This document shows, piece after piece, positions 1 to 64,000 of a stretch of 64,000 bases of DNA. Position numbers and translations under genes: made by a program. Origin of the DNA: Mycolicibacterium confluentis (GTDB lineage: Bacteria; Actinomycetota; Actinomycetes; Mycobacteriales; Mycobacteriaceae); NCBI RefSeq assembly GCF_010729895.1, contig NZ_AP022612.1:4836001-4900000 (forward strand). Direction: 5' to 3'. Each line of letters opens with the position of its first letter. The stretch's first letter is position 1. Below the pieces are notes generated by a model. It did no database searches and was not told where the DNA came from. It was given only the letters and a program-made list of their open reading frames with translations.

Positions 1-1018
1 CGGCGTCCAGGGTTCGGATGACGACCTTGCGCCCCGAGAACGCCTCCAGCACGTCACTGTAGATGCGCGCCTGCTCCTCGACCGACGGCTCGGACTCCGC
101 GTTGAGGAAGCAGAGTTCGGTGCGGAACAGACCCACGCCTTCGGCCGGAGTGTCACGCGCGGCACGGGCCGCGGCGCCGTCCTGCACGTTGGCCAGCACC
201 CCCACCGCGTGACCGTCGGACGTGGCACCGGGGCCGTGCCAGCTTGCCGCCGCCGCAGCAGCCTCCTTGGCGGCCGCGACCGCGGCTTCGGCGGTCCCCT
301 CATCCGGGTCGACCGCGACGGTTCCGCCCGTCCCGTCGAGCAGCACGCGGGCACCCGCGGGCACGTCGTCGAGGCCCGTGACCGCGACGACGCACGGAAT
401 AGCCAACTGCCGAGCGATGATCGCGGTGTGGCTGGTGGGCCCGCCGAGGGTGGTCGCGAGTCCGACGATCAGGGCGGGATCCAGGCCCGCGGTGTCGGCT
501 GGGGCGAGATCCTCGGCCAGCAGCACCGACGGCACCTCCGGCACCGGCACACCGGGTTCGGGCAGCCCACTCAGCTCCGCGATCACGCGGTCCCGGATGT
601 CACGCAGATCGGCGACCCGCTCGGCCATCAGGCCGCCCATCTTGGTGAACATCTCGACGAACTGCTCCACGGCCTCCGCAGTGGCCTTCACCGGCGGAAC
701 ACCCTGCCGGATCCGCTTCTCCGCGGCGCCCAGCCAGGCCCGGTCGGTGGCCAGCTGGGCCGTGGCGCCCAGCACCTCCGACGCCGCGCCGGTGGCATGC
801 GCGGCGCGCTCACGCAGACGTTGCGCGACGGCCTCGGCGGCCGCGGTGAAGCGTGCGGCCTCCTGATCGCGATCGGACTCGGCGACCTCGCCCACCGAGA
901 CCAGTTGGTCGATGCCAGGCAGCCGTCCGGGCCGGATGACCGGCGCGTATGCGACGCCGGGAACCACGGGAACGCCCGTCAACGCCGAGTGTGAGGTGTC
1001 CCGCGCAGCCGAAGTCAT
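1..1018 (-). CDS. ptsI: Phosphoenolpyruvate-protein phosphotransferase (PTS enzyme I), 3' end beyond the window
   Basis: Enzyme I of the sugar phosphotransferase system takes the phosphate of PEP onto a histidine and passes it to HPr. Only the first ~339 codons are inside the window. Reading the minus strand from ATG at 1018 gives a protein beginning MTSAARDTSHSALTG. The active-site signature GGPTSHTAIIARQ is present, with the phospho-histidine codon at 428-430 (about His197; E. coli His189). The N-terminal HPr-binding helical region is complete, but the PEP-binding barrel is mostly outside. It is divergent from the DeoR/fruK/fruA/ptsH genes, so all general and fructose-specific PTS parts sit together. 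A -10 hexamer (TAATCT, 1026-1031 on the minus strand) lies 7 bases before the ATG, so the mRNA may be leaderless. Confidence 0.93.
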   Translation of the reverse strand, partial: MTSAARDTSHSALTGVPVVPGVAYAPVIRPGRLPGIDQLVSVGEVAESDRDQEAARFTAAAEAVAQRLRERAAHATGAASEVLGATAQLATDRAWLGAAEKRIRQGVPPVKATAEAVEQFVEMFTKMGGLMAERVADLRDIRDRVIAELSGLPEPGVPVPEVPSVLLAEDLAPADTAGLDPALIVGLATTLGGPTSHTAIIARQLAIPCVVAVTGLDDVPAGARVLLDGTGGTVAVDPDEGTAEAAVAAAKEAAAAAASWHGPGATSDGHAVGVLANVQDGAAARAARDTPAEGVGLFRTELCFLNAESEPSVEEQARIYSDVLEAFSGRKVVIRTLDA

Positions 1019-1135
1019 GTGAACCAGATTACAGAGAATCATTGACACGTCAACACAATCAAGCGTAAAACAACGCATATCAACATTCGAATCGGCCCAT
1101 CTCCCGCACGTAACCACACAAACGGAGTTGCGACG
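1019..1135. promoter_or_regulatory. Divergent promoter region of ptsI and the fru operon, with abutting -35 boxes
   Basis: The 117-bp gap is AT-rich for this genome. An inverted repeat TTGAC-AC-GTCAA lies at 1042-1053. Its left half gives a perfect plus-strand -35 (TTGACA, 1042-1047) with a weak -10 (TAAAAC, 1066-1071). Its right half gives a minus-strand -35 (TTGACG, 1048-1053), followed 16 bases later by TAATCT (1031-1026). The two -35 boxes touch, so one DeoR dimer bound here could control both directions. Whether the repeat is an operator or only two back-to-back -35 boxes cannot be told from sequence. Confidence 0.55.
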
Positions 1136-1903
1136 TTGTACCCCGAAGAACGCCAACAGGCCATCGCCTCGCTCGTGCTGGCGCGGGGTCGCGCCTCGGT
1201 GGCCGAACTCGCAGAGAGCTACGCCGTGACCACCGAGACCGTGCGCCGGGACCTGGCGGTTCTCGACCGCGCCGGCCTGGTGCGCCGCGTCCACGGCGGC
1301 GCGGTCCCCGCCCGGGCACTGCACGTCGTCGAGGCTGGAGTCTCCGAACGCGAAGGCACCCGCGCGAGCTTCAAGGACGCGATCGCCGCCGCCGCGGTCG
1401 ACTTCCTGCCGTCGTCGGGTGCCAGCGTCCTCTTCGACGCCGGCACCACCACCGCGCGGATCGCCGCGCTGCTCCCCTCGGATCGCGACCTCGTGGTCGT
1501 CACCAATTCTGTGCCGATCGCCGCACGGTTGGCCGCCGTCCCCTCGGTGACTCTGCACCTGCTTGGCGGTCGAGTCCGCGGCCTCACCCAGGCCGCGGTC
1601 GGCGAACCGGTGCTGCGCGGCCTCGACACACTGCGGGTGGATGTCGCGTTCATTGGCGCCAACGGCATCAGCGTCGGACACGGCCTGTCCACACCCGACA
1701 GCGACGAGGCGGCTGTGAAGCGGGCCATGGTTCGGAGCGCGAACTACGTTGTCGTCGCTGCGGATTCATCGAAGATCGGGCATGAGGAGTTCATCAGCTT
1801 CGCCCCGATCGAGAGCGTCGACACCGTGATCACCGACTCGGAGATCAGCGCGGCCGACCGAAAAGCACTCATCGACAACGGACTAGAGGTGGTCGTGGCA
1901 TGA
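1136..1903 (+). CDS. DeoR-family transcriptional regulator of the fructose PTS operon
   Basis: 255 residues, the usual DeoR length. The N-terminal winged helix-turn-helix (residues ~5-57) contains VAELAESYAVTTETVRRDL, typical of the family. The C-terminal DeoR sensor domain has the sugar-phosphate-binding pattern FDAGTTTARIA near residue 100 and an F-I-G-A-N-G-I stretch near residue 180. The start is TTG at 1136, preceded by ACGGAG about 8 bases upstream; no better start is in frame. It overlaps fruK by 4 bases, so it is the first gene of the fru operon. Family members commonly sense a phosphorylated sugar, and fructose-1-phosphate is the natural guess. Repression of both divergent units is inferred. 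Confidence 0.9.
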   Translation: MYPEERQQAIASLVLARGRASVAELAESYAVTTETVRRDLAVLDRAGLVRRVHGGAVPARALHVVEAGVSEREGTRASFKDAIAAAAVDFLPSSGASVLFDAGTTTARIAALLPSDRDLVVVTNSVPIAARLAAVPSVTLHLLGGRVRGLTQAAVGEPVLRGLDTLRVDVAFIGANGISVGHGLSTPDSDEAAVKRAMVRSANYVVVAADSSKIGHEEFISFAPIESVDTVITDSEISAADRKALIDNGLEVVVA

Positions 1904-2892
1904 GCAGTTCATCTGAGGCGACGGTGGTCACGGTCACGCCCAACCCCAGCGTCGACCGCACCGTAACCCTGCCCACCGCGCTGATCCGAGGGGCCGTGCT
2001 GCGTGTGACGTCGGTGTCCAACGAGGCAGGCGGCAAGGGTGTCAACGTCGCCCGTGCGTTGACCCTCGCAGGCGTCGACGCACTGGCGGTGCTGCCCGCG
2101 GCGGAGGACGACCCGTTCCTGTCCGCGCTGCGGACCACGGGCGTACGGTACGCCGCGGTGCCCATCGCCGGCGCCGTCCGCACCAACCTCGCGATCACCG
2201 AGAATGACGGCACCACAACAAAACTCAACGAGCCCGGCGCGTCCCTGGACGCCGCCGCACTGGCCGCGCTGACCGACGCCGTCGTCGACTGCGCCGAACA
2301 TGCCGCATGGGTCGTGATGTCGGGATCGCTGCCTCCGGGCATGCCCGACACCTGGTACGCCGACGTCGTGGCCCGCCTGGCCGGGATGGGGTGCAGGGTT
2401 GCGGTGGACACCTCGGAGGGGCCACTGAACGCGCTGGCCGCAGGCTTCGATCGAGCCGCACCCGACCTCATCAAACCCAACTCCGAGGAACTCGCCGGGC
2501 TGGCAGGCACCAGCGCCGAGATGCTCGAAGCGGCTGTCCAGCAGGGTGATCCGACGCCCGTGGTCAAAGCGGCCACCGACCTGGTGAACCGCGGTGTCGG
2601 CGCCGTGCTGGCGACGCTGGGCGCCGCGGGCGCGGTGCTCGTGGACCGCACCGGCGCCTGGTTGGCGACACCCCCGCCGATCACCCCGAAGAGCACAGTC
2701 GGCGCGGGGGACTCGTCGCTGGCCGGCTATGTGCGCGCCCACATCGCCGGATCCGAGGCCCCCAGGCGACTGCAGATGGCCGTCGCGTACGGCAGCGCCG
2801 CCGCGGGACTGCCGGGGTCCGCCCTGCCCGCACCGGCACAGATCGACCTCGACGCCGTCCGCGTGGTGTCCATCGCGCCGAACCTCCTGTAG
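1900..2892 (+). CDS. fruK: 1-phosphofructokinase (PfkB/ribokinase family)
   Basis: Phosphorylates fructose-1-phosphate, the product of FruA import, to fructose-1,6-bisphosphate for glycolysis, in the cytoplasm. 330 residues. The substrate-side motif TPNPSVDRT (residues ~13-21) and AGGKGVNVARAL (~43-54) are characteristic of 1-phosphofructokinase and tagatose-6-phosphate kinase. The PfkB signature TVGAGDSSLAGY holds the catalytic base Asp271. ATG at 1900 overlaps the stop of the DeoR gene (ATGA), indicating translational coupling. The next gene is the fructose permease, 39 bases downstream, which fixes the substrate as fructose rather than tagatose. Confidence 0.95.
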   Translation: MSSSSEATVVTVTPNPSVDRTVTLPTALIRGAVLRVTSVSNEAGGKGVNVARALTLAGVDALAVLPAAEDDPFLSALRTTGVRYAAVPIAGAVRTNLAITENDGTTTKLNEPGASLDAAALAALTDAVVDCAEHAAWVVMSGSLPPGMPDTWYADVVARLAGMGCRVAVDTSEGPLNALAAGFDRAAPDLIKPNSEELAGLAGTSAEMLEAAVQQGDPTPVVKAATDLVNRGVGAVLATLGAAGAVLVDRTGAWLATPPPITPKSTVGAGDSSLAGYVRAHIAGSEAPRRLQMAVAYGSAAAGLPGSALPAPAQIDLDAVRVVSIAPNLL

Positions 2893-2931
2893 CTCCACAC
2901 CCACCGATCCGCCGAACACCAAGGTGAACCC

Positions 2932-4983
2932 ATGACCACTTCCAGCCAACCGATCACCACGACCGACCTGGTGCTGCTCGACGTCGACGCAGGCCCCGAC
3001 AAGGAGGCCGTGATCGGTCGCCTCACCGGCAGTCTCGCCGCTGCGGGACGCACCCAGGACCCGAACGGCCTACAGACCGCGGCCATGGCCCGCGAGGCCC
3101 AGTCGGCCACGGGCCTGCCGGGCGGAATCGCCATTCCACACTGCCGCTCCCCCTACGTCGACGTTCCGACCATCGGTTTCGCGCGCCTCGACCCGGCGGT
3201 CGACTTCGGTGCGCCCGACGGTCCGGCCGACCTGGTCTTCCTGATCGCGGCCCCCGAATCCGGTGGGACCGAGCACATGAAGCTGCTGTCCAGTCTGGCG
3301 CGGGCATTGGTCCGCCCCGAGTTCGTCGCGTCGCTGCGCGAGGCGGGTACAGCCGAGGACGTGGTGACCCTGGTCGACGGCGTGGTCAACCCCGCGCCCG
3401 CCGCGGCCACCCCGGCGCCGGCGACCGAGCCCACACCAGCGGCGCCAGCCAAGAAGACCATCGCCGCGATCACGGCATGCCCCACCGGCATCGCCCACAC
3501 CTACATGGCCGCCGACGCACTGAAGTTGGCGGCGCAGAGGGCCGATGTCAACCTGGTGGTCGAGACGCAGGGTTCGTCGGGCAGCACGCCGTTGTCCGCG
3601 GACGCCATCGCCGCCGCGGACGCGGTCATCTTCGCCACCGACATCGGCGTCAGGGACCGGGGGCGGTTCGCGGGCAAACCGGTCATCACGTCCGGCGTCA
3701 AACGCGCGATCAACGAACCCGACGCCATGATCAGCGAAGCCGTTGCGGCCGCCGACAATCCGAACGCGGCGCGCGTCGAGGGCGCCGCCGCCGATCAGGT
3801 CGCCGCGACCGAGGGTTCGTCCGATGTCGGGTGGGGCACCCGCACGCGGCAGATCCTGCTCACCGGTGTCAGTTACATGATCCCGTTCGTCGCCGCGGGC
3901 GGTCTGCTGATTGCGTTGGGCTTCCTGCTGGCCGGGTACGAGGTGGGCAACAACCCCGACGGTTCGAGCACATCGTTCGGAAACCTCATCGCCACCACCA
4001 ACTCACTGACCAACCTGCCGGAACCGCTGCGCGAACTGCCCTCCTGGCTGGCGCCGGTCAATCCCCTCATGACCTATCTGGGCGCGGTGCTGTTCAGTCT
4101 CGGCGGCCTGGCGTTCGGCTTCCTGGTCCCCGCCCTCGCCGGCTACATCGCCTTCGCGATCGCCGACCGCCCCGGTCTCGCACCCGGTTTCACCGCGGGC
4201 GCCGTGGCGGGATTCGTCGGGGCCGGATTCATCGGCGGCATCGTGGGCGGCGTGATCGCGGGCTTCGCCGCGCTGTGGATCAGCCGATTCGACGTACCGC
4301 AGTGGTTCCGCGGCCTGATGCCGGTGGTGATCATCCCGCTGTTCGCCTCGCTCATCGTCGGCTTGGCGATGTTCCTGCTGCTCGGCCGACCATTGGCGTG
4401 GGTCAACACCGGCCTGACCAACTGGCTCAACGGGCTCACCGGCACCTCGGCGGTGCTGCTCGGTGTCATCCTGGGCCTGATGATGTGCTTCGACCTGGGC
4501 GGTCCGGTGAACAAGGCGGCCTATGCATTCGCCACCGCGGGTCTGGCGGCCGCGACCACGGGGTCGTATCAGGTCATGGCGGCCGTGATGGCCGCCGGCA
4601 TGGTGCCGCCGCTGGCCATGGCCCTGGCCTCCACGGTGCGCCCCGCGCTGTTCACCGAACCTGAGCGCGAGAATGGTCGGGCCGCTTGGCTTCTGGGTGC
4701 CTCGTTCATCTCCGAGGGCGCGATCCCGTTCGCCGCGGCCGATCCGCTGCGGGTGATCCCGTCGATGATGGCCGGTGGAGCGGTGACCGGCGCGATGATC
4801 ATGGCGTTCGGCGTCACGCTGCGCGCCCCACATGGCGGAATCTTCGTGTTCTTCGCCATCGGCCACCTACTGTGGTTCCTGCTGGCCCTTGTCGCGGGCA
4901 CGGTGGTCGCCGCGGTCGCGGTGATCGCGGCAAAACAGTTCATCGGCACGAAATCCGAGTCGGTCGCCGTGGCCACCGCCTGA
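2932..4983 (+). CDS. fruA: PTS fructose transporter, fused EIIABC
   Basis: Imports fructose across the inner membrane with concomitant phosphorylation at C1. The 683-residue protein is a three-domain fusion. EIIA (residues ~10-150) has the phospho-histidine His70 in GGIAIPHCRSP. An Ala/Pro-rich linker (~153-173) follows. EIIB (~174-275) has the phospho-cysteine Cys183 in TACPTGIAHTYMAAD. EIIC (~300-665) has about eight to ten membrane segments and the motif DLGGPVNKAAYAF. The phosphate relay is PEP, PtsI, HPr, EIIA-His, EIIB-Cys, fructose. Second structural gene of the fru operon, followed 34 bases later by ptsH. Confidence 0.96.
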   Translation: MTTSSQPITTTDLVLLDVDAGPDKEAVIGRLTGSLAAAGRTQDPNGLQTAAMAREAQSATGLPGGIAIPHCRSPYVDVPTIGFARLDPAVDFGAPDGPADLVFLIAAPESGGTEHMKLLSSLARALVRPEFVASLREAGTAEDVVTLVDGVVNPAPAAATPAPATEPTPAAPAKKTIAAITACPTGIAHTYMAADALKLAAQRADVNLVVETQGSSGSTPLSADAIAAADAVIFATDIGVRDRGRFAGKPVITSGVKRAINEPDAMISEAVAAADNPNAARVEGAAADQVAATEGSSDVGWGTRTRQILLTGVSYMIPFVAAGGLLIALGFLLAGYEVGNNPDGSSTSFGNLIATTNSLTNLPEPLRELPSWLAPVNPLMTYLGAVLFSLGGLAFGFLVPALAGYIAFAIADRPGLAPGFTAGAVAGFVGAGFIGGIVGGVIAGFAALWISRFDVPQWFRGLMPVVIIPLFASLIVGLAMFLLLGRPLAWVNTGLTNWLNGLTGTSAVLLGVILGLMMCFDLGGPVNKAAYAFATAGLAAATTGSYQVMAAVMAAGMVPPLAMALASTVRPALFTEPERENGRAAWLLGASFISEGAIPFAAADPLRVIPSMMAGGAVTGAMIMAFGVTLRAPHGGIFVFFAIGHLLWFLLALVAGTVVAAVAVIAAKQFIGTKSESVAVATA

Positions 4984-5017
4984 AGTTCCACCGACACCAA
5001 CACAAGAGGAGCAACCG

Positions 5018-5278
5018 ATGCCCAGCAAGACCGTGACCGTCGGATCCGCCGTCGGCCTGCACGCCCGCCCCGCCGCGATCATCGCCGAGGCCGTCGTCAA
5101 CGCGGGGGTGCCCGTGACCCTCGCATCCGATGGCGGTGAACCTGTGGACGCCGGTTCGGCGCTGATGATCATGACGTTGGGTGCGGCCAAGGGCGCCCAG
5201 GTCACCGTCGAGTCGGAGGACGCCGCAGCGGTCGACGCCATCGCGGCACTGGTCGAGAAGGACCTCGACGCCGAATAG
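5018..5278 (+). CDS. ptsH: HPr, phosphocarrier protein of the PTS
   Basis: 86 residues, the standard HPr length. The phosphate-accepting His15 sits in AVGLHARPAA. It shuttles phosphate from enzyme I to the EIIA part of FruA. A serine at position 47 (AGSALMIM) matches the regulatory Ser46 of Firmicute HPr, but no HPr kinase is in the window, so regulation through it is not implied. A good ribosome site (AAGAGGAG) lies 7-8 bases before ATG. Last gene of the fru operon. Confidence 0.95.
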   Translation: MPSKTVTVGSAVGLHARPAAIIAEAVVNAGVPVTLASDGGEPVDAGSALMIMTLGAAKGAQVTVESEDAAAVDAIAALVEKDLDAE

Positions 5279-5287
5279 GCCGAACGG

Positions 5288-5731
5288 TCAGCGCGTCCGC
5301 TCGAGGATCAGCAGAGGGATCTCGCGTTCGGTGTTGCGCTGATATCCCTCGTAACCCTTGTAGACCTTGACCACCTGCGGCCAGATCTCGGCACGCTCCT
5401 CGGCCGTCGCCTTACGCGCGCGCATCGGAATGTCGGCGCCGTCGACCGTCACCCGCACGTCGGGGTGGGCCAGCGCGTTCTTGTACCAGTCCGGATTGTC
5501 ACTGTGCCCGCCCTTCGACGCCACCACCACGATGCGGTCCTCATCGTGGACCGGACTGGTCAACAGGTTCGCGAAGGGCTTACCGGACTTTCGGCCCACG
5601 GTGTGCAACTCGACGGTGAGCATCCCCATGACCGTGCGGGGGTACCTGCCCCCGGTGAGCGCAAGCAGTACGCGATGCCCGGTCTCGAGCAGCCAGGCGC
5701 CGGTCTCGGCGACGCGATCGGATTTCCGCAT
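5288..5731 (-). CDS. Nitroreductase-family deazaflavin (F420)-dependent oxidoreductase
   Basis: 147 residues of the DUF385/Ddn-like split beta-barrel family, which is expanded in mycobacteria and uses reduced coenzyme F420. Recognisable parts are VELHTVGRKSGKPFANLLT (~residues 39-58) and GGHSDNPDWYKNALAHPDV (~75-95), the usual cofactor-side elements. The natural substrate is unknown; relatives reduce quinones, nitro compounds or mycotoxins. ATG at 5731 is chosen; a GTG codon just before it is equally possible. It converges on ptsH with a 9-base gap and is divergent from the downstream hydrolase gene. Confidence 0.85.
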   Translation of the reverse strand: MRKSDRVAETGAWLLETGHRVLLALTGGRYPRTVMGMLTVELHTVGRKSGKPFANLLTSPVHDEDRIVVVASKGGHSDNPDWYKNALAHPDVRVTVDGADIPMRARKATAEERAEIWPQVVKVYKGYEGYQRNTEREIPLLILERTR

Positions 5732-5765
5732 CACCAGACGCTAGCGCGCTTGAGACAATGCGTAA

Positions 5766-6668
5766 ATGAGGCTGCGCAGGGTTCGCACCACGACCGGACT
5801 GGAACTCCAGCACGACGACGCCGGCACGTGGCGCGCCTTGGTTGGACCGTCACCGTTCGGTCCGTCACCGTTTCGTGCCGAATGGGAAGTCGCCACTGCC
5901 GACCGCCACCTGCGCGACACCGATGCCGTGCTGCCGTTCTCGCCGCTGTCGTTCCGTGATTTTCTGCTCTCCGAACGCCATAACGTCGACGCCGCGCGCG
6001 GCATGATCAACCGCTTCTACCCGCGAACCGCCCGAATCACCAATGTCTATGAAAGACTCACCAGGGCAACGTTTCCCGCGTTCCGGCCACGCCGGCTGTT
6101 CTACCAGCAGCCCATCTACTACATGTCGAACGCCATGACGATCGTGCCGACCGGAACCCCGGTGGCCATTCCGAGCTACACGCGCGGCCTCGACTTCGAA
6201 CTCGAGATCGGCTTCATGCTCAACGCCCCGCTGTACAACGCGACCCCCGCCGACGCGGTCTCGGCGATCGGCGCCTTCGTCCTGGTCAACGACTTCAGCG
6301 CGCGCGACGTGCAGCGCGCCGAGATGGACAGCGGCATGGGCCCGCAGAAGTCCAAACACTTCCTGTCGTCCATGTCGCAGACCGCGGTCACGGCCGACGA
6401 CGTGCTGCCCCGCCTGACGGAACTGACAGGCTCGGTGAACATCAACGGCACGGTGGTGAGCACCGTCAGCAGCGCGGGACTGCAGTGGAGCATCGGTGAC
6501 GTGCTCGCGCACGCCAGCCGCGACGAGCAGCTCCTGCCCGGCGAATTGATCGCCCTGGGCACGTTGCCGGGCGGATCCGGGATGGAGACCGGCCACTGGC
6601 TCAAGTCCGGCGACGAACTGCATCTGGTGCTCGACGGCATCGGCGAAGTCCGGCACCGGATTCGCTGA
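5766..6668 (+). CDS. Fumarylacetoacetate hydrolase (FAH) family protein
   Basis: 300 residues. The C-terminal two-thirds is the FAH fold. A metal-binding acidic set is visible: E-x-E in DFELEIGFML (~residue 140) and the Asp in VNDFSARDVQRAE (~175), followed by KSKHFLSSMSQ and a late GTLPGGSGMETG loop. Family members hydrolyse or decarboxylate acylpyruvates or 2-hydroxy-dienoates in aromatic or sugar-acid breakdown; the substrate here cannot be named. No catabolic partner gene lies beside it. The start is ATG, only 35 bases from the divergent F420 gene. Confidence 0.88.
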   Translation: MRLRRVRTTTGLELQHDDAGTWRALVGPSPFGPSPFRAEWEVATADRHLRDTDAVLPFSPLSFRDFLLSERHNVDAARGMINRFYPRTARITNVYERLTRATFPAFRPRRLFYQQPIYYMSNAMTIVPTGTPVAIPSYTRGLDFELEIGFMLNAPLYNATPADAVSAIGAFVLVNDFSARDVQRAEMDSGMGPQKSKHFLSSMSQTAVTADDVLPRLTELTGSVNINGTVVSTVSSAGLQWSIGDVLAHASRDEQLLPGELIALGTLPGGSGMETGHWLKSGDELHLVLDGIGEVRHRIR

Positions 6669-6696
6669 CGGCCTGCACGCAGTAACATTCCGCACC

Positions 6697-8100
6697 ATGC
6701 CTGTGGCCGAGTTCGGTGCCTTCGTCCGCAACTCGGGACACCTGCGCAAGTGGCTGATCCTCGGGGTCATCATCGGCGTCATCGCGGGACTCGGTGCGGT
6801 GGCGTTCTACCTCGCGCTGAAGTACACGACAGATCTCCTTCTCGGCCACCTCGCGGACTATGACCCGCCCACCGCAATGGGCGATGGCGGGAGTGCGGGT
6901 TCGGGCGGATTCACCCGGCCGTGGGCCATTCCGCTGGTGACCACGCTCGGCGCACTGCTCTCGGCCGCGATCGTCGCGCGCTTCGCCCCCGAGGCCCAAG
7001 GGCACGGCACCGACGACGCCATCGAGGCCGTGCACACCGATCCGCGCGCGATCCGCTCCCGCGTCGTCCTGGTGAAGATGGTGGCCAGCGCGTTGACCAT
7101 CGGTTCGGGCGGTTCCGGCGGCCGGGAGGGGCCGACGGCGCACATCTCCGCGGGATTCGGCTCACTGCTTACCCGTTGGCTGAACCTGAGCGACGAGGAC
7201 GGCCGCGTCGCGGTGTCGCTGGGCATCGGGTCGGGCATCGGCGCGATCTTCGGCGCCCCGCTGGGCGGGGCCGTGCTGGCCGCCTCGATCATCTATCGCC
7301 GCGACTTCGACTACCGCGCGCTCGTGCCCGGCTTCATCGCCTCCGGCACCGCCTATGCGGTGTGTGGGTCGATCCTGGGTTTCGACCCGCTGTTCGGCAG
7401 CCTGGTCACCGACCATGTCTTCGACCCACTGCAGATTCCGTGGTTCCTCCTGATCGGAATCGCCTCCGCCGCAATCGGGTACCTGTATGCCCGGGTCTTC
7501 TACGGCACCGCGGCGCTGTCGTCTCGCATCCGGTTCCGGGGCGCCGCGGTGCTGCGTCCGGCGGTGGGCGGGCTGCTGGTCGGGCTTCTGGCGCTGGCCA
7601 TCCCGCAGATCCTGTCCAGCGGTTACGGCTGGGTGCAGATGGCCGCCGCCGAGGACACCCTGTTGTCCATTCCGCTGTGGATCGTCCTGGTGCTGCCCCT
7701 CGCGAAGATCGTGGCCACCTCGCTGTCGATCGGCACCGGCGGGTCCGGCGGCATCTTCGGCCCCGGCATCGTCATCGGATGCTTTGTCGGGGCGGCAATC
7801 TGGCGGTTGGCCGATCTGGCGGGCGCTCCTGCCGTGCCGGCCGGACCCGCGGTGTTCATCGTCGTGGCAATGATGGCGTGCTTCGGCAGCGTGGCGCACG
7901 CCCCGCTGGCGGTGATGATCATGGTCGCCGAGATGACGGCCTCGTTCTCGGTGCTGCCCGGCGCGATGATCGCCGTGGGTGTCGCCTATCTGCTGATCTC
8001 CCGCACCAACGTGTCGATCTACCGGGCTCAGCGCGCCGATCGCGAGGCCGCGGCGGCCGAACGGGCGGGTCTGCGTACCCATTCCGACTCCTGTGCGTGA
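6697..8100 (+). CDS. ClC-family chloride channel or Cl-/H+ antiporter
   Basis: 467 residues, all membrane-embedded. The central signature [12 protein letters not shown] carries the gating glutamate Glu144, retained as in antiporters. Other ClC elements are [14 protein letters not shown] (selectivity-filter region) and [16 protein letters not shown] (second filter loop near residue 350). No CBS domains follow. Its position next to the HhH-GPD and SnoaL genes matches the neighbourhood of M. tuberculosis Rv0143c, as I recall it. The start codon is ATG, 28 bases after the FAH gene. Confidence 0.92.
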
Positions 8101-8201
8101 GCGTCTCGATCCGGACACGAATCAGCGACGACGGTTCCGTGCAGGGTCCGGGGCCTGCCACCGTGGACACGGGGGCCACCTCCGAAGAAGAAGGAGCTTT
8201 C

Positions 8202-8972
8202 ATGACCCCACCCAAGATGTTCCATCGACTCAGCGCGGAGTTCATCGGCACGCTCTGGCTGGTGCTCGGCGGCTGCGGCAGCGCGGTGTTCGCGGCTAAA
8301 TTCCTCTCCGACGACATCTCCGTCGGAATCGGTTTCCTCGGAGTCGCCCTGGCCTTCGGTCTGACCGTGCTGACCGGCGTGTACGCGTTCGGGACCATCT
8401 CCGGTGGGCACTTCAACCCCGCGGTGACCCTCGGCGCAGCGCTGGCCGGACGCGTGGAATGGCGTGCGGTGCCCGGGTATTGGGTCGTGCAGGTGCTCGG
8501 CGGTCTGGTGGGCGGCCTGATCATCTGGGTGATCGCCAGCGGCCGGGACGGCTTTGAGGCCACCGGCAACATGGCCGCCAACGGGTACGGCGCCCACTCC
8601 CCCGGTGGCTATTCGCTGGGCGCCGTGCTGATCGCCGAGATCGTGTTGACGGCGATCTTCCTGCTGGTGATCCTCGGGTCCACCGACGACCGAGCGCCCA
8701 AGGGATTCGCGGGCCTGTCGATCGGCCTGACATTGACCCTGATCCACCTGATCTCAATCCCGATCTCCAACACATCGGTGAACCCGGCCCGGAGCACGGG
8801 TGTCGCATTCTTCAACGGCGACGGCGCCCCCGCGCAGCTGTGGGTGTTCTGGCTGGCGCCGCTGGTGGGGGCCGCCATCGCGGGCGTCGCCTACCCGCTG
8901 CTGTTCGGGCGCACCGACCAACTGGCGCAGCGCCCAGTCCGCGACGAACTCCTCGAGGAGGGGCCTCGCTGA
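8202..8972 (+). CDS. aqpZ: Aquaporin Z, water channel
   Basis: 256 residues, six membrane segments and two half-helices with NPA boxes at 72-74 ([11 protein letters not shown]) and 194-196 (SVNPARSTG). His182 in [10 protein letters not shown] and Arg197 match the narrow water-selective filter of AqpZ rather than a glycerol facilitator. The open frame continues upstream, but ATG at 8202 is the start because GAAGGAG precedes it by about 7 bases and the protein then begins just before the first helix. Same direction as the ClC gene, 101 bases behind it. Confidence 0.94.
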
Positions 8973-8995
8973 CCGGGCACTGAGCAGCCGGTGAG

Positions 8996-9547
8996 CTACT
9001 TGGTGGAGCGCGCCTTGCTGGCGGCACCCTTCTCTGTCGACTTGCCCTCATGCGTCAGCTTGCCCCCGGCGTTCTCCAGGTGCGCACGCACGAACCACTG
9101 GAACTTCTCGAGTTCCGCGGCGTGTCCGATCAGCATGTCCTGCGTGATCGGGTCGAGGTCCTCGGTCTTCGAGATGGACTTGCGCAGGTCCTCGATGACA
9201 CCGTTGTAGACCAGGTCCAGCGCGGCGAGGTGCGCCTGCACGGTGTCGCGGCCCACGGAGTAGTCATCCCACTCGCGGTCGCGGATGATGGCGCCGGGCG
9301 TGCCCTCGGGGGCGAAGCCCAGGGTGGCGATGCGTTCGGCGACTTCGTCGGCATATCCGCGCACCAGTTCGACCTGCGGATCGATCATTTCGTGCACGCC
9401 GATGAAGTTGGGCCCCACCACATTCCAGTGGACGTGCTTGAGCGTCAGGTGCAGATCGTTGTAGGTCGAAAGCTGGTGCTGCAGCAACTCGGCCACCTGA
9501 GCACCCTGCTTGTCGGTCATGCCGGGGATGGTGAACTGGCTCGTCAT
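8996..9547 (-). CDS. dps: Dps, DNA-binding ferritin-like starvation protein (Dps1 type)
   Basis: Forms dodecamers that oxidise and store iron and coat DNA in starvation. 183 residues; the four-helix bundle matches M. smegmatis Dps1 closely (LKHVHWNVVGPNFIGVHEM). Ferroxidase residues are His40, His52, Asp67 and Glu71. The C-terminal tail (~161-183) is Lys/Arg-rich (STEKGAASKARSTK), the DNA-binding tail of Dps1. The ATG at 9547 is preferred over the GTG two codons earlier because AGAAGGAG ends 5 bases before the ATG but abuts the GTG. A SigF-type promoter and a tandem 22-bp duplication lie upstream. Confidence 0.95.
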   Translation of the reverse strand: MTSQFTIPGMTDKQGAQVAELLQHQLSTYNDLHLTLKHVHWNVVGPNFIGVHEMIDPQVELVRGYADEVAERIATLGFAPEGTPGAIIRDREWDDYSVGRDTVQAHLAALDLVYNGVIEDLRKSISKTEDLDPITQDMLIGHAAELEKFQWFVRAHLENAGGKLTHEGKSTEKGAASKARSTK

Positions 9548-9555
9548 GGTCACTC

Positions 9556-9599
9556 CTTCTCAGACGTGGCAGTACGTCTTCTCAGACGTGGCAGTACGT
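9556..9599. repeat. Perfect 22-bp tandem duplication in the dps leader
   Basis: Positions 9556-9577 and 9578-9599 are identical. On the dps strand each copy ends in a GAGAAG element; in the copy next to the gene this becomes the ribosome binding site AGAAGGAG. The duplication lies wholly between the SigF-type promoter and the start codon, so it lengthens the 5' leader and nearly duplicates the ribosome-site region without touching the promoter. Confidence 0.95.
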
Positions 9600-9617
9600 C
9601 GGTGGTCGACAGCCGCA

Positions 9618-9642
9618 TACCCACCTGAACGGCGGGCCAACC
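9618..9642 (-). promoter_or_regulatory. SigF-type promoter of dps
   Basis: On the minus strand GGTTG (9642-9638) is followed after exactly 15 bases by GGGTA (9622-9618, then T). The mycobacterial SigF consensus is GGTTT-N15-17-GGGTA, so 9 of 10 positions match. The start codon is ~70 bases downstream. M. smegmatis dps1 is known from published work to be controlled by stress sigma factors including SigF, which agrees. Confidence 0.8.
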
Positions 9643-9652
9643 ATGGCCCGCG

Positions 9653-10600
9653 CTACAGCGACCGGATGTCCTGCACTGGGAGTCGCGGCCCGCGCCTGGG
9701 CTCGTGCGCCAGACCGCTCTCGTACAGCAGGCGCACGACACGGTGCCGGTGCGGCCGCATGGGCTCGAGCAGTTCGACCATGCCGTCGTCGTCCACGGCG
9801 TGGCCCACCAGAGTCCAACCGATCATCTTGGGGACGTGGTAGTCACCGACCGACACCGCGTCGGCGTCGCCGAACGCGCGCTGGGCCACTTCGGCCGCGG
9901 TCCACACTCCGATGCCGGGCAGCGACGTCAGCGCCGCACGCGCGTCCTGCGGAGGCCGGGTGACGAGACGTTCCAGGGAGTCGGCCCGCTGTGCGCACGC
10001 CACGATGGTGCGCGCCCGGCCGGGATCGACGTTCGCGCGATGGAACTCCCAGGACGGCACGCGCCGCCAGGCCTCCGGTGACGGGAAGACCCGCATCCGA
10101 GTCGGCGCAGGGCCGGGTGCGGGGGTGCCGTACCGACTCACCAGCACCCGCCACGCCCGAAAGGCGTCGGCCCCCGGCACGCGCTGCTCGATGACCGCGG
10201 GGATCAGCGCCTCAAGCACCCGCCCGCTGCGGCCCAAGCGCAGATGTGAGGCCCGGCGCGCCGCTTCGGCGACCACGGGATGGGTCGGGACGAAATCCGA
10301 CCAGTCGTCGTCGGCCCCGAGCAGCGCAGGCACCTCGGCGAGAAACTGCGACGCACCCGGGCCCCAGGCCTGGACCCGCACGGCCGTCACCCCGCTGCGG
10401 GTGATGCGCGCCGTAACGGGACCCGACGCCAGCAGGCTCGTGCGCCAGATCGCCCGGTCGGGGGTGATCTGGAATGTCGGGTCCAGTGGGCCGCGTCGCC
10501 ATGGCGCCAGCGTCGCTCCCGGGCTCACCGGCCCGGCGAACTCGACGGTGGTCTCGGCGGCCTCGTTGGGCGAAGGCGCATCGGTGTCTACCCGGCACAC
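9653..10600 (-). CDS. HhH-GPD base-excision DNA glycosylase (AlkA-like)
   Basis: 315 residues. The helix-hairpin-helix LTSLPGIGVWTAAEVAQ (~residues 237-253) and the catalytic aspartate in SVGDYHVPK (~266) define the HhH-GPD superfamily of 3-methyladenine/alkylated-base glycosylases. There is no C-terminal Cys4 iron-sulfur loop, so it is AlkA/MAG-like, not EndoIII-like. The frame runs upstream into Arg-rich low-complexity sequence over the divergent neighbour; GTG at 10600 is chosen so that the two starts are 50 bases apart. The counterpart in M. tuberculosis would be Rv0142. Confidence 0.82.
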   Translation of the reverse strand: MCRVDTDAPSPNEAAETTVEFAGPVSPGATLAPWRRGPLDPTFQITPDRAIWRTSLLASGPVTARITRSGVTAVRVQAWGPGASQFLAEVPALLGADDDWSDFVPTHPVVAEAARRASHLRLGRSGRVLEALIPAVIEQRVPGADAFRAWRVLVSRYGTPAPGPAPTRMRVFPSPEAWRRVPSWEFHRANVDPGRARTIVACAQRADSLERLVTRPPQDARAALTSLPGIGVWTAAEVAQRAFGDADAVSVGDYHVPKMIGWTLVGHAVDDDGMVELLEPMRPHRHRVVRLLYESGLAHEPRRGPRLPVQDIRSL

Positions 10601-10650
10601 GGTAGTCCGGCGTTGACGGCACCCGCGCGTAGGCGACAGGATGGTCTCCC

Positions 10651-11049
10651 GTGACCACGCCGTTCGATGACCCGCAGGCCGAGCTCGCGTGGATGTTCGT
10701 GCAGAGCCTCTCCGGCGACGGCGACCTCGACGAGGGGTTCTCACTGCTCAGCGATGACTTCACGTACTGGAGCAACACCACACGAGAGACGTGCGACAAG
10801 GCTCGGTTGCGCCGGATCGCCGAGTGGGCCAGGGCCGTCGGACCCATTGCATTCGACCTGATCAGCTGCCTCAACGAGGGCGAGAATGTGGTCATCGAGG
10901 CCCAACCCGACGCCGTCTCGGCGACCGGGGTGCGCTACGACAGCCCATGCGTGTTCCTCTTCGAAACGCGCGATGGGTTGATCACATCGCTGCGGGAGTA
11001 CTGCGACACCCGTCAGGTCGCGGAGGCCTTCGGCGTCATTCCCCAGTGA
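10651..11049 (+). CDS. SnoaL/NTF2-like fold protein
   Basis: 132 residues with the cone-shaped NTF2-like pattern: an N-terminal helix (DPQAELAWMFVQSL), then LLSDDFTYWSN and a C-terminal strand ending in ITSLREYCDTRQVAEAFG. Such proteins are small cyclases, isomerases or ligand binders; no catalytic residues can be assigned. GTG start. Its 3' end overlaps the convergent DUF427 gene by 14 bases. The same order (DUF427, SnoaL, HhH-GPD) is found in M. tuberculosis as Rv0140-Rv0142, from memory. Confidence 0.78.
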   Translation: MTTPFDDPQAELAWMFVQSLSGDGDLDEGFSLLSDDFTYWSNTTRETCDKARLRRIAEWARAVGPIAFDLISCLNEGENVVIEAQPDAVSATGVRYDSPCVFLFETRDGLITSLREYCDTRQVAEAFGVIPQ

Positions 11050-11419
11050 CGGTGATGTGGGCCCGGTCGGGGTAGAACGCCACGTGCCCGGCGATCGGGG
11101 CAACCGCGGGATACGGGTGCTCGTAGAACCAGATCAGGTCGGGTTGCACCCCGTCGGGTCCGGTGAAGGTCAGGTAGCCCGCCTCACCCTTGTAGGGGCA
11201 GTAGGTCGTGGTGTCCGAGCGGGTGAGATGGGTCTGGTCCACGTCAGCCAACGGGATGTACTGCACCGCCGGATAGGTGGATTCCTGCAGGGTCAGGGCT
11301 GACTGGGTGTCGGCGACGACCGTTCCGCCCACCCGAACGACCACGTGGCCGACGGTCGGGGTGACGGTGATGGGATGTTGCGCGGTGGGCTCGTGCACGG
11401 GTCGTTCGGTCATGTTCAC
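11036..11419 (-). CDS. DUF427 domain protein
   Basis: 127 residues. Typical DUF427 features are VVVRVGGTVVADT, AVQYIPLADV, TYCPYKGEAGYLT and WFYEHPYPAVAPIAGHVAFY, a compact beta-tandem-repeat fold of unknown function common in actinobacteria. GTG at 11419 is chosen because GAGG lies 8 bases upstream; the ATG two codons later is the alternative. Convergent with the SnoaL gene and divergent from the SRPBCC gene. Confidence 0.85.
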   Translation of the reverse strand: MNMTERPVHEPTAQHPITVTPTVGHVVVRVGGTVVADTQSALTLQESTYPAVQYIPLADVDQTHLTRSDTTTYCPYKGEAGYLTFTGPDGVQPDLIWFYEHPYPAVAPIAGHVAFYPDRAHITVTGE

Positions 11420-11461
11420 AGACAACACCTCAACGCAGGAGTGATTCCCTAGACTCGTCCC

Positions 11462-11932
11462 ATGGCATCCCAGGGATTGCCGGCAGCGTCGTCCGATGTC
11501 ACTATCGACGCTCCCCCGGCCGCCGTCTACAGCGTGATCACCGACCTGTCGGCGATGGCCGAACTGGCCGAAGAGACAGTCGCGATGAAGTGGCACAGGG
11601 GTGACTCGGCCCAGCCCGGTGCGGTGTTCAAGGGCACCAACCGCAGCGGCAAGCGGTCGTGGACCACGACGTGCACCGTGACCGATGCCGAACCTGGCCG
11701 GGTGTTCGCCTTCGACGTGAAGAGCCTGGTGGTTCCGGTCGCGCACTGGCGCTACGAGATCACCCCGACCGAACAGGGCTGTACGGTCACCGAGAGCACG
11801 TGGGACCGTCGCCCGGGCTGGTTCAGGGGCATCGGGGAGCTCGCGACCGGCGTGCGCGACCGGGTCTCGGCGAATGCCGATCACATCAAAGCCACCCTGG
11901 AGCGGCTCAAGGCGTACGCCGAACGGGGCTGA
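11462..11932 (+). CDS. SRPBCC (START-like) family protein
   Basis: 156 residues. The Bet v1-like ligand-binding fold is seen in VTIDAPPAAVYSVITDL at the start, KGTNRSGKRSWTTTCTV in the middle and a long C-terminal helix (ADHIKATLERLKAYA). Mycobacterial relatives are called polyketide cyclase/dehydrase, but no activity is known. A -10-like TAGACT lies 7 bases before the ATG, suggesting a leaderless message. This is the last gene before the large cluster. Confidence 0.8.
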   Translation: MASQGLPAASSDVTIDAPPAAVYSVITDLSAMAELAEETVAMKWHRGDSAQPGAVFKGTNRSGKRSWTTTCTVTDAEPGRVFAFDVKSLVVPVAHWRYEITPTEQGCTVTESTWDRRPGWFRGIGELATGVRDRVSANADHIKATLERLKAYAERG

Positions 11933-11942
11933 CCCACCCGGC

Positions 11943-12416
11943 TCAGTACGGCATGCAGACCTTCCAGCCGTCTTCGCGTGCCACACGTAGTTCGATGGTC
12001 CTGCGGCCCAGCATCTCGTTCTGAGCGTCCAGGGTCGCGATGCCGGTGTCGCCGTCGATCTGCACGTCGGTGACGGCGACGTTGGTCAAGCCCTGTGCGT
12101 CCCGGGTGGTCTTGAGCGTGTCGATCACCGGGCCGACGAACTGATCCCGCATCGCCGTGCACATCAGGCTCAGGTAGGTGTCCCACTTCTTCGTGTTGTA
12201 GGCGTCCTGAAAGTCCATGACGGCCTTGTTGATCAGGTCGGCGTCGGACGGCGCGTCGGCCGTCGAGGGTGCAGCGGCCGACGGCGACTCGTCGGGGGCC
12301 GTCATGGTCGTGGTCTCCGGGGCCAGCACCGGGTCCGGGGCGACCTGTCTGCTGCACCCGGCGAGCACCACGGCGCCCACCATCAACGTCACCGCAAAGT
12401 CACGAGCGCGAAGCAT
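11943..12416 (-). CDS. Predicted lipoprotein with NTF2-like domain, downstream of the kinase
   Basis: 157 residues. The signal peptide ends in the lipobox VLAGC (Cys ~21), so the protein is lipid-anchored on the outer face of the membrane. A Thr/Ala/Pro-rich linker (~25-55) is followed by a ~100-residue domain (DLINKAVMDFQDAYNTKKWD ... EDGWKVCMPY) with the DUF4878/NTF2-like look. Two cysteines (SLMCTAM and KVCMPY) may pair. AGGAGG stands 9 bases before the ATG at 12416. It is 28 bases behind the kinase gene and very likely co-transcribed, so it may be a sensor accessory or ligand-binding partner of the kinase. Confidence 0.75.
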   Translation of the reverse strand: MLRARDFAVTLMVGAVVLAGCSRQVAPDPVLAPETTTMTAPDESPSAAAPSTADAPSDADLINKAVMDFQDAYNTKKWDTYLSLMCTAMRDQFVGPVIDTLKTTRDAQGLTNVAVTDVQIDGDTGIATLDAQNEMLGRRTIELRVAREDGWKVCMPY

Positions 12417-12444
12417 CGAAGAGAACCTCCTGTGTCGACCGATC

Positions 12445-14175
12445 TCACTGCTGCCGAGGCATCTTCGCCGCGATCGCGGCGACCAACGCGCTGACGTCGG
12501 TGCTGCCCACCGGTCCGCACCGCTTGACGTCGATGAGCACGTTGGCGCGCGCTGACAGGGCGTGCTGGCACGTGACGTCGGATCCCGGCGGGGTGGCCTC
12601 CAGGGTGTAGGCCCCGGTCCGGTTGACGGGTTGACCGAACTGCCACGGCTGCCCGGGTTCGCCCGCCGGGGTGACGGTGACGGTGGTGCCCGCACACTGC
12701 TCCCACTTCTGTCGCTGCAACTGCAAGGACACCCCGGCCTCGTCGGCCGTCGGGAAGGCGACCACGGCCTGCACCACACCATTGCGCCACGGCTTCTCGT
12801 ACAGCGCCCGCAGGGTCTGGACCGCGACACCGGAGTGGCCGCTGCCGCCGTAGACGGCCTGCTGGGCTGGAGCCCACGCACCGAGGCAGGTCTGGTTGTC
12901 GATCGTCGCGGAGTCGTCGAGCAGTTGGTCGCCGTCGGTCTCGAGGACCACGGCCTGATCACCGGTGTTGCCGGGAATCTCGTCTGTGGTCAACAGCAGC
13001 GGGCGCAGCTCACCGGGCGCGACGTCGGCCAGGGGGGCGGAATTCGGCACGGCAGCAGTCTTTTCCGGATCTGCTGGCGCATCCGCGTCGGCGCCGCCGG
13101 AGTCGGGCCACACCGCCACCGCGGCACCGATACCCGCGACCAGCACCACGACACCCGCGAGTGCGCCGATGAGGGCGCCGTGGCCAGTCCGCCGAGGCGC
13201 GGGCACGCCGGGGGCGGTGTAGATCGGCGGCGCGGTGAACACCGGCGGCGCACCGGGGGTCGTGTGCGGGTAGGAGATGACCTCGGGACCCGGCACGGGG
13301 ACCACGGGCGGCGACGGGAGGCGACGGGGGGTGTTCGGATTGCGCAGCGCCTCGGTCGCGGCGGCGGCCAGGGCCGCGGCCGCCGGGAATCGGGCCGCAG
13401 GGTCCTTGGCCATCGCGATCGCGATGACGTCGTCGAAGGCCGCGGGCAGCGCCGGCACCACGTCGGTGACTCTCGGCGGCTGGTCCATCAGATGCGCCTT
13501 CATCACCGCGGCGGGTCCGTTGGTGGCCGCGAACGGCGCCTTCCCCGTCACGAGTCGGAACAGTGTGCAGCCCAGGGAGTAGATGTCGGCGCGGCCGTCG
13601 AAGACCTCACCGGAGATGACCTCGGGCGCGGCGTAAGCGATGGTGGCCATCACCAGACCGGTCGCGGTGAGGCCGACATCGTCGAGAGCCCGCGCGATCC
13701 CGAAGTCGCCCAACAGGACCCGCTCTCCTGCTCCGGCATGACCGGACAGCAGGAAGTTCGCCGGCTTGATGTCGCGGTGCACGATGCCACGGCCGTGCGC
13801 GTAGTCGAGCGCCTTGGCCACCTCGCCGATGATGTGGACCGCGCGTTCGGGTGTCATCTGCCCGGCCCGCAGTGCGGCGTCGGCGTCGGTGCCGTCGACG
13901 TACTGCATGGCGATCCACAGTTGACCGTCCTCGGTCTGCCCTCGGTCGTACACCGCCACGATCTGCGGCAGGTCGAGTGAGGCCGCGACGTCGGCCTCGC
14001 GCGTGAACCTGGTGCGGAAGTCGGCGTCCCGGGACAGTTCCGCGGACAGCACCTTCAACGCGTCACGCCGCGGCAGGGTCGGATGAGCCGCCAGATACAC
14101 CGCGCCCATGCCGCCGGTCCCCAGGATGCGTTCGATCCGGTACCCGGCGACCTCGGAGCCTTCGGTCAGCATCAT
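12445..14175 (-). CDS. Transmembrane Ser/Thr protein kinase with PknH_C-type extracellular sensor
   Basis: 576 residues. The Hanks-type kinase domain (~12-275) has the P-loop GTGGMGAVY, Lys41, HRDIKPAN (catalytic Asp135) and DFG 157-159. The activation segment has Thr170 and Thr172 and ends ATIAYAAPE, where most PknB relatives read GTxxYMAPE. A Pro-rich juxtamembrane linker (~280-330), one membrane helix (~333-357) and an extracellular PknH_C domain (~395-575) with several cysteines follow. PknH-type sensors are thought to bind a small ligand through the outside domain. It heads a two-gene unit with the lipoprotein and is divergent from the 14471 gene, with shared regulatory elements between them. 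ATG at 14175 or at 14172 are both possible. Confidence 0.93.
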
Positions 14176-14349
14176 CCCCCTCGGCAGTCGCTGGCCGGCA
14201 TGCCCCCAACGGGGTTCAAGCCGTCTGGACGAGAGTATCCGGGGGCAGCAGCCCGCACCGGCAACCCGCAGGGACGAGAAGACCGCGGCGTGCGTGGTCG
14301 TCGCCTGCGCCCCCGTGCGTGCACGCCTCCCCCAATCTTCGGCCGCGTC

Positions 14350-14407
14350 AAAAACTGTAGCGACCCCTTAAATTGCGTGAACAAACCGTAGCAGATGCTA
14401 CAGTTTT
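14350..14407. promoter_or_regulatory. Candidate operators: three copies of AAAC(C/T)GTAGC between the kinase and 14471 genes
   Basis: AAACTGTAGC at 14352-14361, AAACCGTAGC at 14383-14392 and its inverse GCTACAGTTT at 14397-14406. The last two form a dyad with 11-bp arms (one mismatch) around a 2-bp spacer. The intergenic space 14176-14470 is otherwise featureless and unusually AT-rich only here. The same element recurs at 34821-34842 and 34908-34917, at the other end of the cluster. No regulator I know of has this consensus. Confidence 0.72.
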
Positions 14408-14470
14408 ACGCGGAGGCGCGTGGGACACCGTGACTACCGCTAGGTTCGGCAGCAGCGAGAGAGGACTTCG

Positions 14471-15514
14471 ATGACCTATCCCCCGCAGTGGAACCCTCCC
14501 GGCGGCCCGCCTCAGGGCGGAGACCCATTCCAGCACGGCGGTCCCCCGCCGCCCTACGGCCACAACCCGTTCGGCGTACTCGGACAGCCTCCGCACGGAC
14601 AACCACCGCAGGGGTATCCGCCGCAGGGGTATCCGCAGCCGGGCTGGGGGCCGTACGGCGAGGCGCCGCCACTGGGCGGACCACCTCCGCGGCGGAGCAA
14701 CACCCCGTGGATCGTGGGCACCATCGCGGTGGTCGCCGTGATCACGGTGCTGGTGTCCACCCTGTTGTGGCAGTTGAACTCCGGCGACGACGACACCGTC
14801 ACGACCGCGGCCACCACGACGTCCGCCACGACGACGGCGCCGACGACGACCACGACCACCACCACCACGTCGTCACCGACTCCGACGCCGACCGTCGCAC
14901 CCGCGGGCGCCTGCGAGGGGTTCAAGGGCGGACCCGGCCCCACCACCCCGGCAGGCTGGTCCACCGTGGTGAGCCCACGGGGTCTGCTCTACGACGTCCC
15001 ACCGGGGTGGACCGTGCACAAGTGCGGCACGTTGATCGGCTGGGAGAAGCCGTGTGCGGACGGACCTTTCGGGTACTGCCCGATCCGGACCATGAGTGGG
15101 GCCGCGACGCTGCCCACCGCGGACCTGAACTGCGATGTCACCTGGGCCGACGCGGGCGTTCCTGGGGCGAAGAACATCACCGACATCAACGAGGCCGTAC
15201 GCTCGGAGGCCACCCTGGTCTCCGACATCTACACCTCGAAGAACGGTGTGGTGCCGCAGGTTTCGCTGAGCCCGCCCCGCAACCTGACCGTCGGCGGGGC
15301 GCCCGCGGTGCAGATCGTGGCGACCGTCACCGGAATCGAGGCCGACAGCTGCCACGCGCCCAAGGTCCTGCACTCCATGCTCGCCACCACCGTGCCGGGC
15401 CAGGAGGGCAGCGTGCTGTTCATCGTGGCGCTGAGCCAGGATGCGCCCGGCGCACCGGACGGGGGCCTGATGGACCAGATGGTCGGGACGCTGCGCGCCG
15501 CCGAACCGGCCTGA
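14471..15514 (+). CDS. Single-pass membrane protein with Pro-rich cytoplasmic tail and Cys-rich extracellular domain
   Basis: 347 residues. The first ~75 residues are Pro/Gly-rich with GDPFQ and HNPFGVLG motifs and two tandem G-Y-P-P-Q repeats. One membrane helix (~78-98, IVGTIAVVAVITVLVSTLLW), a Thr-rich linker (~110-135) and an extracellular domain (~145-347) with about six cysteines follow. The outer domain includes LLYDVPPGWTVHKCGTLIGW; it is not a PknH_C domain as far as I can see and may be DUF8017-like. It is the only plus-strand gene of the cluster. Ribosome site AGAGAGGAC lies 7 bases before the ATG. Function unknown; a second sensor or substrate of the kinase is plausible. Confidence 0.75.
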   Translation: MTYPPQWNPPGGPPQGGDPFQHGGPPPPYGHNPFGVLGQPPHGQPPQGYPPQGYPQPGWGPYGEAPPLGGPPPRRSNTPWIVGTIAVVAVITVLVSTLLWQLNSGDDDTVTTAATTTSATTTAPTTTTTTTTTSSPTPTPTVAPAGACEGFKGGPGPTTPAGWSTVVSPRGLLYDVPPGWTVHKCGTLIGWEKPCADGPFGYCPIRTMSGAATLPTADLNCDVTWADAGVPGAKNITDINEAVRSEATLVSDIYTSKNGVVPQVSLSPPRNLTVGGAPAVQIVATVTGIEADSCHAPKVLHSMLATTVPGQEGSVLFIVALSQDAPGAPDGGLMDQMVGTLRAAEPA

Positions 15515-15517
15515 CCC

Positions 15518-16423
15518 TCACGCCGGGATGCGGGCCACGATCCTCTTCGCGATCGTGGCCGCCTCCCCGGAGACAGCGCTGCCGATGATCCAGACGTCCA
15601 CCAGCACATTGTTCTTCGTCGCGACGGCCCTGGTCACCGAGACCGGCGAGGCGTCGTTGTTCGACCGCAGCGTGCTCACGCCGTCACCGGCGTCCTCCGG
15701 TGCGCCGAGGGTCCACATCGAGAACTCGCCCTGCGGCACGTGCGTCCACTGGAACCGCTTGCCCGCACACCCCCGCCACAGATCGACGTAGGCCGTCACT
15801 GCCCGTTGTGCGGCGGCAGGGTCGGGGAAGTCCGCAACCCCCTCGGCGACCTGCATCGACGGGGTGGGCTGCTGCATATGGTTCTTGGCGTACACCGAGA
15901 CATACCCGCTGTTCTCGTAGGCCGGGGGCAGATGCGCCCCGAACGAGCTCATGCACTCCGGCGGGTCGAACGTGGCCACATTGGCAGGCGGCGCCTCAAC
16001 CCTGGTCGTGACTCCGGCATCCACCAGGCCGGCGTTGCCGGTGATCTCCTTGATCTCCTCAAGGCTGAGCAGCAGCGGCGGCAGGCCTGCGGTGCTGACG
16101 GTCTTCGGTGCCGGCGGCGTTGTGGTGGTGATGATCTCGCTCGACGGCGCGGTGGCGGGTTCGGCCGCTGGCTCCGGATCCGGACCCCCGCTGCGGCCGA
16201 ACACGAGCCAGGCCACCAGCGCGAGGATCGCGACCACCGCGACCGCGGTCAGCACCCCGACCAGGATCCGCGGGCGACCGCGCCGCGGTGGATTCTGCGT
16301 CGGCCCGGGAGGGAAAGGCTGGCCCGGTGGCGAATTCGGCGGTGGTGCAAACGGATCACCGGCGAACGGTGCGCCCCCGAACGGATCCCGTGGCGTGTCG
16401 GCGCCACCCCCCGCACCCGTCAT
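15518..16423 (-). CDS. Membrane-anchored PknH_C-type sensor protein without kinase domain
   Basis: 301 residues. The N-terminal Pro-rich cytoplasmic tail contains RDPFGG and GDPFAP. One helix lies at ~52-76 (VGVLTAVAVVAILALVAWLV), followed by an extracellular domain (~110-301) that reads like the PknH_C domain of the kinase: LLSLEEIKEITG, DPPECMSSFG, WRGCAGKRF and a C-terminal VLVDVWIIG. It therefore looks like the sensor half of PknH on its own, and could compete or pair with the kinase. ATG at 16423 follows GAGGAAGGAC. Last gene of the long minus-strand operon, 34 bases after the GTPase gene; its end converges on the 14471 gene. Confidence 0.8.
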   Translation of the reverse strand: MTGAGGGADTPRDPFGGAPFAGDPFAPPPNSPPGQPFPPGPTQNPPRRGRPRILVGVLTAVAVVAILALVAWLVFGRSGGPDPEPAAEPATAPSSEIITTTTPPAPKTVSTAGLPPLLLSLEEIKEITGNAGLVDAGVTTRVEAPPANVATFDPPECMSSFGAHLPPAYENSGYVSVYAKNHMQQPTPSMQVAEGVADFPDPAAAQRAVTAYVDLWRGCAGKRFQWTHVPQGEFSMWTLGAPEDAGDGVSTLRSNNDASPVSVTRAVATKNNVLVDVWIIGSAVSGEAATIAKRIVARIPA

Positions 16424-16457
16424 ACCCGTCCTTCCTCTCGACTCCCGACCCGACCTC

Positions 16458-17615
16458 TCACAGCACTCCGAAGCTCGACGTGATCCACCGCACCGGATCG
16501 GCGCAGCGGAACGGTGCGATGCCGCGCGAGTGCAGACGGTTGCCACTCGGCGGCTGCCCGAGCGCGGACACCACGAAATAGCGATGCGCCAACGGCCTTC
16601 CAGTTGATGGGTTTTCGACGGCCGCGACGATCGATCCGCCGTGCAGGCGGGTCAGCAGACTGCGCACCTCCTCGTGCAGCAGCGCGCCGTCGGCCATGTC
16701 GTAGCGAGGCTGATCAGAGGTGTCCCGCAGATACGCCGCACCGGAATTCGACATGATCAGGCTCCAGTCGGAGCCCTCCACACCACGCAGCACCCGCAAC
16801 GCGTCGAACTTCGACAGGATCACCGCCAGCCTGGGCTGCCCCGTCCCGATGGCCATCTGCACATTGTTCAGGACCGCACGGGGGTCGCCGCCGCCGAACA
16901 TCTGTGCGGGCAGCAGGTCCTGCAACTGATCGCGAATCGCCTTGACCCGCAGCGGATCGAACATGAAGAAGACGCCGTCGGCGTTCGCGAAGAACCGGAA
17001 TGCCGGCGTCCGCAGGTCGCCGGACTCCATGTCCTCCCCCGCCACGTCGCGCAGCACGAGGTACCGGCGCACGCCACCCCACACCCCCAGGGAGAACATC
17101 AACGGTTCGCGCTGATGGCTCGACTGCGTCGCCACCGTGGGAGTCGGAGCGATCAGGCCGCGCTGCACATACAGCGGGTTCTCGTAGTTGACGGCGTACG
17201 CGTCCGCGGTGGCTCGAGTCACCGGGCTCATCGCGACGCCGAGGCGCTCACACAGAAGTTCAAGCTGTTTCACCAGGACCGCGATGTAGAGGCTCTTGCC
17301 GGTCGCGCGCGCACCCGCCATCGCGATGCACACCGCGTGCCCCTCGCGCCACCCTTCGGGCAGTTCGAAGTGGCACACCGGACACACTTCGACGGCTGGG
17401 CCCTGCAGGGCCCGGCTCGCCTCGAAAGCCGGTGGCGGCGGGCCGTTGTAGCCGGGTGGCCTGGTCCAGGTGTAGAACGGGCCGCAGTCGACGGGTGCGC
17501 CGGCGTACGCCGAACCGACATCGTCGTGGTAGCGCTGTCCGCCGGCCTGCGCCGGCAGGGTCCACAGATGCTCGACGGGGCTCAAGACGCTGAAGCAGCG
17601 GGGGCACTTCGTCAC
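16458..17615 (-). CDS. Zinc-ribbon GTPase (double-GTPase/DO-GTPase family, likely)
   Basis: 385 residues. The N-terminus has a split zinc ribbon with C4-x2-C7 and C78-x2-C81 (VCPVCHFELP). The P-loop GARATGKS is at 101-108. A G3 motif DVAGE at 190-194 and a G4-like SKFD near residue 260 mark it as a TRAFAC-type GTPase rather than a AAA or STAND ATPase. This order fits the DO-GTPase families described with GAP1 partners in predicted bacterial conflict systems; that link is from memory. GTG at 17615 overlaps the stop of the vWA gene (GTGA). The GAP1 gene is two genes upstream in the same operon and is the expected regulator or partner. Confidence 0.8.
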   Translation of the reverse strand: MTKCPRCFSVLSPVEHLWTLPAQAGGQRYHDDVGSAYAGAPVDCGPFYTWTRPPGYNGPPPPAFEASRALQGPAVEVCPVCHFELPEGWREGHAVCIAMAGARATGKSLYIAVLVKQLELLCERLGVAMSPVTRATADAYAVNYENPLYVQRGLIAPTPTVATQSSHQREPLMFSLGVWGGVRRYLVLRDVAGEDMESGDLRTPAFRFFANADGVFFMFDPLRVKAIRDQLQDLLPAQMFGGGDPRAVLNNVQMAIGTGQPRLAVILSKFDALRVLRGVEGSDWSLIMSNSGAAYLRDTSDQPRYDMADGALLHEEVRSLLTRLHGGSIVAAVENPSTGRPLAHRYFVVSALGQPPSGNRLHSRGIAPFRCADPVRWITSSFGVL

Positions 17616-18556
17616 ATCGGCCTCGCCTGCAGCGCCAGTGCCAGCGGCACCACCACGCGTTCGATCACGCCCGGATGCGCCAGCATCGCGGCCGCGGCGT
17701 CCTGGCCGGGCGGCGGTGACGGCAACCGGGGGCCGCCCGCCGCATCCAGGCGGTGGTCATTCGACAGGGTGATCGTGGGAAACGACTGTCGCACAGCCTC
17801 GGTGACGAAGTCTGTGCAGACCACGGTGCGGGCCGGCCCCGGAGCCAACCGGGACCACCGCGCACCGGCACACCATCGGGGCGCAGCGGCATGCACCGCG
17901 GCCGAGAGGTCGGCACCAACGACGGGCGGCACACCCGCGACGTCGGCGCCGACGTAGACCGCAGAGACCTCGCCGGCACCCACGGCGTCGGCCACTCCCA
18001 CGACGACGTCGGCCACCGCGGCCACCGTGCCGTCGGTGAACCAGGACCGCATCGACGCCGAGGCGTCCACCGCCAGCACCAGGCCGCCACCGGAGGCCGC
18101 AGCCTGTCCGCGGCCGATCGCATTGCGGGCCGCGGTGCGTGCCGCGGCGGCCAACGGGCCCAACGCACGATCCGCGACCGCGCTGACCCCCACCTCGATC
18201 TGCTGTCCACGCGGGGTGAGCGTCGCGAACACCACGCCGGCGTCGCCGCTGACGTCGACGGGGTCGAACACCACCTGCACGGGGTCGGCCTCGGCGGGGT
18301 TGTCCGGGGAGATCGCGAGGTGGATCGCGGTGCCGGGCGCGAACCTCGGTGCACCGACGGGCCGCACTGCGATCGAGACCCCACCCAGCAGGCGCGGCAG
18401 CACCGCGAGGTGGGCGGAGTTTCGTATCACGGGCTGCTCTGCACCACAACGAATCTCGAGCTCAGCGCCGGACACCGCACCGGTGATCGACACCGAGATC
18501 GGCTGGTGAGGTATATGCACACGCTGATTGCGCGCGCCGACAACGTAGATGGGCAT
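17612..18556 (-). CDS. Cytoplasmic protein with C-terminal vWA domain
   Basis: 314 residues with no signal peptide or membrane helix. The first ~150 residues form a beta-rich region (ISVSITGAVSGAELEIRCGA) that I do not recognise. The vWA domain follows: LVLAVDASASMRSWF carries a complete MIDAS motif (Asp164-x-Ser166-x-Ser168), with a later acidic turn in TVVCTDFVTEAV. MIDAS domains bind a metal and a partner protein. The open frame extends upstream, but ATG at 18556 is used because it overlaps the stop of the GAP1 gene by one base. It lies between GAP1 and the GTPase, suggesting a three-protein module. Confidence 0.82.
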   Translation of the reverse strand: MPIYVVGARNQRVHIPHQPISVSITGAVSGAELEIRCGAEQPVIRNSAHLAVLPRLLGGVSIAVRPVGAPRFAPGTAIHLAISPDNPAEADPVQVVFDPVDVSGDAGVVFATLTPRGQQIEVGVSAVADRALGPLAAAARTAARNAIGRGQAAASGGGLVLAVDASASMRSWFTDGTVAAVADVVVGVADAVGAGEVSAVYVGADVAGVPPVVGADLSAAVHAAAPRWCAGARWSRLAPGPARTVVCTDFVTEAVRQSFPTITLSNDHRLDAAGGPRLPSPPPGQDAAAAMLAHPGVIERVVVPLALALQARPM

Positions 18557-21078
18557 CAACGGCTCCGATGTGTCACGGCGGTGTCGACGGCAAGCGGCGC
18601 GGTGCGCTCGACATCGTGCACCAACCTGCCGATCATCTTGCGGTGGCGGCGCAGCGCGCCGCCGGAGTCCTGTCCCGTCCACTGCGCCATCAGCGCGGCG
18701 GCGGAATCGACTTCGCTGTCGGTGAATTCGCGGGTGGCCGCGACATGCGCAGCCACCTGCCGAAGCAGCGCCGCCACCGATGGCGTGACCACGGGTTCGT
18801 CCGTGCGATCCGGATCATCCTGCGTCAGACTGACGGCCACCAGCACGGGTGCGCTCAGCACCCCGGAGTCCACCAGCGCGCAGACGCGGGAGACCGCGGC
18901 GACCGCACATCCCGGGAGCCGCGCGAGGCGGTCGCAACTCGGGGGGAAGGGCTGATGTCCCACCAGCGCCAGCATCGACAGCGCCAACAGTCGCACCGTG
19001 GCATCGTCGTGCAGCACACCGGGACGCAGCGCCGCGAGTTCGGCCTCCCACAGCGGCCAGTACGCGCGCTGATGGGTCTCGACGTATCCCTGCTGCACCC
19101 AGGTCCCGAGGTCGGTGACGCGCAGCGCCGCCCAGGCCACCATCGTGTCTTCGCGGTGCGCCTCGATCACCGCGGCCGACAGTTCGGACAGCCCCACCGA
19201 GTCCGCGGCGCCCATCAGGGTCGGAAGCACCGCGCGGCCCGTGAGCCCACGGCCCCCGATCGCCAGGAGGTCGCTGGGATCCCACGCCTGGGCCGCGACC
19301 AGTGCGTCGAACTGCGGTGCGTCGTGAATCCTCAGCCACCACAACGCGGCGCGGCGATCACCGGGTGCCTGGCGCGCCGGATCCGTGCCGGCCTGCAGCG
19401 ACCGCACCCCTCGAACGGCGGCACGCAGCCACACACCGTCCCACGCGCGGGCGGACGTCAACTGCGCCGCGGCGGGGGCCTCGACGCCGGACGCCAACCA
19501 GTCCACGACGTCGATCGGCACCGCGACCTCGCCGTCGGGCGTCGTGCGGGTCCGCAACAGCTGGGCCGCCACGGTCAGGCGGGTCCGCGCGTCGATCCGG
19601 CCGCCGAGACGGCGGACCAACCGCGCCCCGATGCTCTCGTCGAGCAGTGCCGGCGCCACCTCCTCGGCCAGGCTGCGCCGGATCGCGTCGTCGTCGATGC
19701 CCGAGCGGATGGTCAGATCCGCGAGGCGCAGCAGCCTCTCGGGGCCGGCGTCGCGCGCCTGTGTGAGGCCCTGATCCAGCGCATTCGAGAGGTCATGAGG
19801 CACCGGGCGGCCATGGAAAGTGGACGGCGGGTGCGGGATCCGGCTCGGCTGGTCGAGCCACGCCGGATCGGTGACGGCGCGGGACAGATAGATCCGGTCG
19901 ATCATCTCGCCCGCGGCACCGTCCGCACCCTGCTGCACCGCGCGCCAGGCGTCGGCCGTGCTGACGCCGACGCGGTCGGCCACCACCGCAGCCAGGGTGC
20001 GGCCCACCGCCGAATCCAGCGCCGCGCCGCGCGGTGAATGTGCCGCGATGACCGAGGCGGCCTCCTCTTCGGCGTCGGCGAACTCGGGGCGTGCGGCCAC
20101 CGCCATCGCCATCGGCCACGCCGGATGCAGTCCCTCGTCCCCGGCCGCCGCAGCGTGGTGATCGATGTCGTCGAACAGTCCCCGGGCGGAGGCCGAATCC
20201 AGAAGCGCCACTTGTGCCATCGCCGACCATGGGGTGACCTCGATGGCTTGGCCGGCGGCGGTTCTGTGCGGTTCGACACCGAGTTCGCCCAGCGACATGG
20301 TGGCCGTGTCGTCGATCGCGACGACCCGTGGTGGAAGCGCGGCGAGGTCAGCCCGGGGCATGGCGATCAGATGTTGTCCCGCGCGTACGGCGGCGGCAAG
20401 GCCGTCGGCGCGGTCGAACGTCGAGAAGCTGAACCGGGATGCCGTGCCCGCCGACATCAGAAAGCTCAGCAGGCCCGTCCACTGCGCGGCATCGTCCGGC
20501 GAGTCGACGCCGAGAACCACCGGCGCCTGGCCGTCCATTGCCGCTGACACCGCGTCGAGAAGCCCGAAAAGCGTTCCCAACCGCCAATGTCGGGGGTCCA
20601 GCAGGAAGTCGATCACGCTGTCGGGGGTCACCGCGACGCCGGGTTCCGGCGGGGTGGGAGCCAACTGGGCGGCGGCCACCGGGCCGGGACCGTAGGGGCG
20701 CAGCCACTCGCCCGAACGCCACCACTGGATCGGCCGCCGCGGCGATTCGTCGGGGCGCCGATCCAGCACGACATGGGCGAACACGTTGCCGGGCCGCCCG
20801 GTGGCATCCGAACCGGCGGGCACGCTGTGCCAGTAGGCGGCCGCACCCGTATCCAGCCGACCGAATGCCAGTCGACGGGGCCCCTTTTCGAGGTCCTCGG
20901 ATGTCGGGTAGGCGGGCAGCGGCGGGTCTGGATGGAACACCGTGCGCACGCCCGCCACCAGTCCGCGCTCCTCCTCGGCGGAGATGTCGCCACTGCGTTC
21001 CTTGACCTGCCACCCGCCCGCACTGCCCGCGGCGTCGAACGAGGTGTAGGTCAGCTGGCCATACCTCGACGCCGTCAC
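18556..21078 (-). CDS. GTPase-associated protein 1 (GAP1-N2/M-like)
   Basis: 840 residues, soluble. The N-terminal pattern YGQLTYTSFDAAGSAGGWQV, then ERSGDISAEEE and a later GNVFAHVVL, is what I know as the GAP1-N2 domain, found next to DO-GTPases. About residues 330-840 are helical, Ala/Leu-rich repeats resembling the GAP1-M region. No nuclease, protease or toxin motif is visible. GTG at 21078 overlaps the preceding stop by 4 bases; the in-frame sequence before it is Arg/Ala-rich and unlike the family. By family definition it should regulate or transmit the GTPase signal, but biochemical proof is lacking. Confidence 0.75.
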   Translation of the reverse strand: MTASRYGQLTYTSFDAAGSAGGWQVKERSGDISAEEERGLVAGVRTVFHPDPPLPAYPTSEDLEKGPRRLAFGRLDTGAAAYWHSVPAGSDATGRPGNVFAHVVLDRRPDESPRRPIQWWRSGEWLRPYGPGPVAAAQLAPTPPEPGVAVTPDSVIDFLLDPRHWRLGTLFGLLDAVSAAMDGQAPVVLGVDSPDDAAQWTGLLSFLMSAGTASRFSFSTFDRADGLAAAVRAGQHLIAMPRADLAALPPRVVAIDDTATMSLGELGVEPHRTAAGQAIEVTPWSAMAQVALLDSASARGLFDDIDHHAAAAGDEGLHPAWPMAMAVAARPEFADAEEEAASVIAAHSPRGAALDSAVGRTLAAVVADRVGVSTADAWRAVQQGADGAAGEMIDRIYLSRAVTDPAWLDQPSRIPHPPSTFHGRPVPHDLSNALDQGLTQARDAGPERLLRLADLTIRSGIDDDAIRRSLAEEVAPALLDESIGARLVRRLGGRIDARTRLTVAAQLLRTRTTPDGEVAVPIDVVDWLASGVEAPAAAQLTSARAWDGVWLRAAVRGVRSLQAGTDPARQAPGDRRAALWWLRIHDAPQFDALVAAQAWDPSDLLAIGGRGLTGRAVLPTLMGAADSVGLSELSAAVIEAHREDTMVAWAALRVTDLGTWVQQGYVETHQRAYWPLWEAELAALRPGVLHDDATVRLLALSMLALVGHQPFPPSCDRLARLPGCAVAAVSRVCALVDSGVLSAPVLVAVSLTQDDPDRTDEPVVTPSVAALLRQVAAHVAATREFTDSEVDSAAALMAQWTGQDSGGALRRHRKMIGRLVHDVERTAPLAVDTAVTHRSR

Positions 21079-23168
21079 TGTGGCGGCCCGGGCGGCATCG
21101 GGAACAGTCGCAGCGACTCGACGGGCGGGTCGAGCAGGGCGATCGTGCGCAGTCGCGCGGGTGACGGCGTGTTGACGAACAGGCGCAGCCACCCCGTGGT
21201 GAGGTCACGCAGGTTGGCCGCCCACAGTTCACCGTTGCCGTGCGTGGTCAGCGCCGACCACCGCAGTTCCTTCGACGGCGCGTCGGTGAGCCGCCCCTGC
21301 TCGTCGACGGGTGCCACATCGACCGCCGTGCCGTCGCTGACCGACAACGGGATTCGCGAGGCGTTGTGGACCAGCACGAATGCCGGCGACCCGGGCAGGT
21401 CGTGTTCGGAGCGCATCGCCACCGTCGCGTGGGTGGGCACGCCCCTGTCGTCGCGCCCGATCCGGATGGCGTACTGAAGCCGCAGCAGGCCCTCGTAGTC
21501 GATGCTGCGGACCGCACCGAGCACGCGTTGCCCGCGGGTGAAGGCCACCGGCGCCAGGTGCAGCGAGCAGCCGGTGACTGGGAGCTGACCCGCCAGGTGC
21601 ATCCCGCCGTACTTCTCGTACTCCTCCAGCGAGATCTCGAACTTCTTGCCGGTCAGCCCGTTTCGGGGATCGTGTCCCCTGGGCGCGAGATGCACCACGA
21701 CCGCGGCGGCACCCGAAGGCCAGTCGAAGGTGATCACCTGCTTGTTGCAGTACTCGGCCAACTCCACATCGCGAATCTCACCGGTGCGCACCGCCGACTG
21801 GGTGGCGCCCAGGGCCGCAGTGCCCGCCAGCACCGTCACGGGCGTGAAGTACGAGCGACTCCAGGCCGAGGGCCATGACACTCCGGTCATCGTCGCGGTG
21901 ACGCGCCCGGACCCGTCGGTGCGCTGCGACATCGGTTGCGTCAGGCGCATGTCAGGGGACAGCCCGATCTGGTCGAGCGCGGCCTCCGGCAGTTCGGCCG
22001 CATCCGCGCCCGCGCGGGGACCGTCCTGACTGCGGTAGATCACCACCACTCCGTTGCGGGGCGGCGTCCAGGTCAGATCGAAGACACCTGGGCCAGACGG
22101 GGTGACCACCAGATCGGTGACGGGCGAGAGCACCGCGGCCATCTCGATGTCGACCTGCGCGGCCTCAGAGAGGCGCATGATGCCGTCGACCGTGGCCGCG
22201 CACCGCATGCGATACGTGTAGCGCTGTCCGCCGACGGCCTCGGTGTCGACGAACCCCCCGAGGTTGTCGCTGGTCGCCAGGATGCGGAACTGCGGTCCGT
22301 CACGTCCGTCGACCTCGGCGGGGATCCGGTGCACGTGCACCATCTCGACACCCGGAGGAACCGTCCACTGCCCGATGACGCGACCGTGATCCTCGCGGAC
22401 GCTCACCCCGGCGACGGGACTGATCAGCACACCCTCGGCGTGCAGTTCGGGCTGGGCGGCCAGGGCCGCGCTTCGGGTCGGACCGCTGTTGACCCACACC
22501 TGGAAGTGCCGGACCGCCCTCCCCGGTGGCCGAACGTCAAGCGCTTCGGTGTCGGTGGTGATCGCGACAACGTCGGCGCGGTCGGGCGAGTACGGCCTGC
22601 TCTCCTCCGCGGAGATCACGCGGTAGACCACGACGGACTCGCCGCCGTGCGACGAGGGCAGGAACGCGGGCCAGGACAGCTGCCTGCCTGTCGTCGCGCC
22701 CGCGGTGTCGTGTCGGGGCACGATGGTCACGGCATGCGAATGGCCGTGCGACGGACCGAACGCGAAGGGCGCGAAATCACCTGAGGATAAATCGGTTTCG
22801 ATGATCTTCCGAGGCGGCGGTGTGGACAGGTTGGCCACCGAAATCATGGCGGTCTGTTCGACCCCTTCGGCGGCAGGCCCGTCGCCGGGTCCGGACCGGT
22901 GCCGGCCCGCGGGGGGAGGTGGTGGGTCGGCGTCGAGTTCGGCCAGCAGCGCGGCCAACGACTCGGCGTGTTCGGACACCGCGCCGGGCAGCATGGCGCG
23001 GATCTGCTCGACGTCACTGCGCCCCGAACGCAGCACCAGGCGCAGGTGCGCCTCCTTGAGCGTTCGAGCCGAGATCGCCTCAGAGTCGATCAACTGCTGC
23101 CGCCACGCCAGCAACGCGGGAAGCCTTGCGTCGTTGACTGTTTCGGGAGCCGGATTGGTGTCGGACAT
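21075..23168 (-). CDS. Fibronectin type III-like protein with N-terminal helical module
   Basis: 697 residues, no signal peptide. Residues ~12-75 form a compact helical module (RTLKEAHLRLVLRSGRSD, then VEQIRAMLPGAVSEHAESL) that I have seen at the start of other actinobacterial proteins and may be an adaptor domain. After a Pro-rich linker, the rest is a series of beta-sandwich repeats of fibronectin III type, for example VTDLVVTPSGPGVFDLTWTP (~350-370) and VIYRSQDGP. It has no catalytic motif and is likely a scaffold that binds partners of the operon. ATG at 23168 overlaps the upstream stop by one base; the end overlaps GAP1 by 4. Confidence 0.72.
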   Translation of the reverse strand: MSDTNPAPETVNDARLPALLAWRQQLIDSEAISARTLKEAHLRLVLRSGRSDVEQIRAMLPGAVSEHAESLAALLAELDADPPPPPAGRHRSGPGDGPAAEGVEQTAMISVANLSTPPPRKIIETDLSSGDFAPFAFGPSHGHSHAVTIVPRHDTAGATTGRQLSWPAFLPSSHGGESVVVYRVISAEESRPYSPDRADVVAITTDTEALDVRPPGRAVRHFQVWVNSGPTRSAALAAQPELHAEGVLISPVAGVSVREDHGRVIGQWTVPPGVEMVHVHRIPAEVDGRDGPQFRILATSDNLGGFVDTEAVGGQRYTYRMRCAATVDGIMRLSEAAQVDIEMAAVLSPVTDLVVTPSGPGVFDLTWTPPRNGVVVIYRSQDGPRAGADAAELPEAALDQIGLSPDMRLTQPMSQRTDGSGRVTATMTGVSWPSAWSRSYFTPVTVLAGTAALGATQSAVRTGEIRDVELAEYCNKQVITFDWPSGAAAVVVHLAPRGHDPRNGLTGKKFEISLEEYEKYGGMHLAGQLPVTGCSLHLAPVAFTRGQRVLGAVRSIDYEGLLRLQYAIRIGRDDRGVPTHATVAMRSEHDLPGSPAFVLVHNASRIPLSVSDGTAVDVAPVDEQGRLTDAPSKELRWSALTTHGNGELWAANLRDLTTGWLRLFVNTPSPARLRTIALLDPPVESLRLFPMPPGPPQ

Positions 23169-25831
23169 CAGAACACCATGTCCTCGCCGGGGGGTTCGGT
23201 GCGCTCGGTGCGCGAGATCATCACCGTGGCATCGTCCTCGCTACCCGGCATGATCGAGATCGGCACCTCGAAGATCGCGAATTCATACGGCGGCAGGCCG
23301 TCGCTGGCCTGCACCACGGCGGCCCGGTAACCCAACCCGACGCGGGTCAGCACGAGGTCGTCCACGGCCACTGCTCCTCGGCCCGCGGTGACGGCGGCGT
23401 TGGTGAACAGCGACGCGTCGAACGGCGCGGCGTGCCCGGGACGGTGGTCGGTGATGCCCGCCGAGAACTGCGCGGTGGGCACCTGACGCCCCAGGGCGGG
23501 GATCTGCACCAGGCCCGCGAGCGAGTCACTGATCCCGCCAGACTGGGCGGCGGTGTCATCGAGGAACATCTGCTCGACCCGGGCCCACAGCGCGTCGGCA
23601 CCTGCCGGCTGGACCCGGCCCGAGGCCACCGCCACCGACCACTGGTCCAGTCCGGAACCTGTTCCCACACCGGGCATCCGGAACAGTGTCACGGGATCCT
23701 CCCGCAACTGCTGCGCCGCCGCGGCGACCATGTCGTCCCAGGGCCGGCTCAGCCATCCGAGCGCATACAGCCTGCGCTGCACCGCGTGGGCCGCGTTGGC
23801 CGCATGCTCGGGGCTGGGGTCCGCAACCCCGACCTGCGTCGAGCGGGGCAGCCCGTCGAACAGGTGCCCCGATTCGGGTCCGGTCGCCGGTGCCGGGCCG
23901 AATGGCGCCCGCAGCACGGTGCCCACCACCCGACTCCACGCCAGCAGTTGGCCGTACGCCGAGGACAGCCGAGCGACGTCGGTCAACGCATTGCGCAGAT
24001 TGGCCTGCATCAACTCGAGTTGACTCTCCTGCGATCTTCGCAGGTTCATCTCGGCGAACAGGTCACGCTGTGCCAGCAGGAACAGCACGAGCGACACCAC
24101 GACGTAGAGCCCGATCAGCACGCCGCCGGTGGACAACGCGAATGACCAGCTCACCCAACCGAATGCCGCGATCGCCAGCAGGATCACCAACACCGCGAAC
24201 AGCGCCCACGAGAACGTCTTGAGGATCAGGCCGATCGCGCGCTGGCGGGCCCGCAGGTGCTCGTCGACGCCGTCCTGCTGGGCTGCGGCCTGAATGCCGG
24301 TGACCAACTGGCCGACCTCGGTGCGGGCCCGCTGCAGGAAGTCGACCAGGATCGACGAGACCTGTACCGCATAGCTGTTCGCGCGCGCCGCCTGCCAGTT
24401 GTCCAGTTCGGTGCTGGTGGTGCGGGCTTCGACGCCGGCCGCGGGGTCCTGGTAGGCCCGGCGCAGGCGATCCCGCAGGGTGGCCGCCCCGAGCACGTCG
24501 GCGGCCTCGACCGCGTCGACGCCGATCACCGCGGCCAACGACGTCGGGACCCCGGCGAACTGTTCGGTCGTACTGGGCACCACGTCGGCGGAGTTGGCCA
24601 CCACACCGACCCCGGAACCGATCTGGATGGGCTCCAGGCCGCCGGCGCGACGTCCGCCGTCGGCCAGGGTCAAAGCACCGTTGACGAAGTCGGTCCACAG
24701 TCCGCTGAGGTCCTGCCGGGCGAAATGCTCGCCCGGCGGCGGACCGCCAAGTGCGCTCGAGAGGGTTTCGGCGCTGCGGCCCAGATCCTGCCAGTCGGCC
24801 AGTTCGGTGTTGGCCACCACGGAGAAGGCCGAGTTGGTCCGGCCGAACACCGTGCCCTGCACGGTGCTGGCAACCACCGAACGCGCCGATCCCAGCACCG
24901 CCGACAGCCACGCCGACGGGGCCCTTCGCAGCGCCGCCCCGATGAACCGGAAGAACATCTTCAAGGCCGTGCCGATCGAAATGGACTGGGCCGCTTCCTC
25001 GGTGCCCGAGAGTCGGGGTCCGCGAAGTACGTCGCGGTGTTTGGTCCACAGCGCCTGAGCCATGGCCCGGGTGGCTGTCGGGACGTCCTCGACGTAGACC
25101 ACCGGGACCTGCCCGCCGCGTGGAAGGGGAAGGCGCCCACTGGGGTCGAACAGTTGCGCACGCAACCGGGCCTCGACGCGCGTGGTGTCCAGGCGACGGT
25201 AGAACCCGCGCACCGCGCGCACGGTCTGCCCCGGAAGGATCTCCAACTGGTCGAACGGGGTCTGCTCGACCCCGGCCCACAGTCCACTGGTGCCCGCGAT
25301 GACGGGGGCGACATGCTGGGCCAGGTCCAGTGGATCGGAGATGCGGCCCCACGGCACGGCCCCCAACCCGGGCCCGGCCGAGTCCTCGGGCGCGACCAGC
25401 AGGTTGTGCCAGCCCTCCAGCACCAGGGCCAGATCGGGGGTCACCGGCTCGCTGCCGCCTCGCGTGATCAGCATGCGCAACAGGGTGATTCGCGCACCCA
25501 TCGAACTGCTGCGCACGGTCTGCTCGACCGCCTGCTCGGCGGCCAGTTCGACGCGTTCACCCGCCGGAGCCTCCATCGGCACCAGCACCACGACCCGGAT
25601 GCGGTCGTACCGTTCGGCGGTCAGCAGTTGCTGCAACTGCACGGGTTCGCTGCGGCCGCCGCGCACCGACGTCGCGGCCGTCGACACCCCGCTGACGTCG
25701 CGTGCATCGACCCACACGAACTCGGCCAGCAGACCGGCCGCGGAGTAGTCGCCCAGCAGCGCGACGATGTGCTCGGTGTGCGCGCGCGGGACCACCAGGA
25801 CCGTCAGCGCGCGCGGTGATGCGGTGCTCAT
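23168..25831 (-). CDS. Large protein with central two-helix membrane hairpin, unknown function
   Basis: 887 residues. The N-terminus (~8-130) reads like a Rossmann-type alpha/beta domain (LTVLVVPRAHTEHIVALLG), though no nucleotide-binding loop is clear. Two adjacent membrane helices lie at ~545-590 (TFSWALFAVLVILLAIAAFG and VLIGLYVVVSLVLFLLA), so both long flanks should be on the cytoplasmic side. Residues ~595-640 can form a helix or coil next to the membrane (LRRSQESQLELMQANLRNAL). It may tether the tubulin-like protein, encoded one base upstream, to the membrane. I do not recognise a named family. Confidence 0.65.
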   Translation of the reverse strand: MSTASPRALTVLVVPRAHTEHIVALLGDYSAAGLLAEFVWVDARDVSGVSTAATSVRGGRSEPVQLQQLLTAERYDRIRVVVLVPMEAPAGERVELAAEQAVEQTVRSSSMGARITLLRMLITRGGSEPVTPDLALVLEGWHNLLVAPEDSAGPGLGAVPWGRISDPLDLAQHVAPVIAGTSGLWAGVEQTPFDQLEILPGQTVRAVRGFYRRLDTTRVEARLRAQLFDPSGRLPLPRGGQVPVVYVEDVPTATRAMAQALWTKHRDVLRGPRLSGTEEAAQSISIGTALKMFFRFIGAALRRAPSAWLSAVLGSARSVVASTVQGTVFGRTNSAFSVVANTELADWQDLGRSAETLSSALGGPPPGEHFARQDLSGLWTDFVNGALTLADGGRRAGGLEPIQIGSGVGVVANSADVVPSTTEQFAGVPTSLAAVIGVDAVEAADVLGAATLRDRLRRAYQDPAAGVEARTTSTELDNWQAARANSYAVQVSSILVDFLQRARTEVGQLVTGIQAAAQQDGVDEHLRARQRAIGLILKTFSWALFAVLVILLAIAAFGWVSWSFALSTGGVLIGLYVVVSLVLFLLAQRDLFAEMNLRRSQESQLELMQANLRNALTDVARLSSAYGQLLAWSRVVGTVLRAPFGPAPATGPESGHLFDGLPRSTQVGVADPSPEHAANAAHAVQRRLYALGWLSRPWDDMVAAAAQQLREDPVTLFRMPGVGTGSGLDQWSVAVASGRVQPAGADALWARVEQMFLDDTAAQSGGISDSLAGLVQIPALGRQVPTAQFSAGITDHRPGHAAPFDASLFTNAAVTAGRGAVAVDDLVLTRVGLGYRAAVVQASDGLPPYEFAIFEVPISIMPGSEDDATVMISRTERTEPPGEDMVF

Positions 25832-25832
25832 G

Positions 25833-28800
25833 TCAAAACGTCCCGCCCTCCGGAATCACCACCGGGCTGCCGTCGTCCACCAGAGCGGCCGCGCCCGCAC
25901 TGCTGACGCCGGCCGCCAGCGCGGCCGACTCCCGGTCCAGCAGCTTGATCAGCGTGTCGGTCGCCCAGTACACGTCGGGCCCGAGGTCACGGAAGATCGG
26001 CGTCTTGGCGGCCTTGGACCGCGTGCCGACCGTCGTGAACGCACCCTCGGGGGCCGCGCCGGGTGCGCCAGCGGGCAGGTACTGCGCCGCGACGTCCCGA
26101 ATCGTGGCCAGCCACGTCTGCGCGGCCTCGTGCCGCTCGTCGGCCGTTTCGGCGGCGGCCACCGGACCGACGCGGGACGTCACGCCGGGCGCGGTGCTGC
26201 CCGACTGCAGGAAGTCCCGCAGCAGGCCCGCGGCCGACAGTTCGACAATGCCGCTGGCGGGATCCTGCGTGTGCGAGTCGTACAGGGCACGCAGCACGCT
26301 GTAGGGCCGCAGCGAGCGCATGACCGGCGGCTCATGCGACTGCGCGATGGCCAGCAGGATGCTCTCCAGCACCGCGGGAAGCCAGTCGTAGGGCGCCAGG
26401 AAGTCCGAGGGCGGGGTCAGCAGCGGGTTCGGGAAGTCCACCCACGTCGAGGTCTCGCCGTCGAAGATGCGCACGGGTTCGGCGTAGGGCGAGGCCGGGA
26501 TCTGGATCCGGCCCAGGAGCTGTCCCAGGAACCAGCCCGCGGTCATGACCCGGCGTTCGTCGTCGGTCATCGGCAGCGACGCCGACAGTGGCCGGGACCG
26601 GCGCCAGCGCCAGAACCCCTTTCGGCCCGGGCCCGCGATCTGGGACCACTGCTGGGCGGCGGGCTTGAGCACCGAGTCGAATGCCAGCGGCGAGTAGTTC
26701 GGGTAGGAGCCGAAGATGTCCACCCGCGTGACGTTGTCCTCGTCAGACAGCGACCGGTCGTAGTTGTCCCGACTGGCCTGGTCGATGCGCGGGTTGGCGC
26801 GCAGCACCTCGGCCAGCGCCTCGGCGACGGGTTGGCCCAGGAACGGCACATCGGAGAACTTGTAGCGGTACTCGACCTGCTTGCCCGGGTGCACGCGCTG
26901 CAGCGCCTGGTCATTCACGCTGGCCAGAGGTCTCGCCAACGACAGGGCCTCGGCGAACTTGGTGGCGATGTCGCGTCGCCGGTTGGCCAGTTCGGACTCC
27001 GAGGCACCCACGCCCGCCACGAAGTCGCGCAGCGAAACCTTGCAGAACTCCTCGAAGGCCTCACCCGGACGCTCGACGTAAAGCCTCGCGCGGCGCAGCA
27101 GTTCATGAGTTCGGGTGTGGACGTCAAACTGTGCCATCGACGGCACCCTGGCCCGCCCCGTCTCCGGGTCGGTACCCAGGGCGCGGGTCACCCACGTCGC
27201 CGTCCGGGTGATCAGGCCGCCGGGGGCCGAGTAGCCTCCGCTGGTCCGCCACAGGCCGAGGATGACGCTGGCGGCGGCCTCGTCGATCGCGCCGCGCAAC
27301 GGGATCATGGCGTTGGCGCCCGCGACGGCCTTCGGCAGATCGGTCTCGTACCGGGCCTTGAACGCCGCCGAACTGATCAGCAGCACTTCGTTGTTGGCTT
27401 CGGCGAAGCGCGGCGGGACCAGTTCGTCCGCGTCGGCGGGCCAGGCCGAGTACTGATCCGTCGACAGGCGCGCCAGGCCGACGTCCGACGGCGGGTCGGC
27501 GCGGGCCTTCTCCAGCAGGATCATCGCCTCACCGAGCGACTCCCGCAGCGGCGCAAGCAGTTCGGGCCCCATCACCCGCATGATGTCTGCGATCCGGGCG
27601 GCGGCGTCGGCGAACAGTTGGCGACGCACACTGGCCCGGAAGCCGTCGAGCGCGGTCCCCAGCACCTGGTCGGCGTTGGTCATCACGCCGTGCAGCGAGC
27701 GCAGCGCGGCGTCCACCTGAGGCGGGACGGCGACGATGTCGGGCGGCCCCATACTGCCCAACTGCGCGATGCCGGGCGCCAAGGCGTCGTCGATGTAGCG
27801 CCGCAGCTTGTCGACGAGTTCCCGCGCGTACGGCAGGCCGAGGTTGGCGACCGCCACGCCGACCATCCGCTCGAGGCGATCGGCGAACTCGTTGTGCCAC
27901 GCATAGGCCATCGCATAGGCCGCCTCGGCGCACGCCCGGGCCAACTCGCCGCGCCGATTGTGCAGCGCCTGCCGGAAGATCGGCGTCCACTGCTCGGCGT
28001 TCATACCCTGCGGGTTGGGCAGGTAGCCACGAAGCTGCCGGTCAATCAGGCCGTTGACGGTGGCATTCACAGCCTCGGGCGGGAACGCGCCCGCGCCGAT
28101 CCAGTTGCCCAGGATGCCGACTCGCGTCTGCTCGTCACTCACCGACGCGGGCAGCCTCAACTCGGTGCAGTGTGCCGTCCACTGACTCGACAGCAGCGAA
28201 TCGAGTTGTTCGGTGCTCGACGCCGGATTGCCGGGTTGCATGTGCCCGAAGAGCAGCTTGTCGACGGCACTTCGGGCCAGGCGCTGCGCAGCGTACTCGG
28301 CGTAGCGATCGCGTCCCATCGACAGGCTCGAGAAGCCGTATGTGCCCCAGGGCAACACATCCCATGTCGCGATGCCCCAGCCGAGCAGGTCGCGGTCACC
28401 TTCGGGGGAGGCCGTGTTACCCAGGTCGTAGGACACGAACTGGTCGCTGGCCCGCCCGCTCATCATCAGGGCCGCCAGTCCGCGGGCCAGGCCGCGGTAG
28501 ACCGCGTACTGCGAGCCGTCGCCGAACTGTGTGCGGTCGGCGCCGATGTAGCGACCGACGGGGAAGACGCGGGCGAACGGGATGGGCTCCCCCTCGCCGT
28601 GCTGCTGACCCAACGCCCGCAGGAGGCGCACATCATGCTCGCGCGCGGCGCCGGACTGGCTCGCGACGATCTCACCGAGCATCGCCAATGCGTTGGCGCG
28701 CACACCGATTCGGGCGCTTTCGGGCAGCGACTCGAAGATGTCCGGGGTCACCATGAACACGCCCATGAGCTTGGGATCGAGACCTGTGACCAGGGTCAGA

Positions 28801-29384
28801 AGTCGGCAGATGTCGAGCGCCATCGACGCACCCGCGCCGCCGGCCATCGAGGACACCACGAGGACCAACGGGGGCTCGTTGGGATCGAACCGGCCCATGC
28901 CGGGCACATCCGCCGACGCCATCGCCGAGATCGTCTCGACACGGAACAGCGCGTCCCACGCGGACTGCAGGCGCGCGTGGATCTCGCTGGCCTTCGACAG
29001 GGTGATCATGCGGCCGATCGCGCGGTACTGTCCCGCACCCGCGGAGATGGGGTTGGTGACCTCCTGCGGATTGCGCGGGGCCCATGTCGCGATCGTGTCG
29101 AGGCTGTTCTCGGCGACCAGTCGTTGCGACAGTGCGCCATCGAGGATCGAGTAGCTGCTGCCCTGCGGACCGCAGCCGATGTAGCTTCCCCCCTGGGCCG
29201 GGACGTTGGCCAGGCCTTCGGGCCCGGACTCGGCCGCGCTGGGCACGTCGATGTGAACGAACTGCCAGCCGGGCAGGAGCTTATCGATTCCGGCGGCGTG
29301 CAGTTCCGAGCGCAGCTGGTCCATCATGAACGACAACGTCGCGCCGCCGGAACCGCCACATCCCACTACCAAGAATCGACGCAT
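25833..29384 (-). CDS. Large tubulin-like GTPase (Tubulin_2 type)
   Basis: 1183 residues. The N-terminus MRRFLVVGCGGSGGATLSF is a Rossmann glycine-rich loop placed as in FtsZ and tubulin. Residues 178-187 SSMAGGAGAS stand where tubulins have the GGGTGSG signature, followed by the helix MALDICRLL. These match the Tubulin_2 (tubulin-like) family, which is usually found beside vWA proteins. The ~800 residues after the GTPase part are largely helical and unique. ATG at 29384 has AAGGAAG upstream and overlaps the previous stop by one base. Whether it polymerises is unknown. It is separate from the cell-division FtsZ, which is not in this window. Confidence 0.82.
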   Translation of the reverse strand: MRRFLVVGCGGSGGATLSFMMDQLRSELHAAGIDKLLPGWQFVHIDVPSAAESGPEGLANVPAQGGSYIGCGPQGSSYSILDGALSQRLVAENSLDTIATWAPRNPQEVTNPISAGAGQYRAIGRMITLSKASEIHARLQSAWDALFRVETISAMASADVPGMGRFDPNEPPLVLVVSSMAGGAGASMALDICRLLTLVTGLDPKLMGVFMVTPDIFESLPESARIGVRANALAMLGEIVASQSGAAREHDVRLLRALGQQHGEGEPIPFARVFPVGRYIGADRTQFGDGSQYAVYRGLARGLAALMMSGRASDQFVSYDLGNTASPEGDRDLLGWGIATWDVLPWGTYGFSSLSMGRDRYAEYAAQRLARSAVDKLLFGHMQPGNPASSTEQLDSLLSSQWTAHCTELRLPASVSDEQTRVGILGNWIGAGAFPPEAVNATVNGLIDRQLRGYLPNPQGMNAEQWTPIFRQALHNRRGELARACAEAAYAMAYAWHNEFADRLERMVGVAVANLGLPYARELVDKLRRYIDDALAPGIAQLGSMGPPDIVAVPPQVDAALRSLHGVMTNADQVLGTALDGFRASVRRQLFADAAARIADIMRVMGPELLAPLRESLGEAMILLEKARADPPSDVGLARLSTDQYSAWPADADELVPPRFAEANNEVLLISSAAFKARYETDLPKAVAGANAMIPLRGAIDEAAASVILGLWRTSGGYSAPGGLITRTATWVTRALGTDPETGRARVPSMAQFDVHTRTHELLRRARLYVERPGEAFEEFCKVSLRDFVAGVGASESELANRRRDIATKFAEALSLARPLASVNDQALQRVHPGKQVEYRYKFSDVPFLGQPVAEALAEVLRANPRIDQASRDNYDRSLSDEDNVTRVDIFGSYPNYSPLAFDSVLKPAAQQWSQIAGPGRKGFWRWRRSRPLSASLPMTDDERRVMTAGWFLGQLLGRIQIPASPYAEPVRIFDGETSTWVDFPNPLLTPPSDFLAPYDWLPAVLESILLAIAQSHEPPVMRSLRPYSVLRALYDSHTQDPASGIVELSAAGLLRDFLQSGSTAPGVTSRVGPVAAAETADERHEAAQTWLATIRDVAAQYLPAGAPGAAPEGAFTTVGTRSKAAKTPIFRDLGPDVYWATDTLIKLLDRESAALAAGVSSAGAAALVDDGSPVVIPEGGTF

Positions 29385-32300
29385 CAGCTTCCTTCCCTAA
29401 AGGGGTCGAAGGGTTCGTGTTTCGGCGGCTGTGGCCGCTGCGGGGGCGGACCCTGTGGTGGGCCCTGCGGGGGTCTCGGTGGGGGTGGCCCCTGTGGGGG
29501 CGGCCCCTGCTCAGGTGCCTGCGGAGGTGCCTGTGAACGCGAAGGTCCCTGTGGCACCCGGGGTTCGGGCCGAGGCGCGCGCGGTACGCCGCCGGGCCGG
29601 TAGCCCGCCGGAGCGGGCTGGGTGCTCTCGTAGGGATCCGGACCGCGTGGCGGCGGGGTCGGTGCGTCGTATGGGTGCACCGGTCGCGACGGCGCAGGCG
29701 GCGCGGGCGGCGGAGGGCCGGGCGCGGCGCTCGGAGGCGAGCCGAAGCCCCCGCCGAACGGATCCGCGGCGCCGAACGGGTCACCGCTGGGCGGGCCCGA
29801 CGGTCCGGGCGCCGGCGCGGCGGCACCGGCGGGAGCCGAAGGCGGCATCGGCGCGCCGCCGAACGGGTCGAATCCAGGGGGTGCCCCGGCACCGCCTGCG
29901 TCGCCACCGAACGGCGAGGCGACCTGGGCGGCGGCCTCGGCAGGCATCGCGAGGCCGGCGTGCATCGCCCGCATCCGCAACCCGTTGAGCAGGTCGGGCA
30001 GCCTGCCGGCGATCTTCTCGTAAAGCTGTTCGCGCGCCGCGGTGTCGGTGTTGCCGCTGACGAGCAGCAGAACCTCGGCCTGGTCGGCGGGCCCCTGCGG
30101 ATCGTGCAGCACCACCCACTTGTTGTGCACCGCGAGCGGCAGCACGGCGAGCAGGCCGGACGGATCGCTGCCGGGCAGTTCCGAGCCCACGCTGAGCCGG
30201 CCGTCCGCGTCGACTGTCACGTGGCCGGCCCCGAAGGGACTGCGTCCCGTGACGGCGTTGAGCACCACGCCCAGCACCTCAAGTCGTCGGACTCCCCCGC
30301 CGGTCAGCCCCGGCACCGGTTGGATGAGGTCCTTGTCGCGCATCGCGAACGGTTCCCCGTCGCGCAACACCTCGTCACCGCGGACCTGGACCGGGATGCG
30401 CTCGGCGAGCAGTGGGGTGTCCGGGATCTTGGACACCCACCACTTGGACGCGTACAGCAGCGCCAGCGGGATGCCCGGGCCCAGCAGCAGGGCCGCGATG
30501 AGCACCAGCACGAAGTTGGTGGTGTTGAGCGGCTTGATCAGCGAGGCGACGAACGGCACCTCGACGACCTGCGAGTCATCGGGGTTGTCCAGCGCGGCGA
30601 CGTGCACGGGCACTGTGCCGTTGAGACCACCGTGACCGTCGCGGTCGGTGCGCAACGTGACCATCAGCTCACCGGTCTCACCGGACTGCACCTTCAGGCA
30701 CGTCTCGGGCGAAGTGGCCTGCGCCGTCACGCGGGGCGTCCCGATGTCGTCGGGGCTGGCGTTGACCTTCACGGCGTCGGCGTCGGCGATCCAGACGCAT
30801 CCGGGCCCGGTGATGCCCAGCGTCGCCGTGGCACCCTGTGCGGCCTGCACGGTGCCGAAGTCGATGCGCTCCCCAGGCGTGGGCAGGCCCAGCTTGGGCA
30901 GGATCTGCACCGGCACCTCGACGTCCTGCGGCGACAACTCGGTGCCGGGGGCGATCTGGCCGCCCTGCGGATCGAGTGCCGGCGCGGTCGTGATGACCAG
31001 CGACATCTTGAGCACGCCGCGCCCCGGTTCGACGCCGCTGAGGTCCGCGGAGACGGGCTTGCCCAAATCCTCCTTGGCCGCGGCGTCGACGAGGTCGATG
31101 GGTTCCCCACCGTCAGGCACGAGCGTGGCCGTGAGCGTGGCGGTGCCGGCGAGGTCCGCGGCCGACACCACGGCATCCTTACCGTCGACCAGGCCGAACG
31201 AGAGATCCTCGACCACCTGACCGCTGCGCCACGACACGTCCTTGGCGTTCGACAGCGCCGGGAAGATGTCGGTGGTGATGTGGATGTTGACCCGCGACAC
31301 CGCATCGGCGTGCTCGCCGGTGGTGTCGACGTAGACGATCGCCCACTGCCCGGCCCAGCCCGGCGTGCCCGAGTTGACGATCGAGATGGTCTGAGCGGAT
31401 TCGGACTGCCACTCGTAGTGCACCGCGATGCCAGCGATCTCGGCGTCGGACTTGCCGTCCTTCTTCGGCAGTTCCAGCATCTCGCCGCCGGGTGCCACCA
31501 GATACGGGACCACGCCGGGCATTCCGCCGGATCCGAGGATGTTGACGGACTTGATCGAGCGGTCCAGAACGAAGTTGTGCCGAGCCTCCGGGCACACCTG
31601 CAACTGGCACACCGGACCCTGCTTGTTCACGCCCGGGTCGGGGTTGAGCGAGTCGAACGCGAACAGCATGTCGTCGATGTTGGCCACGGGATAGAAGTCG
31701 CCGGGTACCGGATCGGTGATCTCGCCGCACTCCTTGCCGTTGAGCCCCTTGCCTGTGCTGATTGCCGACATCACATCGAAGTCGGCGGGAGAGCTGTTGG
31801 CGCCCAGCCCGATTCCGAGCATCACGATGTTCGACGACCGCACCTGGTCGGCCAGACCGCCGGGCCGGCAGATGGATTCGACGGCGCGCTGGCGGATCTG
31901 CTCAACGTTCGCGGGATCGTTGAGGTCGATTCCGTCGGCGTAGGGCTTGGACCCCAGGCGCGGGGTGAAGTCGATCTTGCCGTCGGAGAACCAGGCGATG
32001 GCCTGGCAGCGGTCGGCGCCGCGTCCCGCCAGTGCCTGCCTCGCGCCGTCGAGTGCGAGCCAGTAGTCGGTGTCGATGCCGGTGTTCTTCGACGCGATGT
32101 CGGACAGTGCCGCCGCGGTGCCGTCGGCGCTGCTCTCGGTCAGACGGGTCCAGTCCTTCTCGGGCGTGTAGGTGTCGGCGAAACCCGCGACCGCGACGTC
32201 GAGCTTGGCGCCGACCCGGTCGGCGTAGCGGCCCAGGGTCTGCAGCAGCGGTGTGGCCGCGGCCACGCGCGCCGCCTCCGGGTCGGACTGCTGCAGGCTG

Positions 32301-32479
32301 CTCGACTCGTCGAACAGCAGTAGGAGATCGCCGGCCTTCGCCGACGCCAGGCACGCGCCGAACCGGTTGGCACCGCCGGTGTTCGCGGCGTTCGCGGTGG
32401 CCGTGAACCCGGCCAGCATCAGCGTGGCGACCAGGAATCCCACAGTCACGCGCGCACTCAGGGTCGTGAGTCGAGTCAT
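29384..32479 (-). CDS. Membrane-anchored protein with extracellular vWA domain and Pro-rich cytoplasmic tail
   Basis: 1031 residues. A signal peptide (~1-32, ending TATANAAN) is followed by a vWA domain (~48-330). Its MIDAS is intact (Asp57-x-Ser59-x-Ser61 in LLLLFDESSSLQQ) and it has several cysteines. Beta-sandwich domains (~340-640) come next. One membrane helix (~649-675, VLVLIAALLLGPGIPLALLY) leads to a cytoplasmic domain (~680-870) and a disordered tail (~880-1031) with four (D)PFG repeats such as GFDPFGGAP and EPFDPFREGS. The layout is receptor-like: ligand binding outside, docking tail inside. The start ATG 32479 overlaps the upstream stop by one base and the end overlaps the tubulin-like gene. 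Confidence 0.85.
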   Translation of the reverse strand: MTRLTTLSARVTVGFLVATLMLAGFTATANAANTGGANRFGACLASAKAGDLLLLFDESSSLQQSDPEAARVAAATPLLQTLGRYADRVGAKLDVAVAGFADTYTPEKDWTRLTESSADGTAAALSDIASKNTGIDTDYWLALDGARQALAGRGADRCQAIAWFSDGKIDFTPRLGSKPYADGIDLNDPANVEQIRQRAVESICRPGGLADQVRSSNIVMLGIGLGANSSPADFDVMSAISTGKGLNGKECGEITDPVPGDFYPVANIDDMLFAFDSLNPDPGVNKQGPVCQLQVCPEARHNFVLDRSIKSVNILGSGGMPGVVPYLVAPGGEMLELPKKDGKSDAEIAGIAVHYEWQSESAQTISIVNSGTPGWAGQWAIVYVDTTGEHADAVSRVNIHITTDIFPALSNAKDVSWRSGQVVEDLSFGLVDGKDAVVSAADLAGTATLTATLVPDGGEPIDLVDAAAKEDLGKPVSADLSGVEPGRGVLKMSLVITTAPALDPQGGQIAPGTELSPQDVEVPVQILPKLGLPTPGERIDFGTVQAAQGATATLGITGPGCVWIADADAVKVNASPDDIGTPRVTAQATSPETCLKVQSGETGELMVTLRTDRDGHGGLNGTVPVHVAALDNPDDSQVVEVPFVASLIKPLNTTNFVLVLIAALLLGPGIPLALLYASKWWVSKIPDTPLLAERIPVQVRGDEVLRDGEPFAMRDKDLIQPVPGLTGGGVRRLEVLGVVLNAVTGRSPFGAGHVTVDADGRLSVGSELPGSDPSGLLAVLPLAVHNKWVVLHDPQGPADQAEVLLLVSGNTDTAAREQLYEKIAGRLPDLLNGLRMRAMHAGLAMPAEAAAQVASPFGGDAGGAGAPPGFDPFGGAPMPPSAPAGAAAPAPGPSGPPSGDPFGAADPFGGGFGSPPSAAPGPPPPAPPAPSRPVHPYDAPTPPPRGPDPYESTQPAPAGYRPGGVPRAPRPEPRVPQGPSRSQAPPQAPEQGPPPQGPPPPRPPQGPPQGPPPQRPQPPKHEPFDPFREGS

Positions 32480-33069
32480 CACAGCCTGCCCGCCCACAAC
32501 GCGATCTGCCACGCACCCAACGCAATTCCGACCAGGCACACCGCGAGCACGGCCCAGTACAGGTTCGCGGCCCAGGCGGGAGCCGAGTAGATGGTCTCGG
32601 TACGCCTGCGCGTGTCGATCCGGGTGTAGGTGGCCAGGGCTCCGATCGCCACGGGCCCGGCCAGCAGCCAGCCGACAAGTGCCGTGGCGAGAAGACCGCC
32701 GGCCAGGGCGCCGGCGAGCGCGATGACGAACCCCGCGATCGCCAGGCCCAGCGCGATGACGAACCAGATCATCGGCGGGCCCGACGTCGTCAGCGCCCCA
32801 CCCGCCGCAACGCCCGACCCCGGCAGCCCGAACACGTCCTGCTGCCCGCCCGACTGCCCGAAGGCGCCCGGATCCCCAAACGCACTCTCGGGGTTGGGCC
32901 GCGCAGGCGACTGCGCGGACGGAGGCTGGTTTGCCCACGGGTCGAAGCCACCGCTGGCCGCGGGCGGCCCCTGATGCGGTGCGGGGGCGCCGCCGAAGGC
33001 CGGCGGCGGTGTGCCGCCCGGTTGACGGGCCGGACCGAAGTCGCTGAAGTCGAAGGGGTTCTGGCTCAT
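32479..33069 (-). CDS. Small polytopic membrane protein with NPF-containing N-terminal tail
   Basis: 196 residues. The first ~95 residues are Gly/Pro/Gln-rich and disordered, opening with SQNPFDFSDFG and later GGFDPWANQ. Three membrane segments follow (MIWFVIALGLAIAGFVIALA, then LLATALVGWLLAGPVAIGAL, and YWAVLAVCLVGIALGAWQIAL) with a basic loop TRIDTRRRTE between the second and third. No family recognised. ATG at 33069 is preferred over upstream in-frame codons because the protein then begins at the shared tail motif. Coupled to the vWA gene by a one-base overlap. Confidence 0.75.
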   Translation of the reverse strand: MSQNPFDFSDFGPARQPGGTPPPAFGGAPAPHQGPPAASGGFDPWANQPPSAQSPARPNPESAFGDPGAFGQSGGQQDVFGLPGSGVAAGGALTTSGPPMIWFVIALGLAIAGFVIALAGALAGGLLATALVGWLLAGPVAIGALATYTRIDTRRRTETIYSAPAWAANLYWAVLAVCLVGIALGAWQIALWAGRL

Positions 33070-33121
33070 GCCCACCTCGTCATGGGCGCGCGATGGCGCC
33101 GCTGTCGGGGATCTCGTGTGG

Positions 33122-33805
33122 TCATTGGTAGGGGTCCAAGCAGACGGCCACAGCGCGGTTCGGGGAAGCCGCGGCGTACACGGTGCCGCACTGCCCGCTG
33201 TCGGCGACCCGCTGCGTGACGGTGTAGACGCCATCCCGCCGTTGGCAGTCCACTTCGAATAGGTCAAGGGCGTCGTCGGATTCGGTGCTGCGCCGCTGAA
33301 CCTCGACGCACGTGCCGATCGGCACGGTGGCGTGGTCGACCTTGACGCGCGGCGGAGCTGTGGGGTCGGCCGTCTGGGTGATCGTCGTCGGACGCGGCGG
33401 CGTGGTGCCGGCCCTGATCATCGCCGGCGTGGTCGCGGCCGCGCTCGACCCCGACTCGTCATCGGTGGTCAGCCACCAGATGAGTGCGGCGATCAGCGCG
33501 ACGCACATGAGGTAGCCGATGATCAGGCCCGCGATGGCGGCGGGCCTGCCCCTTTCCCCGGTGCGCTTGATCTGGGGCAGCGCGAGGTGGCCCAGCACAA
33601 CGCCCGCGGGCGGCAGCACGACGGCCAGCACCGGCGACAGCACCGCAAACGTGTTGAGCGGCGGCCTCTGCGGAGCGGGCGCCTGCGGCCCGGGCGGCGT
33701 CGGATACCCGAACCCGCCGCCGTACTGCGTCGAGTGCACGGGTCCAGACGGTGCGCCGAACGGGTCGGGCGACTGCCGCTGGAAGGGATCACCCCCGGGA
33801 TACAT
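33122..33805 (-). CDS. DUF4190-type membrane protein with Cys-rich C-terminal domain (paralogue B)
   Basis: 227 residues. A Pro-rich tail with GGDPFQ and PDPFGAP precedes two hydrophobic segments around the basic loop LPQIKRTGERGR (~50-110), which is the DUF4190 arrangement. After a Thr/Pro linker, the C-terminal domain (~150-227) has four cysteines (IGTCVEVQRR, FEVDCQRR, SGQCGTVY, AVCLDPYQ), resembling the LppU or septum-formation type outer domain. It is a clear paralogue of the 33866 gene. A near-match to the cluster operator, AAACCGTTGC, lies in the gap before it (33821-33830), but may be chance. Confidence 0.78.
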   Translation of the reverse strand: MYPGGDPFQRQSPDPFGAPSGPVHSTQYGGGFGYPTPPGPQAPAPQRPPLNTFAVLSPVLAVVLPPAGVVLGHLALPQIKRTGERGRPAAIAGLIIGYLMCVALIAALIWWLTTDDESGSSAAATTPAMIRAGTTPPRPTTITQTADPTAPPRVKVDHATVPIGTCVEVQRRSTESDDALDLFEVDCQRRDGVYTVTQRVADSGQCGTVYAAASPNRAVAVCLDPYQ

Positions 33806-33865
33806 CGGACCACCTTCCCGAAACCGTTGCGGCCCAGACTCTTCGCGAAACTGCGCCCGCCGCCG

Positions 33866-34564
33866 TCATCCGCGGAAGTCCGATACGCAGGCGAAGACGG
33901 TCTTCTCGAGATTGCGCAGTGCGTACCCGGGGCAGGCACCCTCGTAGCTCGCCGTCAGATCAACCCGCAGAACCCCGTCGCGGATCTGGCAGGGGGTGCG
34001 GTAGATCTTGATCAGATTGACTCCCGGCTCGCCGGGTTTGGGCCGCTCCTGGACGACCTCGACGCAGTCGCCGATCCGAAGATCCTCGACGAGCACCGTC
34101 GGCCTCGCCATGGGCGGCGGGGTCACGACGGTGGTGCGAGTCGTGGGCGGCACGGCCGATGTCGTGGTGGGCGTCGGGGTCACCGTGGCCGGTTCCGGGT
34201 CCGCGTCGCCCCCGAGCACCAGCCACAGAATCAGCGCCACCACCGCGAGCACGATCACGAGATACGACAGCGTCACCCCGACCAGAGCGCGCTCCCGGCC
34301 ACGCTGGCCCGTGCGCTTCACCTGAGACAGTGCGATGTGCCCGAGGACCGCCCCAACGGGCGCGGACAGGATGGCGAACACCACCGACAACGTCGCCAGC
34401 GTGTTGACCTCACCCTGCGGCGCAGGCTGCGGTGGGGGCGGATACGGCGGATACCCGCCGGACCCCACCGGCATGCCGAACCCACTCTGGGTCACCGGCG
34501 GCCCACCCGGAGTTCCGAACGGATCGCCGCCGAACGGATCGTGCTGCTGTCCACCAAAGGTCAT
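33866..34564 (-). CDS. DUF4190-type membrane protein with Cys-rich C-terminal domain (paralogue A), first gene of the operon
   Basis: 232 residues built like its neighbour: an N-terminal tail with HDPFGGDPFGTPGG, two hydrophobic segments around LSQVKRTGQRGRER (~55-115), a Thr-rich linker and a domain with IGDCVEVV, TPCQIRDG, GACPGYAL and FACVSDF. The cysteines are in equivalent places, so disulfides outside the membrane are likely. ATG at 34564 is the first codon of the conserved tail; the 85 in-frame codons upstream look non-coding. It is the promoter-proximal gene of an 11-gene minus-strand series. The palindromic operator lies 257 bases upstream. Confidence 0.78.
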   Translation of the reverse strand: MTFGGQQHDPFGGDPFGTPGGPPVTQSGFGMPVGSGGYPPYPPPPQPAPQGEVNTLATLSVVFAILSAPVGAVLGHIALSQVKRTGQRGRERALVGVTLSYLVIVLAVVALILWLVLGGDADPEPATVTPTPTTTSAVPPTTRTTVVTPPPMARPTVLVEDLRIGDCVEVVQERPKPGEPGVNLIKIYRTPCQIRDGVLRVDLTASYEGACPGYALRNLEKTVFACVSDFRG

Positions 34565-34819
34565 GCCGCTGCCCCACCGCCGACCCAGCACGGACAGAAC
34601 AGCAGCTCCCGTGTCACCTGCTGAGCCACTGAACCCCCTAGCGCCGTGGTGCTCGCAGAGCAATCGATTAGCCAGCCTAGTGGCAGAGCCGACGACACGT
34701 GGGCGAGAGTTACGCGCAGCGTCTGGACCGTAACCCGACCAGGCCCGGATACGCAGTGCCGGCGAGACCGCTGACCGCATGACCCACCACCTTTCGCACC
34801 CGGGAACAACCAGTGGCAA

Positions 34820-34848
34820 ATGCTACGGTTAAAACCGTAGCACTGCAA
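34820..34848 (-). promoter_or_regulatory. Predicted main promoter of the cluster with the operator palindrome as its spacer
   Basis: On the minus strand TTGCAG (34848-34843) is followed after 17 bases by TAGCAT (34825-34820), a plausible vegetative promoter. Nearly all of the spacer and part of the -10 are occupied by the perfect inverted repeat at 34821-34842. A protein bound there would block or remodel the promoter. Confidence 0.5.
34821..34842. promoter_or_regulatory. Perfect operator palindrome, arms TGCTACGGTT/AACCGTAGCA with 2-bp spacer
   Basis: Two 10-bp arms match without error around AA at 34831-34832. Each arm contains the element (A)AACCGTAGC that is also found three times at 14352-14406. 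The site is in the most AT-rich stretch of the window (next to TGTTATTTATTATCG), upstream of the first gene of the operon. Confidence 0.8.
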
Positions 34849-34907
34849 CATGTTATTTATTATCGTGCGCGATGATCGCGACACCCCAGGTCTCGCGCCA
34901 CGGGATC

Positions 34908-34917
34908 GCTACAGTTT
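34908..34917. promoter_or_regulatory. Additional operator half-site GCTACAGTTT
   Basis: Identical to the half-site at 14397-14406 and 65 bases beyond the palindrome at 34821-34842. As a lone half-site it may be an auxiliary contact for looping or cooperative binding. Confidence 0.55.
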
Positions 34918-35035
34918 CAGGTGGATGCACGCGGGACCCGCCATCGGGTCCCCGGGATTGCCGCGGCGTTGACAGCCCGAACAGAGCGCTCGTCGGCGCC
35001 GGGCACCGAACCGGCCCGAGGAGCCCACACAGACC

Positions 35036-35076
35036 GCTGCAGCCACCGATCGCACGGACGAACCGATGGCTGCAGC
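35036..35076 (-). terminator. Hairpin terminator-like structure after the FAD oxidoreductase gene
   Basis: Arms GCTGCAGCCACCG (35036-35048) and CGATGGCTGCAGC (35064-35076) pair over 13 positions with one mismatch, with a 15-base loop. It lies 29 bases past the stop of the minus-strand operon and upstream of the cluster promoter. There is no long U-tract, as is usual for mycobacterial terminators. Confidence 0.6.
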
Positions 35077-35104
35077 GAAACGATGACAGAACGTGCCACC
35101 GCGC

Positions 35105-36475
35105 CTAGGGGCGGCGGGCGATCCGATCCGCCACGACCGCGATGGGGGATGTGGTCGCGCGCCCGCGCGCTTCATGCGCGTCAGCCACCTTGTACGCCTG
35201 ATACATCCCCCGGACCCCGAGCCAGCGCAGCGGTTCGGGTTCCCAGGTTCGTGACCGATGGGCGACCCACGGCATGCGGACCAGTTCGGTGTCCCGCTTC
35301 AGCACCAGGTCCGCGAGCGTGCGCCCGGCCAGGTTCGTCGCGGTGACGCCGTGGCCGACGTAGCCGCCGGCCCACCCAAGGCCCGTGGTGGCGTCGAAGT
35401 CCACCCCGGCCGTCCAGTCCCGCGGCACCGCGAGCACGCCGCACCAGCCATGGGCGATCTCGGCGCCGCGGGTCTGCGGCAGCAGCGAGTTGAGCACCCC
35501 GGTCAGGTACGAAATGGTCGCCGCACTCACCTCACCGTCGCGATCGAGGCGCGACGCATACCGATAGGGCATCGCGCGGCCACCGATCGCAATGCGGTCA
35601 TCGGCCGTGCGCTGGGCGTAGAAGAACCCATGTGCGGTGTCGCCCAACGCTTCTCGGCCTTCCCACCCGATCGCGTCCCACACCGTCGCGTCGAGCGGTT
35701 CGGTGGCGATCATCGCCGAGCTCATCGGCAGCCAACGGCGTTTGAGCCCGGGCAGATTCGGGGTGAAGCCCTCTGTCGCGCGCAGTACCACGGGCGCCCG
35801 CACCACGCCGTGCTCGGTGGTGGCGCGGCCGGCAGAGACGTCGGTGACCCTGGTCTGCTCATAGAGCGTGACCCCCATTCGCTCCACCACGTCGGCCAAC
35901 CCCTGGGCGAGCTTGGCGGGCTGGATCCGCGCGCAGTGCGGCGTCCAGCTTGCCGCGACCACATCGTCGATCGAGACGCGCTGCCGCGCCTCCTCCGGCG
36001 TGAGCAGGACCGTGTCGGTGTTTCCCCAGTCGCGGTCGGCCTCGACCTCGGCGCGCAACCGCTGCGCCTGCGGTTGGTTCCGCGCGATCTCCAGCGATCC
36101 GCCCTTGACGATGTCGGCGTCGACGCCCTCACGCTGAGCGACGTCGATGACCTCGTCGACGGCGCCGTTGAGCAGGTGCTGCCAAGCGATGACGGCGTCA
36201 TGGCCGTGGGCGGCGGCCAGCAGTCCACGGTGGCCCGGCGCCAGACCCGAGAGCCAGCCTCCGTTGCGGCCCGAGGCGCCGAAGCCGGCGAACCGCTCTT
36301 CGAGGACCGTGATCCGCAGGTCCGGTGCGGCCTGCTTGAGGTAGTACGCGGTCCACAGGCCGGTGTACCCGGCCCCGACGATGCACACGTCGGCATCGGT
36401 GTCCCCGGGCAGGGGGCTCCGCGGATTCGGCAGCTGCGAGAACCAGTGGGACACTCGGCCATTGATCGTCGGCAT
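35105..36475 (-). CDS. FAD-dependent amine/amino-acid oxidoreductase (DAO family, PuuB-like)
   Basis: 456 residues. The FAD-binding Rossmann motif CIVGAGYTGLWTAYYL is at ~32-47, followed by ERFAGFGASGRNGGWLSG, typical of gamma-glutamylputrescine oxidase-like enzymes. A late GWAGGYVGHGVTATNLAGRTLADL (~385-410) is the second FAD contact of the family. The enzyme should oxidise an amine or N-methyl group with O2 or a carrier; the substrate is unknown. Last gene of the operon that begins with the SnoaL-like gene, 9 bases after the methyltransferase gene. Confidence 0.88.
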   Translation of the reverse strand: MPTINGRVSHWFSQLPNPRSPLPGDTDADVCIVGAGYTGLWTAYYLKQAAPDLRITVLEERFAGFGASGRNGGWLSGLAPGHRGLLAAAHGHDAVIAWQHLLNGAVDEVIDVAQREGVDADIVKGGSLEIARNQPQAQRLRAEVEADRDWGNTDTVLLTPEEARQRVSIDDVVAASWTPHCARIQPAKLAQGLADVVERMGVTLYEQTRVTDVSAGRATTEHGVVRAPVVLRATEGFTPNLPGLKRRWLPMSSAMIATEPLDATVWDAIGWEGREALGDTAHGFFYAQRTADDRIAIGGRAMPYRYASRLDRDGEVSAATISYLTGVLNSLLPQTRGAEIAHGWCGVLAVPRDWTAGVDFDATTGLGWAGGYVGHGVTATNLAGRTLADLVLKRDTELVRMPWVAHRSRTWEPEPLRWLGVRGMYQAYKVADAHEARGRATTSPIAVVADRIARRP

Positions 36476-36484
36476 CGGATGACC

Positions 36485-37303
36485 TTAGAACCCGTAGCGG
36501 TGGTACTGCGCGACGCCCCGCAGGCCGGGCACTGCGGCACATGTCACGCACAGCCACCGGTACAGCCCGCCGATCTGCTTGAGCTCCTCGGATTCGAACA
36601 CCGAACCGACCCACAGCGCCCGCAGGCCCGGCACCGCGGCGAGGATCTCCTCTTGGCCGCTGATCCCCCAGTGCAGCGTGCTGCCCGACCGGCGGACCAC
36701 GGCGTTGGTCCACTGCAGACGGATGCCCAGCGGGTTGAACGCGTCGAACTGCACCTCACCGGAGTCGAACCGATTGACGACGCCACGCAGCAGCGCCACC
36801 CCGTCGGTCCGGGTCAGGTACATGGTCAGGCCCTCCGCGAGGACCAGCGTCGGCGCCTCGGTGGGAATCCGGTCGAGCCACGCGAGGTCAGTGACGGACG
36901 TGCCGATGGTCCGGACGTGATCGCGCTGAGGGTGGACGCGTTCGCGCAGCGCGATGACGTCGGGGTGGTCGACGTCGAACCATTCGACGCCTGCACCGGG
37001 ATCGATGCGGAACACGCGACTGTCCAAGCCGCAGCCCAGGTGCAGCACCGTCGCTCGGTCGTGGACGGCCAGGAACTGCCGCGTCCAGGTGTCGAAATGT
37101 TTGGACCGGGCGGCCACGCCGGGCGCCTGGCGGGCCGTGATCGTGGTCCGCTTCCAGTCGTAGTCGATCCTGGCGACGGCGTCGCGGGCGAAGGAGTCGC
37201 CCAGCACCGACTCGGCCGCGTCGGCGTCCAGCGCCTTGGCGTACAGCGTCGCCAGCATGGTCTGCTGGGGTCCGGTGAGGTCGACGGAGATGCGTCCGCT
37301 CAC
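36485..37303 (-). CDS. Class I SAM-dependent methyltransferase (leucine carboxyl methyltransferase-like)
   Basis: 272 residues. Motif I is VLHLGCGLDSRVFRID (~95-110), then VEWFDVDHPDVIALR and LVLAEGLTMYL, the pattern of the LCM/PPM1-like family that is expanded in mycobacteria. Targets are carboxyl or hydroxyl groups, unknown here. GTG at 37303 overlaps the upstream stop by 4 bases, so it is coupled to the epimerase-like gene. Confidence 0.85.
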   Translation of the reverse strand: MSGRISVDLTGPQQTMLATLYAKALDADAAESVLGDSFARDAVARIDYDWKRTTITARQAPGVAARSKHFDTWTRQFLAVHDRATVLHLGCGLDSRVFRIDPGAGVEWFDVDHPDVIALRERVHPQRDHVRTIGTSVTDLAWLDRIPTEAPTLVLAEGLTMYLTRTDGVALLRGVVNRFDSGEVQFDAFNPLGIRLQWTNAVVRRSGSTLHWGISGQEEILAAVPGLRALWVGSVFESEELKQIGGLYRWLCVTCAAVPGLRGVAQYHRYGF

Positions 37304-38334
37304 TGGTTCGACGGTACGCCCTTGGCCTTTCGCCGCGCGGCACGCATCTCGGCCCAGAATCGGGCCGCCTCACGAATGGACTCCTCGACCGGACGTGGCT
37401 GCCAGCCGAGTTCGGTCCGGGCCTTCGTGCAGTCCACGGGGGCCTCGGCCCGCATCAGGCGCACCGACGGCAACGTCAGGTGTTCGTCGGTGCGCTTCAG
37501 GCGTGCCCGGATCGACCCGACCGCGGCCATCGCGTACAGCACCGGCACGGGGATGGACCGCTTCGGCGGAGCGACGCCGGCCTCGTCGGCCGCAAGGGTG
37601 ACGACCTCGCGGTTGCTGATCATCCGTTCCGAGATCAGGTACCGCTCACCGCCGCGGCCGCGTTCGGCGGCCAGGATCATCGCGTGGGCGGCGTCCTCGA
37701 CGCCGACGGCCTCGAGTTCGATGCTGTCGAGGATGAACGGCAGCTTGCCGAACACCGTGCCTGCGATCAGCGCCCCGTGCGGCGTCATGCCGTAGTCGCC
37801 CCGGCCATAGGTCGTCGAGACGCACATGGCCACCGCGGGCAGGCCACGTTCGCGGGCATACCGCAGCACCAGGTCCTCGGCCTGCACACGCGAACGCACG
37901 TACGCGGTCAGGCCTTTCGGATCGATGATGTCGTTCTCGGTGGCCACCCGGCCGCGCTTGCGGCCCACGGTCGAGTAACTGCTGGTGAACACGAACTTCT
38001 TGAGCGTGCCCGCGGCCGCGAACTCGGCGGCGATGTCGAGTACCCCGCGCAGGCCTTCGACGTTGGTGCGGAACAGCGGCGACGGATCACGCAGCCAGGC
38101 CCGCGTGTCGACCACGCAGTAGTAGACGACGTCGCAGTCGGCCATGGCCGCGCGGATGGTGTCGGTGTCGAAGATGTCGCCGACGAACCGCGTCACGTCC
38201 AGGTCGTCGATGGCCACGGTGTTGGCGGTGGCGCGCACGGTCACCCGCACGTCCTCGCCGGCCTGCACCAGTTGCCGTGTGACATGCGAGCCGAGGTAGC
38301 CGTTGCCACCGATCACGAGCGCGGTGGTGCTCAT
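37300..38334 (-). CDS. NAD-dependent epimerase/dehydratase or 3beta-HSD-like extended SDR
   Basis: 344 residues. The NAD(P)-binding motif VIGGNGYLGSHVTRQL is at 7-22. The active-site region reads FTSSYSTVG and, about 40 residues later, TAYVRSRVQAEDLVLRYA. The catalytic Tyr is present, but the usual YxxxK lysine is arginine (Y-V-R-S-R). The extended-SDR tail (ELGWQPRPVEESIREAARFW) is intact. It corresponds to M. tuberculosis Rv0139 by position, from memory. Under a KstR-type box, a sterol-related substrate is a reasonable guess. ATG at 38334 overlaps the preceding stop (ATGA). Confidence 0.85.
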   Translation of the reverse strand: MSTTALVIGGNGYLGSHVTRQLVQAGEDVRVTVRATANTVAIDDLDVTRFVGDIFDTDTIRAAMADCDVVYYCVVDTRAWLRDPSPLFRTNVEGLRGVLDIAAEFAAAGTLKKFVFTSSYSTVGRKRGRVATENDIIDPKGLTAYVRSRVQAEDLVLRYARERGLPAVAMCVSTTYGRGDYGMTPHGALIAGTVFGKLPFILDSIELEAVGVEDAAHAMILAAERGRGGERYLISERMISNREVVTLAADEAGVAPPKRSIPVPVLYAMAAVGSIRARLKRTDEHLTLPSVRLMRAEAPVDCTKARTELGWQPRPVEESIREAARFWAEMRAARRKAKGVPSNQ

Positions 38335-38837
38335 CGGCGCGCTCCGAACTTCTCGTACCAAGCCGCGGCCTCGTCGTCGAGCGTGCCGAGTTCCTGGGCC
38401 TTCCGACACCATTTGGACGCCGCCGCGACGAAGCGCAGGGGGTTGTAGACGTCCTCCTGCCGGGACCACTTACCGTCGCCCGCATAGGTGACGATCGAGA
38501 TGTTGGTGGCGCTGATGATCGTGCCGTCGCCAGGGTCGCGCATGGGGTTGTCGAGTTCGCAGATCACCCGGCCCGTCGCCTCGTCGTACACGGTCCACAG
38601 CGACGGGAACGCCGTCATGTAGCTGCCCGGGAAGACCGACATCGTGCGGCGGATCCAGGTGCGCACCTCGTCGCGGCCGCGCATGGTGCCCGCGGCGTGC
38701 TCGATGTAGAGCACATCGTCGGTGTAGTGCTCCACCCACGCGTCCCAGTCCTGCGTGCGGGCCGCCTCCGCCACGTCCTGCTCGAAGGTCTGAAAGGCAG
38801 CGGCGAGCTCATCTCTGGTGAAAACCGTGGCCGTCAC
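38331..38837 (-). CDS. SnoaL/NTF2-like protein, first gene of the KstR-box operon
   Basis: 168 residues with an NTF2-like fold: [20 protein letters not shown] helix, [21 protein letters not shown], and a C-terminal strand with [21 protein letters not shown]. Family members include steroid delta-isomerase-like and cyclase enzymes; the Asp and Tyr set is compatible with a small-molecule isomerase but is not proof. GTG at 38837 begins 8 bases after the operator box, so the mRNA is probably leaderless or nearly so. The Rv0138 counterpart precedes Rv0139 in M. tuberculosis. Confidence 0.78.
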
Positions 38838-38845
38838 ACCAGAAC

Positions 38846-38859
38846 TAGAACACGTTCTA
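38846..38859. promoter_or_regulatory. KstR-type operator TAGAACACGTTCTA
   Basis: This 14-base inverted repeat matches the published KstR consensus TnnAACnnGTTnnA at every fixed position. KstR is the TetR-type repressor of mycobacterial cholesterol-breakdown genes, released by a cholestenoic-type CoA ester. It sits directly in front of the SnoaL-like start and 81 bases before msrB, so it most likely controls the minus-strand four-gene operon. Confidence 0.8.
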
Positions 38860-38940
38860 TCGCGGTTTGTCGAGGCCCTGATCGCGGAACTATTCGAGGC
38901 CTGCGCGCGGTTATACAAGCACCGCATCAAGGAAGGACGC

Positions 38941-39414
38941 ATGGCCTACACCAAGGATCCCGCAGCCCTCGAGGCTTTGTCGCCCGAGCAGTACCACGTC
39001 ACGCAGCAGAGCGGCACCGAGCGACCGTTCACCGGCGAGTACTGGGACCACCACGAACCCGGCATCTACGTCGACATCGTGTCGGGTGAGCCGCTGTTCA
39101 CCTCGCTCGACAAGTTCGACAGCGGCTGCGGTTGGCCCAGTTTCACCAGACCGGTGGCCGCGGAGAACATCATCGAGAAGCGTGACTTCAGCCATCTGAT
39201 GATCCGGACCGAGGTGCGTTCCGCACACGGAGACAGCCACCTCGGGCATGTGTTCAACGACGGCCCCCGCGAGGCGGGAGGGTTGCGCTACTGCATCAAC
39301 TCGGCTTCGCTGAGGTTCATCGGTGCCGAGGACCTGGAAGCCCAGGGGTACGGCGAGTACGCAGCACTCTTCACCCAGAACACCGAGCACGGCACCAAGG
39401 AGGACGACAAGTGA
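38941..39414 (+). CDS. msrB: Peptide-methionine (R)-S-oxide reductase
   Basis: Reduces methionine-R-sulfoxide in oxidised proteins. 157 residues. Family motifs are [42 protein letters not shown] and the catalytic cysteine in [11 protein letters not shown]. The zinc-binding CxxC pairs of many MsrB proteins are absent ([12 protein letters not shown] at the first site), so this is the zinc-free form. ATG at 38941 has GAAGGAC upstream; the frame before it is not MsrB-like. It overlaps msrA by 4 bases. Confidence 0.94.
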
Positions 39415-39920
39415 GCAACACCCAGACCGCGATCCTGGCCGGCGGCTGCTTCTGGGGCATGCAGGACCTGATCCGCAGGCAGCCCGGGATCGTCTCGACG
39501 CGCGTCGGATACACCGGCGGGCGCAACGACCATCCGACCTATCGCAATCACCCGGGCCACGCCGAGGCCGTCGAGATCGTCTTCGATCCCGCGCAGACCA
39601 GCTTCCGCGACATCCTGGAGTTCTTCTTCCAGATCCACGATCCGAGCACCAAGGACCGCCAAGGCAACGACGTCGGCACCAGCTACCGGTCGGCCATCTT
39701 CTACGTCGACGAGGACCAGAAGCAGGTCGCGCTGGACACCATCGCCGACGTGGACGCCTCGGGCCTGTGGCCCGGCAAGGTGGTCACCGAGGTGACCCCG
39801 GCCGTCGACTTCTGGGAGGCCGAACCCGAGCACCAGGACTATCTGGTGCACTACCCCAACGGATACACCTGTCATTTCCCGCGTCCGGGCTGGAAGCTGC
39901 CCAAGCGCGAAACGGTCTGA
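39411..39920 (+). CDS. msrA: Peptide-methionine (S)-S-oxide reductase
   Basis: Repairs the S epimer of methionine sulfoxide. 169 residues. The catalytic Cys13 is in [10 protein letters not shown], and the substrate-site residues follow in [23 protein letters not shown] and [13 protein letters not shown] at 39411 overlaps the msrB stop, so the two stereospecific reductases are made together. Neighbours cyp138 and the Rv0138/Rv0139-like genes match M. tuberculosis, where msrA is Rv0137c. Confidence 0.95.
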
Positions 39921-39934
39921 CACGAAACGCACAG

Positions 39935-39966
39935 CGGCGAGCGTGAACTGCGGTTCACGCTCGCCG
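39935..39966. terminator. Bidirectional terminator between msrA and the thioesterase gene
   Basis: A perfect 14-bp stem (CGGCGAGCGTGAAC with GTTCACGCTCGCCG) and a 4-base loop, TGCG, followed by TCTATAT. It lies between two convergent genes, so it can stop transcription from both sides. Confidence 0.88.
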
Positions 39967-39972
39967 TCTATA

Positions 39973-40425
39973 TCAGCTGGGGTGCGTGCGAATCTGATAC
40001 TGACCGTGCGTCTTGGCCACCACATTGCCACCCGCGTCGGTCACCACGGCCTCGACGATGTAGTCGGCCTTCCCCTTGGCGTCCGCCTCGGCCTGCACGG
40101 CCACGATGGTGTCCTCGTCCAGGCTCGCCTCGGCCCGCAGGTCGGTGGTCGCCATGCCGACGAACTTGATGTCGACCTGCTTGACCAGCGGGAAGAACCG
40201 AGTGGCGTCGAAGCTCGACAGCGCGAGAATGCCGCCCAGGATCTCGGCCACGGTGAACACGACGCCGCCGTACACGACGCCGAAGTGGTTGCCGTTGCCC
40301 TCGGCGGGGACGGTCGCGGCCGCGAAGCCGCGGCGCGACTCCGCGATCCGGACGCCCATCTGGTGTGCGGCGGGGATGGTCGTCGCCATCCGAGAGTTCA
40401 TCAGATCGATCACGGAATCAGTCAC
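39973..40425 (-). CDS. Hotdog-fold thioesterase-like protein (DUF4442/PaaI-like)
   Basis: 150 residues. The hotdog features are a long helix after GNHFGVVYGGVVFTVAEILG (~47-66) and strands VKQVDIKFVGMATTDLRAEA and YIVEAVVTDAGGNVVAKTHG. The N of GNHFG and the acidic E in AEIL are in the places of catalytic residues in acyl-CoA thioesterases. The substrate is unknown. It is transcribed alone between a terminator and the P450 gene's end. Confidence 0.82.
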   Translation of the reverse strand: MTDSVIDLMNSRMATTIPAAHQMGVRIAESRRGFAAATVPAEGNGNHFGVVYGGVVFTVAEILGGILALSSFDATRFFPLVKQVDIKFVGMATTDLRAEASLDEDTIVAVQAEADAKGKADYIVEAVVTDAGGNVVAKTHGQYQIRTHPS

Positions 40426-40476
40426 GCAGACGATACTGGCATGCCGGGGTAATTCAGTGCACTCTTTGGGCCCTCT

Positions 40477-41820
40477 TCAGCGCCCCCTGTGGTGCATCCC
40501 GACGCGCCCACCCCTCTTCGGCGTGAACGCCACACCGCGCGAATGCCACTTCTCCGGCGGCGCTGAGGTGGTGGCGATGGTGAAGTGTCGCAACACTGTT
40601 CGCAACACGACGTCCATCTCCATGTTCGCGAACGCGGCGCCGACGCAGCGGCGAGTGCCGCCACCGAACGGGATCCAGGCGAACACGTTGGGCCGTTCAC
40701 CGATGAAGCGGGTCGGGTCGAAACGCTCAGGGTTGGGGAACTCGTCGCGATTGAGGTGCGCCTGACCGATGGCCACCGACACGGAGTAGCCCCGCGGGAT
40801 GCGCCACTGTCCCAATTCGACGTACGGCGCGTAGACATGACGGCCGGCGAAGTCGATGACCGTGCGGTTGCGCTGCACCTCCAGGATCGTGGCGGCGCGG
40901 TACTCGCCTCCGTCGGTGTCCGCTTCGGCCACCAGCGTGGCCAGCACGTCGGGGTGACGTGAGATGCGCTCGAAGGCCCACGCCAACGTCGATGCCGTCG
41001 TCTCATGCCCGGCCGCCAGCAGCGTCAACAGTTCGTCACCGATCTCGCTGCGCGACATGGGCGTACCGTCCTCGTACGTGCTGCGCAACAGCAGCGCCAA
41101 CACGTCGGTGCGCTCATCGAGATGGGGGTCGGCCCTGGCCACCTCGATCAGGGAGTCGATTGCGAGGTTGTACTGGCGCCGGTACTCGGCGAACCTTCCC
41201 CAAGGCGTCCAGCGCCCGTAGGTGCGCGTCGGCGTGGGCAGCACGGCCAGACGTGAACCGAGCGTGACCCACGGCGGAATCACCTCACGCAGCTTCTCCA
41301 ACTCCGCTCCGTCGGCGCCGAAGATCCCGCGCAGGATCACGTTCAAGGTGATGCGCATCATCGGTTCGAGCGTTTCGAACTCGCGCCCCTGCGGCCAGGA
41401 CGCCGATTCGCGCAGGGTCTCCTCTTCGACGATCTTCTCGTAGTTCTTCATCGCCTTACCGTGAAACGGCGGCGTGAGGAGCTTGCGGCGCCGCCGGTGC
41501 TCGACGCCGTCGAGCGCGAACACCGATCCCGGCCCGAAGACACGACTGAGATTGGGCTGGATGTTGCCGAGGTCCTCCGGACTGGCGGCGAACACCTGCT
41601 TGGCCAGCGCGGGGTCGGTGACCACCACCATATGGCCGAACACCGGCACCTTGAGGGTGAAGGCCTCGCCGTAGCGCTTGGTCAACGCACCGATCGTCTG
41701 CCGCCGGAACAGTGCGTACCCCAGGCCCTGCAGCACGGTTGGCAGGCGGCGAGGGCTCGGTGGCAGAAATGCGGTGCCCACTGCATCATCGGCAACCTTG
41801 TCGATGGTGGTTTCGCTCAT
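40477..41820 (-). CDS. cyp138: Cytochrome P450, CYP138-like
   Basis: 447 residues. The oxygen-binding helix has LLAAGHETTASTLAWAF (~250), the ExxR motif is EVQRNR, and the haem-ligand loop is PFGGGTRRCVGAAFAN (~400). It oxidises an unknown substrate using ferredoxin and a reductase encoded elsewhere. ATG at 41820 is the family start. The divergent TetR gene and the msrA/Rv0138/Rv0139-like genes beyond reproduce the cyp138 (Rv0136) neighbourhood of M. tuberculosis, which is the basis for the symbol. Confidence 0.85.
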   Translation of the reverse strand: MSETTIDKVADDAVGTAFLPPSPRRLPTVLQGLGYALFRRQTIGALTKRYGEAFTLKVPVFGHMVVVTDPALAKQVFAASPEDLGNIQPNLSRVFGPGSVFALDGVEHRRRRKLLTPPFHGKAMKNYEKIVEEETLRESASWPQGREFETLEPMMRITLNVILRGIFGADGAELEKLREVIPPWVTLGSRLAVLPTPTRTYGRWTPWGRFAEYRRQYNLAIDSLIEVARADPHLDERTDVLALLLRSTYEDGTPMSRSEIGDELLTLLAAGHETTASTLAWAFERISRHPDVLATLVAEADTDGGEYRAATILEVQRNRTVIDFAGRHVYAPYVELGQWRIPRGYSVSVAIGQAHLNRDEFPNPERFDPTRFIGERPNVFAWIPFGGGTRRCVGAAFANMEMDVVLRTVLRHFTIATTSAPPEKWHSRGVAFTPKRGGRVGMHHRGR

Positions 41821-41846
41821 GCCGACGCCTCCCGGGGCGGTTCGTG

Positions 41847-41896
41847 GTACCGATGCGTACCGATGCGATTTCGAGGTACGGTACCGGGTGGTACCG
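41847..41896. promoter_or_regulatory. GTACCG-repeat operator region between the P450 and TetR genes
   Basis: Within 50 bases there are five GTAC cores. GTACCGATGC occurs as a perfect 10-bp tandem (41847-41856, 41857-41866), GTACG begins at 41877, the palindrome CGGTACCG is at 41879-41886, and GGTACCG is at 41890-41896. The region lies in the 118-bp divergent gap, exactly where a TetR repressor would bind to control itself and the P450. Confidence 0.65.
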
Positions 41897-41938
41897 AGGT
41901 GCCGCAAGGGTTGGCGAGAATCGGCGGAGAGGTGGGGA

Positions 41939-42550
41939 ATGACATCGGTCTCGGACGCCCCAGTTCCGGGGGTCATCACCTCGGAGGCGGACCCGTTCCG
42001 CGCGCGCCTCTTTGGCGGTCTGGTCGCCTCGATCAACGAACGCGACTACCGCGACACCACCGTCGCCGACATCGTCCGCCACGCCAAGACCTCCAAGCGC
42101 ACTTTCTACGCGCACTTCGCCAGCAAGGACGACTGCCTGCTCGAACTGCTCGACGACGACAACATCCGCACCATCGCGGCCATCCGCGCCGCCGTCGACC
42201 CCGAGGCCGACTGGCACACCCAGATCGAGCAGGCCATCGACGCCTACGTCGCGGCCATCGAGGCGCATCCCGCGATCACACTGGCCTGGATTCGCGAATT
42301 TCCGGCACTGGGCCAGGCCGCGCGACCCGTACAGCGCCGCGGAATGGGCCGATTCATCGATCTGCTGATCGACATCACGTCGGGTCCGGGGTTCCGGGCC
42401 GCAGGACTGCCGACCGTGTCCCGTCAGACCGCCCTCATCCTGCTCGGCGGGTTGCGCGAACTGACCGCGCACACCATGGAGGACGGTGAGGAGATCCGCG
42501 GGATCACCGAGGCCGCGGTGCACGCCTGCACGGGCCTGATCAGCCGCTGA
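41939..42550 (+). CDS. TetR-family transcriptional regulator
   Basis: 203 residues. The N-terminal HTH (~20-65) reads YRDTTVADIVRHAKTSKRTF then YAHFASKDDCLLELL, a standard TetR domain. The C-terminal ligand domain is helical and unassigned. ATG at 41939 is preferred to upstream codons because GGAGAGG stands just before it and the frame before it is not conserved-looking. It is divergent from the P450 gene across the GTACCG repeats and probably represses it. The serine hydrolase gene follows after 14 bases. Confidence 0.9.
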   Translation: MTSVSDAPVPGVITSEADPFRARLFGGLVASINERDYRDTTVADIVRHAKTSKRTFYAHFASKDDCLLELLDDDNIRTIAAIRAAVDPEADWHTQIEQAIDAYVAAIEAHPAITLAWIREFPALGQAARPVQRRGMGRFIDLLIDITSGPGFRAAGLPTVSRQTALILLGGLRELTAHTMEDGEEIRGITEAAVHACTGLISR

Positions 42551-42564
42551 CCGGAGGAGAACAC

Positions 42565-43740
42565 GTGACCGACAGCGCCGCACCCGAGGTGACGCTGGCG
42601 AACTGGCAGTCAGCGCCGCAGCTGCGCTGGGCCTTTCAGAACCTCGCCGAGGTCCTGCCGACCGCGAACATCTGCCACGGGGACGGCCCGGTAGCCGAAT
42701 TGCCCTCCGCACCTGCGGAACTCAGCTCCATCACGCTCCAGGACCCCGTGCCGGGCACCGAGCGCACGGTGGCCGACGTGATGGCCTCAACCGACACCGA
42801 CGGGTGGATCGTCACGCACCACGGAAAGGTGCTCGAGGAGCGTTACTTCGGTGACATGACCGCACAGACCGTGCATCTCTTGATGTCGGTGAGCAAGTCA
42901 CTGGTGGGCACCGTGGCCGGCGCGTTGGCCGATGCGGGACTGCTCGACGTCGAGGCCGAATTGACCCGCTACGTACCGCCCCTCGCACAGTCCGGGTATG
43001 CGGGCGCCACCGTGCGACACATCCTCGACATGCGCTCCGGGATCAGGTTCTCCGAGGACTACCTGGATCCGATGGCCGAGGTGCGTCTGATCGAGCAGGC
43101 CATCGACTGGGCGCCGAGGACCGTGCCCGACCTGCCCACGACGATGTACGACTTCCTGGTGACCCTGCAGCAGGAGGTTCCACACGGCGGACCGTTCAGG
43201 TATCGCTCCTGTGAGACCGACGTGCTGGGCTGGGTGTGCGAGGCGGCCGCCGGTGAGCCCATGCCGCAGTTGATGTCTCGGCTGTTGTGGAGCCGGATCG
43301 GGGCACAGCAGGATGCGGTCATCGGCGTCGACGGGGCAGGCACCGGCATGTTCGACGGCGGCATCAACGCATCCCTGCGTGACCTTGTCCGGTTCGGCTG
43401 GGTCTATGCGCGCGACGGGGTGTCGCTGACGGGCGCGCAGGTGGTCTCGCCCGCGTGGGTGACCGACACCCTGGTCGGAGGGCCCGACTCTCGGGCGGCC
43501 TTCGAGCCCGCGGTGGCCGTCAATCGGATGCCGGGCGGGATGTATCGCAACCAGTTCTGGTCGCCGCGACCCGGCGGTGAGGTCCTGTTGTGCCTGGGTA
43601 TCCACGGGCAGATGATCTACATCAATCGGGCCGCGGACATGGTGGCGGCCAAGTTGTCGAGTTGGCCACTGCCCGAGGAGCCCGCCAAGCTGGTCCCGAC
43701 GATCGCCGCGTTCGACGCGATCGCGGATCAGTTGCGCTGA
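42565..43740 (+). CDS. Serine hydrolase, class C beta-lactamase/6-aminohexanoate-dimer hydrolase-like
   Basis: 391 residues, no signal peptide. The SxxK nucleophile is Ser108-V-S-Lys111 (LLMSVSKSLVG). A Tyr in PFRYRSCETDVLGWV (~212) fits the YxN-equivalent position. These enzymes cleave amides or esters (EstB, NylB). The cytoplasmic location argues against a role on cell wall. GTG at 42565 has CCGGAGGAG upstream. It is probably co-transcribed with the TetR gene, so a metabolic link with the P450 is possible. Confidence 0.85.
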   Translation: MTDSAAPEVTLANWQSAPQLRWAFQNLAEVLPTANICHGDGPVAELPSAPAELSSITLQDPVPGTERTVADVMASTDTDGWIVTHHGKVLEERYFGDMTAQTVHLLMSVSKSLVGTVAGALADAGLLDVEAELTRYVPPLAQSGYAGATVRHILDMRSGIRFSEDYLDPMAEVRLIEQAIDWAPRTVPDLPTTMYDFLVTLQQEVPHGGPFRYRSCETDVLGWVCEAAAGEPMPQLMSRLLWSRIGAQQDAVIGVDGAGTGMFDGGINASLRDLVRFGWVYARDGVSLTGAQVVSPAWVTDTLVGGPDSRAAFEPAVAVNRMPGGMYRNQFWSPRPGGEVLLCLGIHGQMIYINRAADMVAAKLSSWPLPEEPAKLVPTIAAFDAIADQLR

Positions 43741-44240
43741 GCCGACATTCGGGTCGGCAGCACAAATCCGAAGGCGCGAGGGAATCCGACCCCGCGCAGC
43801 CGACCGTGCCGGATGTCGGCGGCCGGGACGACGCGGGTGGCACCGGATGACGGTTCCCAGCAGGCGAATCCACCCGCGCGCCATTCCGTCAGCAGCACCC
43901 AGTGCCGAGGGATGAACCGGCCCACCAGCATCGGCACCGGATAGCCGAGCAGGACAGCCTCGCGGACGTCGAGCAGCGGATCGTCACGCAACCGGCGGCA
44001 CCGCCACCGGTACGTGTGGCCCGGCAGTGCACGCACCATGCCGAGTGGTGTCGTGCCGAGCATGCGTGGCCACCACCGATTGAGGTTTCGGTGCAGTCTG
44101 GCCTGCTCAGCGGCGAACCACCCGGGTCGCCCCAGTCCTTCGGCGTAGCCGTCGTCGAGCAGTGCCGCGGCGACGATCGCCACCGATGGCCCACACGTGA
44201 CGCCGTCGCGCTGATGAAGGGGCAGATGCGCGAACCGCAC
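43728..44240 (-). CDS. C39-like cysteine-peptidase-fold protein, unknown function
   Basis: 170 residues. HQRDGVTCGPSVAIVAAALL near the start has the Q-x-x-x-x-x-C-G-P-S pattern of papain/C39-like enzymes, and RHWVLLTEWRAGGFACWEPS near the end supplies a His in the right order, followed by a possible Asn/Asp region. It may be a protease-like or inactive peptide-binding protein. GTG at 44240 follows GGGAG and starts 2 bases after the F420 gene's stop. Its last 13 bases overlap the convergent serine hydrolase gene. Confidence 0.6.
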   Translation of the reverse strand: MRFAHLPLHQRDGVTCGPSVAIVAAALLDDGYAEGLGRPGWFAAEQARLHRNLNRWWPRMLGTTPLGMVRALPGHTYRWRCRRLRDDPLLDVREAVLLGYPVPMLVGRFIPRHWVLLTEWRAGGFACWEPSSGATRVVPAADIRHGRLRGVGFPRAFGFVLPTRMSAQRN

Positions 44241-44242
44241 GG

Positions 44243-44704
44243 CTACTCCCGGGGTGGTGGGAATCCACCGGTGGCGACGGGACCCCACACCTGCGGGGTC
44301 ACCCTGATCAGGCACTTGCCCTGTTCGACCATGGCCCTGCGATATTCGTCCCAGTCCGAATGCTCACCCGCCACCACCCGGAAGTACTCGACCAGCGGTT
44401 CGACAGCCTCGGGCAGGTCGATCACCTCGGCGGGTCCGTCGATCTGCACGTAGGGCCCGTTGAACTCGTCGGAGAGCACCACCACTGACGCGCGCCCGTG
44501 ACGCCGCACGTTGACGCTCTTCGCACGCTGCGGATAACTCGCGATCACCAAGCGGCCCGCGCCGTCCACCCCGCCGGTGACCGGCGAACTCTGCAGTGCA
44601 CCGTCGGAGCGAAACGTGGTGAGCACCATGCGATGCCGGGGTCTGACGAAGTCGAGCAGCTCGTCGCGGTCCACTCGGTTCGCACTCGCGTAGCTCCTGG
44701 CCAT
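44243..44704 (-). CDS. PPOX-class F420-dependent oxidoreductase
   Basis: 153 residues of the split-barrel FMN/F420 family: LLDFVRPRHRMVLTTFRSDG, SPVTGGVDGAGRLVIASYPQ and RAKSVNVRRHGRASVVVLSD are typical of the mycobacterial flavin/deazaflavin oxidoreductase group. The substrate is unknown. ATG at 44704 is chosen; GTG at 44713 would add three residues. It lies 20 bases after the MFS gene's start on the same strand, with the C39-like gene directly downstream. Confidence 0.82.
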   Translation of the reverse strand: MARSYASANRVDRDELLDFVRPRHRMVLTTFRSDGALQSSPVTGGVDGAGRLVIASYPQRAKSVNVRRHGRASVVVLSDEFNGPYVQIDGPAEVIDLPEAVEPLVEYFRVVAGEHSDWDEYRRAMVEQGKCLIRVTPQVWGPVATGGFPPPRE

Positions 44705-44724
44705 ACCACCCACTCTAGGAGCGA

Positions 44725-46077
44725 TCAGCCGCTGACGCGGCTGCCCGCGTTGCGCGGCAGGCGGATGGACTCCACCAGCGTCACCGCCATCAGGGCGCCC
44801 AGCACCAGGTACGTCAGCGAGTACGACGTCAGCAGGCTGACCACCAACGCCGCCAGCGCGACGCCGAGACCGGCCGCCAACTCCTGCACCGAGGCGTTGA
44901 GGGTGTTGGCGTGGGTCAGGTCGTCACCGTCGACGTCGGAGAACGCGAGACTGTTGTAGGCCGTGAACCCGATCGACCGCAACATCCCGCTCAGGAACAG
45001 GATCACCGCGATGACCGCGACGTGGAGCTGAGGCTGCAGCAGGGCCAGCAGCACGAAGGTCCCCACCGACGCCAGACCGTTGACCACGAGCACGCGTCGA
45101 ATGCCGAAGCGCCGCATCAGCGGCGTAGTCGCGGGTTTGATCGTGATGTTGCCCACGAACAGTGCGGTCACCATCAGGCCGGCCGCAAACGGGGACCAGC
45201 CGAACTCCAGTTGGAACTGCAGTGGCAGCAGGAACGGCACCGCGGTGATCACGAGCCGATACAGCGATCCGGCCGTCACGGTGATCCGTAGAGTCCGCAC
45301 GCGCAGCACACGCACCTGCACCAGTGGCGCCGCGGTGCGCAGCAGGTGCCACAGCGCAGCGCCCAGCAGTACGGCCGCCGCGACCGCGCCCACGCCGACA
45401 TGCCACCAGTCGGTGCCGCTGATCCGGATGCTCTCCAGCGCCAGCAGCAGTGAGGCGATACCGGTGCCCAGCAGCACCGTGCCGCGCCAGTCCAGCGGTT
45501 TCACGGACACTTCGGCACCACCGCGGATCAGCTTGAGCGCCAACAGGAATCCCACGAGGCCGATCGGCAGGTTGATCAGGAAGATCCAGCGCCACGAGCC
45601 CAGCGTCGCGATCGCGCCGCCCAGTGCGGGAGCCACGACGGGCGCGGCGAGCGCAGGCCAGGTCAGCAGTGCGATGGCCCGCACCAGGTCGGCCTTGCTC
45701 GTGTAACGCAGCACTGCGAGCCTGCCGACCGGAACCATCATCGCGCCGCCCACGCCCTGCAGCACGCGCATCGCGACGAGCATCGGCAGCGACGTGCTGG
45801 CCGCGCACCCGAGGGAGGCCAGGGTGAAGATCGCGATCGCGGCAATGAACACGCGGCGGATGCCGAACCGGCGGGCCAGCCATCCACTGACCGGGATGAG
45901 CACCGCGACGGTGACCAGATAGGCCGAGATGGCCATGTTCACCGACACGGCGTCCACGCCGAACGACTGGGCGATCAGCGGAATCGCGGGCGCGATGATG
46001 GTCGCGTCGAGGATCTCCATGAAGAAGGCGCCCGCAACCAGGAGCGCCATCCCCTTCGGGAAGCCGGGTGAGGTCAT
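44725..46077 (-). CDS. MFS drug-efflux transporter, DHA2 (EmrB/QacA) type
   Basis: 450 residues with about 12-14 membrane segments. MEILDATIIAPAIPLIAQSF (~19-38) is the DHA2 motif C-like start, and SGWLARRFGIRRVFIAAI (~64-81) is motif A. ALPxIG-type and GxxGGPxLGG-like stretches (PVVAPALGGAIATLGSWRWI, ~147-166) mark a proton antiporter that exports drugs. Transcribed with the upstream phosphotransferase gene (7-base gap). The substrate cannot be predicted. Confidence 0.9.
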   Translation of the reverse strand: MTSPGFPKGMALLVAGAFFMEILDATIIAPAIPLIAQSFGVDAVSVNMAISAYLVTVAVLIPVSGWLARRFGIRRVFIAAIAIFTLASLGCAASTSLPMLVAMRVLQGVGGAMMVPVGRLAVLRYTSKADLVRAIALLTWPALAAPVVAPALGGAIATLGSWRWIFLINLPIGLVGFLLALKLIRGGAEVSVKPLDWRGTVLLGTGIASLLLALESIRISGTDWWHVGVGAVAAAVLLGAALWHLLRTAAPLVQVRVLRVRTLRITVTAGSLYRLVITAVPFLLPLQFQLEFGWSPFAAGLMVTALFVGNITIKPATTPLMRRFGIRRVLVVNGLASVGTFVLLALLQPQLHVAVIAVILFLSGMLRSIGFTAYNSLAFSDVDGDDLTHANTLNASVQELAAGLGVALAALVVSLLTSYSLTYLVLGALMAVTLVESIRLPRNAGSRVSG

Positions 46078-46084
46078 TTCTGCG

Positions 46085-47137
46085 TCAGTCGCCGTCCAGG
46101 ATCCTCTCGATGCGCCGCGCGCAGACGTCGGCGAGGTCGAAGTCCGACAAACCCCACCTGGTGTTGAGTCTGTACATTCCTATCGCCAGCGTCAGGGGCG
46201 CGGCGACCTCGTAGAACATCAGGTTGGTGAGGTCGTTGCCGGTGCGCTGGCGGTACCGGTCCAGCGTCTCGTCCCGGGTCGGGGTGCCCGCTGCCGGTGC
46301 GTTGTCATCGAGTGGGCTGAGCATCCAGTCCGTCATCAACATCCAGGCCAGGTCCGAGGCGGGGTCACCGACATGGGCGATCTCCCAGTCCAGGACCGTG
46401 GCCACGGTGTGGTCGGGGTGGTACAGAAGGTTCGACATCCGACTGTCACCCCAGCACAGGACCCACGGCAGCGGGGTGAGGGGATGCGCCTCAAGCCAGT
46501 TCAGTCCGCGCCGCAGGCTCGGGTGCAGGGGGCGATCACCGCGGGCCCAGTCCAGGCCCGACCGCAGGTACCCGACCATCCCCGCGACGGGGTCGGTGGG
46601 CGGCACCCCGAGTCGGTCGGTCTGCAGAAAGCCCAGTCCGTACTCGTCGGGATCGATGGCGTGGATGTCGGCGATCACATCGACACAGCCGTTCCACATC
46701 ACCGCCCGGCTGGCCTCGTCGGCATCGGCGAACGCGCCTGAGCAGTGGTAGGCCGGCATGTCGGTCAGCCCGACCACACCGTCCACCCGATCCATCAGGT
46801 AATAGGGCGTGCCCAACTCCTCGGCCGACGTGTCGATCCAGCGCACCGCGGGCACCGGGATCGGTGACGGCGCGAGCCTCTGCATCACCAGGTACTGCCT
46901 GCGCAGGTCGTACCACGGCAGCATCGGGTGCTCGGGAGGCCGGCGGAACACCAGGCCCAGCGTCGGGTGCGGCCCGTCGACACCGACGAGGTCGAACAGG
47001 AAGGTTTCGTTGGAGTGCCCCGCCGCCGGAATGCGCCAGTCGACGATCTCGGCCCGCTCGGCTCCCGCGATGCGTCGCCGCACGATCGGTTCCAGCGCCT
47101 CGGGCAACTGATCCGCGGCGAGCGGAGCGGTCGGCAT
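46085..47137 (-). CDS. Aminoglycoside phosphotransferase (APH)-fold family protein
   Basis: 350 residues, the length of the ACAD10/FadE36-associated group of APH-fold enzymes. WVLCWGDSRMSNLLYHPD (~215-232) carries the catalytic Asp and Asn, and VLDWEIAHVGDPASDLAWML the metal-binding Asp. Cys replaces the usual His in H-G-D. Such mycobacterial proteins are thought to phosphorylate hydroxyacyl or other small molecules, not antibiotics. ATG at 47137 follows GGAGG by 8 bases; an upstream GTG is less likely. Confidence 0.85.
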   Translation of the reverse strand: MPTAPLAADQLPEALEPIVRRRIAGAERAEIVDWRIPAAGHSNETFLFDLVGVDGPHPTLGLVFRRPPEHPMLPWYDLRRQYLVMQRLAPSPIPVPAVRWIDTSAEELGTPYYLMDRVDGVVGLTDMPAYHCSGAFADADEASRAVMWNGCVDVIADIHAIDPDEYGLGFLQTDRLGVPPTDPVAGMVGYLRSGLDWARGDRPLHPSLRRGLNWLEAHPLTPLPWVLCWGDSRMSNLLYHPDHTVATVLDWEIAHVGDPASDLAWMLMTDWMLSPLDDNAPAAGTPTRDETLDRYRQRTGNDLTNLMFYEVAAPLTLAIGMYRLNTRWGLSDFDLADVCARRIERILDGD

Positions 47138-47173
47138 CGACAGATCCTCCGTGGTGGTGGCGAAGTGCACACG

Positions 47174-48484
47174 TTACCCGCCGAAGAGCAGATACAGGCC
47201 GGTGAACGTGTAAGCGACCATCACGAGCATCATGGCCAACTGCCCCGTGAGCTGATGCCCCTCGGGCAACACACGCAGTGCGGCGTCGTGGGCCGCCAGG
47301 ACCCCGGCCATGTGTCCGGCCACCACGCAGGCCACCTTGACTGTGGCCAACACCGCGGGATGCGCAGAGAGCACATAGACCACGTCGGCGTGCCCCAAAC
47401 CCAGCAGGTTCCAGCCGTGCCCAAGGGGATCGGCCAACCGGATCACCGCTGCCTGACCGCGTTCCACCAGGTAGGTGAGGTAGTGCGCCAGCACGTATCC
47501 GATGACGATCGGAATCAACGAATGGGCGAGTTGGCCGGGCAGCGCGCGACGCTGCGCGCGGTCGACGCCACCGGTCGCGCGGGCCGCCACGGAGAACGTC
47601 ACCGCGACCACCGCGATGAACGCCGCGAGGCCCAGCGTCGGCACCAGCGTCGCAGCCCACCCGGGGCTGGCGTCGACGAAATCGCGCCACGCGGGCGTGG
47701 CCGAAAAGCTGTCGAATGCGGTCGATCCCAACAGCACGGCCAGCACTGTGACGGTGCCCGGGCGCACCGGAAGCGACAGCAGATGATCGAACGGATTGCC
47801 CACCACGAGCGCTCCCGCGGGGTTGCGCCGGAACGGCGACAACCGCGACGCCACCATGCTGTACACCTCGAACGGATCGGCGCGAGCAAACCACGTCCTA
47901 CCGAATCCCGCTGCGCCGCAGAACATCACGAGGACGTAGACCAGCAGCCAGATCTTGATCGCCTGCACCGAGCCGGGGTCGGGGCTCGCGAGTTCGAGCC
48001 AGACGAACGCGAACAGGCCCAACGCCGCCGGAAAGTAGCCCCATGACTGTGGATAGGGCAGCCGCGCGCTGAGACGGTCGGCGCCGGTCAGGCGCCAGGC
48101 CGTGCGCACCGGTGAGATCACCCGCCACACCGGACCGGTCAACACCGAGACCGCGACGAGGCCCACCCACAGCAGCACGTAGAAGGTGCCGGGCAGCACG
48201 TTGCGGTCGTCCTGCGGGCCGAACAGCGCGCCCCACACCACCCATGCCGCGAACGCCAGTACCAACAGCGCTGCCGACCAACGCACCACACGCGAGTCGA
48301 TGACCCTGCCCACGACGGCAGGCAGGGGTCGCCCGGGTGCGTCCGAATCGAACTTCGGCCGGCGCCAGGCCAGCGCCACCACGACAAACGTCGCGGTCAA
48401 TGCCCAAGCCGCACCGATCAGGGCATAGGTCAGCGGAATCGGGAGGTCGGCGGATCCGCCGAGTCCGTGCGCCAGCAGTGTCAC
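47174..48484 (-). CDS. Polytopic membrane protein, function unknown
   Basis: 436 residues with roughly nine to ten membrane helices, from IPLTYALIGAAWALTATFVVVA (~16-37) to LAMMLVMVAYTFTGLYLLFGG at the C-terminus. Motifs such as GFGRTWFARADPFEVYSMVA and VWRVISPVRTAWRL suggest a conserved mycobacterial family. Homologues in databases are sometimes called fenitrothion hydrolase, a label I would not trust. It starts inside the end of the cupredoxin-like lipoprotein gene (ATGA) and is coupled to it. Confidence 0.78.
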   Translation of the reverse strand: MTLLAHGLGGSADLPIPLTYALIGAAWALTATFVVVALAWRRPKFDSDAPGRPLPAVVGRVIDSRVVRWSAALLVLAFAAWVVWGALFGPQDDRNVLPGTFYVLLWVGLVAVSVLTGPVWRVISPVRTAWRLTGADRLSARLPYPQSWGYFPAALGLFAFVWLELASPDPGSVQAIKIWLLVYVLVMFCGAAGFGRTWFARADPFEVYSMVASRLSPFRRNPAGALVVGNPFDHLLSLPVRPGTVTVLAVLLGSTAFDSFSATPAWRDFVDASPGWAATLVPTLGLAAFIAVVAVTFSVAARATGGVDRAQRRALPGQLAHSLIPIVIGYVLAHYLTYLVERGQAAVIRLADPLGHGWNLLGLGHADVVYVLSAHPAVLATVKVACVVAGHMAGVLAAHDAALRVLPEGHQLTGQLAMMLVMVAYTFTGLYLLFGG

Positions 48485-48864
48485 GGGCGGACGTCGATGA
48501 CGGCCACGGTGCGATGCAGATGGTGCAGTTCGACCTCCACCCGCCCGGGCACCTCCACGGTGAACTCGAAGTGCTGTTCCGGGCCGACGGCCACGTCGAA
48601 GGTGCGCTCGGGCACGGCATGCACGTGCAGTTCGTCGGCGGCGTCACTGTCGACCGTCAGCGTGATGGGCTCCCCCGCCGTGGCCGACAGGCGCTCGTTG
48701 ACCGGCGTGACGGCGCCGCCCTTGATCGTGACCTGCAGTGCCGCCTTCGAATGTTCAGCCGAGGCTTCGGGCGGTGCCGGTCCGGTCGGAGGGGTCGCCG
48801 CCTCGGTACCGCACGCGGCCAACATCACGGCGCACAGCGCACCCGCCGCGAGGCGAATCACCAT
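48481..48864 (-). CDS. Lipoprotein with cupredoxin-like domain
   Basis: 127 residues. The signal peptide ends in the lipobox VMLAAC (Cys ~18). The mature part (~45-127) is a beta-sandwich of the EfeO/cupredoxin type (VTIKGGAVTPVNERLSATAG, ELHVHAVPERTFDVAVGPEQ, VEVELHHLHRTVAVIDVRP). Histidines are numerous, but the complete blue-copper Cys-His-Met set is not seen, so metal binding is uncertain. It overlaps the 54-residue gene by 7 bases and the next gene by 4. Confidence 0.8.
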   Translation of the reverse strand: MVIRLAAGALCAVMLAACGTEAATPPTGPAPPEASAEHSKAALQVTIKGGAVTPVNERLSATAGEPITLTVDSDAADELHVHAVPERTFDVAVGPEQHFEFTVEVPGRVEVELHHLHRTVAVIDVRP

Positions 48865-49022
48865 GAGCTCTCGTCGCTTTCGTCGAGGCCGGGCTTCTGA
48901 TCGGAGTCGGGGCCGGAGCGCCGGTCGCGCAGCGCGATGAACAGCACCACGCCGACGACGACCACGGCCGGCGCCAGCGCCGGCAGCGCCAGCAGCAGTG
49001 TGTGGTCAGCCAGGATCGTCAC
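48858..49022 (-). CDS. 54-residue single-pass membrane peptide
   Basis: A short frame read from GTG at 49022, overlapping the stop of the 49019 gene as GTGA. The sequence begins MTILADHTLLLALPALAP, continues as one membrane helix (AVVVVGVVLFIAL) and ends in a charged tail (DRRSGPDSDQKPGLDESDE then SSW). It fills the otherwise empty 155-base gap in a tightly packed operon, and both its ends overlap neighbours, which supports it as a real gene. Probably a small subunit of the flanking membrane proteins. Confidence 0.7.
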   Translation of the reverse strand: MTILADHTLLLALPALAPAVVVVGVVLFIALRDRRSGPDSDQKPGLDESDESSW

Positions 49023-50863
49023 GTTCGCGGCAACACCTCGGGTCGTGGTGACTTCAGGCTGGCCGGGGTGGGATCACCGCGGTTGATGCGCCCCGCACCC
49101 CAACTCAGCGCGGCGATCAGCGCCAGGGTGCACGCCAGCACCACCAGGGAGGCAACGCTGAACAGCCACGACGGATGGTCGAAATTGCGTTCACGCTGCA
49201 GGATCGTGACCTCCGGTACGAAGTCGCGACTGAAGGCGGATTCGGCAGGCATCCCCTCTGCGCCGATCCCTGGGTCGGCCGGCAGGAAGATCGGAACCCC
49301 GGCCATGGTCGCCCCATCCTGTACGCGCAGCAGGGTCTTCCATGTTCCCCACACCGGGATGGGCTGCGTCGAACGGTAGAGACCGTCTCCCACGCGTTCG
49401 AGCTTGTCGATCACCAGGCCGCGGTTGTTCTCCAGACCGCCCTGCCAGGACAGGATCGTGACCCACTCCGGGTCATCCCCGATCAGGTCGGGCGGCGTGA
49501 TCCGCACGTCGGCGGACACCATCCGCTGACCCGGTTCGGCCGGCAGCTCAGTCAAAGTGAAGGCGGCAGAGGCATTCTCAGGCACTTCGGTGCGCAGGCC
49601 ATTGGCCACCGCGCCTCCGATGGCCAGCACGGTCAGCACCACGCAGGTGATGCCGATCGCGGGCCGCGGAAGCGGTTCACCGGTCAACACCTTGGCCAGC
49701 AGCGCACCGCAGATTCCCATGAACACCGCGACCGGAATCGACATCGCGAGAGCTTCCGGCCACATGCTGATGGGCCACGGGTAGTGGTAGACCGCGGCGA
49801 TCCAGAATGACTCGAGCCACAGACCCACCGTGCCGATCACTGCGCCCGCCACCGCGCCAAACGCGATGCGGCGCTTGATCAGCGGGGTGAGCGCGAGGAG
49901 TTCGACGACGATCGCCGGCCCGAGGTACAGCGGGAACCAGTTGATCGGCGCCCCCAGCGCGGGACCGACCACCAGGGCCACGGCACCGCGCAACAGCACC
50001 GACAACAGGGCGGCGGCGATCGCGGCGCCCGGACCGAGCACCACCCGCGCCGCCACCAGGGCCAGCGCGGCCGCGCCGGCGATCATCATGGGCTGCAGCA
50101 CCAGACGGAACTGCTCGACGCCGAAGTCGTATTCGATCTGATACACCGAGAGCCCGACGACCAGGCCGCCGAACGACAGGTACCGCATGAAGGTGATGCC
50201 CCTGCCGTCGCGCGGCGCCTCCTCGCCGAGATCGTCGCGCATAGCGCGGCGGCCCTCGTACTCGAGGAAGAGGACCGCAATCAGCGACAGTCCCGCACCG
50301 CCGATCAGCATCAGGTGCGTGGGGCCCCACAGCGTGACGTCCTGCCCGAAGATCCGGTGCCAGATGTCGTCGAGCGGAAAACCGATCAGCGCGTAGAGGC
50401 CGCAGATGGTCATCAGCACGCCGCCGACCGGGGCGTACCAGGTGCGGGTGATGCGCACCGCGGACGCACCGGGCTTGTCATACGGCAGGACCATCGCGGA
50501 CACGCCTGCGATGAAGAGCATGAACAGGCCGACCAGGATGAAGTAGTGCGCGGGGTTGGCCAGCGGACCGGAATCTCGGCCGTTGCCGATGTGCAGGCTG
50601 ACGTCCCAGATGAAGCCGAACAGCGCGCAGATCAGCGTCGCGGTGAACATCATGATCTGCAGTGCAACCCAGGGCGGACGTTTGAACCGGTGGCCCAGGC
50701 GTTCGGCAAGGGTGTTCAACCAGGTGATGCGACGCTGGCGGTGTTGCCATCCGATCCAGAGCAGAATGGCTGTCACCACCGCCGCCGCGAGCGACAAACC
50801 GAGCACCTGGTCGAGCGCGGCGCCCCCGCCCTCCGTGGTCTCGGCCCGGAGTGTGATGTTCAT
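49019..50863 (-). CDS. Large polytopic membrane protein with C-terminal YtkA-like domain
   Basis: 614 residues. About 11-12 membrane helices occupy residues ~18-420, with LWGPTHLMLIGGAGLSLIAV (~178-197) and SVYQIEYDFGVEQFRLVLQP among conserved-looking loops. A soluble outer domain (~425-565) with ERVGDGLYRSTQPIPVWGTW resembles the YtkA/copper-chaperone type fold, and a last helix lies at ~575-600. With the cupredoxin-like lipoprotein and the small peptide it may form a metal-handling or respiratory accessory complex; this is inference. First gene of a five-gene operon. Confidence 0.75.
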   Translation of the reverse strand: MNITLRAETTEGGGAALDQVLGLSLAAAVVTAILLWIGWQHRQRRITWLNTLAERLGHRFKRPPWVALQIMMFTATLICALFGFIWDVSLHIGNGRDSGPLANPAHYFILVGLFMLFIAGVSAMVLPYDKPGASAVRITRTWYAPVGGVLMTICGLYALIGFPLDDIWHRIFGQDVTLWGPTHLMLIGGAGLSLIAVLFLEYEGRRAMRDDLGEEAPRDGRGITFMRYLSFGGLVVGLSVYQIEYDFGVEQFRLVLQPMMIAGAAALALVAARVVLGPGAAIAAALLSVLLRGAVALVVGPALGAPINWFPLYLGPAIVVELLALTPLIKRRIAFGAVAGAVIGTVGLWLESFWIAAVYHYPWPISMWPEALAMSIPVAVFMGICGALLAKVLTGEPLPRPAIGITCVVLTVLAIGGAVANGLRTEVPENASAAFTLTELPAEPGQRMVSADVRITPPDLIGDDPEWVTILSWQGGLENNRGLVIDKLERVGDGLYRSTQPIPVWGTWKTLLRVQDGATMAGVPIFLPADPGIGAEGMPAESAFSRDFVPEVTILQRERNFDHPSWLFSVASLVVLACTLALIAALSWGAGRINRGDPTPASLKSPRPEVLPRT

Positions 50864-50993
50864 GACCCGAGTATGGAGGCGACGGTGTGTGTTTCTGGCG
50901 GCTTCGTCGCAATCGCCTCACATCGCCGGTATGTCGTTGACGCAGGCGACAATTGGCGCCGCGCCGGCGATGGCCACGCGGGCCGACGCGCGG

Positions 50994-51401
50994 TCACGAC
51001 GCTACGGGAGTCGTCTCCCGACGAAGGACCTGCAGGGCCGCGTCCACCGATCCGGCGGTGCGGATCACGCCCGCTGGATCGCACAGACGCAGGGTCCGCC
51101 ACACTGCCGCGCTGGTGACCACACCACATTCCGTGTGGCGAAGTTCGAGATCGTCATACAGTGCGGCCAATGCCGAACCGGCTTGAACTCCAAGGAATTT
51201 CAGTTCGCCCAAGTCGATGACCAGGCGCTTGTTCGGCCGCTCGGCGCGGCGAATGCACTGTTCGAATGCGACCACGTTCGCCGCGTCGATCTCGCCCGTC
51301 GCCGACACCGTGACGGCGTCGGTCTCGTAGGTCCGCGTGAACAGTCGCGCGGTGCGGCATTCGATTGGGTCCGCTCTTTCCGCGGGTGGGTTGACAGTCA
51401 T
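50994..51401 (-). CDS. STAS-domain anti-sigma-factor-antagonist-like protein
   Basis: 135 residues. The STAS fold is seen in TVSATGEIDAANVVAFEQCI, RLVIDLGELKFLGVQAGSAL and the C-terminal helix SVDAALQVL. In classical antagonists the loop after the central strand is D-S-S-G with a phosphorylated Ser; here it reads L-G-V-Q-A-G, so the phospho-acceptor seems to be missing. It may act constitutively or bind an anti-sigma factor by other means. A 130-base gap without features separates it from the membrane operon. Confidence 0.82.
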   Translation of the reverse strand: MTVNPPAERADPIECRTARLFTRTYETDAVTVSATGEIDAANVVAFEQCIRRAERPNKRLVIDLGELKFLGVQAGSALAALYDDLELRHTECGVVTSAAVWRTLRLCDPAGVIRTAGSVDAALQVLRRETTPVAS

Positions 51402-51562
51402 GATGGCCCCATCAGTCGATGAAAATTCGTCCTGTGGATTCGCCAGGGGCAGGCAATTAACACCCCGCTAGCCGTTTCGATGCAGCTGACGCTTCCGATC
51501 GGCTGTTGCACTCAACCTGATACCCAGGCTAGCGCAGTCGGTGACGCATAGCGAGGCCCCGA

Positions 51563-51588
51563 GGTTTCCCGGAGGTCAAAAATGGGCA
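51563..51588 (+). promoter_or_regulatory. Candidate SigF promoter of glgX
   Basis: GGTTT at 51563-51567 and GGGCA at 51584-51588 with a 16-base spacer, matching the SigF pattern GGTTT-N15-17-GGG(T/C)A. It is 85 bases before the TTG start. The rest of 51402-51673 shows no other clear element. Confidence 0.5.
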
Positions 51589-51673
51589 CGTTCCGGTGGC
51601 GCGCGGCAACGTCGCCGAGTCGCCACCGTGGCGAACGCGCCGTGCGAAGGTCTCTGGAAGTGGGTGAGCCCGG

Positions 51674-53812
<2,139 letters not shown>

Positions 53813-53900
53813 TCTGGCGCTGCCACCCGGCCGGGCCCGCCCACGGATCCGACCGGTACGCCCGCACTGCCGCCCGCCCCGGCAGGCATGCCTCTCCCCC

Positions 53901-53965
53901 GCGTCGAATGTGCGGGTTGTTGGGGATTCTCGCCGTTCTGCACCGAAATCCTGCACATTCGACGC
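53901..53965. repeat. Interrupted inverted repeat between glgX and the DUF2834 gene
   Basis: Arms GCGTCGAATGTGCGGG (53901-53916) and CCTGCACATTCGACGC (53950-53965) pair with one mismatch, separated by 33 bases. It could be a long-loop terminator for glgX, an operator for the next gene (start 13 bases beyond the right arm), or a dispersed mycobacterial repeat. Confidence 0.8.
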
Positions 53966-53977
53966 AACCTGTGAGTC

Positions 53978-54412
53978 ATGTCCACATCCCGCAAGCTGCT
54001 GTGCACGCTCTACGCCGTGATCGCCCTGGCCGCGCTGGTCGCGACCTGGACCCAGAACATCGCCTATCTGGAGGCGAATCCGCTGAGGTTCCTCGCGAAC
54101 TTCTTCGGCGACACCCGGGCCAACGAGGCCACGCAGTCGATCACGGTCGACATCGTGCTGCTGTTCCTGGCCGCGGCCATCTTCATGGTGATCGAAGCCC
54201 GCAAGCACAACATCGGCCTGGTGTGGCTGTACATCGTCGGCGGCATGCTCATCGCGATCAGCGTGACGTTCCCGCTGTTCCTGATCGCGCGCGAGCGCAG
54301 GCTGGCCGAGAAGGGGGACGTCAACCCCGCACTGCCGGTCCTCGACAAGGCCCTGCTCGCGGCGTTCACGGTGTTCGCGGCCGTTGCGGTGGTGTGGGTT
54401 GATCTGGCCTGA
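53978..54412 (+). CDS. DUF2834 membrane protein
   Basis: 144 residues, four membrane helices (KLLCTLYAVIALAALVATW, ITVDIVLLFLAAAIFMVIEA, VWLYIVGGMLIAISVTFPLF, LLAAFTVFAAVAVVWVDLA). The pattern FFGDTRANEATQSITVDI is the usual DUF2834 loop. Function unknown. The ATG lies 13 bases after the inverted repeat. Confidence 0.8.
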   Translation: MSTSRKLLCTLYAVIALAALVATWTQNIAYLEANPLRFLANFFGDTRANEATQSITVDIVLLFLAAAIFMVIEARKHNIGLVWLYIVGGMLIAISVTFPLFLIARERRLAEKGDVNPALPVLDKALLAAFTVFAAVAVVWVDLA

Positions 54413-54480
54413 CCAGCCCCCCGAGTAGACACTTCCGCGAGTCTGTTCACAGATGTTGCGAAGTCCACTAGCCTCGGCTG

Positions 54481-56409
54481 ATGCGTAACCCGCACGCCGG
54501 CGTCCCGTTCGACACCTCCGACGCGGAGATCGCGGCCGCGCTGGAGGACGTGTCGATACCGACGCTGCTGCTGTCGTGCGTGCACATGAGTGGCGATCCC
54601 AGCCTGCTCGACGGGCCCCTGCGCCCAGCCGGATTGTTCCTCAACGAGGTGCAGGGCTACATGTCCGAGGAGGACAAGGCCGCCGCACGCGCGCTGGCGC
54701 TCGACATCATCCGCGACTACCGCGACCGCGGCTGCCCTGAGCCCGGCCCGGTCGATCCGGCACTGCTCAAACGCATGATGGAGTGGCTGGTCTGCACTGA
54801 GGTCCCCGACGAGTACGTCCCGATGATGGTCGAGGAGATGGAACTCGACGGCCGTGACGCCCGCGCGACGGGCTTCGAGTCGGACGCCCAGTCACGCGCC
54901 GACTTCCCAGTGGTGATCGTCGGCTGCGGCCAGTCGGGCCTGCTGGCCGCGATCCGACTGCGCGAGGCGGGCATCCCGTTCACCGTGATCGAGAAGAATG
55001 CCGGTGTCGGCGGAACATGGTGGGAGAACACCTATCCCGGCGCCCGCGTGGACGTCGGCAACCACTTCTACTGCTACAGCTTCGAACCCGACGACCACTG
55101 GACCGAGTTCTTCGCCCAGCAGCCGGAACTGCAGTCCTATTTCCAGGGCGTGATGGAACGCCACCGCATCACCGAGCACGTCCGGTTCAACACCACGGTG
55201 CACAGCGCCACGTGGGACGAGGCCGCGGGCACCTGGTCAGTGCTCACGTCCACCGCCGACGGAACCCAGACGACGCTGCACGCCCGGGCGGTGATCAGCG
55301 CCGTGGGCCAACTCAACGCTCCGCATGTGCCCGAATTCCCGGGCGCCGAGCGGTTTTCCGGCCCCGCCTTCCACACGGCCCGCTGGCAGCACGACGTCGA
55401 CCTGACCGGCCGGCGCGTCGCACTGATCGGCGCGGGCGCGACCGGATTCCAGGTTGCGCCCGCGATCGCCGACACCGTCAAGAGCCTCACCATTTTTCAG
55501 CGCACCGCGCAGTGGATGTTCCCCAATCCGAACTACCACGCCGCCGTCGGTCCCGGTGTGCGGTGGGCACTGCGACACCTGCCGTTCTACGGCCGGTGGT
55601 ACCGCTTCCTGATCTTCTGGCCCGGGTGTGACACCGGACTGGCCGCGGCCAAGGTCGACCCCGACTGGCCCGATCAGCAACGCGCCGTCAGCGCGGCCAA
55701 CGACCTGGCCCGGATGATGTTCACCGAGTGGATCAGAAGTCAGGTCGGGGACGACACCGATCTGCTGGACAAGGTCATCCCCGACTACCCCGCGACCGGC
55801 AAACGCACGCTGCAGGACAACGGCAGCTGGTTGCGCACCCTCACCCGCGACAACGTCGAGTTGGTGCGCACGCCCATCGACCACATCGAACCCGATGCCG
55901 TCGTCACCGGCGACGGCATCGCACACCCCGCCGAGATCCTGGTGTATGCGACCGGTTTCCGCGTCAACGACATGCTGTCGTCGGTGAAGGTCTACGGCCG
56001 CGACGGAGTGGAACTGCACGAGGCCTGGGGCGGACGCCCCGCCGCGCACCTCGGAATCACGATCCCCGGCTTCCCCAACTTCTTCTGCCTCTACGGCCCC
56101 GGCACCAACCTGGCCAGCGGCGGCAGCCTGATCTTTCACTCCGAGTGCGAGGTCCGCTACGTCATGGGCTGCCTGGACCACCTGCTGGCGACCGGTCACC
56201 GCGCGATGGAACCGCGTCAGGAGAGCTACGACGACTGGTATGCGCGCTCTCAGGCTGAACTGGCGACGCTGGTCTGGTCGCAGCCCAGCATCAAGCACAG
56301 CTTCTACAAAGACGATGCCGGCCTGGTCCATTCGCTGAGTCCCTGGCGACTCGTCGACTACTGGACATGGACGCGCCGACCCGACCCAGAGGACTTCGTG
56401 TTCTCCTGA
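54481..56409 (+). CDS. Flavin-binding monooxygenase, Baeyer-Villiger type
   Basis: 642 residues. A ~135-residue helical N-terminal extension precedes the FAD motif VVIVGCGQSGLLAAIRL (~142-158). The Baeyer-Villiger fingerprint FxGxxxHxxxW is present as FSGPAFHTARWQHD (~295-308), and the NADPH-binding motif RRVALIGAGATGFQV follows. These enzymes insert oxygen next to a ketone, for example in steroid, ketone or drug (ethionamide) oxidation. It leads a plus-strand unit with the alcohol dehydrogenase (16-base gap), a pairing in which the dehydrogenase makes the ketone substrate. Confidence 0.9.
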   Translation: MRNPHAGVPFDTSDAEIAAALEDVSIPTLLLSCVHMSGDPSLLDGPLRPAGLFLNEVQGYMSEEDKAAARALALDIIRDYRDRGCPEPGPVDPALLKRMMEWLVCTEVPDEYVPMMVEEMELDGRDARATGFESDAQSRADFPVVIVGCGQSGLLAAIRLREAGIPFTVIEKNAGVGGTWWENTYPGARVDVGNHFYCYSFEPDDHWTEFFAQQPELQSYFQGVMERHRITEHVRFNTTVHSATWDEAAGTWSVLTSTADGTQTTLHARAVISAVGQLNAPHVPEFPGAERFSGPAFHTARWQHDVDLTGRRVALIGAGATGFQVAPAIADTVKSLTIFQRTAQWMFPNPNYHAAVGPGVRWALRHLPFYGRWYRFLIFWPGCDTGLAAAKVDPDWPDQQRAVSAANDLARMMFTEWIRSQVGDDTDLLDKVIPDYPATGKRTLQDNGSWLRTLTRDNVELVRTPIDHIEPDAVVTGDGIAHPAEILVYATGFRVNDMLSSVKVYGRDGVELHEAWGGRPAAHLGITIPGFPNFFCLYGPGTNLASGGSLIFHSECEVRYVMGCLDHLLATGHRAMEPRQESYDDWYARSQAELATLVWSQPSIKHSFYKDDAGLVHSLSPWRLVDYWTWTRRPDPEDFVFS

Positions 56410-56425
56410 CCAGCAAGGAATGTGA

Positions 56426-57451
56426 ATGCGCACCGTCGTGATTGACGCACCCGGACAGATCCGCGTCGACACCCGCCCCGATCCGGGTCTGCCCGGCCCG
56501 GACGGGGCCGTCGTGCAGGTCACCGCTGCCGCGATCTGCGGTTCTGACCTGCATTTCTACGAGGGCGACTACCCCCTGATCGAACCCGTCGCGCTCGGGC
56601 ACGAGGCCATCGGGACCGTCGTCGAGAAGGGCCCAGAGGTCCGCACGGTCGAAGTCGGCGACCTTGTGCTGGTGTCCTCGGTCGCCGGCTGCGGCCACTG
56701 CGTGGGATGTGCGACCCGCGACCCGATCACGTGCGTGTCCGGACCGCAGATCTTCGGTTCGGGTGGCCTGGGCGGCGCGCAGTCCGAACTGCTGGCCGTG
56801 CCCGCCGCCGACTTCCAACTGCTGCGGATCCCCGACGGCATCGACACCGAAGAGGCGCTGCTTCTGACCGACAACCTGGCCACTGGATGGGCCGCCGCAC
56901 AGCGCGCCGACATTCCGCCGGGCGGCACCGTCGTGGTGCTGGGCCTGGGCGCAGTGGGCCTGTGCGCGGTGCGCAGCGCCATCGCGCAGGGCGCGGGCGC
57001 GGTGTTCGCCGTGGACCCGGTCGAGGGACGACGTGACCGCGCCGCGCGGTCGGGCGCCACACCGCTGGCGTCGCCGGCCCTTGAGACGGTGCTGGAGGCG
57101 ACGGGCGGGCGCGGCGCGGCGGCCGTGATCGATGCCGTCGGCAACGACACCACGATGAACGATGCGCTGGCACTGGTCCGCGCGGGCGGCACGGTGTCGG
57201 TGGTGGGTGTCCACGACCTCAATCCATTCCCGTTCCCTGCGACGCTGAGCCTGATCCGCAGCATCACCCTGCGGATGACCACCGCGCCCGTGCAGCGCAC
57301 CTGGCCCGAACTGATCCCGCTGGTCCAGTCCGGCCGCCTCGACACCAGCGGGATCTTCACCCACTCGATGTCCCTCGACGAGGCCGCCGCCGGTTACGCC
57401 GCGGTGGCGGCGCGCACCGCGGACTGCGTCAAGGTGACCCTGACCCCGTGA
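56426..57451 (+). CDS. Zinc-dependent alcohol dehydrogenase (MDR family)
   Basis: 341 residues. Catalytic zinc ligands are Cys38 (AAICGSDLHFYEG) and the GHE motif VALGHEAIGTVVE. The structural zinc loop CGHCVGCATRDPITC is complete. The NAD(P)-binding motif is VVVLGLGAVGLCAVRSA. It oxidises a secondary alcohol, likely feeding the upstream monooxygenase. It overlaps the DUF4185 gene by 4 bases. Confidence 0.92.
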   Translation: MRTVVIDAPGQIRVDTRPDPGLPGPDGAVVQVTAAAICGSDLHFYEGDYPLIEPVALGHEAIGTVVEKGPEVRTVEVGDLVLVSSVAGCGHCVGCATRDPITCVSGPQIFGSGGLGGAQSELLAVPAADFQLLRIPDGIDTEEALLLTDNLATGWAAAQRADIPPGGTVVVLGLGAVGLCAVRSAIAQGAGAVFAVDPVEGRRDRAARSGATPLASPALETVLEATGGRGAAAVIDAVGNDTTMNDALALVRAGGTVSVVGVHDLNPFPFPATLSLIRSITLRMTTAPVQRTWPELIPLVQSGRLDTSGIFTHSMSLDEAAAGYAAVAARTADCVKVTLTP

Positions 57452-58575
57452 GCCTGTTCTCGCGCCTGCGCGGACGGGATGCGTTCGCACAGGCCGCGCT
57501 GCCACAGTCGTCCACCGCGGACGGCAAGATCGCCGACCTCACGGGGCCGGGGATCACCGACAGGTGGGGCGTGACCGCCACCGACCTGGGCGCGGTGGTC
57601 CGCGCCGCCGACGGCAAGCTCGTCGCGGTGTTCGGCGACACGTTCTCCGGACACGGTGTGGGCCGGGGTGATTGGCGCTCACCGGTGATCCTGATCGGTT
57701 CAGGAGACGCCCGCACGTCGATCGTCTGGGAGAAGGCCGGCGGACCGGATCCGGACTACGCCCGTCAACTGCGGCACTACATCCACGACAGCGGCCCACG
57801 CTGGGCCCGCGGTGGTATCAGCACCGTGCTGCCGTCGGACGTGCTGCGGGTGGACGACATGCTCTACCTGCACGTCATCGTCAATCGTGGCTTCCCGCAT
57901 GTCATCTGGACTGAGATCTGGTCCTCGGCCGACCACGGCGTGACGTGGGAGCACATGGGCGAGGCCGCCAAGTTCCCCGCCGACCTCTACGACGGCCACG
58001 CTCAGCTGTGGTCCTGGGACTACGACCCCGACGACGGCTGGGTGTACGTGATGTCCACCGGCTTCCAGCGCAACAAGGGCATCATCCTGCGCCGGGTGCG
58101 ACCCGACGACATCGGCGACGGCAGCCGGTATCAGGCCTGGAACCGGACGGACGACCGGTGGAGTTGGGGCACCCACGCGTCAGTGCTGACACCCGAAGGC
58201 GAGCGGTGGGGCGAACTCTCGTTCCGCAGACTCGGCTCCCGAATGTGGGTGCTGGGTGGCTTTCTGGCCTCCGAGTACGCGCTGGGATACCGGACCCTGT
58301 CGGCACCGACGGCATCACTGCACCGTGCGCCCCTGCAGAAACCTGTGCTGGGCTGCCGCTGGCACGAGGAGAGTCACGTCGACTGCCGTGTCGCGCAATT
58401 GTACGGCGGGTACGTGCTGCCCGGGTCCCGTCCCGGCGTTCCCGGCGGCATGGGTCTGGTGGTGTCGCACTGGCACACCGACCGGGGCTGGCCCTATCGC
58501 GTCATGCAGTTCCGCGCCACGCTGCGCGACACCACGGGACGTCAGTACGCGGGGTCCTCGCCGACCACGTCGTAG
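57448..58575 (+). CDS. DUF4185 beta-propeller protein
   Basis: 375 residues, no clear signal peptide. The motif WGVTATDLGAVVRAADGKLV then FGDTFSGHGVG is the start of the DUF4185 domain, which resembles sialidase-like propellers. Repeated blades are seen as VIWTEIWSSADHGVTWEHMG and GWVYVMSTGFQRNKG. M. tuberculosis has a similar protein described as an arabinan hydrolase family member, but no catalytic set can be assigned here. GTG at 57448 overlaps the dehydrogenase stop. The end overlaps the convergent DUF5709 gene by 34 bases. Confidence 0.82.
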   Translation: MSLFSRLRGRDAFAQAALPQSSTADGKIADLTGPGITDRWGVTATDLGAVVRAADGKLVAVFGDTFSGHGVGRGDWRSPVILIGSGDARTSIVWEKAGGPDPDYARQLRHYIHDSGPRWARGGISTVLPSDVLRVDDMLYLHVIVNRGFPHVIWTEIWSSADHGVTWEHMGEAAKFPADLYDGHAQLWSWDYDPDDGWVYVMSTGFQRNKGIILRRVRPDDIGDGSRYQAWNRTDDRWSWGTHASVLTPEGERWGELSFRRLGSRMWVLGGFLASEYALGYRTLSAPTASLHRAPLQKPVLGCRWHEESHVDCRVAQLYGGYVLPGSRPGVPGGMGLVVSHWHTDRGWPYRVMQFRATLRDTTGRQYAGSSPTTS

Positions 58576-58841
58576 AACGACTCACCATCCTCAGGAGCAC
58601 CGTCGACCTGCCCCCGGTGCCTGCGCGTCGGCCGGGCTGGTTCGGCCTCGGACCGCCGCACGGAGTCGGGTTCCTCGGCAGCCAACTTCTCGTCCAGCGT
58701 GTGGTCCTCACGCGCCTCGATCCAGCGGTCGGGCGGATCCACGACGGTGTCGCCGTCGTGGTTGCGCACCTCGTCGGAGTCGAGGGATTCGCTCGGGCTC
58801 AGTGTCCCCTCGGGACCGTCATCGTCGTAGTCGCCGTCCAT
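58542..58841 (-). CDS. DUF5709-type acidic small protein
   Basis: 99 residues, strongly acidic and probably disordered (MDGDYDDDGPEGTLSPSESL). The core ESLDSDEVRNHDGDTVVDPP then IEAREDHTLDEKLAAEEPD is the DUF5709 motif found in actinobacteria, often stress-induced. It converges on and overlaps the DUF4185 gene, and follows the SDR gene directly on the minus strand. Confidence 0.75.
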   Translation of the reverse strand: MDGDYDDDGPEGTLSPSESLDSDEVRNHDGDTVVDPPDRWIEAREDHTLDEKLAAEEPDSVRRSEAEPARPTRRHRGQVDGAPEDGESFYDVVGEDPAY

Positions 58842-59726
58842 CTAACCGAGTCTAGAAGTTGCATCGGCCCGCGACCAGGGTGCGATCTGACGCTGCGACC
58901 ACTCCCACAGGCGTTCCACATCGCCTGGGTCGGTGGCGTGCGGCGCGGCCAGGCCCACAGCACAGTCGGACAGATACGCCCCTCCGTGCTCCGCGAGGTC
59001 GGGGGCGGTGGCCGCCCAGACGGAGGTCGCGGCGCCGTGCGCGACGTCGGTGAGTTCGAGGTTGCCCAGCCCCGAGAAGTCGGAGGGCCCGAGATGACGC
59101 GACAGTTCGGTGGGGATCACGCCGGGATGCACCGCGAACGCCTGAACACCCCGGTCGGCGAGCCGACTATGGAGCCCAAGGGTGAACAGCACATTCGCGG
59201 ACTTGCTCTGCCCATAGGCCAGCCACTTGTCGTACCGCGACTCGTCGGTGAAATTCGGGTCGTCCCAGAGCATCCCGCTGATCTGATGACCGTCACTGCT
59301 GAGATTGACGATACGAGCACCCTCAGCCAGGTTCGGCGTCAACCACGACGTGAACACGAAATGACCGAGATGGTTGGTGCCCAACTGCATTTCGAACCCC
59401 TGTGCGGTGCGCAACAGGGGTGACGCCATCACACCGGCGTTGTTGACCAGAATGTCGATGCGGGGCAGTTTCTCCGCGATGCTCGGCGCGGCGGCCCGCA
59501 CCGAATCCAGGTCCGCCAGATCCACGGCGACGACGTCGTTCTCCGCGCTCACCACACGACGCGCCTTGGCCACATCCCGCACCGCGACCAGGACATGGCA
59601 GCCCGCGGCGGTCAGCGCACGTGCGGTCTCCACACCCAGACCCGAGGAGGCCCCGGTGACCACCGCGGTACGGCCGCTGAGGTCCATTCCGCGCAGCACG
59701 TCGTCTGTGGTCAGCTGTGAGGTCAA
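58842..59726 (-). CDS. Short-chain dehydrogenase/reductase
   Basis: 294 residues. The cofactor motif is TAVVTGASSGLGVETARAL (~18-36), NNAG is in ILVNNAGVMASP, the catalytic Ser is in IVNLSSDGHQ, and YxxxK is AYGQSKSANVL. It looks like the retinol-dehydrogenase/WWOX type group, NADP-preferring. The start codon overlaps the enoyl-CoA hydratase stop by 4 bases, so the two form an operon with the crotonase first. Confidence 0.9.
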   Translation of the reverse strand: MTSQLTTDDVLRGMDLSGRTAVVTGASSGLGVETARALTAAGCHVLVAVRDVAKARRVVSAENDVVAVDLADLDSVRAAAPSIAEKLPRIDILVNNAGVMASPLLRTAQGFEMQLGTNHLGHFVFTSWLTPNLAEGARIVNLSSDGHQISGMLWDDPNFTDESRYDKWLAYGQSKSANVLFTLGLHSRLADRGVQAFAVHPGVIPTELSRHLGPSDFSGLGNLELTDVAHGAATSVWAATAPDLAEHGGAYLSDCAVGLAAPHATDPGDVERLWEWSQRQIAPWSRADATSRLG

Positions 59727-60517
59727 GCCGGTTCTCCAATCTCACTGGCCCGCGATCGCCAGATCGGGGCACGTTTCTCACGCCACGCCGCGGCCCCCTC
59801 GGCCGCGTCTGGTCCGCCCATCAGCAGGTGGTGGGCCCGGGTCTCCTCGTCCGCGACGGTGTCGAGGTCGGCGTCCGACCACAGCAGGCGCTTGCTCAGC
59901 GCGACAGACGCGGGATTGGCGTTGCGCGCGACGTCCCGCGCCAATTCAAGGGCAGCCGGAAGCACCTGGTCAGCGGGCAGCGCGCGGGTCGCGATGCCCC
60001 GTGCGGCGGCCTCGGCGCCCGTGAGGGTGCGGCCGGTGAGCAGCAGATCGGCGGCCGTGGCGAGTCCGACGGCGTGCCGCAGGGTGTAGTGCGCCTGGCA
60101 GTCGGGGATGGTGCCGCGCCTGACCTGCGGGATCGCCAGCTTGGCGTCGTCAGAGACAAGTCGGATGTCGCACTGCAGCGCGAGCGTGAAGCCGACTCCC
60201 ATGGCGTGCCCGTTGATGGCCGCCACCACGAGCTTGCGGACCCGCCACGCGGGTGGCTGCACGGGTGACGCCGAGAAGTCCTCGCCAGGCTTGCCGAATG
60301 AGTCGGCCTCGACGGACAGATCGGCGCCCGCGCAGAAGGCTCGGCCCGCGCCCGTGAGCACCACGGCCCGGATGTCGTCGTCGGCGTCGCATCGGCGAAA
60401 CGCCGTGCCCAGTTCGTCGGCCGTGCCGGCACTGAAGGCGTTGAGCCGCTGCGGCCCGTCGAGGGTCAGCGTCGCGACGCCGAGGTCATCGACATCGAAG
60501 CGCACTGCGGTGGACAC
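59723..60517 (-). CDS. Enoyl-CoA hydratase/isomerase family protein
   Basis: 264 residues. The oxyanion-hole motif GAGRAFCAGADLSVEAD (~55-71) and AAINGHAMGVGFTLALQCDI (~98-117) define the crotonase fold. In the active-site strand IPQVRRGTIPDCQA, glutamine stands where hydratases commonly have PE, so a non-hydratase activity (isomerase, hydrolase) is possible. It is upstream of and coupled to the SDR gene; a short fatty-acid or ring-cleavage step is a fair guess. Confidence 0.87.
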   Translation of the reverse strand: MSTAVRFDVDDLGVATLTLDGPQRLNAFSAGTADELGTAFRRCDADDDIRAVVLTGAGRAFCAGADLSVEADSFGKPGEDFSASPVQPPAWRVRKLVVAAINGHAMGVGFTLALQCDIRLVSDDAKLAIPQVRRGTIPDCQAHYTLRHAVGLATAADLLLTGRTLTGAEAAARGIATRALPADQVLPAALELARDVARNANPASVALSKRLLWSDADLDTVADEETRAHHLLMGGPDAAEGAAAWREKRAPIWRSRASEIGEPA

Positions 60518-60617
60518 ACGCGCATCCTGCCCAACTGAGCGCGCCGCGTGTGCGAAATTGGATGCGAAACAGCGAATTCACGTCCAGTTCAGCACACTCG
60601 CGACTTCTCAACCAGAC

Positions 60618-61004
60618 TCAGCCCGCCTGGAACTCGTTGAAGGCGTCCACCAGGTAGCTCGGCAATCCGCCGGTCCCGCAGCGGTTCTGCAGGTCCACGA
60701 GAGGCGCGGTGATGCCCTTGAGGTCGAGATACTGTCCCGGGTTGGCTGTGAAGTAGTTTCGCACGGTCGCCCGCGCCTGATCGGCCGGTTGAGAGCGCGC
60801 GTCGCTGAGCACGCGGTCGGCCTCAGGATGCGCGACCAGATACTGACTGGCCGCACCGGAGACCGAACTGATGGTGCCTGCGGCCTCCGAGACGGAGCAC
60901 GGTGCCGCCCCCGCGGTGGGAGCGACGAACGTGGCGACAGCCCCCGCCGCAGCCATGGATGCGATGACGAAACCGCCCACGCAGCGGCACGAACTCTTGT
61001 TCAT
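60618..61004 (-). CDS. Secreted haemophore-related (MHB-like) protein
   Basis: 128 residues. The signal peptide (~1-34, ending APTAGAA) is followed by a ~94-residue helical domain with two cysteines (APCSVSEAAG and LQNRCGTGG), PGQYLDLKGITAPLVDLQNR and a YLVDAFNEF tail. This is the mycobacterial haemophore (Rv0203-like) layout. The haem-binding tyrosine of Rv0203 cannot be confirmed by eye. A SigF-like promoter lies 45 bases upstream. Confidence 0.83.
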   Translation of the reverse strand: MNKSSCRCVGGFVIASMAAAGAVATFVAPTAGAAPCSVSEAAGTISSVSGAASQYLVAHPEADRVLSDARSQPADQARATVRNYFTANPGQYLDLKGITAPLVDLQNRCGTGGLPSYLVDAFNEFQAG

Positions 61005-61048
61005 GTGCAGTCCTTCGTGTCGTCCGTACCCCGTCCCGAAACTGCAGT

Positions 61049-61074
61049 TACCCCGGCATCGACAGCGGCAAACT
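61049..61074 (-). promoter_or_regulatory. Weak SigF-like promoter before the haemophore-like gene
   Basis: On the minus strand AGTTT (61074-61070) and GGGTA (61053-61049) are separated by 16 bases; 9 of 10 consensus positions match. Confidence 0.4.
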
Positions 61075-61080
61075 CGGCGC

Positions 61081-61620
61081 TCAGCCCAGGCAGGTGGCGG
61101 CCGTGGAGATCTCGGCGCCCATGTTGCGTTCCATCATCTCAAGCGCGGCCTTCCCCAGGCCGGGGTCGATGTGGGCGACGGCGTCGCGCGGGACGACCAC
61201 GTCGAGATGCCGCACGTAGGCGTCCAGGGCACTGTAGAGGATGCACTGCTCGGTCACCTGCCCGATCAACACCACTCGTTGGGTCTCCAACCGCCCCAAC
61301 AGGTACGCCAACGGCGACGCGTAGAACGCGCTGTGCCTGACCTTGGTCAGAAACCTCACACCGTCATCCGGGACCACGGGCCGCACCAGGTCCGGACGGT
61401 CGCCGTCGAGCGCGGCCCGCACGAGATCGCTGGGCTGCGCGGCGAAGTCCCCATAGTTGTCGTTGACGTAGATCAGGTCCACGTCCTCGCGGTCGCGGGC
61501 CAGCGCCACGAGTTCCGCGAGCGGCGTGACGATGTCAGCGACGTTGGGGATCAACAGTTCTGCATCGGGATGTTGGTACGCGTTCATCATGTCGATCACG
61601 AGGACCGCGGTGTCAGCCAC
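61081..61620 (-). CDS. Isochorismatase-family cysteine hydrolase
   Basis: 179 residues. The catalytic triad is visible: Asp10 in VLVIDMMNAY, Lys in FLTKVRHSAFY (~95) and Cys in GQVTEQCILYSALDAYVRH (~130). Relatives include nicotinamidase, ureidoacrylate hydrolase and unassigned hydrolases; the residues around the Asp do not point to nicotinamidase. It is 6 bases after the PfpI gene and co-transcribed. Confidence 0.88.
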   Translation of the reverse strand: MADTAVLVIDMMNAYQHPDAELLIPNVADIVTPLAELVALARDREDVDLIYVNDNYGDFAAQPSDLVRAALDGDRPDLVRPVVPDDGVRFLTKVRHSAFYASPLAYLLGRLETQRVVLIGQVTEQCILYSALDAYVRHLDVVVPRDAVAHIDPGLGKAALEMMERNMGAEISTAATCLG

Positions 61621-61626
61621 GGCAGG

Positions 61627-62172
61627 TCACTCCCGCGCGAATGCGTCGACGACGGCCGCGCAGAACGCGGGCAGGTCGTCGGGGTTACGACTCGTGATCA
61701 GGTTGCCGTCGACGACGACCTCCTCGTCCACCACCGTGGCGCCGGCGTTGCGGAGGTCGGTGCGGAGACTGGGATACGACGTCAGCGTTCGTCCACTGGC
61801 CACCCCCGCCTCCACCAGGGTCCACGGACCGTGGCAGATCACGCCGACGGGCTTCCCGGACTGGACGAAGTCCCGCACGAACGACACCGCCGCCCCGTCC
61901 AGTCGCAGTTTGTCGGCGTTGACCGTCCCTCCGGGGATGATCAGACCGTCGAACTCATCGACCGTCGCGGCACCGACCTCGCGGTCGACGGAGAACTCGC
62001 CGGCCGGCTCCAGATCATGGTCGCGCGCAACGATGCTGCCCAACTCCAGCGACAGCAGTTCGACTTCGGCGCCGGCATCGCTGACCGCGGCCCGCGGTTC
62101 CTCGAGTTCACGCCGCTCCACCCCGTTGGTCGCCAGGATCGCGATTCTCTTGGTGCGCAAGCTTTCGGACAT
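61627..62172 (-). CDS. PfpI/DJ-1 family glutamine-amidotransferase-like protein
   Basis: 181 residues. The nucleophile elbow VGVICHGPWTLVEAG (~105-119) and GLIIPGGTVNADKLR define the PfpI group of the DJ-1 superfamily, which act as stress chaperones, deglycases or peptidases. ATG at 62172 has AGAGGAGG 6 bases upstream. First gene of a stress-type pair with the isochorismatase-family hydrolase; a SigF-like promoter is in front. Confidence 0.9.
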   Translation of the reverse strand: MSESLRTKRIAILATNGVERRELEEPRAAVSDAGAEVELLSLELGSIVARDHDLEPAGEFSVDREVGAATVDEFDGLIIPGGTVNADKLRLDGAAVSFVRDFVQSGKPVGVICHGPWTLVEAGVASGRTLTSYPSLRTDLRNAGATVVDEEVVVDGNLITSRNPDDLPAFCAAVVDAFARE

Positions 62173-62196
62173 GGTGCACCTCCTCTGACCCTCACC

Positions 62197-62250
62197 TACC
62201 CACTCCACCGCCGTTCACACCTCAGGTGTCGGAGTCGCGCCTGATGGGTA
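62197..62250. promoter_or_regulatory. Divergent pair of SigF-like promoters
   Basis: Minus strand: GGTGT (62221-62217), 15 bases, GGGTA (62201-62197), toward the PfpI gene. Plus strand: GGTGT (62225-62229), 16 bases, GGGTA (62246-62250), toward the 62261 gene. The two -35 elements are halves of the palindrome ACACCT-C-AGGTGT (62217-62229). Each promoter matches the SigF consensus at 9 of 10 positions. Confidence 0.6.
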
Positions 62251-62260
62251 GCCTCGGACC

Positions 62261-62470
62261 ATGAGCACCGACCCGTCGGTCGAGCACGTCGCGCCCACCG
62301 AGATCCGTGAGGGTGACGTCATCGAGGATCCCGTCGGCAACCGATGGGTGACGGTCCACGCGATCCAGCTGAGCTCCGATTCGGCGAGCGGTTCGTACAG
62401 CTTCTACGGCACAGGCCCTGATGACCGGGTCACCTTCAACGGGTCCGAATCGGTCACACGACAGAAGTGA
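62261..62470 (+). CDS. Small conserved-looking protein, unknown function
   Basis: 69 residues, one small beta-rich domain (REGDVIEDPVGNRWVTVHAI then SYSFYGTGPDDRVTFNG). No cysteines or membrane segment. The ATG is 10 bases after the SigF-like -10, so the leader is very short or absent. It precedes the beta-phosphoglucomutase gene by 7 bases, suggesting one transcript. Confidence 0.7.
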   Translation: MSTDPSVEHVAPTEIREGDVIEDPVGNRWVTVHAIQLSSDSASGSYSFYGTGPDDRVTFNGSESVTRQK

Positions 62471-62477
62471 GGCGTAG

Positions 62478-63203
62478 GTGTTGGGTCTGCCGGACACCAT
62501 CCGGGCGTGCCTGTTCGACCTCGACGGCGTGCTCACCGATACCGCGAGCGTGCACCGGAAGGCATGGAAGGCGATGTTCGACGACTTCCTGCGCACGCGC
62601 GGCGGAGACCAGCGCCCCTTCAACGACGCGGACTACCGCGCGTACGTCGACGGCCGCACCCGCGATGACGGAGTGCGCAGCTTCCTGGCCAGCCGGGGCA
62701 TCACCCTGCCGGAGGGCACCCTTGACGACGGACCCGACGCGGACACAGTGCACGGCCTCGCGAACCGCAAGAACGGACTGTTCCACCAGCGTCTGCGGCA
62801 GGACGGCGTCGACGTGTTCGCCGGCACCGTCCCCTACCTGCAGGCCGTCACCGAGGCCGGTCTGGCGGTCGCCGTGGTGTCCTCGAGCGCCAACACCGCC
62901 GAGGTCCTCGACATCACCGGCCTCGCACGGTTCGTCGACTGCCGGGTGGACGGCGTGACGATCCGAACCGAGGGGCTGGCCGGCAAACCGGCCCCGGACT
63001 CGTTTCTCCGCGCCGCCCAACTGCTGGACGTCGCACCGGCCGAGGCCGCTGTCTTCGAGGATGCGCTGTCCGGAGTCCAGGCCGGCCGGGCCGGGAAGTT
63101 CGGTCTAGTGGTGGGGGTCGACCGGATCGGCGACCCGGAGTCGTTGCGGCACAACGGAGCCGATGTCGTGGTCGCCGACCTGGGCGAGCTCCTGGCGGCA
63201 TGA
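62478..63203 (+). CDS. Beta-phosphoglucomutase-like HAD hydrolase
   Basis: 241 residues. The HAD nucleophile motif is [20 protein letters not shown] (~11-30), the second motif is [13 protein letters not shown] and the third is [17 protein letters not shown] with the acidic metal ligands. It converts beta-glucose-1-phosphate to glucose-6-phosphate when paired with a GH65 phosphorylase, which is the next gene. GTG at 62478. The pair corresponds to M. tuberculosis Rv3400-Rv3401 in content. Confidence 0.9.
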
Positions 63204-64000
63204 TGATCTCCGATGAGTCGTTCCCGATCGAGCCGTGGTGTGTCCGCGAAACCGCACTTCACCTCAGTGTGCTCGCGCAGACGGAATCGGTGTTCGCGCT
63301 GTCCAACGGTCACATCGGACTGCGCGGCAATCTCGACGAGGGGGAACCGCACGGGCTGCCCGGCACCTACCTGAACTCTTTCTTCGAGGTCCGACCCCTG
63401 CCCTACGCCGAGGCAGGCTACAGCTACCCCGAAGAGGGACAGTCGATCATCGACGTCACCAACGGGAAGGTGCTGCGCCTGCTGGTGGATGACGAACCGT
63501 TCGACGTGCGCTACGGCGATCTGCTCGAACACGAACGGACGCTGGATCTTCGGGCAGGGGTGCTCAGGCGACACGCGCGGTGGTGCTCCCCGGCGGGCAA
63601 GCAGGTCGAAGTGCGGTCCACCCGCCTGGTGTCGCTCGCGCACCGCAGCGTTGCGGCGATCGAGTACACCGTGCAGGCCGTGGACCAGTTCACCCGTGTC
63701 ACAGTGCAATCCGAGTTGGTGACCAACGAGGACCAGCCGGAACCGTCGGCCGACCCGAGGGTCGCGGCGGTGTTGCGCGCTCCGCTTGAGGCGGTCGCCC
63801 ACGAGGGTGGGGACCAGCAGGCGATGCTGATCCACCGCACTCGGGCAAGTGACCTGACGATGGCCGCGGCCATGGACCACATCGTCGAGGTTCCAGGCCG
63901 GGTCGAGGTGTCGACCGAGACCAGCGCCGACCTGGCCCGCACGACCGTGGTCTGCGGCCTGCGTCCCGGTCAGACACTGCGCATCGTCAAGTTCCTGGCC
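63200..64000 (+). CDS. Glycoside hydrolase family 65 phosphorylase, 3' end beyond the window
   Basis: About 267 codons are present from ATG at 63200, which overlaps the mutase stop (ATGA). [20 protein letters not shown] and [20 protein letters not shown] are the conserved start of GH65 enzymes (trehalose, maltose or kojibiose phosphorylases). This part is the N-terminal beta-sandwich; the catalytic barrel lies outside. A product of beta-glucose-1-phosphate passed to the preceding mutase is expected. Confidence 0.92.

Follow-up and report, generated by a model that had tools for sequence, protein, structure and literature searches.

The window, a 64,000-nucleotide stretch of Mycolicibacterium confluentis DNA (NZ_AP022612.1), carries a conserved unit of eight tightly spaced genes on its minus strand (16458-33069), in the order mpC, vWAout, TubL, TMB887, FN3, GAP1, vWAin and DO-GTPase. 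The open frames of the surrounding block, which a first-pass annotation had read as one 22.6 kb system, lie where it had placed them. Its expectation of a conserved neighbourhood holds for the core: of 80 related actinobacterial loci, 61 have all eight genes and 78 keep the same order and strand, so that the homologues are not scattered. In the other two loci the called open frame of the GTPase begins ahead of the vWAin frame. This recurrence is far above chance, with the related loci in these counts not being mutually independent of one another. Pairwise distances among the eight core proteins correlate well. An Rfam search of 9000-54000 gave no match.

The earlier GTPase, GAP1 and tubulin-like calls are supported. 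TubL (25833..29384, minus strand) matches Tubulin_2 above the Pfam cut-off (162.6 bits), the only such match in the genome, and the glycine-rich nucleotide loops are conserved in its alignments. GAP1 (18556..21078, minus strand; 70/80 loci) contains GAP1-N2 and GAP1-M, both above cut-off (76.6 and 34.7 bits). The DO-GTPase (16458..17615, minus strand; 68/80 loci), with two CxxC pairs, scores 19.5 bits against DO-GTPase2, below the cut-off of 27. Its assignment is nevertheless upheld by 24 DO-GTPase2 matches among 27 homologues scanned (E<=0.01; best E 3.8e-12) and by conserved Walker A, DxxGE and SKxD motifs. TubL and the DO-GTPase evolve slowly, while GAP1 is the quickest-evolving core protein, with a median identity of 0.51 within Mycobacterium.

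Among the remaining core proteins are membrane proteins with outward and inward parts, consistent with the envelope-spanning arrangement and small membrane proteins proposed earlier. mpC (32479..33069, minus strand; 72/80 loci) has two transmembrane segments by hydropathy and an NPF in its N-terminal tail. vWAout (29384..32479, minus strand; 74/80 loci) has a signal peptide, an extracytoplasmic MIDAS vWA domain, one transmembrane segment by hydropathy and a cytoplasmic tail with four DPF motifs. Its VWA_2 match (23.7 bits) is below the cut-off of 27, and the MIDAS residues D57, S59, S61, T137 and D166 are conserved. vWAin (17612..18556, minus strand; 66/80 loci) is its cytoplasmic counterpart, weakly TerF-like (vWA-TerF-like 23.8 bits, below the cut-off of 29.4; 4 TerF-model matches among 22 relatives scanned), with MIDAS residues D164 in 59/67 and S168 in 66/67 alignment rows. 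The pair of MIDAS vWA proteins, one outward and one inner, thus agrees with the earlier reading. TMB887 (23168..25831, minus strand; 79/80 loci) is modelled (pLDDT 85.9), with support from hydropathy, as a cytoplasmic alpha/beta N-domain, a long helical hairpin with two transmembrane segments, and a C-domain. FN3 (21075..23168, minus strand; 75/80 loci) had been called a fibronectin-III scaffold, an assignment that stays weak and putative: the window protein has no Pfam match, and fn3 appears in 6/34 family members (E<=1, best 0.017) and HRDC in 3/34 (E<=1, best 0.045), not in the window protein. Several core proteins lack any Pfam match. Searching PDB sequences with profiles of TubL, FN3, vWAin, DO-GTPase and TMB887 yielded no usable match; antibody rows and one Kelch row among the results were taken as chance.

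The predicted structure of TubL aligns to CetZ and tubulin in both of its parts, in alignments of 316-365 residues that span model positions 1 to 921-1016. The structure-model alignments (A2 and A3) were built from a selection of relatives. Past the first domain, the predicted tubulin similarity resumes on the far side of a helical insertion. In sequence alignments the T7 catalytic acidic residue has no clear counterpart after helix 358-379. A phage origin of TubL was considered and rejected: it is absent from the phage records searched, and a viral fold library gave no match at E<=0.001. TubL and its neighbours recall the FtsZl1 family of Makarova and Koonin (PMC2875224), described in 2010 with an FtsZ-like N-domain, vWA, GTPase and often kinase neighbours, and a predicted membrane role. 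That account did not detect a counterpart of the C-terminal tubulin domain, whereas the TubL model suggests one after the insertion.

It is possible, if unlikely, that the cassette remodels membrane or forms vesicles and plays no part in conflict, as Makarova and Koonin suggested for FtsZl1, in which the receptors would be cargo and a tail motif, [DN]PF, the cargo tag. An FtsZ-like gene beside vWA, GTPase and membrane protein genes, together with the predicted tubulin similarity of both TubL parts, is what such a machine might look like, and the motif recalls, by analogy, those of endocytic cargo and adaptors. However, coat or fission proteins were not seen among the Pfam matches, and the TubL cassette is carried sporadically, by 28 of 297 mycobacteria. 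Sporadic carriage in Mycobacterium argues against a housekeeping role, and the cassette is accessory.

The first-pass annotation had recognised parts of the arrangement as comparative-genomics predictions. This was correct, although it is the whole core rather than its parts that matches a published theme. Kaur et al. 2020 (PMC7159879) predicted GAP1-N2 systems by comparative genomics, among them an actinobacterial tubulin theme, and the cassette is almost certainly of this GTPase-centric type. As far as the theme is described in the portion of that paper seen here, it shares with the cassette a zinc-ribbon DO-GTPase, GAP1-N2, a single gene for a tubulin-like protein with a C-terminal extension, and a vWA protein bound to the membrane. 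Its FNIII protein, which is fused to HRDC, has a putative counterpart in FN3, and the theme also lists mutual exclusion with VMAP systems. The same portion of the description does not include TMB887, [DN]PF tails or an invariant order of eight genes, all found in this cassette. Nor does it include, for actinobacteria, a second vWA protein on the inner side, or TerD as a neighbour of the theme, and it gives the TubL C-part as an uncharacterised helical domain, which in our model is tubulin-similar.

Kaur et al. proposed that such systems act in conflict with invaders, with FNIII and GAP1 sensing an intracellular invader and tubulin assembly killing or walling off the infected cell. For our cassette we consider this doubtful but worth weighing. 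The match to the theme (in the portion of PMC7159879 seen), the accessory spread, the fast evolution of GAP1, 14 different upstream contexts among 22 mycobacterial loci and occurrence on two megaplasmids would all suit an anti-invader system. Yet the fixed-order cassette holds no variable effector gene, Pfam matches in the core include no known toxin or nuclease family, no phage record searched contains TubL, and many components face outward. PADLOC, run on nine proteins, matched the neighbouring kinase alone, through a generic domain, and filing the cassette as a known defence system was rejected on that ground. The killing response once proposed for this locus finds no recognised effector.

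A short motif, [DN]PF, recurs in the cytoplasmic tails of the membrane components. It was spotted first and tested afterwards, and it occurs in the vWAout tails of 25/25 mycobacterial and 39/48 other loci and in the mpC tails of 20/24 and 36/48, compared with a mean of 2 to 5 proteins in shuffled controls for both sets of tails. vWAout ectodomains carry it in 0/25 mycobacterial and 3/48 other loci. Nine of 73 vWAout tails lack it, four of them among eight Corynebacterium loci, and eight of these nine carry [DNS]P[FWY]. Among three relatives that are more distant, two have neither form.

The motif extends to proteins flanking the core. Upstream, mpB (33122..33805, minus strand; Pfam 50.2 bits, two DPF) and mpA (33866..34564, minus strand; Pfam 45.7 bits, two DPF in the N-terminal tail) are DUF4190 membrane proteins, both matches being above cut-off, and proposed accessory receptors. 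Further mycobacterial loci also have relatives of these proteins ahead of the core. A DUF4190/PknH_C-type gene lies directly upstream in 24/24 mycobacterial loci versus 0/47 others. DUF4190 proteins near the core have [DN]PF in 16/18 cases, compared with 5/43 elsewhere (4/21 in core-bearing and 1/22 in core-free genomes; Fisher p 1e-8). At the other end, a stand-alone PknH_C membrane protein (15518..16423, minus strand; Pfam 134 bits, above cut-off; two DPF in its tail) is encoded 34 bp after the DO-GTPase gene. The earlier inclusion of this candidate sensor in the system fits its position and tail motif; its relative in two core-free genomes is lipoprotein-like and lacks [DN]PF. A one-TM protein on the opposite strand (14471..15514, plus strand), with DPF and NPF in its N-terminal tail, is a probable accessory receptor, with an opposite-strand relative in 4/10 core-bearing mycobacteria, one match being only 42 residues long. 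Genes for such tailed proteins come after the GTPase gene in 7/10 other core-bearing mycobacterial genomes. Mycobacterial proteins of this kind, some with PknH_C ectodomains, flank the cassette like interchangeable receptors, and the short tail motif may mark surface proteins for the machine.

Further downstream lie a PknH-type kinase (12445..14175, minus strand; Pfam kinase 148.9 and PknH_C 143.7 bits, both above cut-off) and a lipoprotein (11943..12416, minus strand), which we judge to be neighbours and not components. The kinase also adjoins the core in the window's near-identical relative, and this adjacency is what speaks for a single 22.6 kb signalling machine that includes it, as first proposed. 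We regard that proposal as highly improbable. The kinase-lipoprotein pair occurs in 6/6 core-free mycobacteria, selected as the closest kinase relatives, the kinase has no [DN]PF tail motif, and within 20 kb downstream of TubL 10/10 other core-bearing mycobacteria have no full kinase or lipoprotein match. Seven of these ten have no kinase match, and three have matches of 191-245 residues at 28-31% identity inside DUF4190/PknH_C-type frames, taken as the PknH_C part. The 80-locus survey, whose windows stop about 10 kb past TubL and short of the kinase position, gives zero kinase counts that are not evidence; its 's' class, which outside Mycobacterium includes low-complexity matches, was not used for non-mycobacterial loci. 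Because the pair is found together in core-free genomes and not beside other cores, we rejected it as part of the system and treat it as a separate module, so that the earlier block stands for its eight-gene core and was over-joined at this end. Kaur et al. (PMC7159879), in the part seen, describe a third GAP1-N2 theme with a kinase near the GAP1-N2 gene, as in the window. The present cassette differs in that it includes a tubulin gene, that a PP2C was not seen in it, and that the neighbouring kinase lacks conservation alongside the core. Likewise, the kinase at this locus is not a component in the manner of FtsZl1 neighbourhoods.

In other genera, TerD neighbours point to stress. TerD lies upstream of the core in 13/48 non-mycobacterial loci, eight of them on the same strand and 41-290 bp away, where 0.21 loci would be expected by chance for 37 genomes. 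The Rhodococcus, Williamsia and Gordonia cases may share a single origin. With the weak TerF likeness of vWAin, these neighbours recall the Ter genes (TerD, TerC, TerF) and could make the cassette a metal- or oxidant-stress module. We find this very unlikely: vWAin falls below the TerF cut-off with few matching relatives, the genus link may have arisen once, 11/37 other carriers have no TerD, and of the 8/297 mycobacteria with TerD none is among the 28 with TubL. TerD is also absent from the window genome. As a required partner it was rejected for Mycobacterium, where no sampled TubL carrier has it.

We tentatively favor a mechanism, possible though somewhat short of probable, in which tail-docked receptors act through a DO-GTPase/GAP1 switch on TubL assembly at a membrane patch. 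vWAout, mpC and the accessory receptors, the last with DUF4190 or PknH_C ectodomains, would dock through their [DN]PF tails on one cytoplasmic core partner. A surface ligand would alter the receptors, the DO-GTPase/GAP1 switch would relay the change, and TubL would assemble beneath the membrane around TMB887, reshaping, clustering or sealing off the patch in response to a threat or stress directed at the envelope. A surface sensing role is plausible. The stand-alone PknH_C receptor may have acquired its ectodomain from the neighbouring PknH kinase region.

NPF and DPF motifs occur in eukaryotic endocytic cargo and adaptor proteins. The likeness is one of short D/N-P-F motifs in disordered tails, an analogy with no homology claimed, and unlike the eukaryotic system no EH domain, AP-2-like binder or other [DN]PF-binding domain was found here. 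It is tempting to speculate, as a long shot, that Actinobacteria have a convergent tail-code system working like endocytic adaptors, with interchangeable [DN]PF-tagged receptors recruited to a DO-GTPase/GAP1/tubulin machine that would cluster, internalise or wall off membrane where an attack occurs. If so, some lineages would use [NS]PW tags, and new receptors would join by gaining a tail, as the PknH_C protein seems to have done.

Comparative genomics had already predicted the core, but with no mechanism attached. New here are the shared [DN]PF tails, the modelled tubulin similarity of TubL beyond its first domain, and TerD upstream in other genera. The tail motif offers a concrete way to tell which membrane proteins are part of the system, and it predicts pluggable receptors with new ectodomains. 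The TerD link suggests which stresses to consider first. The kinase should stay out of models of the machine. With predicted tubulin similarity on both sides of the insertion, the filament question left from 2010 would become directly testable.

In the window genome (5.88 Mb), the minus strand carries a run of eleven genes between 34564 and 15518 of the window: two DUF4190 membrane proteins (mpA and mpB), an eight-gene core (33069-16458) and a stand-alone PknH_C protein (15518-16423). The core encodes, in order, a two-TM protein (mpC), an outward MIDAS vWA protein (vWAout), a tubulin-like GTPase (TubL), TMB887, a putative fibronectin-III scaffold (FN3), GAP1, an inner MIDAS vWA protein (vWAin) and a DO-GTPase. 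From mpC through the DO-GTPase, adjacent genes overlap by 1-4 bases, with one pair spaced by 1 base instead. The GTPase, GAP1 and tubulin-like calls of the first-pass annotation held: Tubulin_2, GAP1-N2 and GAP1-M lie above the Pfam cut-off, as do PknH_C and DUF4190, and the DO-GTPase, vWAout and vWAin fall below it, yet their motifs are retained in alignments of 67 to 75 relatives. PADLOC and NCBIfam, run on nine window proteins, matched the kinase only. The closest named relative of TubL is from Mycobacterium sp. ACS4331 (98% identity). The N-domain of TMB887 (gene at 23168-25831; model residues 3-197) orders its strands as a small GTPase does, with no P-loop seen, and on this model it is possibly a pseudo-GTPase. 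Elsewhere in the window, ARAGORN calls a tRNA-Gln at 52912-52992, within the long open frame 51674-53812, for which there is a relative with 82% identity; one of the two, tRNA or frame, may be miscalled.

That the core parts belong together, as initially proposed, is borne out by gene-neighbourhood conservation across actinobacteria. Scanning the TubL alignment against the genome collection gave 118 relatives, and among the best 80 loci, which were retained, all eight core genes are present in 61, and their order and strand agree in 78; in the two remaining loci, the frame called for the GTPase starts ahead of the vWAin frame. Gene by gene in these 80 loci, mpC is present in 72, vWAout in 74, TubL in 80, TMB887 in 79, FN3 in 75, GAP1 in 70, vWAin in 66 and the DO-GTPase in 68. 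Many of the incomplete loci appear to be truncated by contig ends. Carriers include Mycobacterium, Rhodococcus, Gordonia, Williamsia, Corynebacterium, Arthrobacter, Brevibacterium, Propionibacteriaceae, Actinomyces oris and Nostocoides; Rhodococcus globerulus (locus L057) and Pseudarthrobacter sulfonivorans (L070) are examples from the environment. Three distant relatives (genomes G198, G051 and G087) retain the order vWAout, TubL, TMB887, then have 4 to 9 kb ahead of the GTPase and GAP1 matches, and some parts are without a match.

The cassette is an old but accessory module. Of 219 genomes from the order, 6 have TubL, as do 28 of 297 from Mycobacterium, in single copy in each. In a quick TubL tree with some long branches, Gordonia, Corynebacterium, Williamsia and Brevibacterium form one group apiece, the mycobacterial rows form a single branch and those of Rhodococcus are split. 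Grouping the upstream regions of 22 mycobacterial loci by gene sharing gives 14 groups, an upper figure because shared genes can be missed in short flanks. TubL is carried by two Rhodococcus megaplasmids, and none was found on phage records. One contig labelled Solirubrobacterales (locus L031) has a TubL that nests within Mycobacterium in the tree; this contig is perhaps misbinned.

The PknH-type kinase (12445-14175, minus strand) and its neighbouring lipoprotein (11943-12416, minus strand) had also been counted as part of the machine, and this assignment we reject. The pair is kept in all six mycobacteria picked as the closest kinase relatives, and TubL was found in none of eight genomes that include these six. 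Conversely, in ten other mycobacteria that carry the core, neither a full match to the kinase nor any match to the lipoprotein lies within the 20 kb downstream of TubL (0/10). Kinase relatives are widespread, found in 143 of 148 mycobacteria at E<=1e-60. Two of the six core-free mycobacteria have the genes that flank the window island on left and right, plus a PknH_C gene (49% identity to that of the window) whose product is lipoprotein-like and lacks the tail motif described below.

Genes of the DUF4190/PknH_C type surround the mycobacterial cores. All 24 mycobacterial loci that have 400 bp or more of upstream sequence carry one directly upstream, versus 0 of 47 others, and tailed genes of this type come after the GTPase gene in seven of the ten other core-bearing mycobacteria. 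An opposite-strand relative of the window gene for a one-TM protein (14471-15514, plus strand) is found in four of these ten, one match being of 42 residues. At least two DUF4190/PknH_C-like frames follow the GTPase gene at loci L008, L214, L215, L217, L219, L220 and L221, and those from L214 to L221 partly have such tails.

The motif in these tails is DPF or NPF ([DN]PF). In the window it occurs in mpA, mpB, mpC, vWAout (tail only), the stand-alone PknH_C protein and the 14471-15514 protein, and in none of the kinase, lipoprotein, TubL, TMB887, FN3, GAP1, vWAin and GTPase. In the flanks of the loci taken together, DPF occurs 72 times in 51 of 64 DUF4190/PknH_C-type proteins (shuffled mean 2.5); the 362 other flanking frames hold 20, spread over 19 frames. 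The final 350 residues of vWAout contain [DN]PF at 25/25 mycobacterial and 39/48 other loci, its final 12 residues at 21/25 and 29/48, and its ectodomain at 0/25 and 3/48; for mpC N-tails the figures are 20/24 and 36/48. TMB887 outside Mycobacterium has the motif in 15 of 49. As a control, we read 61 of 65 DUF4190 matches from ten Mycobacterium genomes, five core-bearing and five without TubL, the four unread matches being none of them near a core. The motif was present in 16 of 18 proteins within 25 kb of TubL, in 4 of 21 elsewhere in the core-bearing genomes and in 1 of 22 from genomes without TubL. Eight other PknH_C matches read in the window genome, with the kinase and one orphan set apart, have none. 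That orphan, a DUF4190 and PknH_C protein distant from the core (G000:C1:1606396-1607322; L144, L157), has a tail with both DPF and NPF and may serve the same machine as an unlinked receptor. [DN]PF is missing from nine of 73 vWAout tails, including four from the eight Corynebacterium loci, which counts against the tail idea; eight of the nine contain the looser [DNS]P[FWY] (shuffled mean 2.4, maximum 6). Of three distant relatives, a single one carries DPFGG repeats, and the other two show neither motif. Among the literature matches listed for DPF/NPF motifs in bacteria, the motif-naming papers concern eukaryotic adaptors, which is no proof of absence.

In other genera, 13 of 48 non-mycobacterial loci (L044, L045, L046, L047, L049, L050, L056, L070, L071, L072, L079, L093 and L094) have TerD genes upstream of the core; in eight of them TerD and core share a strand, at a distance of 41-290 bp. 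Three were confirmed individually by Pfam and the rest by similarity to those three. These loci fall within 37 genomes in which TerD genes were counted, 26 of them with any TerD, and chance alone would give about 0.21 linked loci. The probability of four independent cases would be 7e-5. Rhodococcus, Williamsia and Gordonia may owe the link to a single origin, so that there could be as few as two independent cases. TerD is found in 8 of 297 Mycobacterium genomes, none among the 28 TubL carriers. In Pseudarthrobacter sulfonivorans (L070), the ter cluster next to the cassette contains a TerC/DUF475 gene as well as TerD.

Related systems are known from comparative-genomics predictions (PMC7159879, PMC2875224); among the papers listed by our literature searches, none was an experimental study of this cassette. 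What has been observed is its composition, order, hydropathy topology, motifs, motif sharing and distribution. The cassette may be a conflict system proper, or it may be a remodelling machine that plays no part in conflict. The model that we propose is one where the outward vWA protein and plug-in receptors would sense, docking would occur via [DN]PF, the DO-GTPase and GAP1 would act as a switch and TMB887 would lead to TubL assembly at the membrane. The outcome of such a sequence would be protection against an envelope-directed threat.
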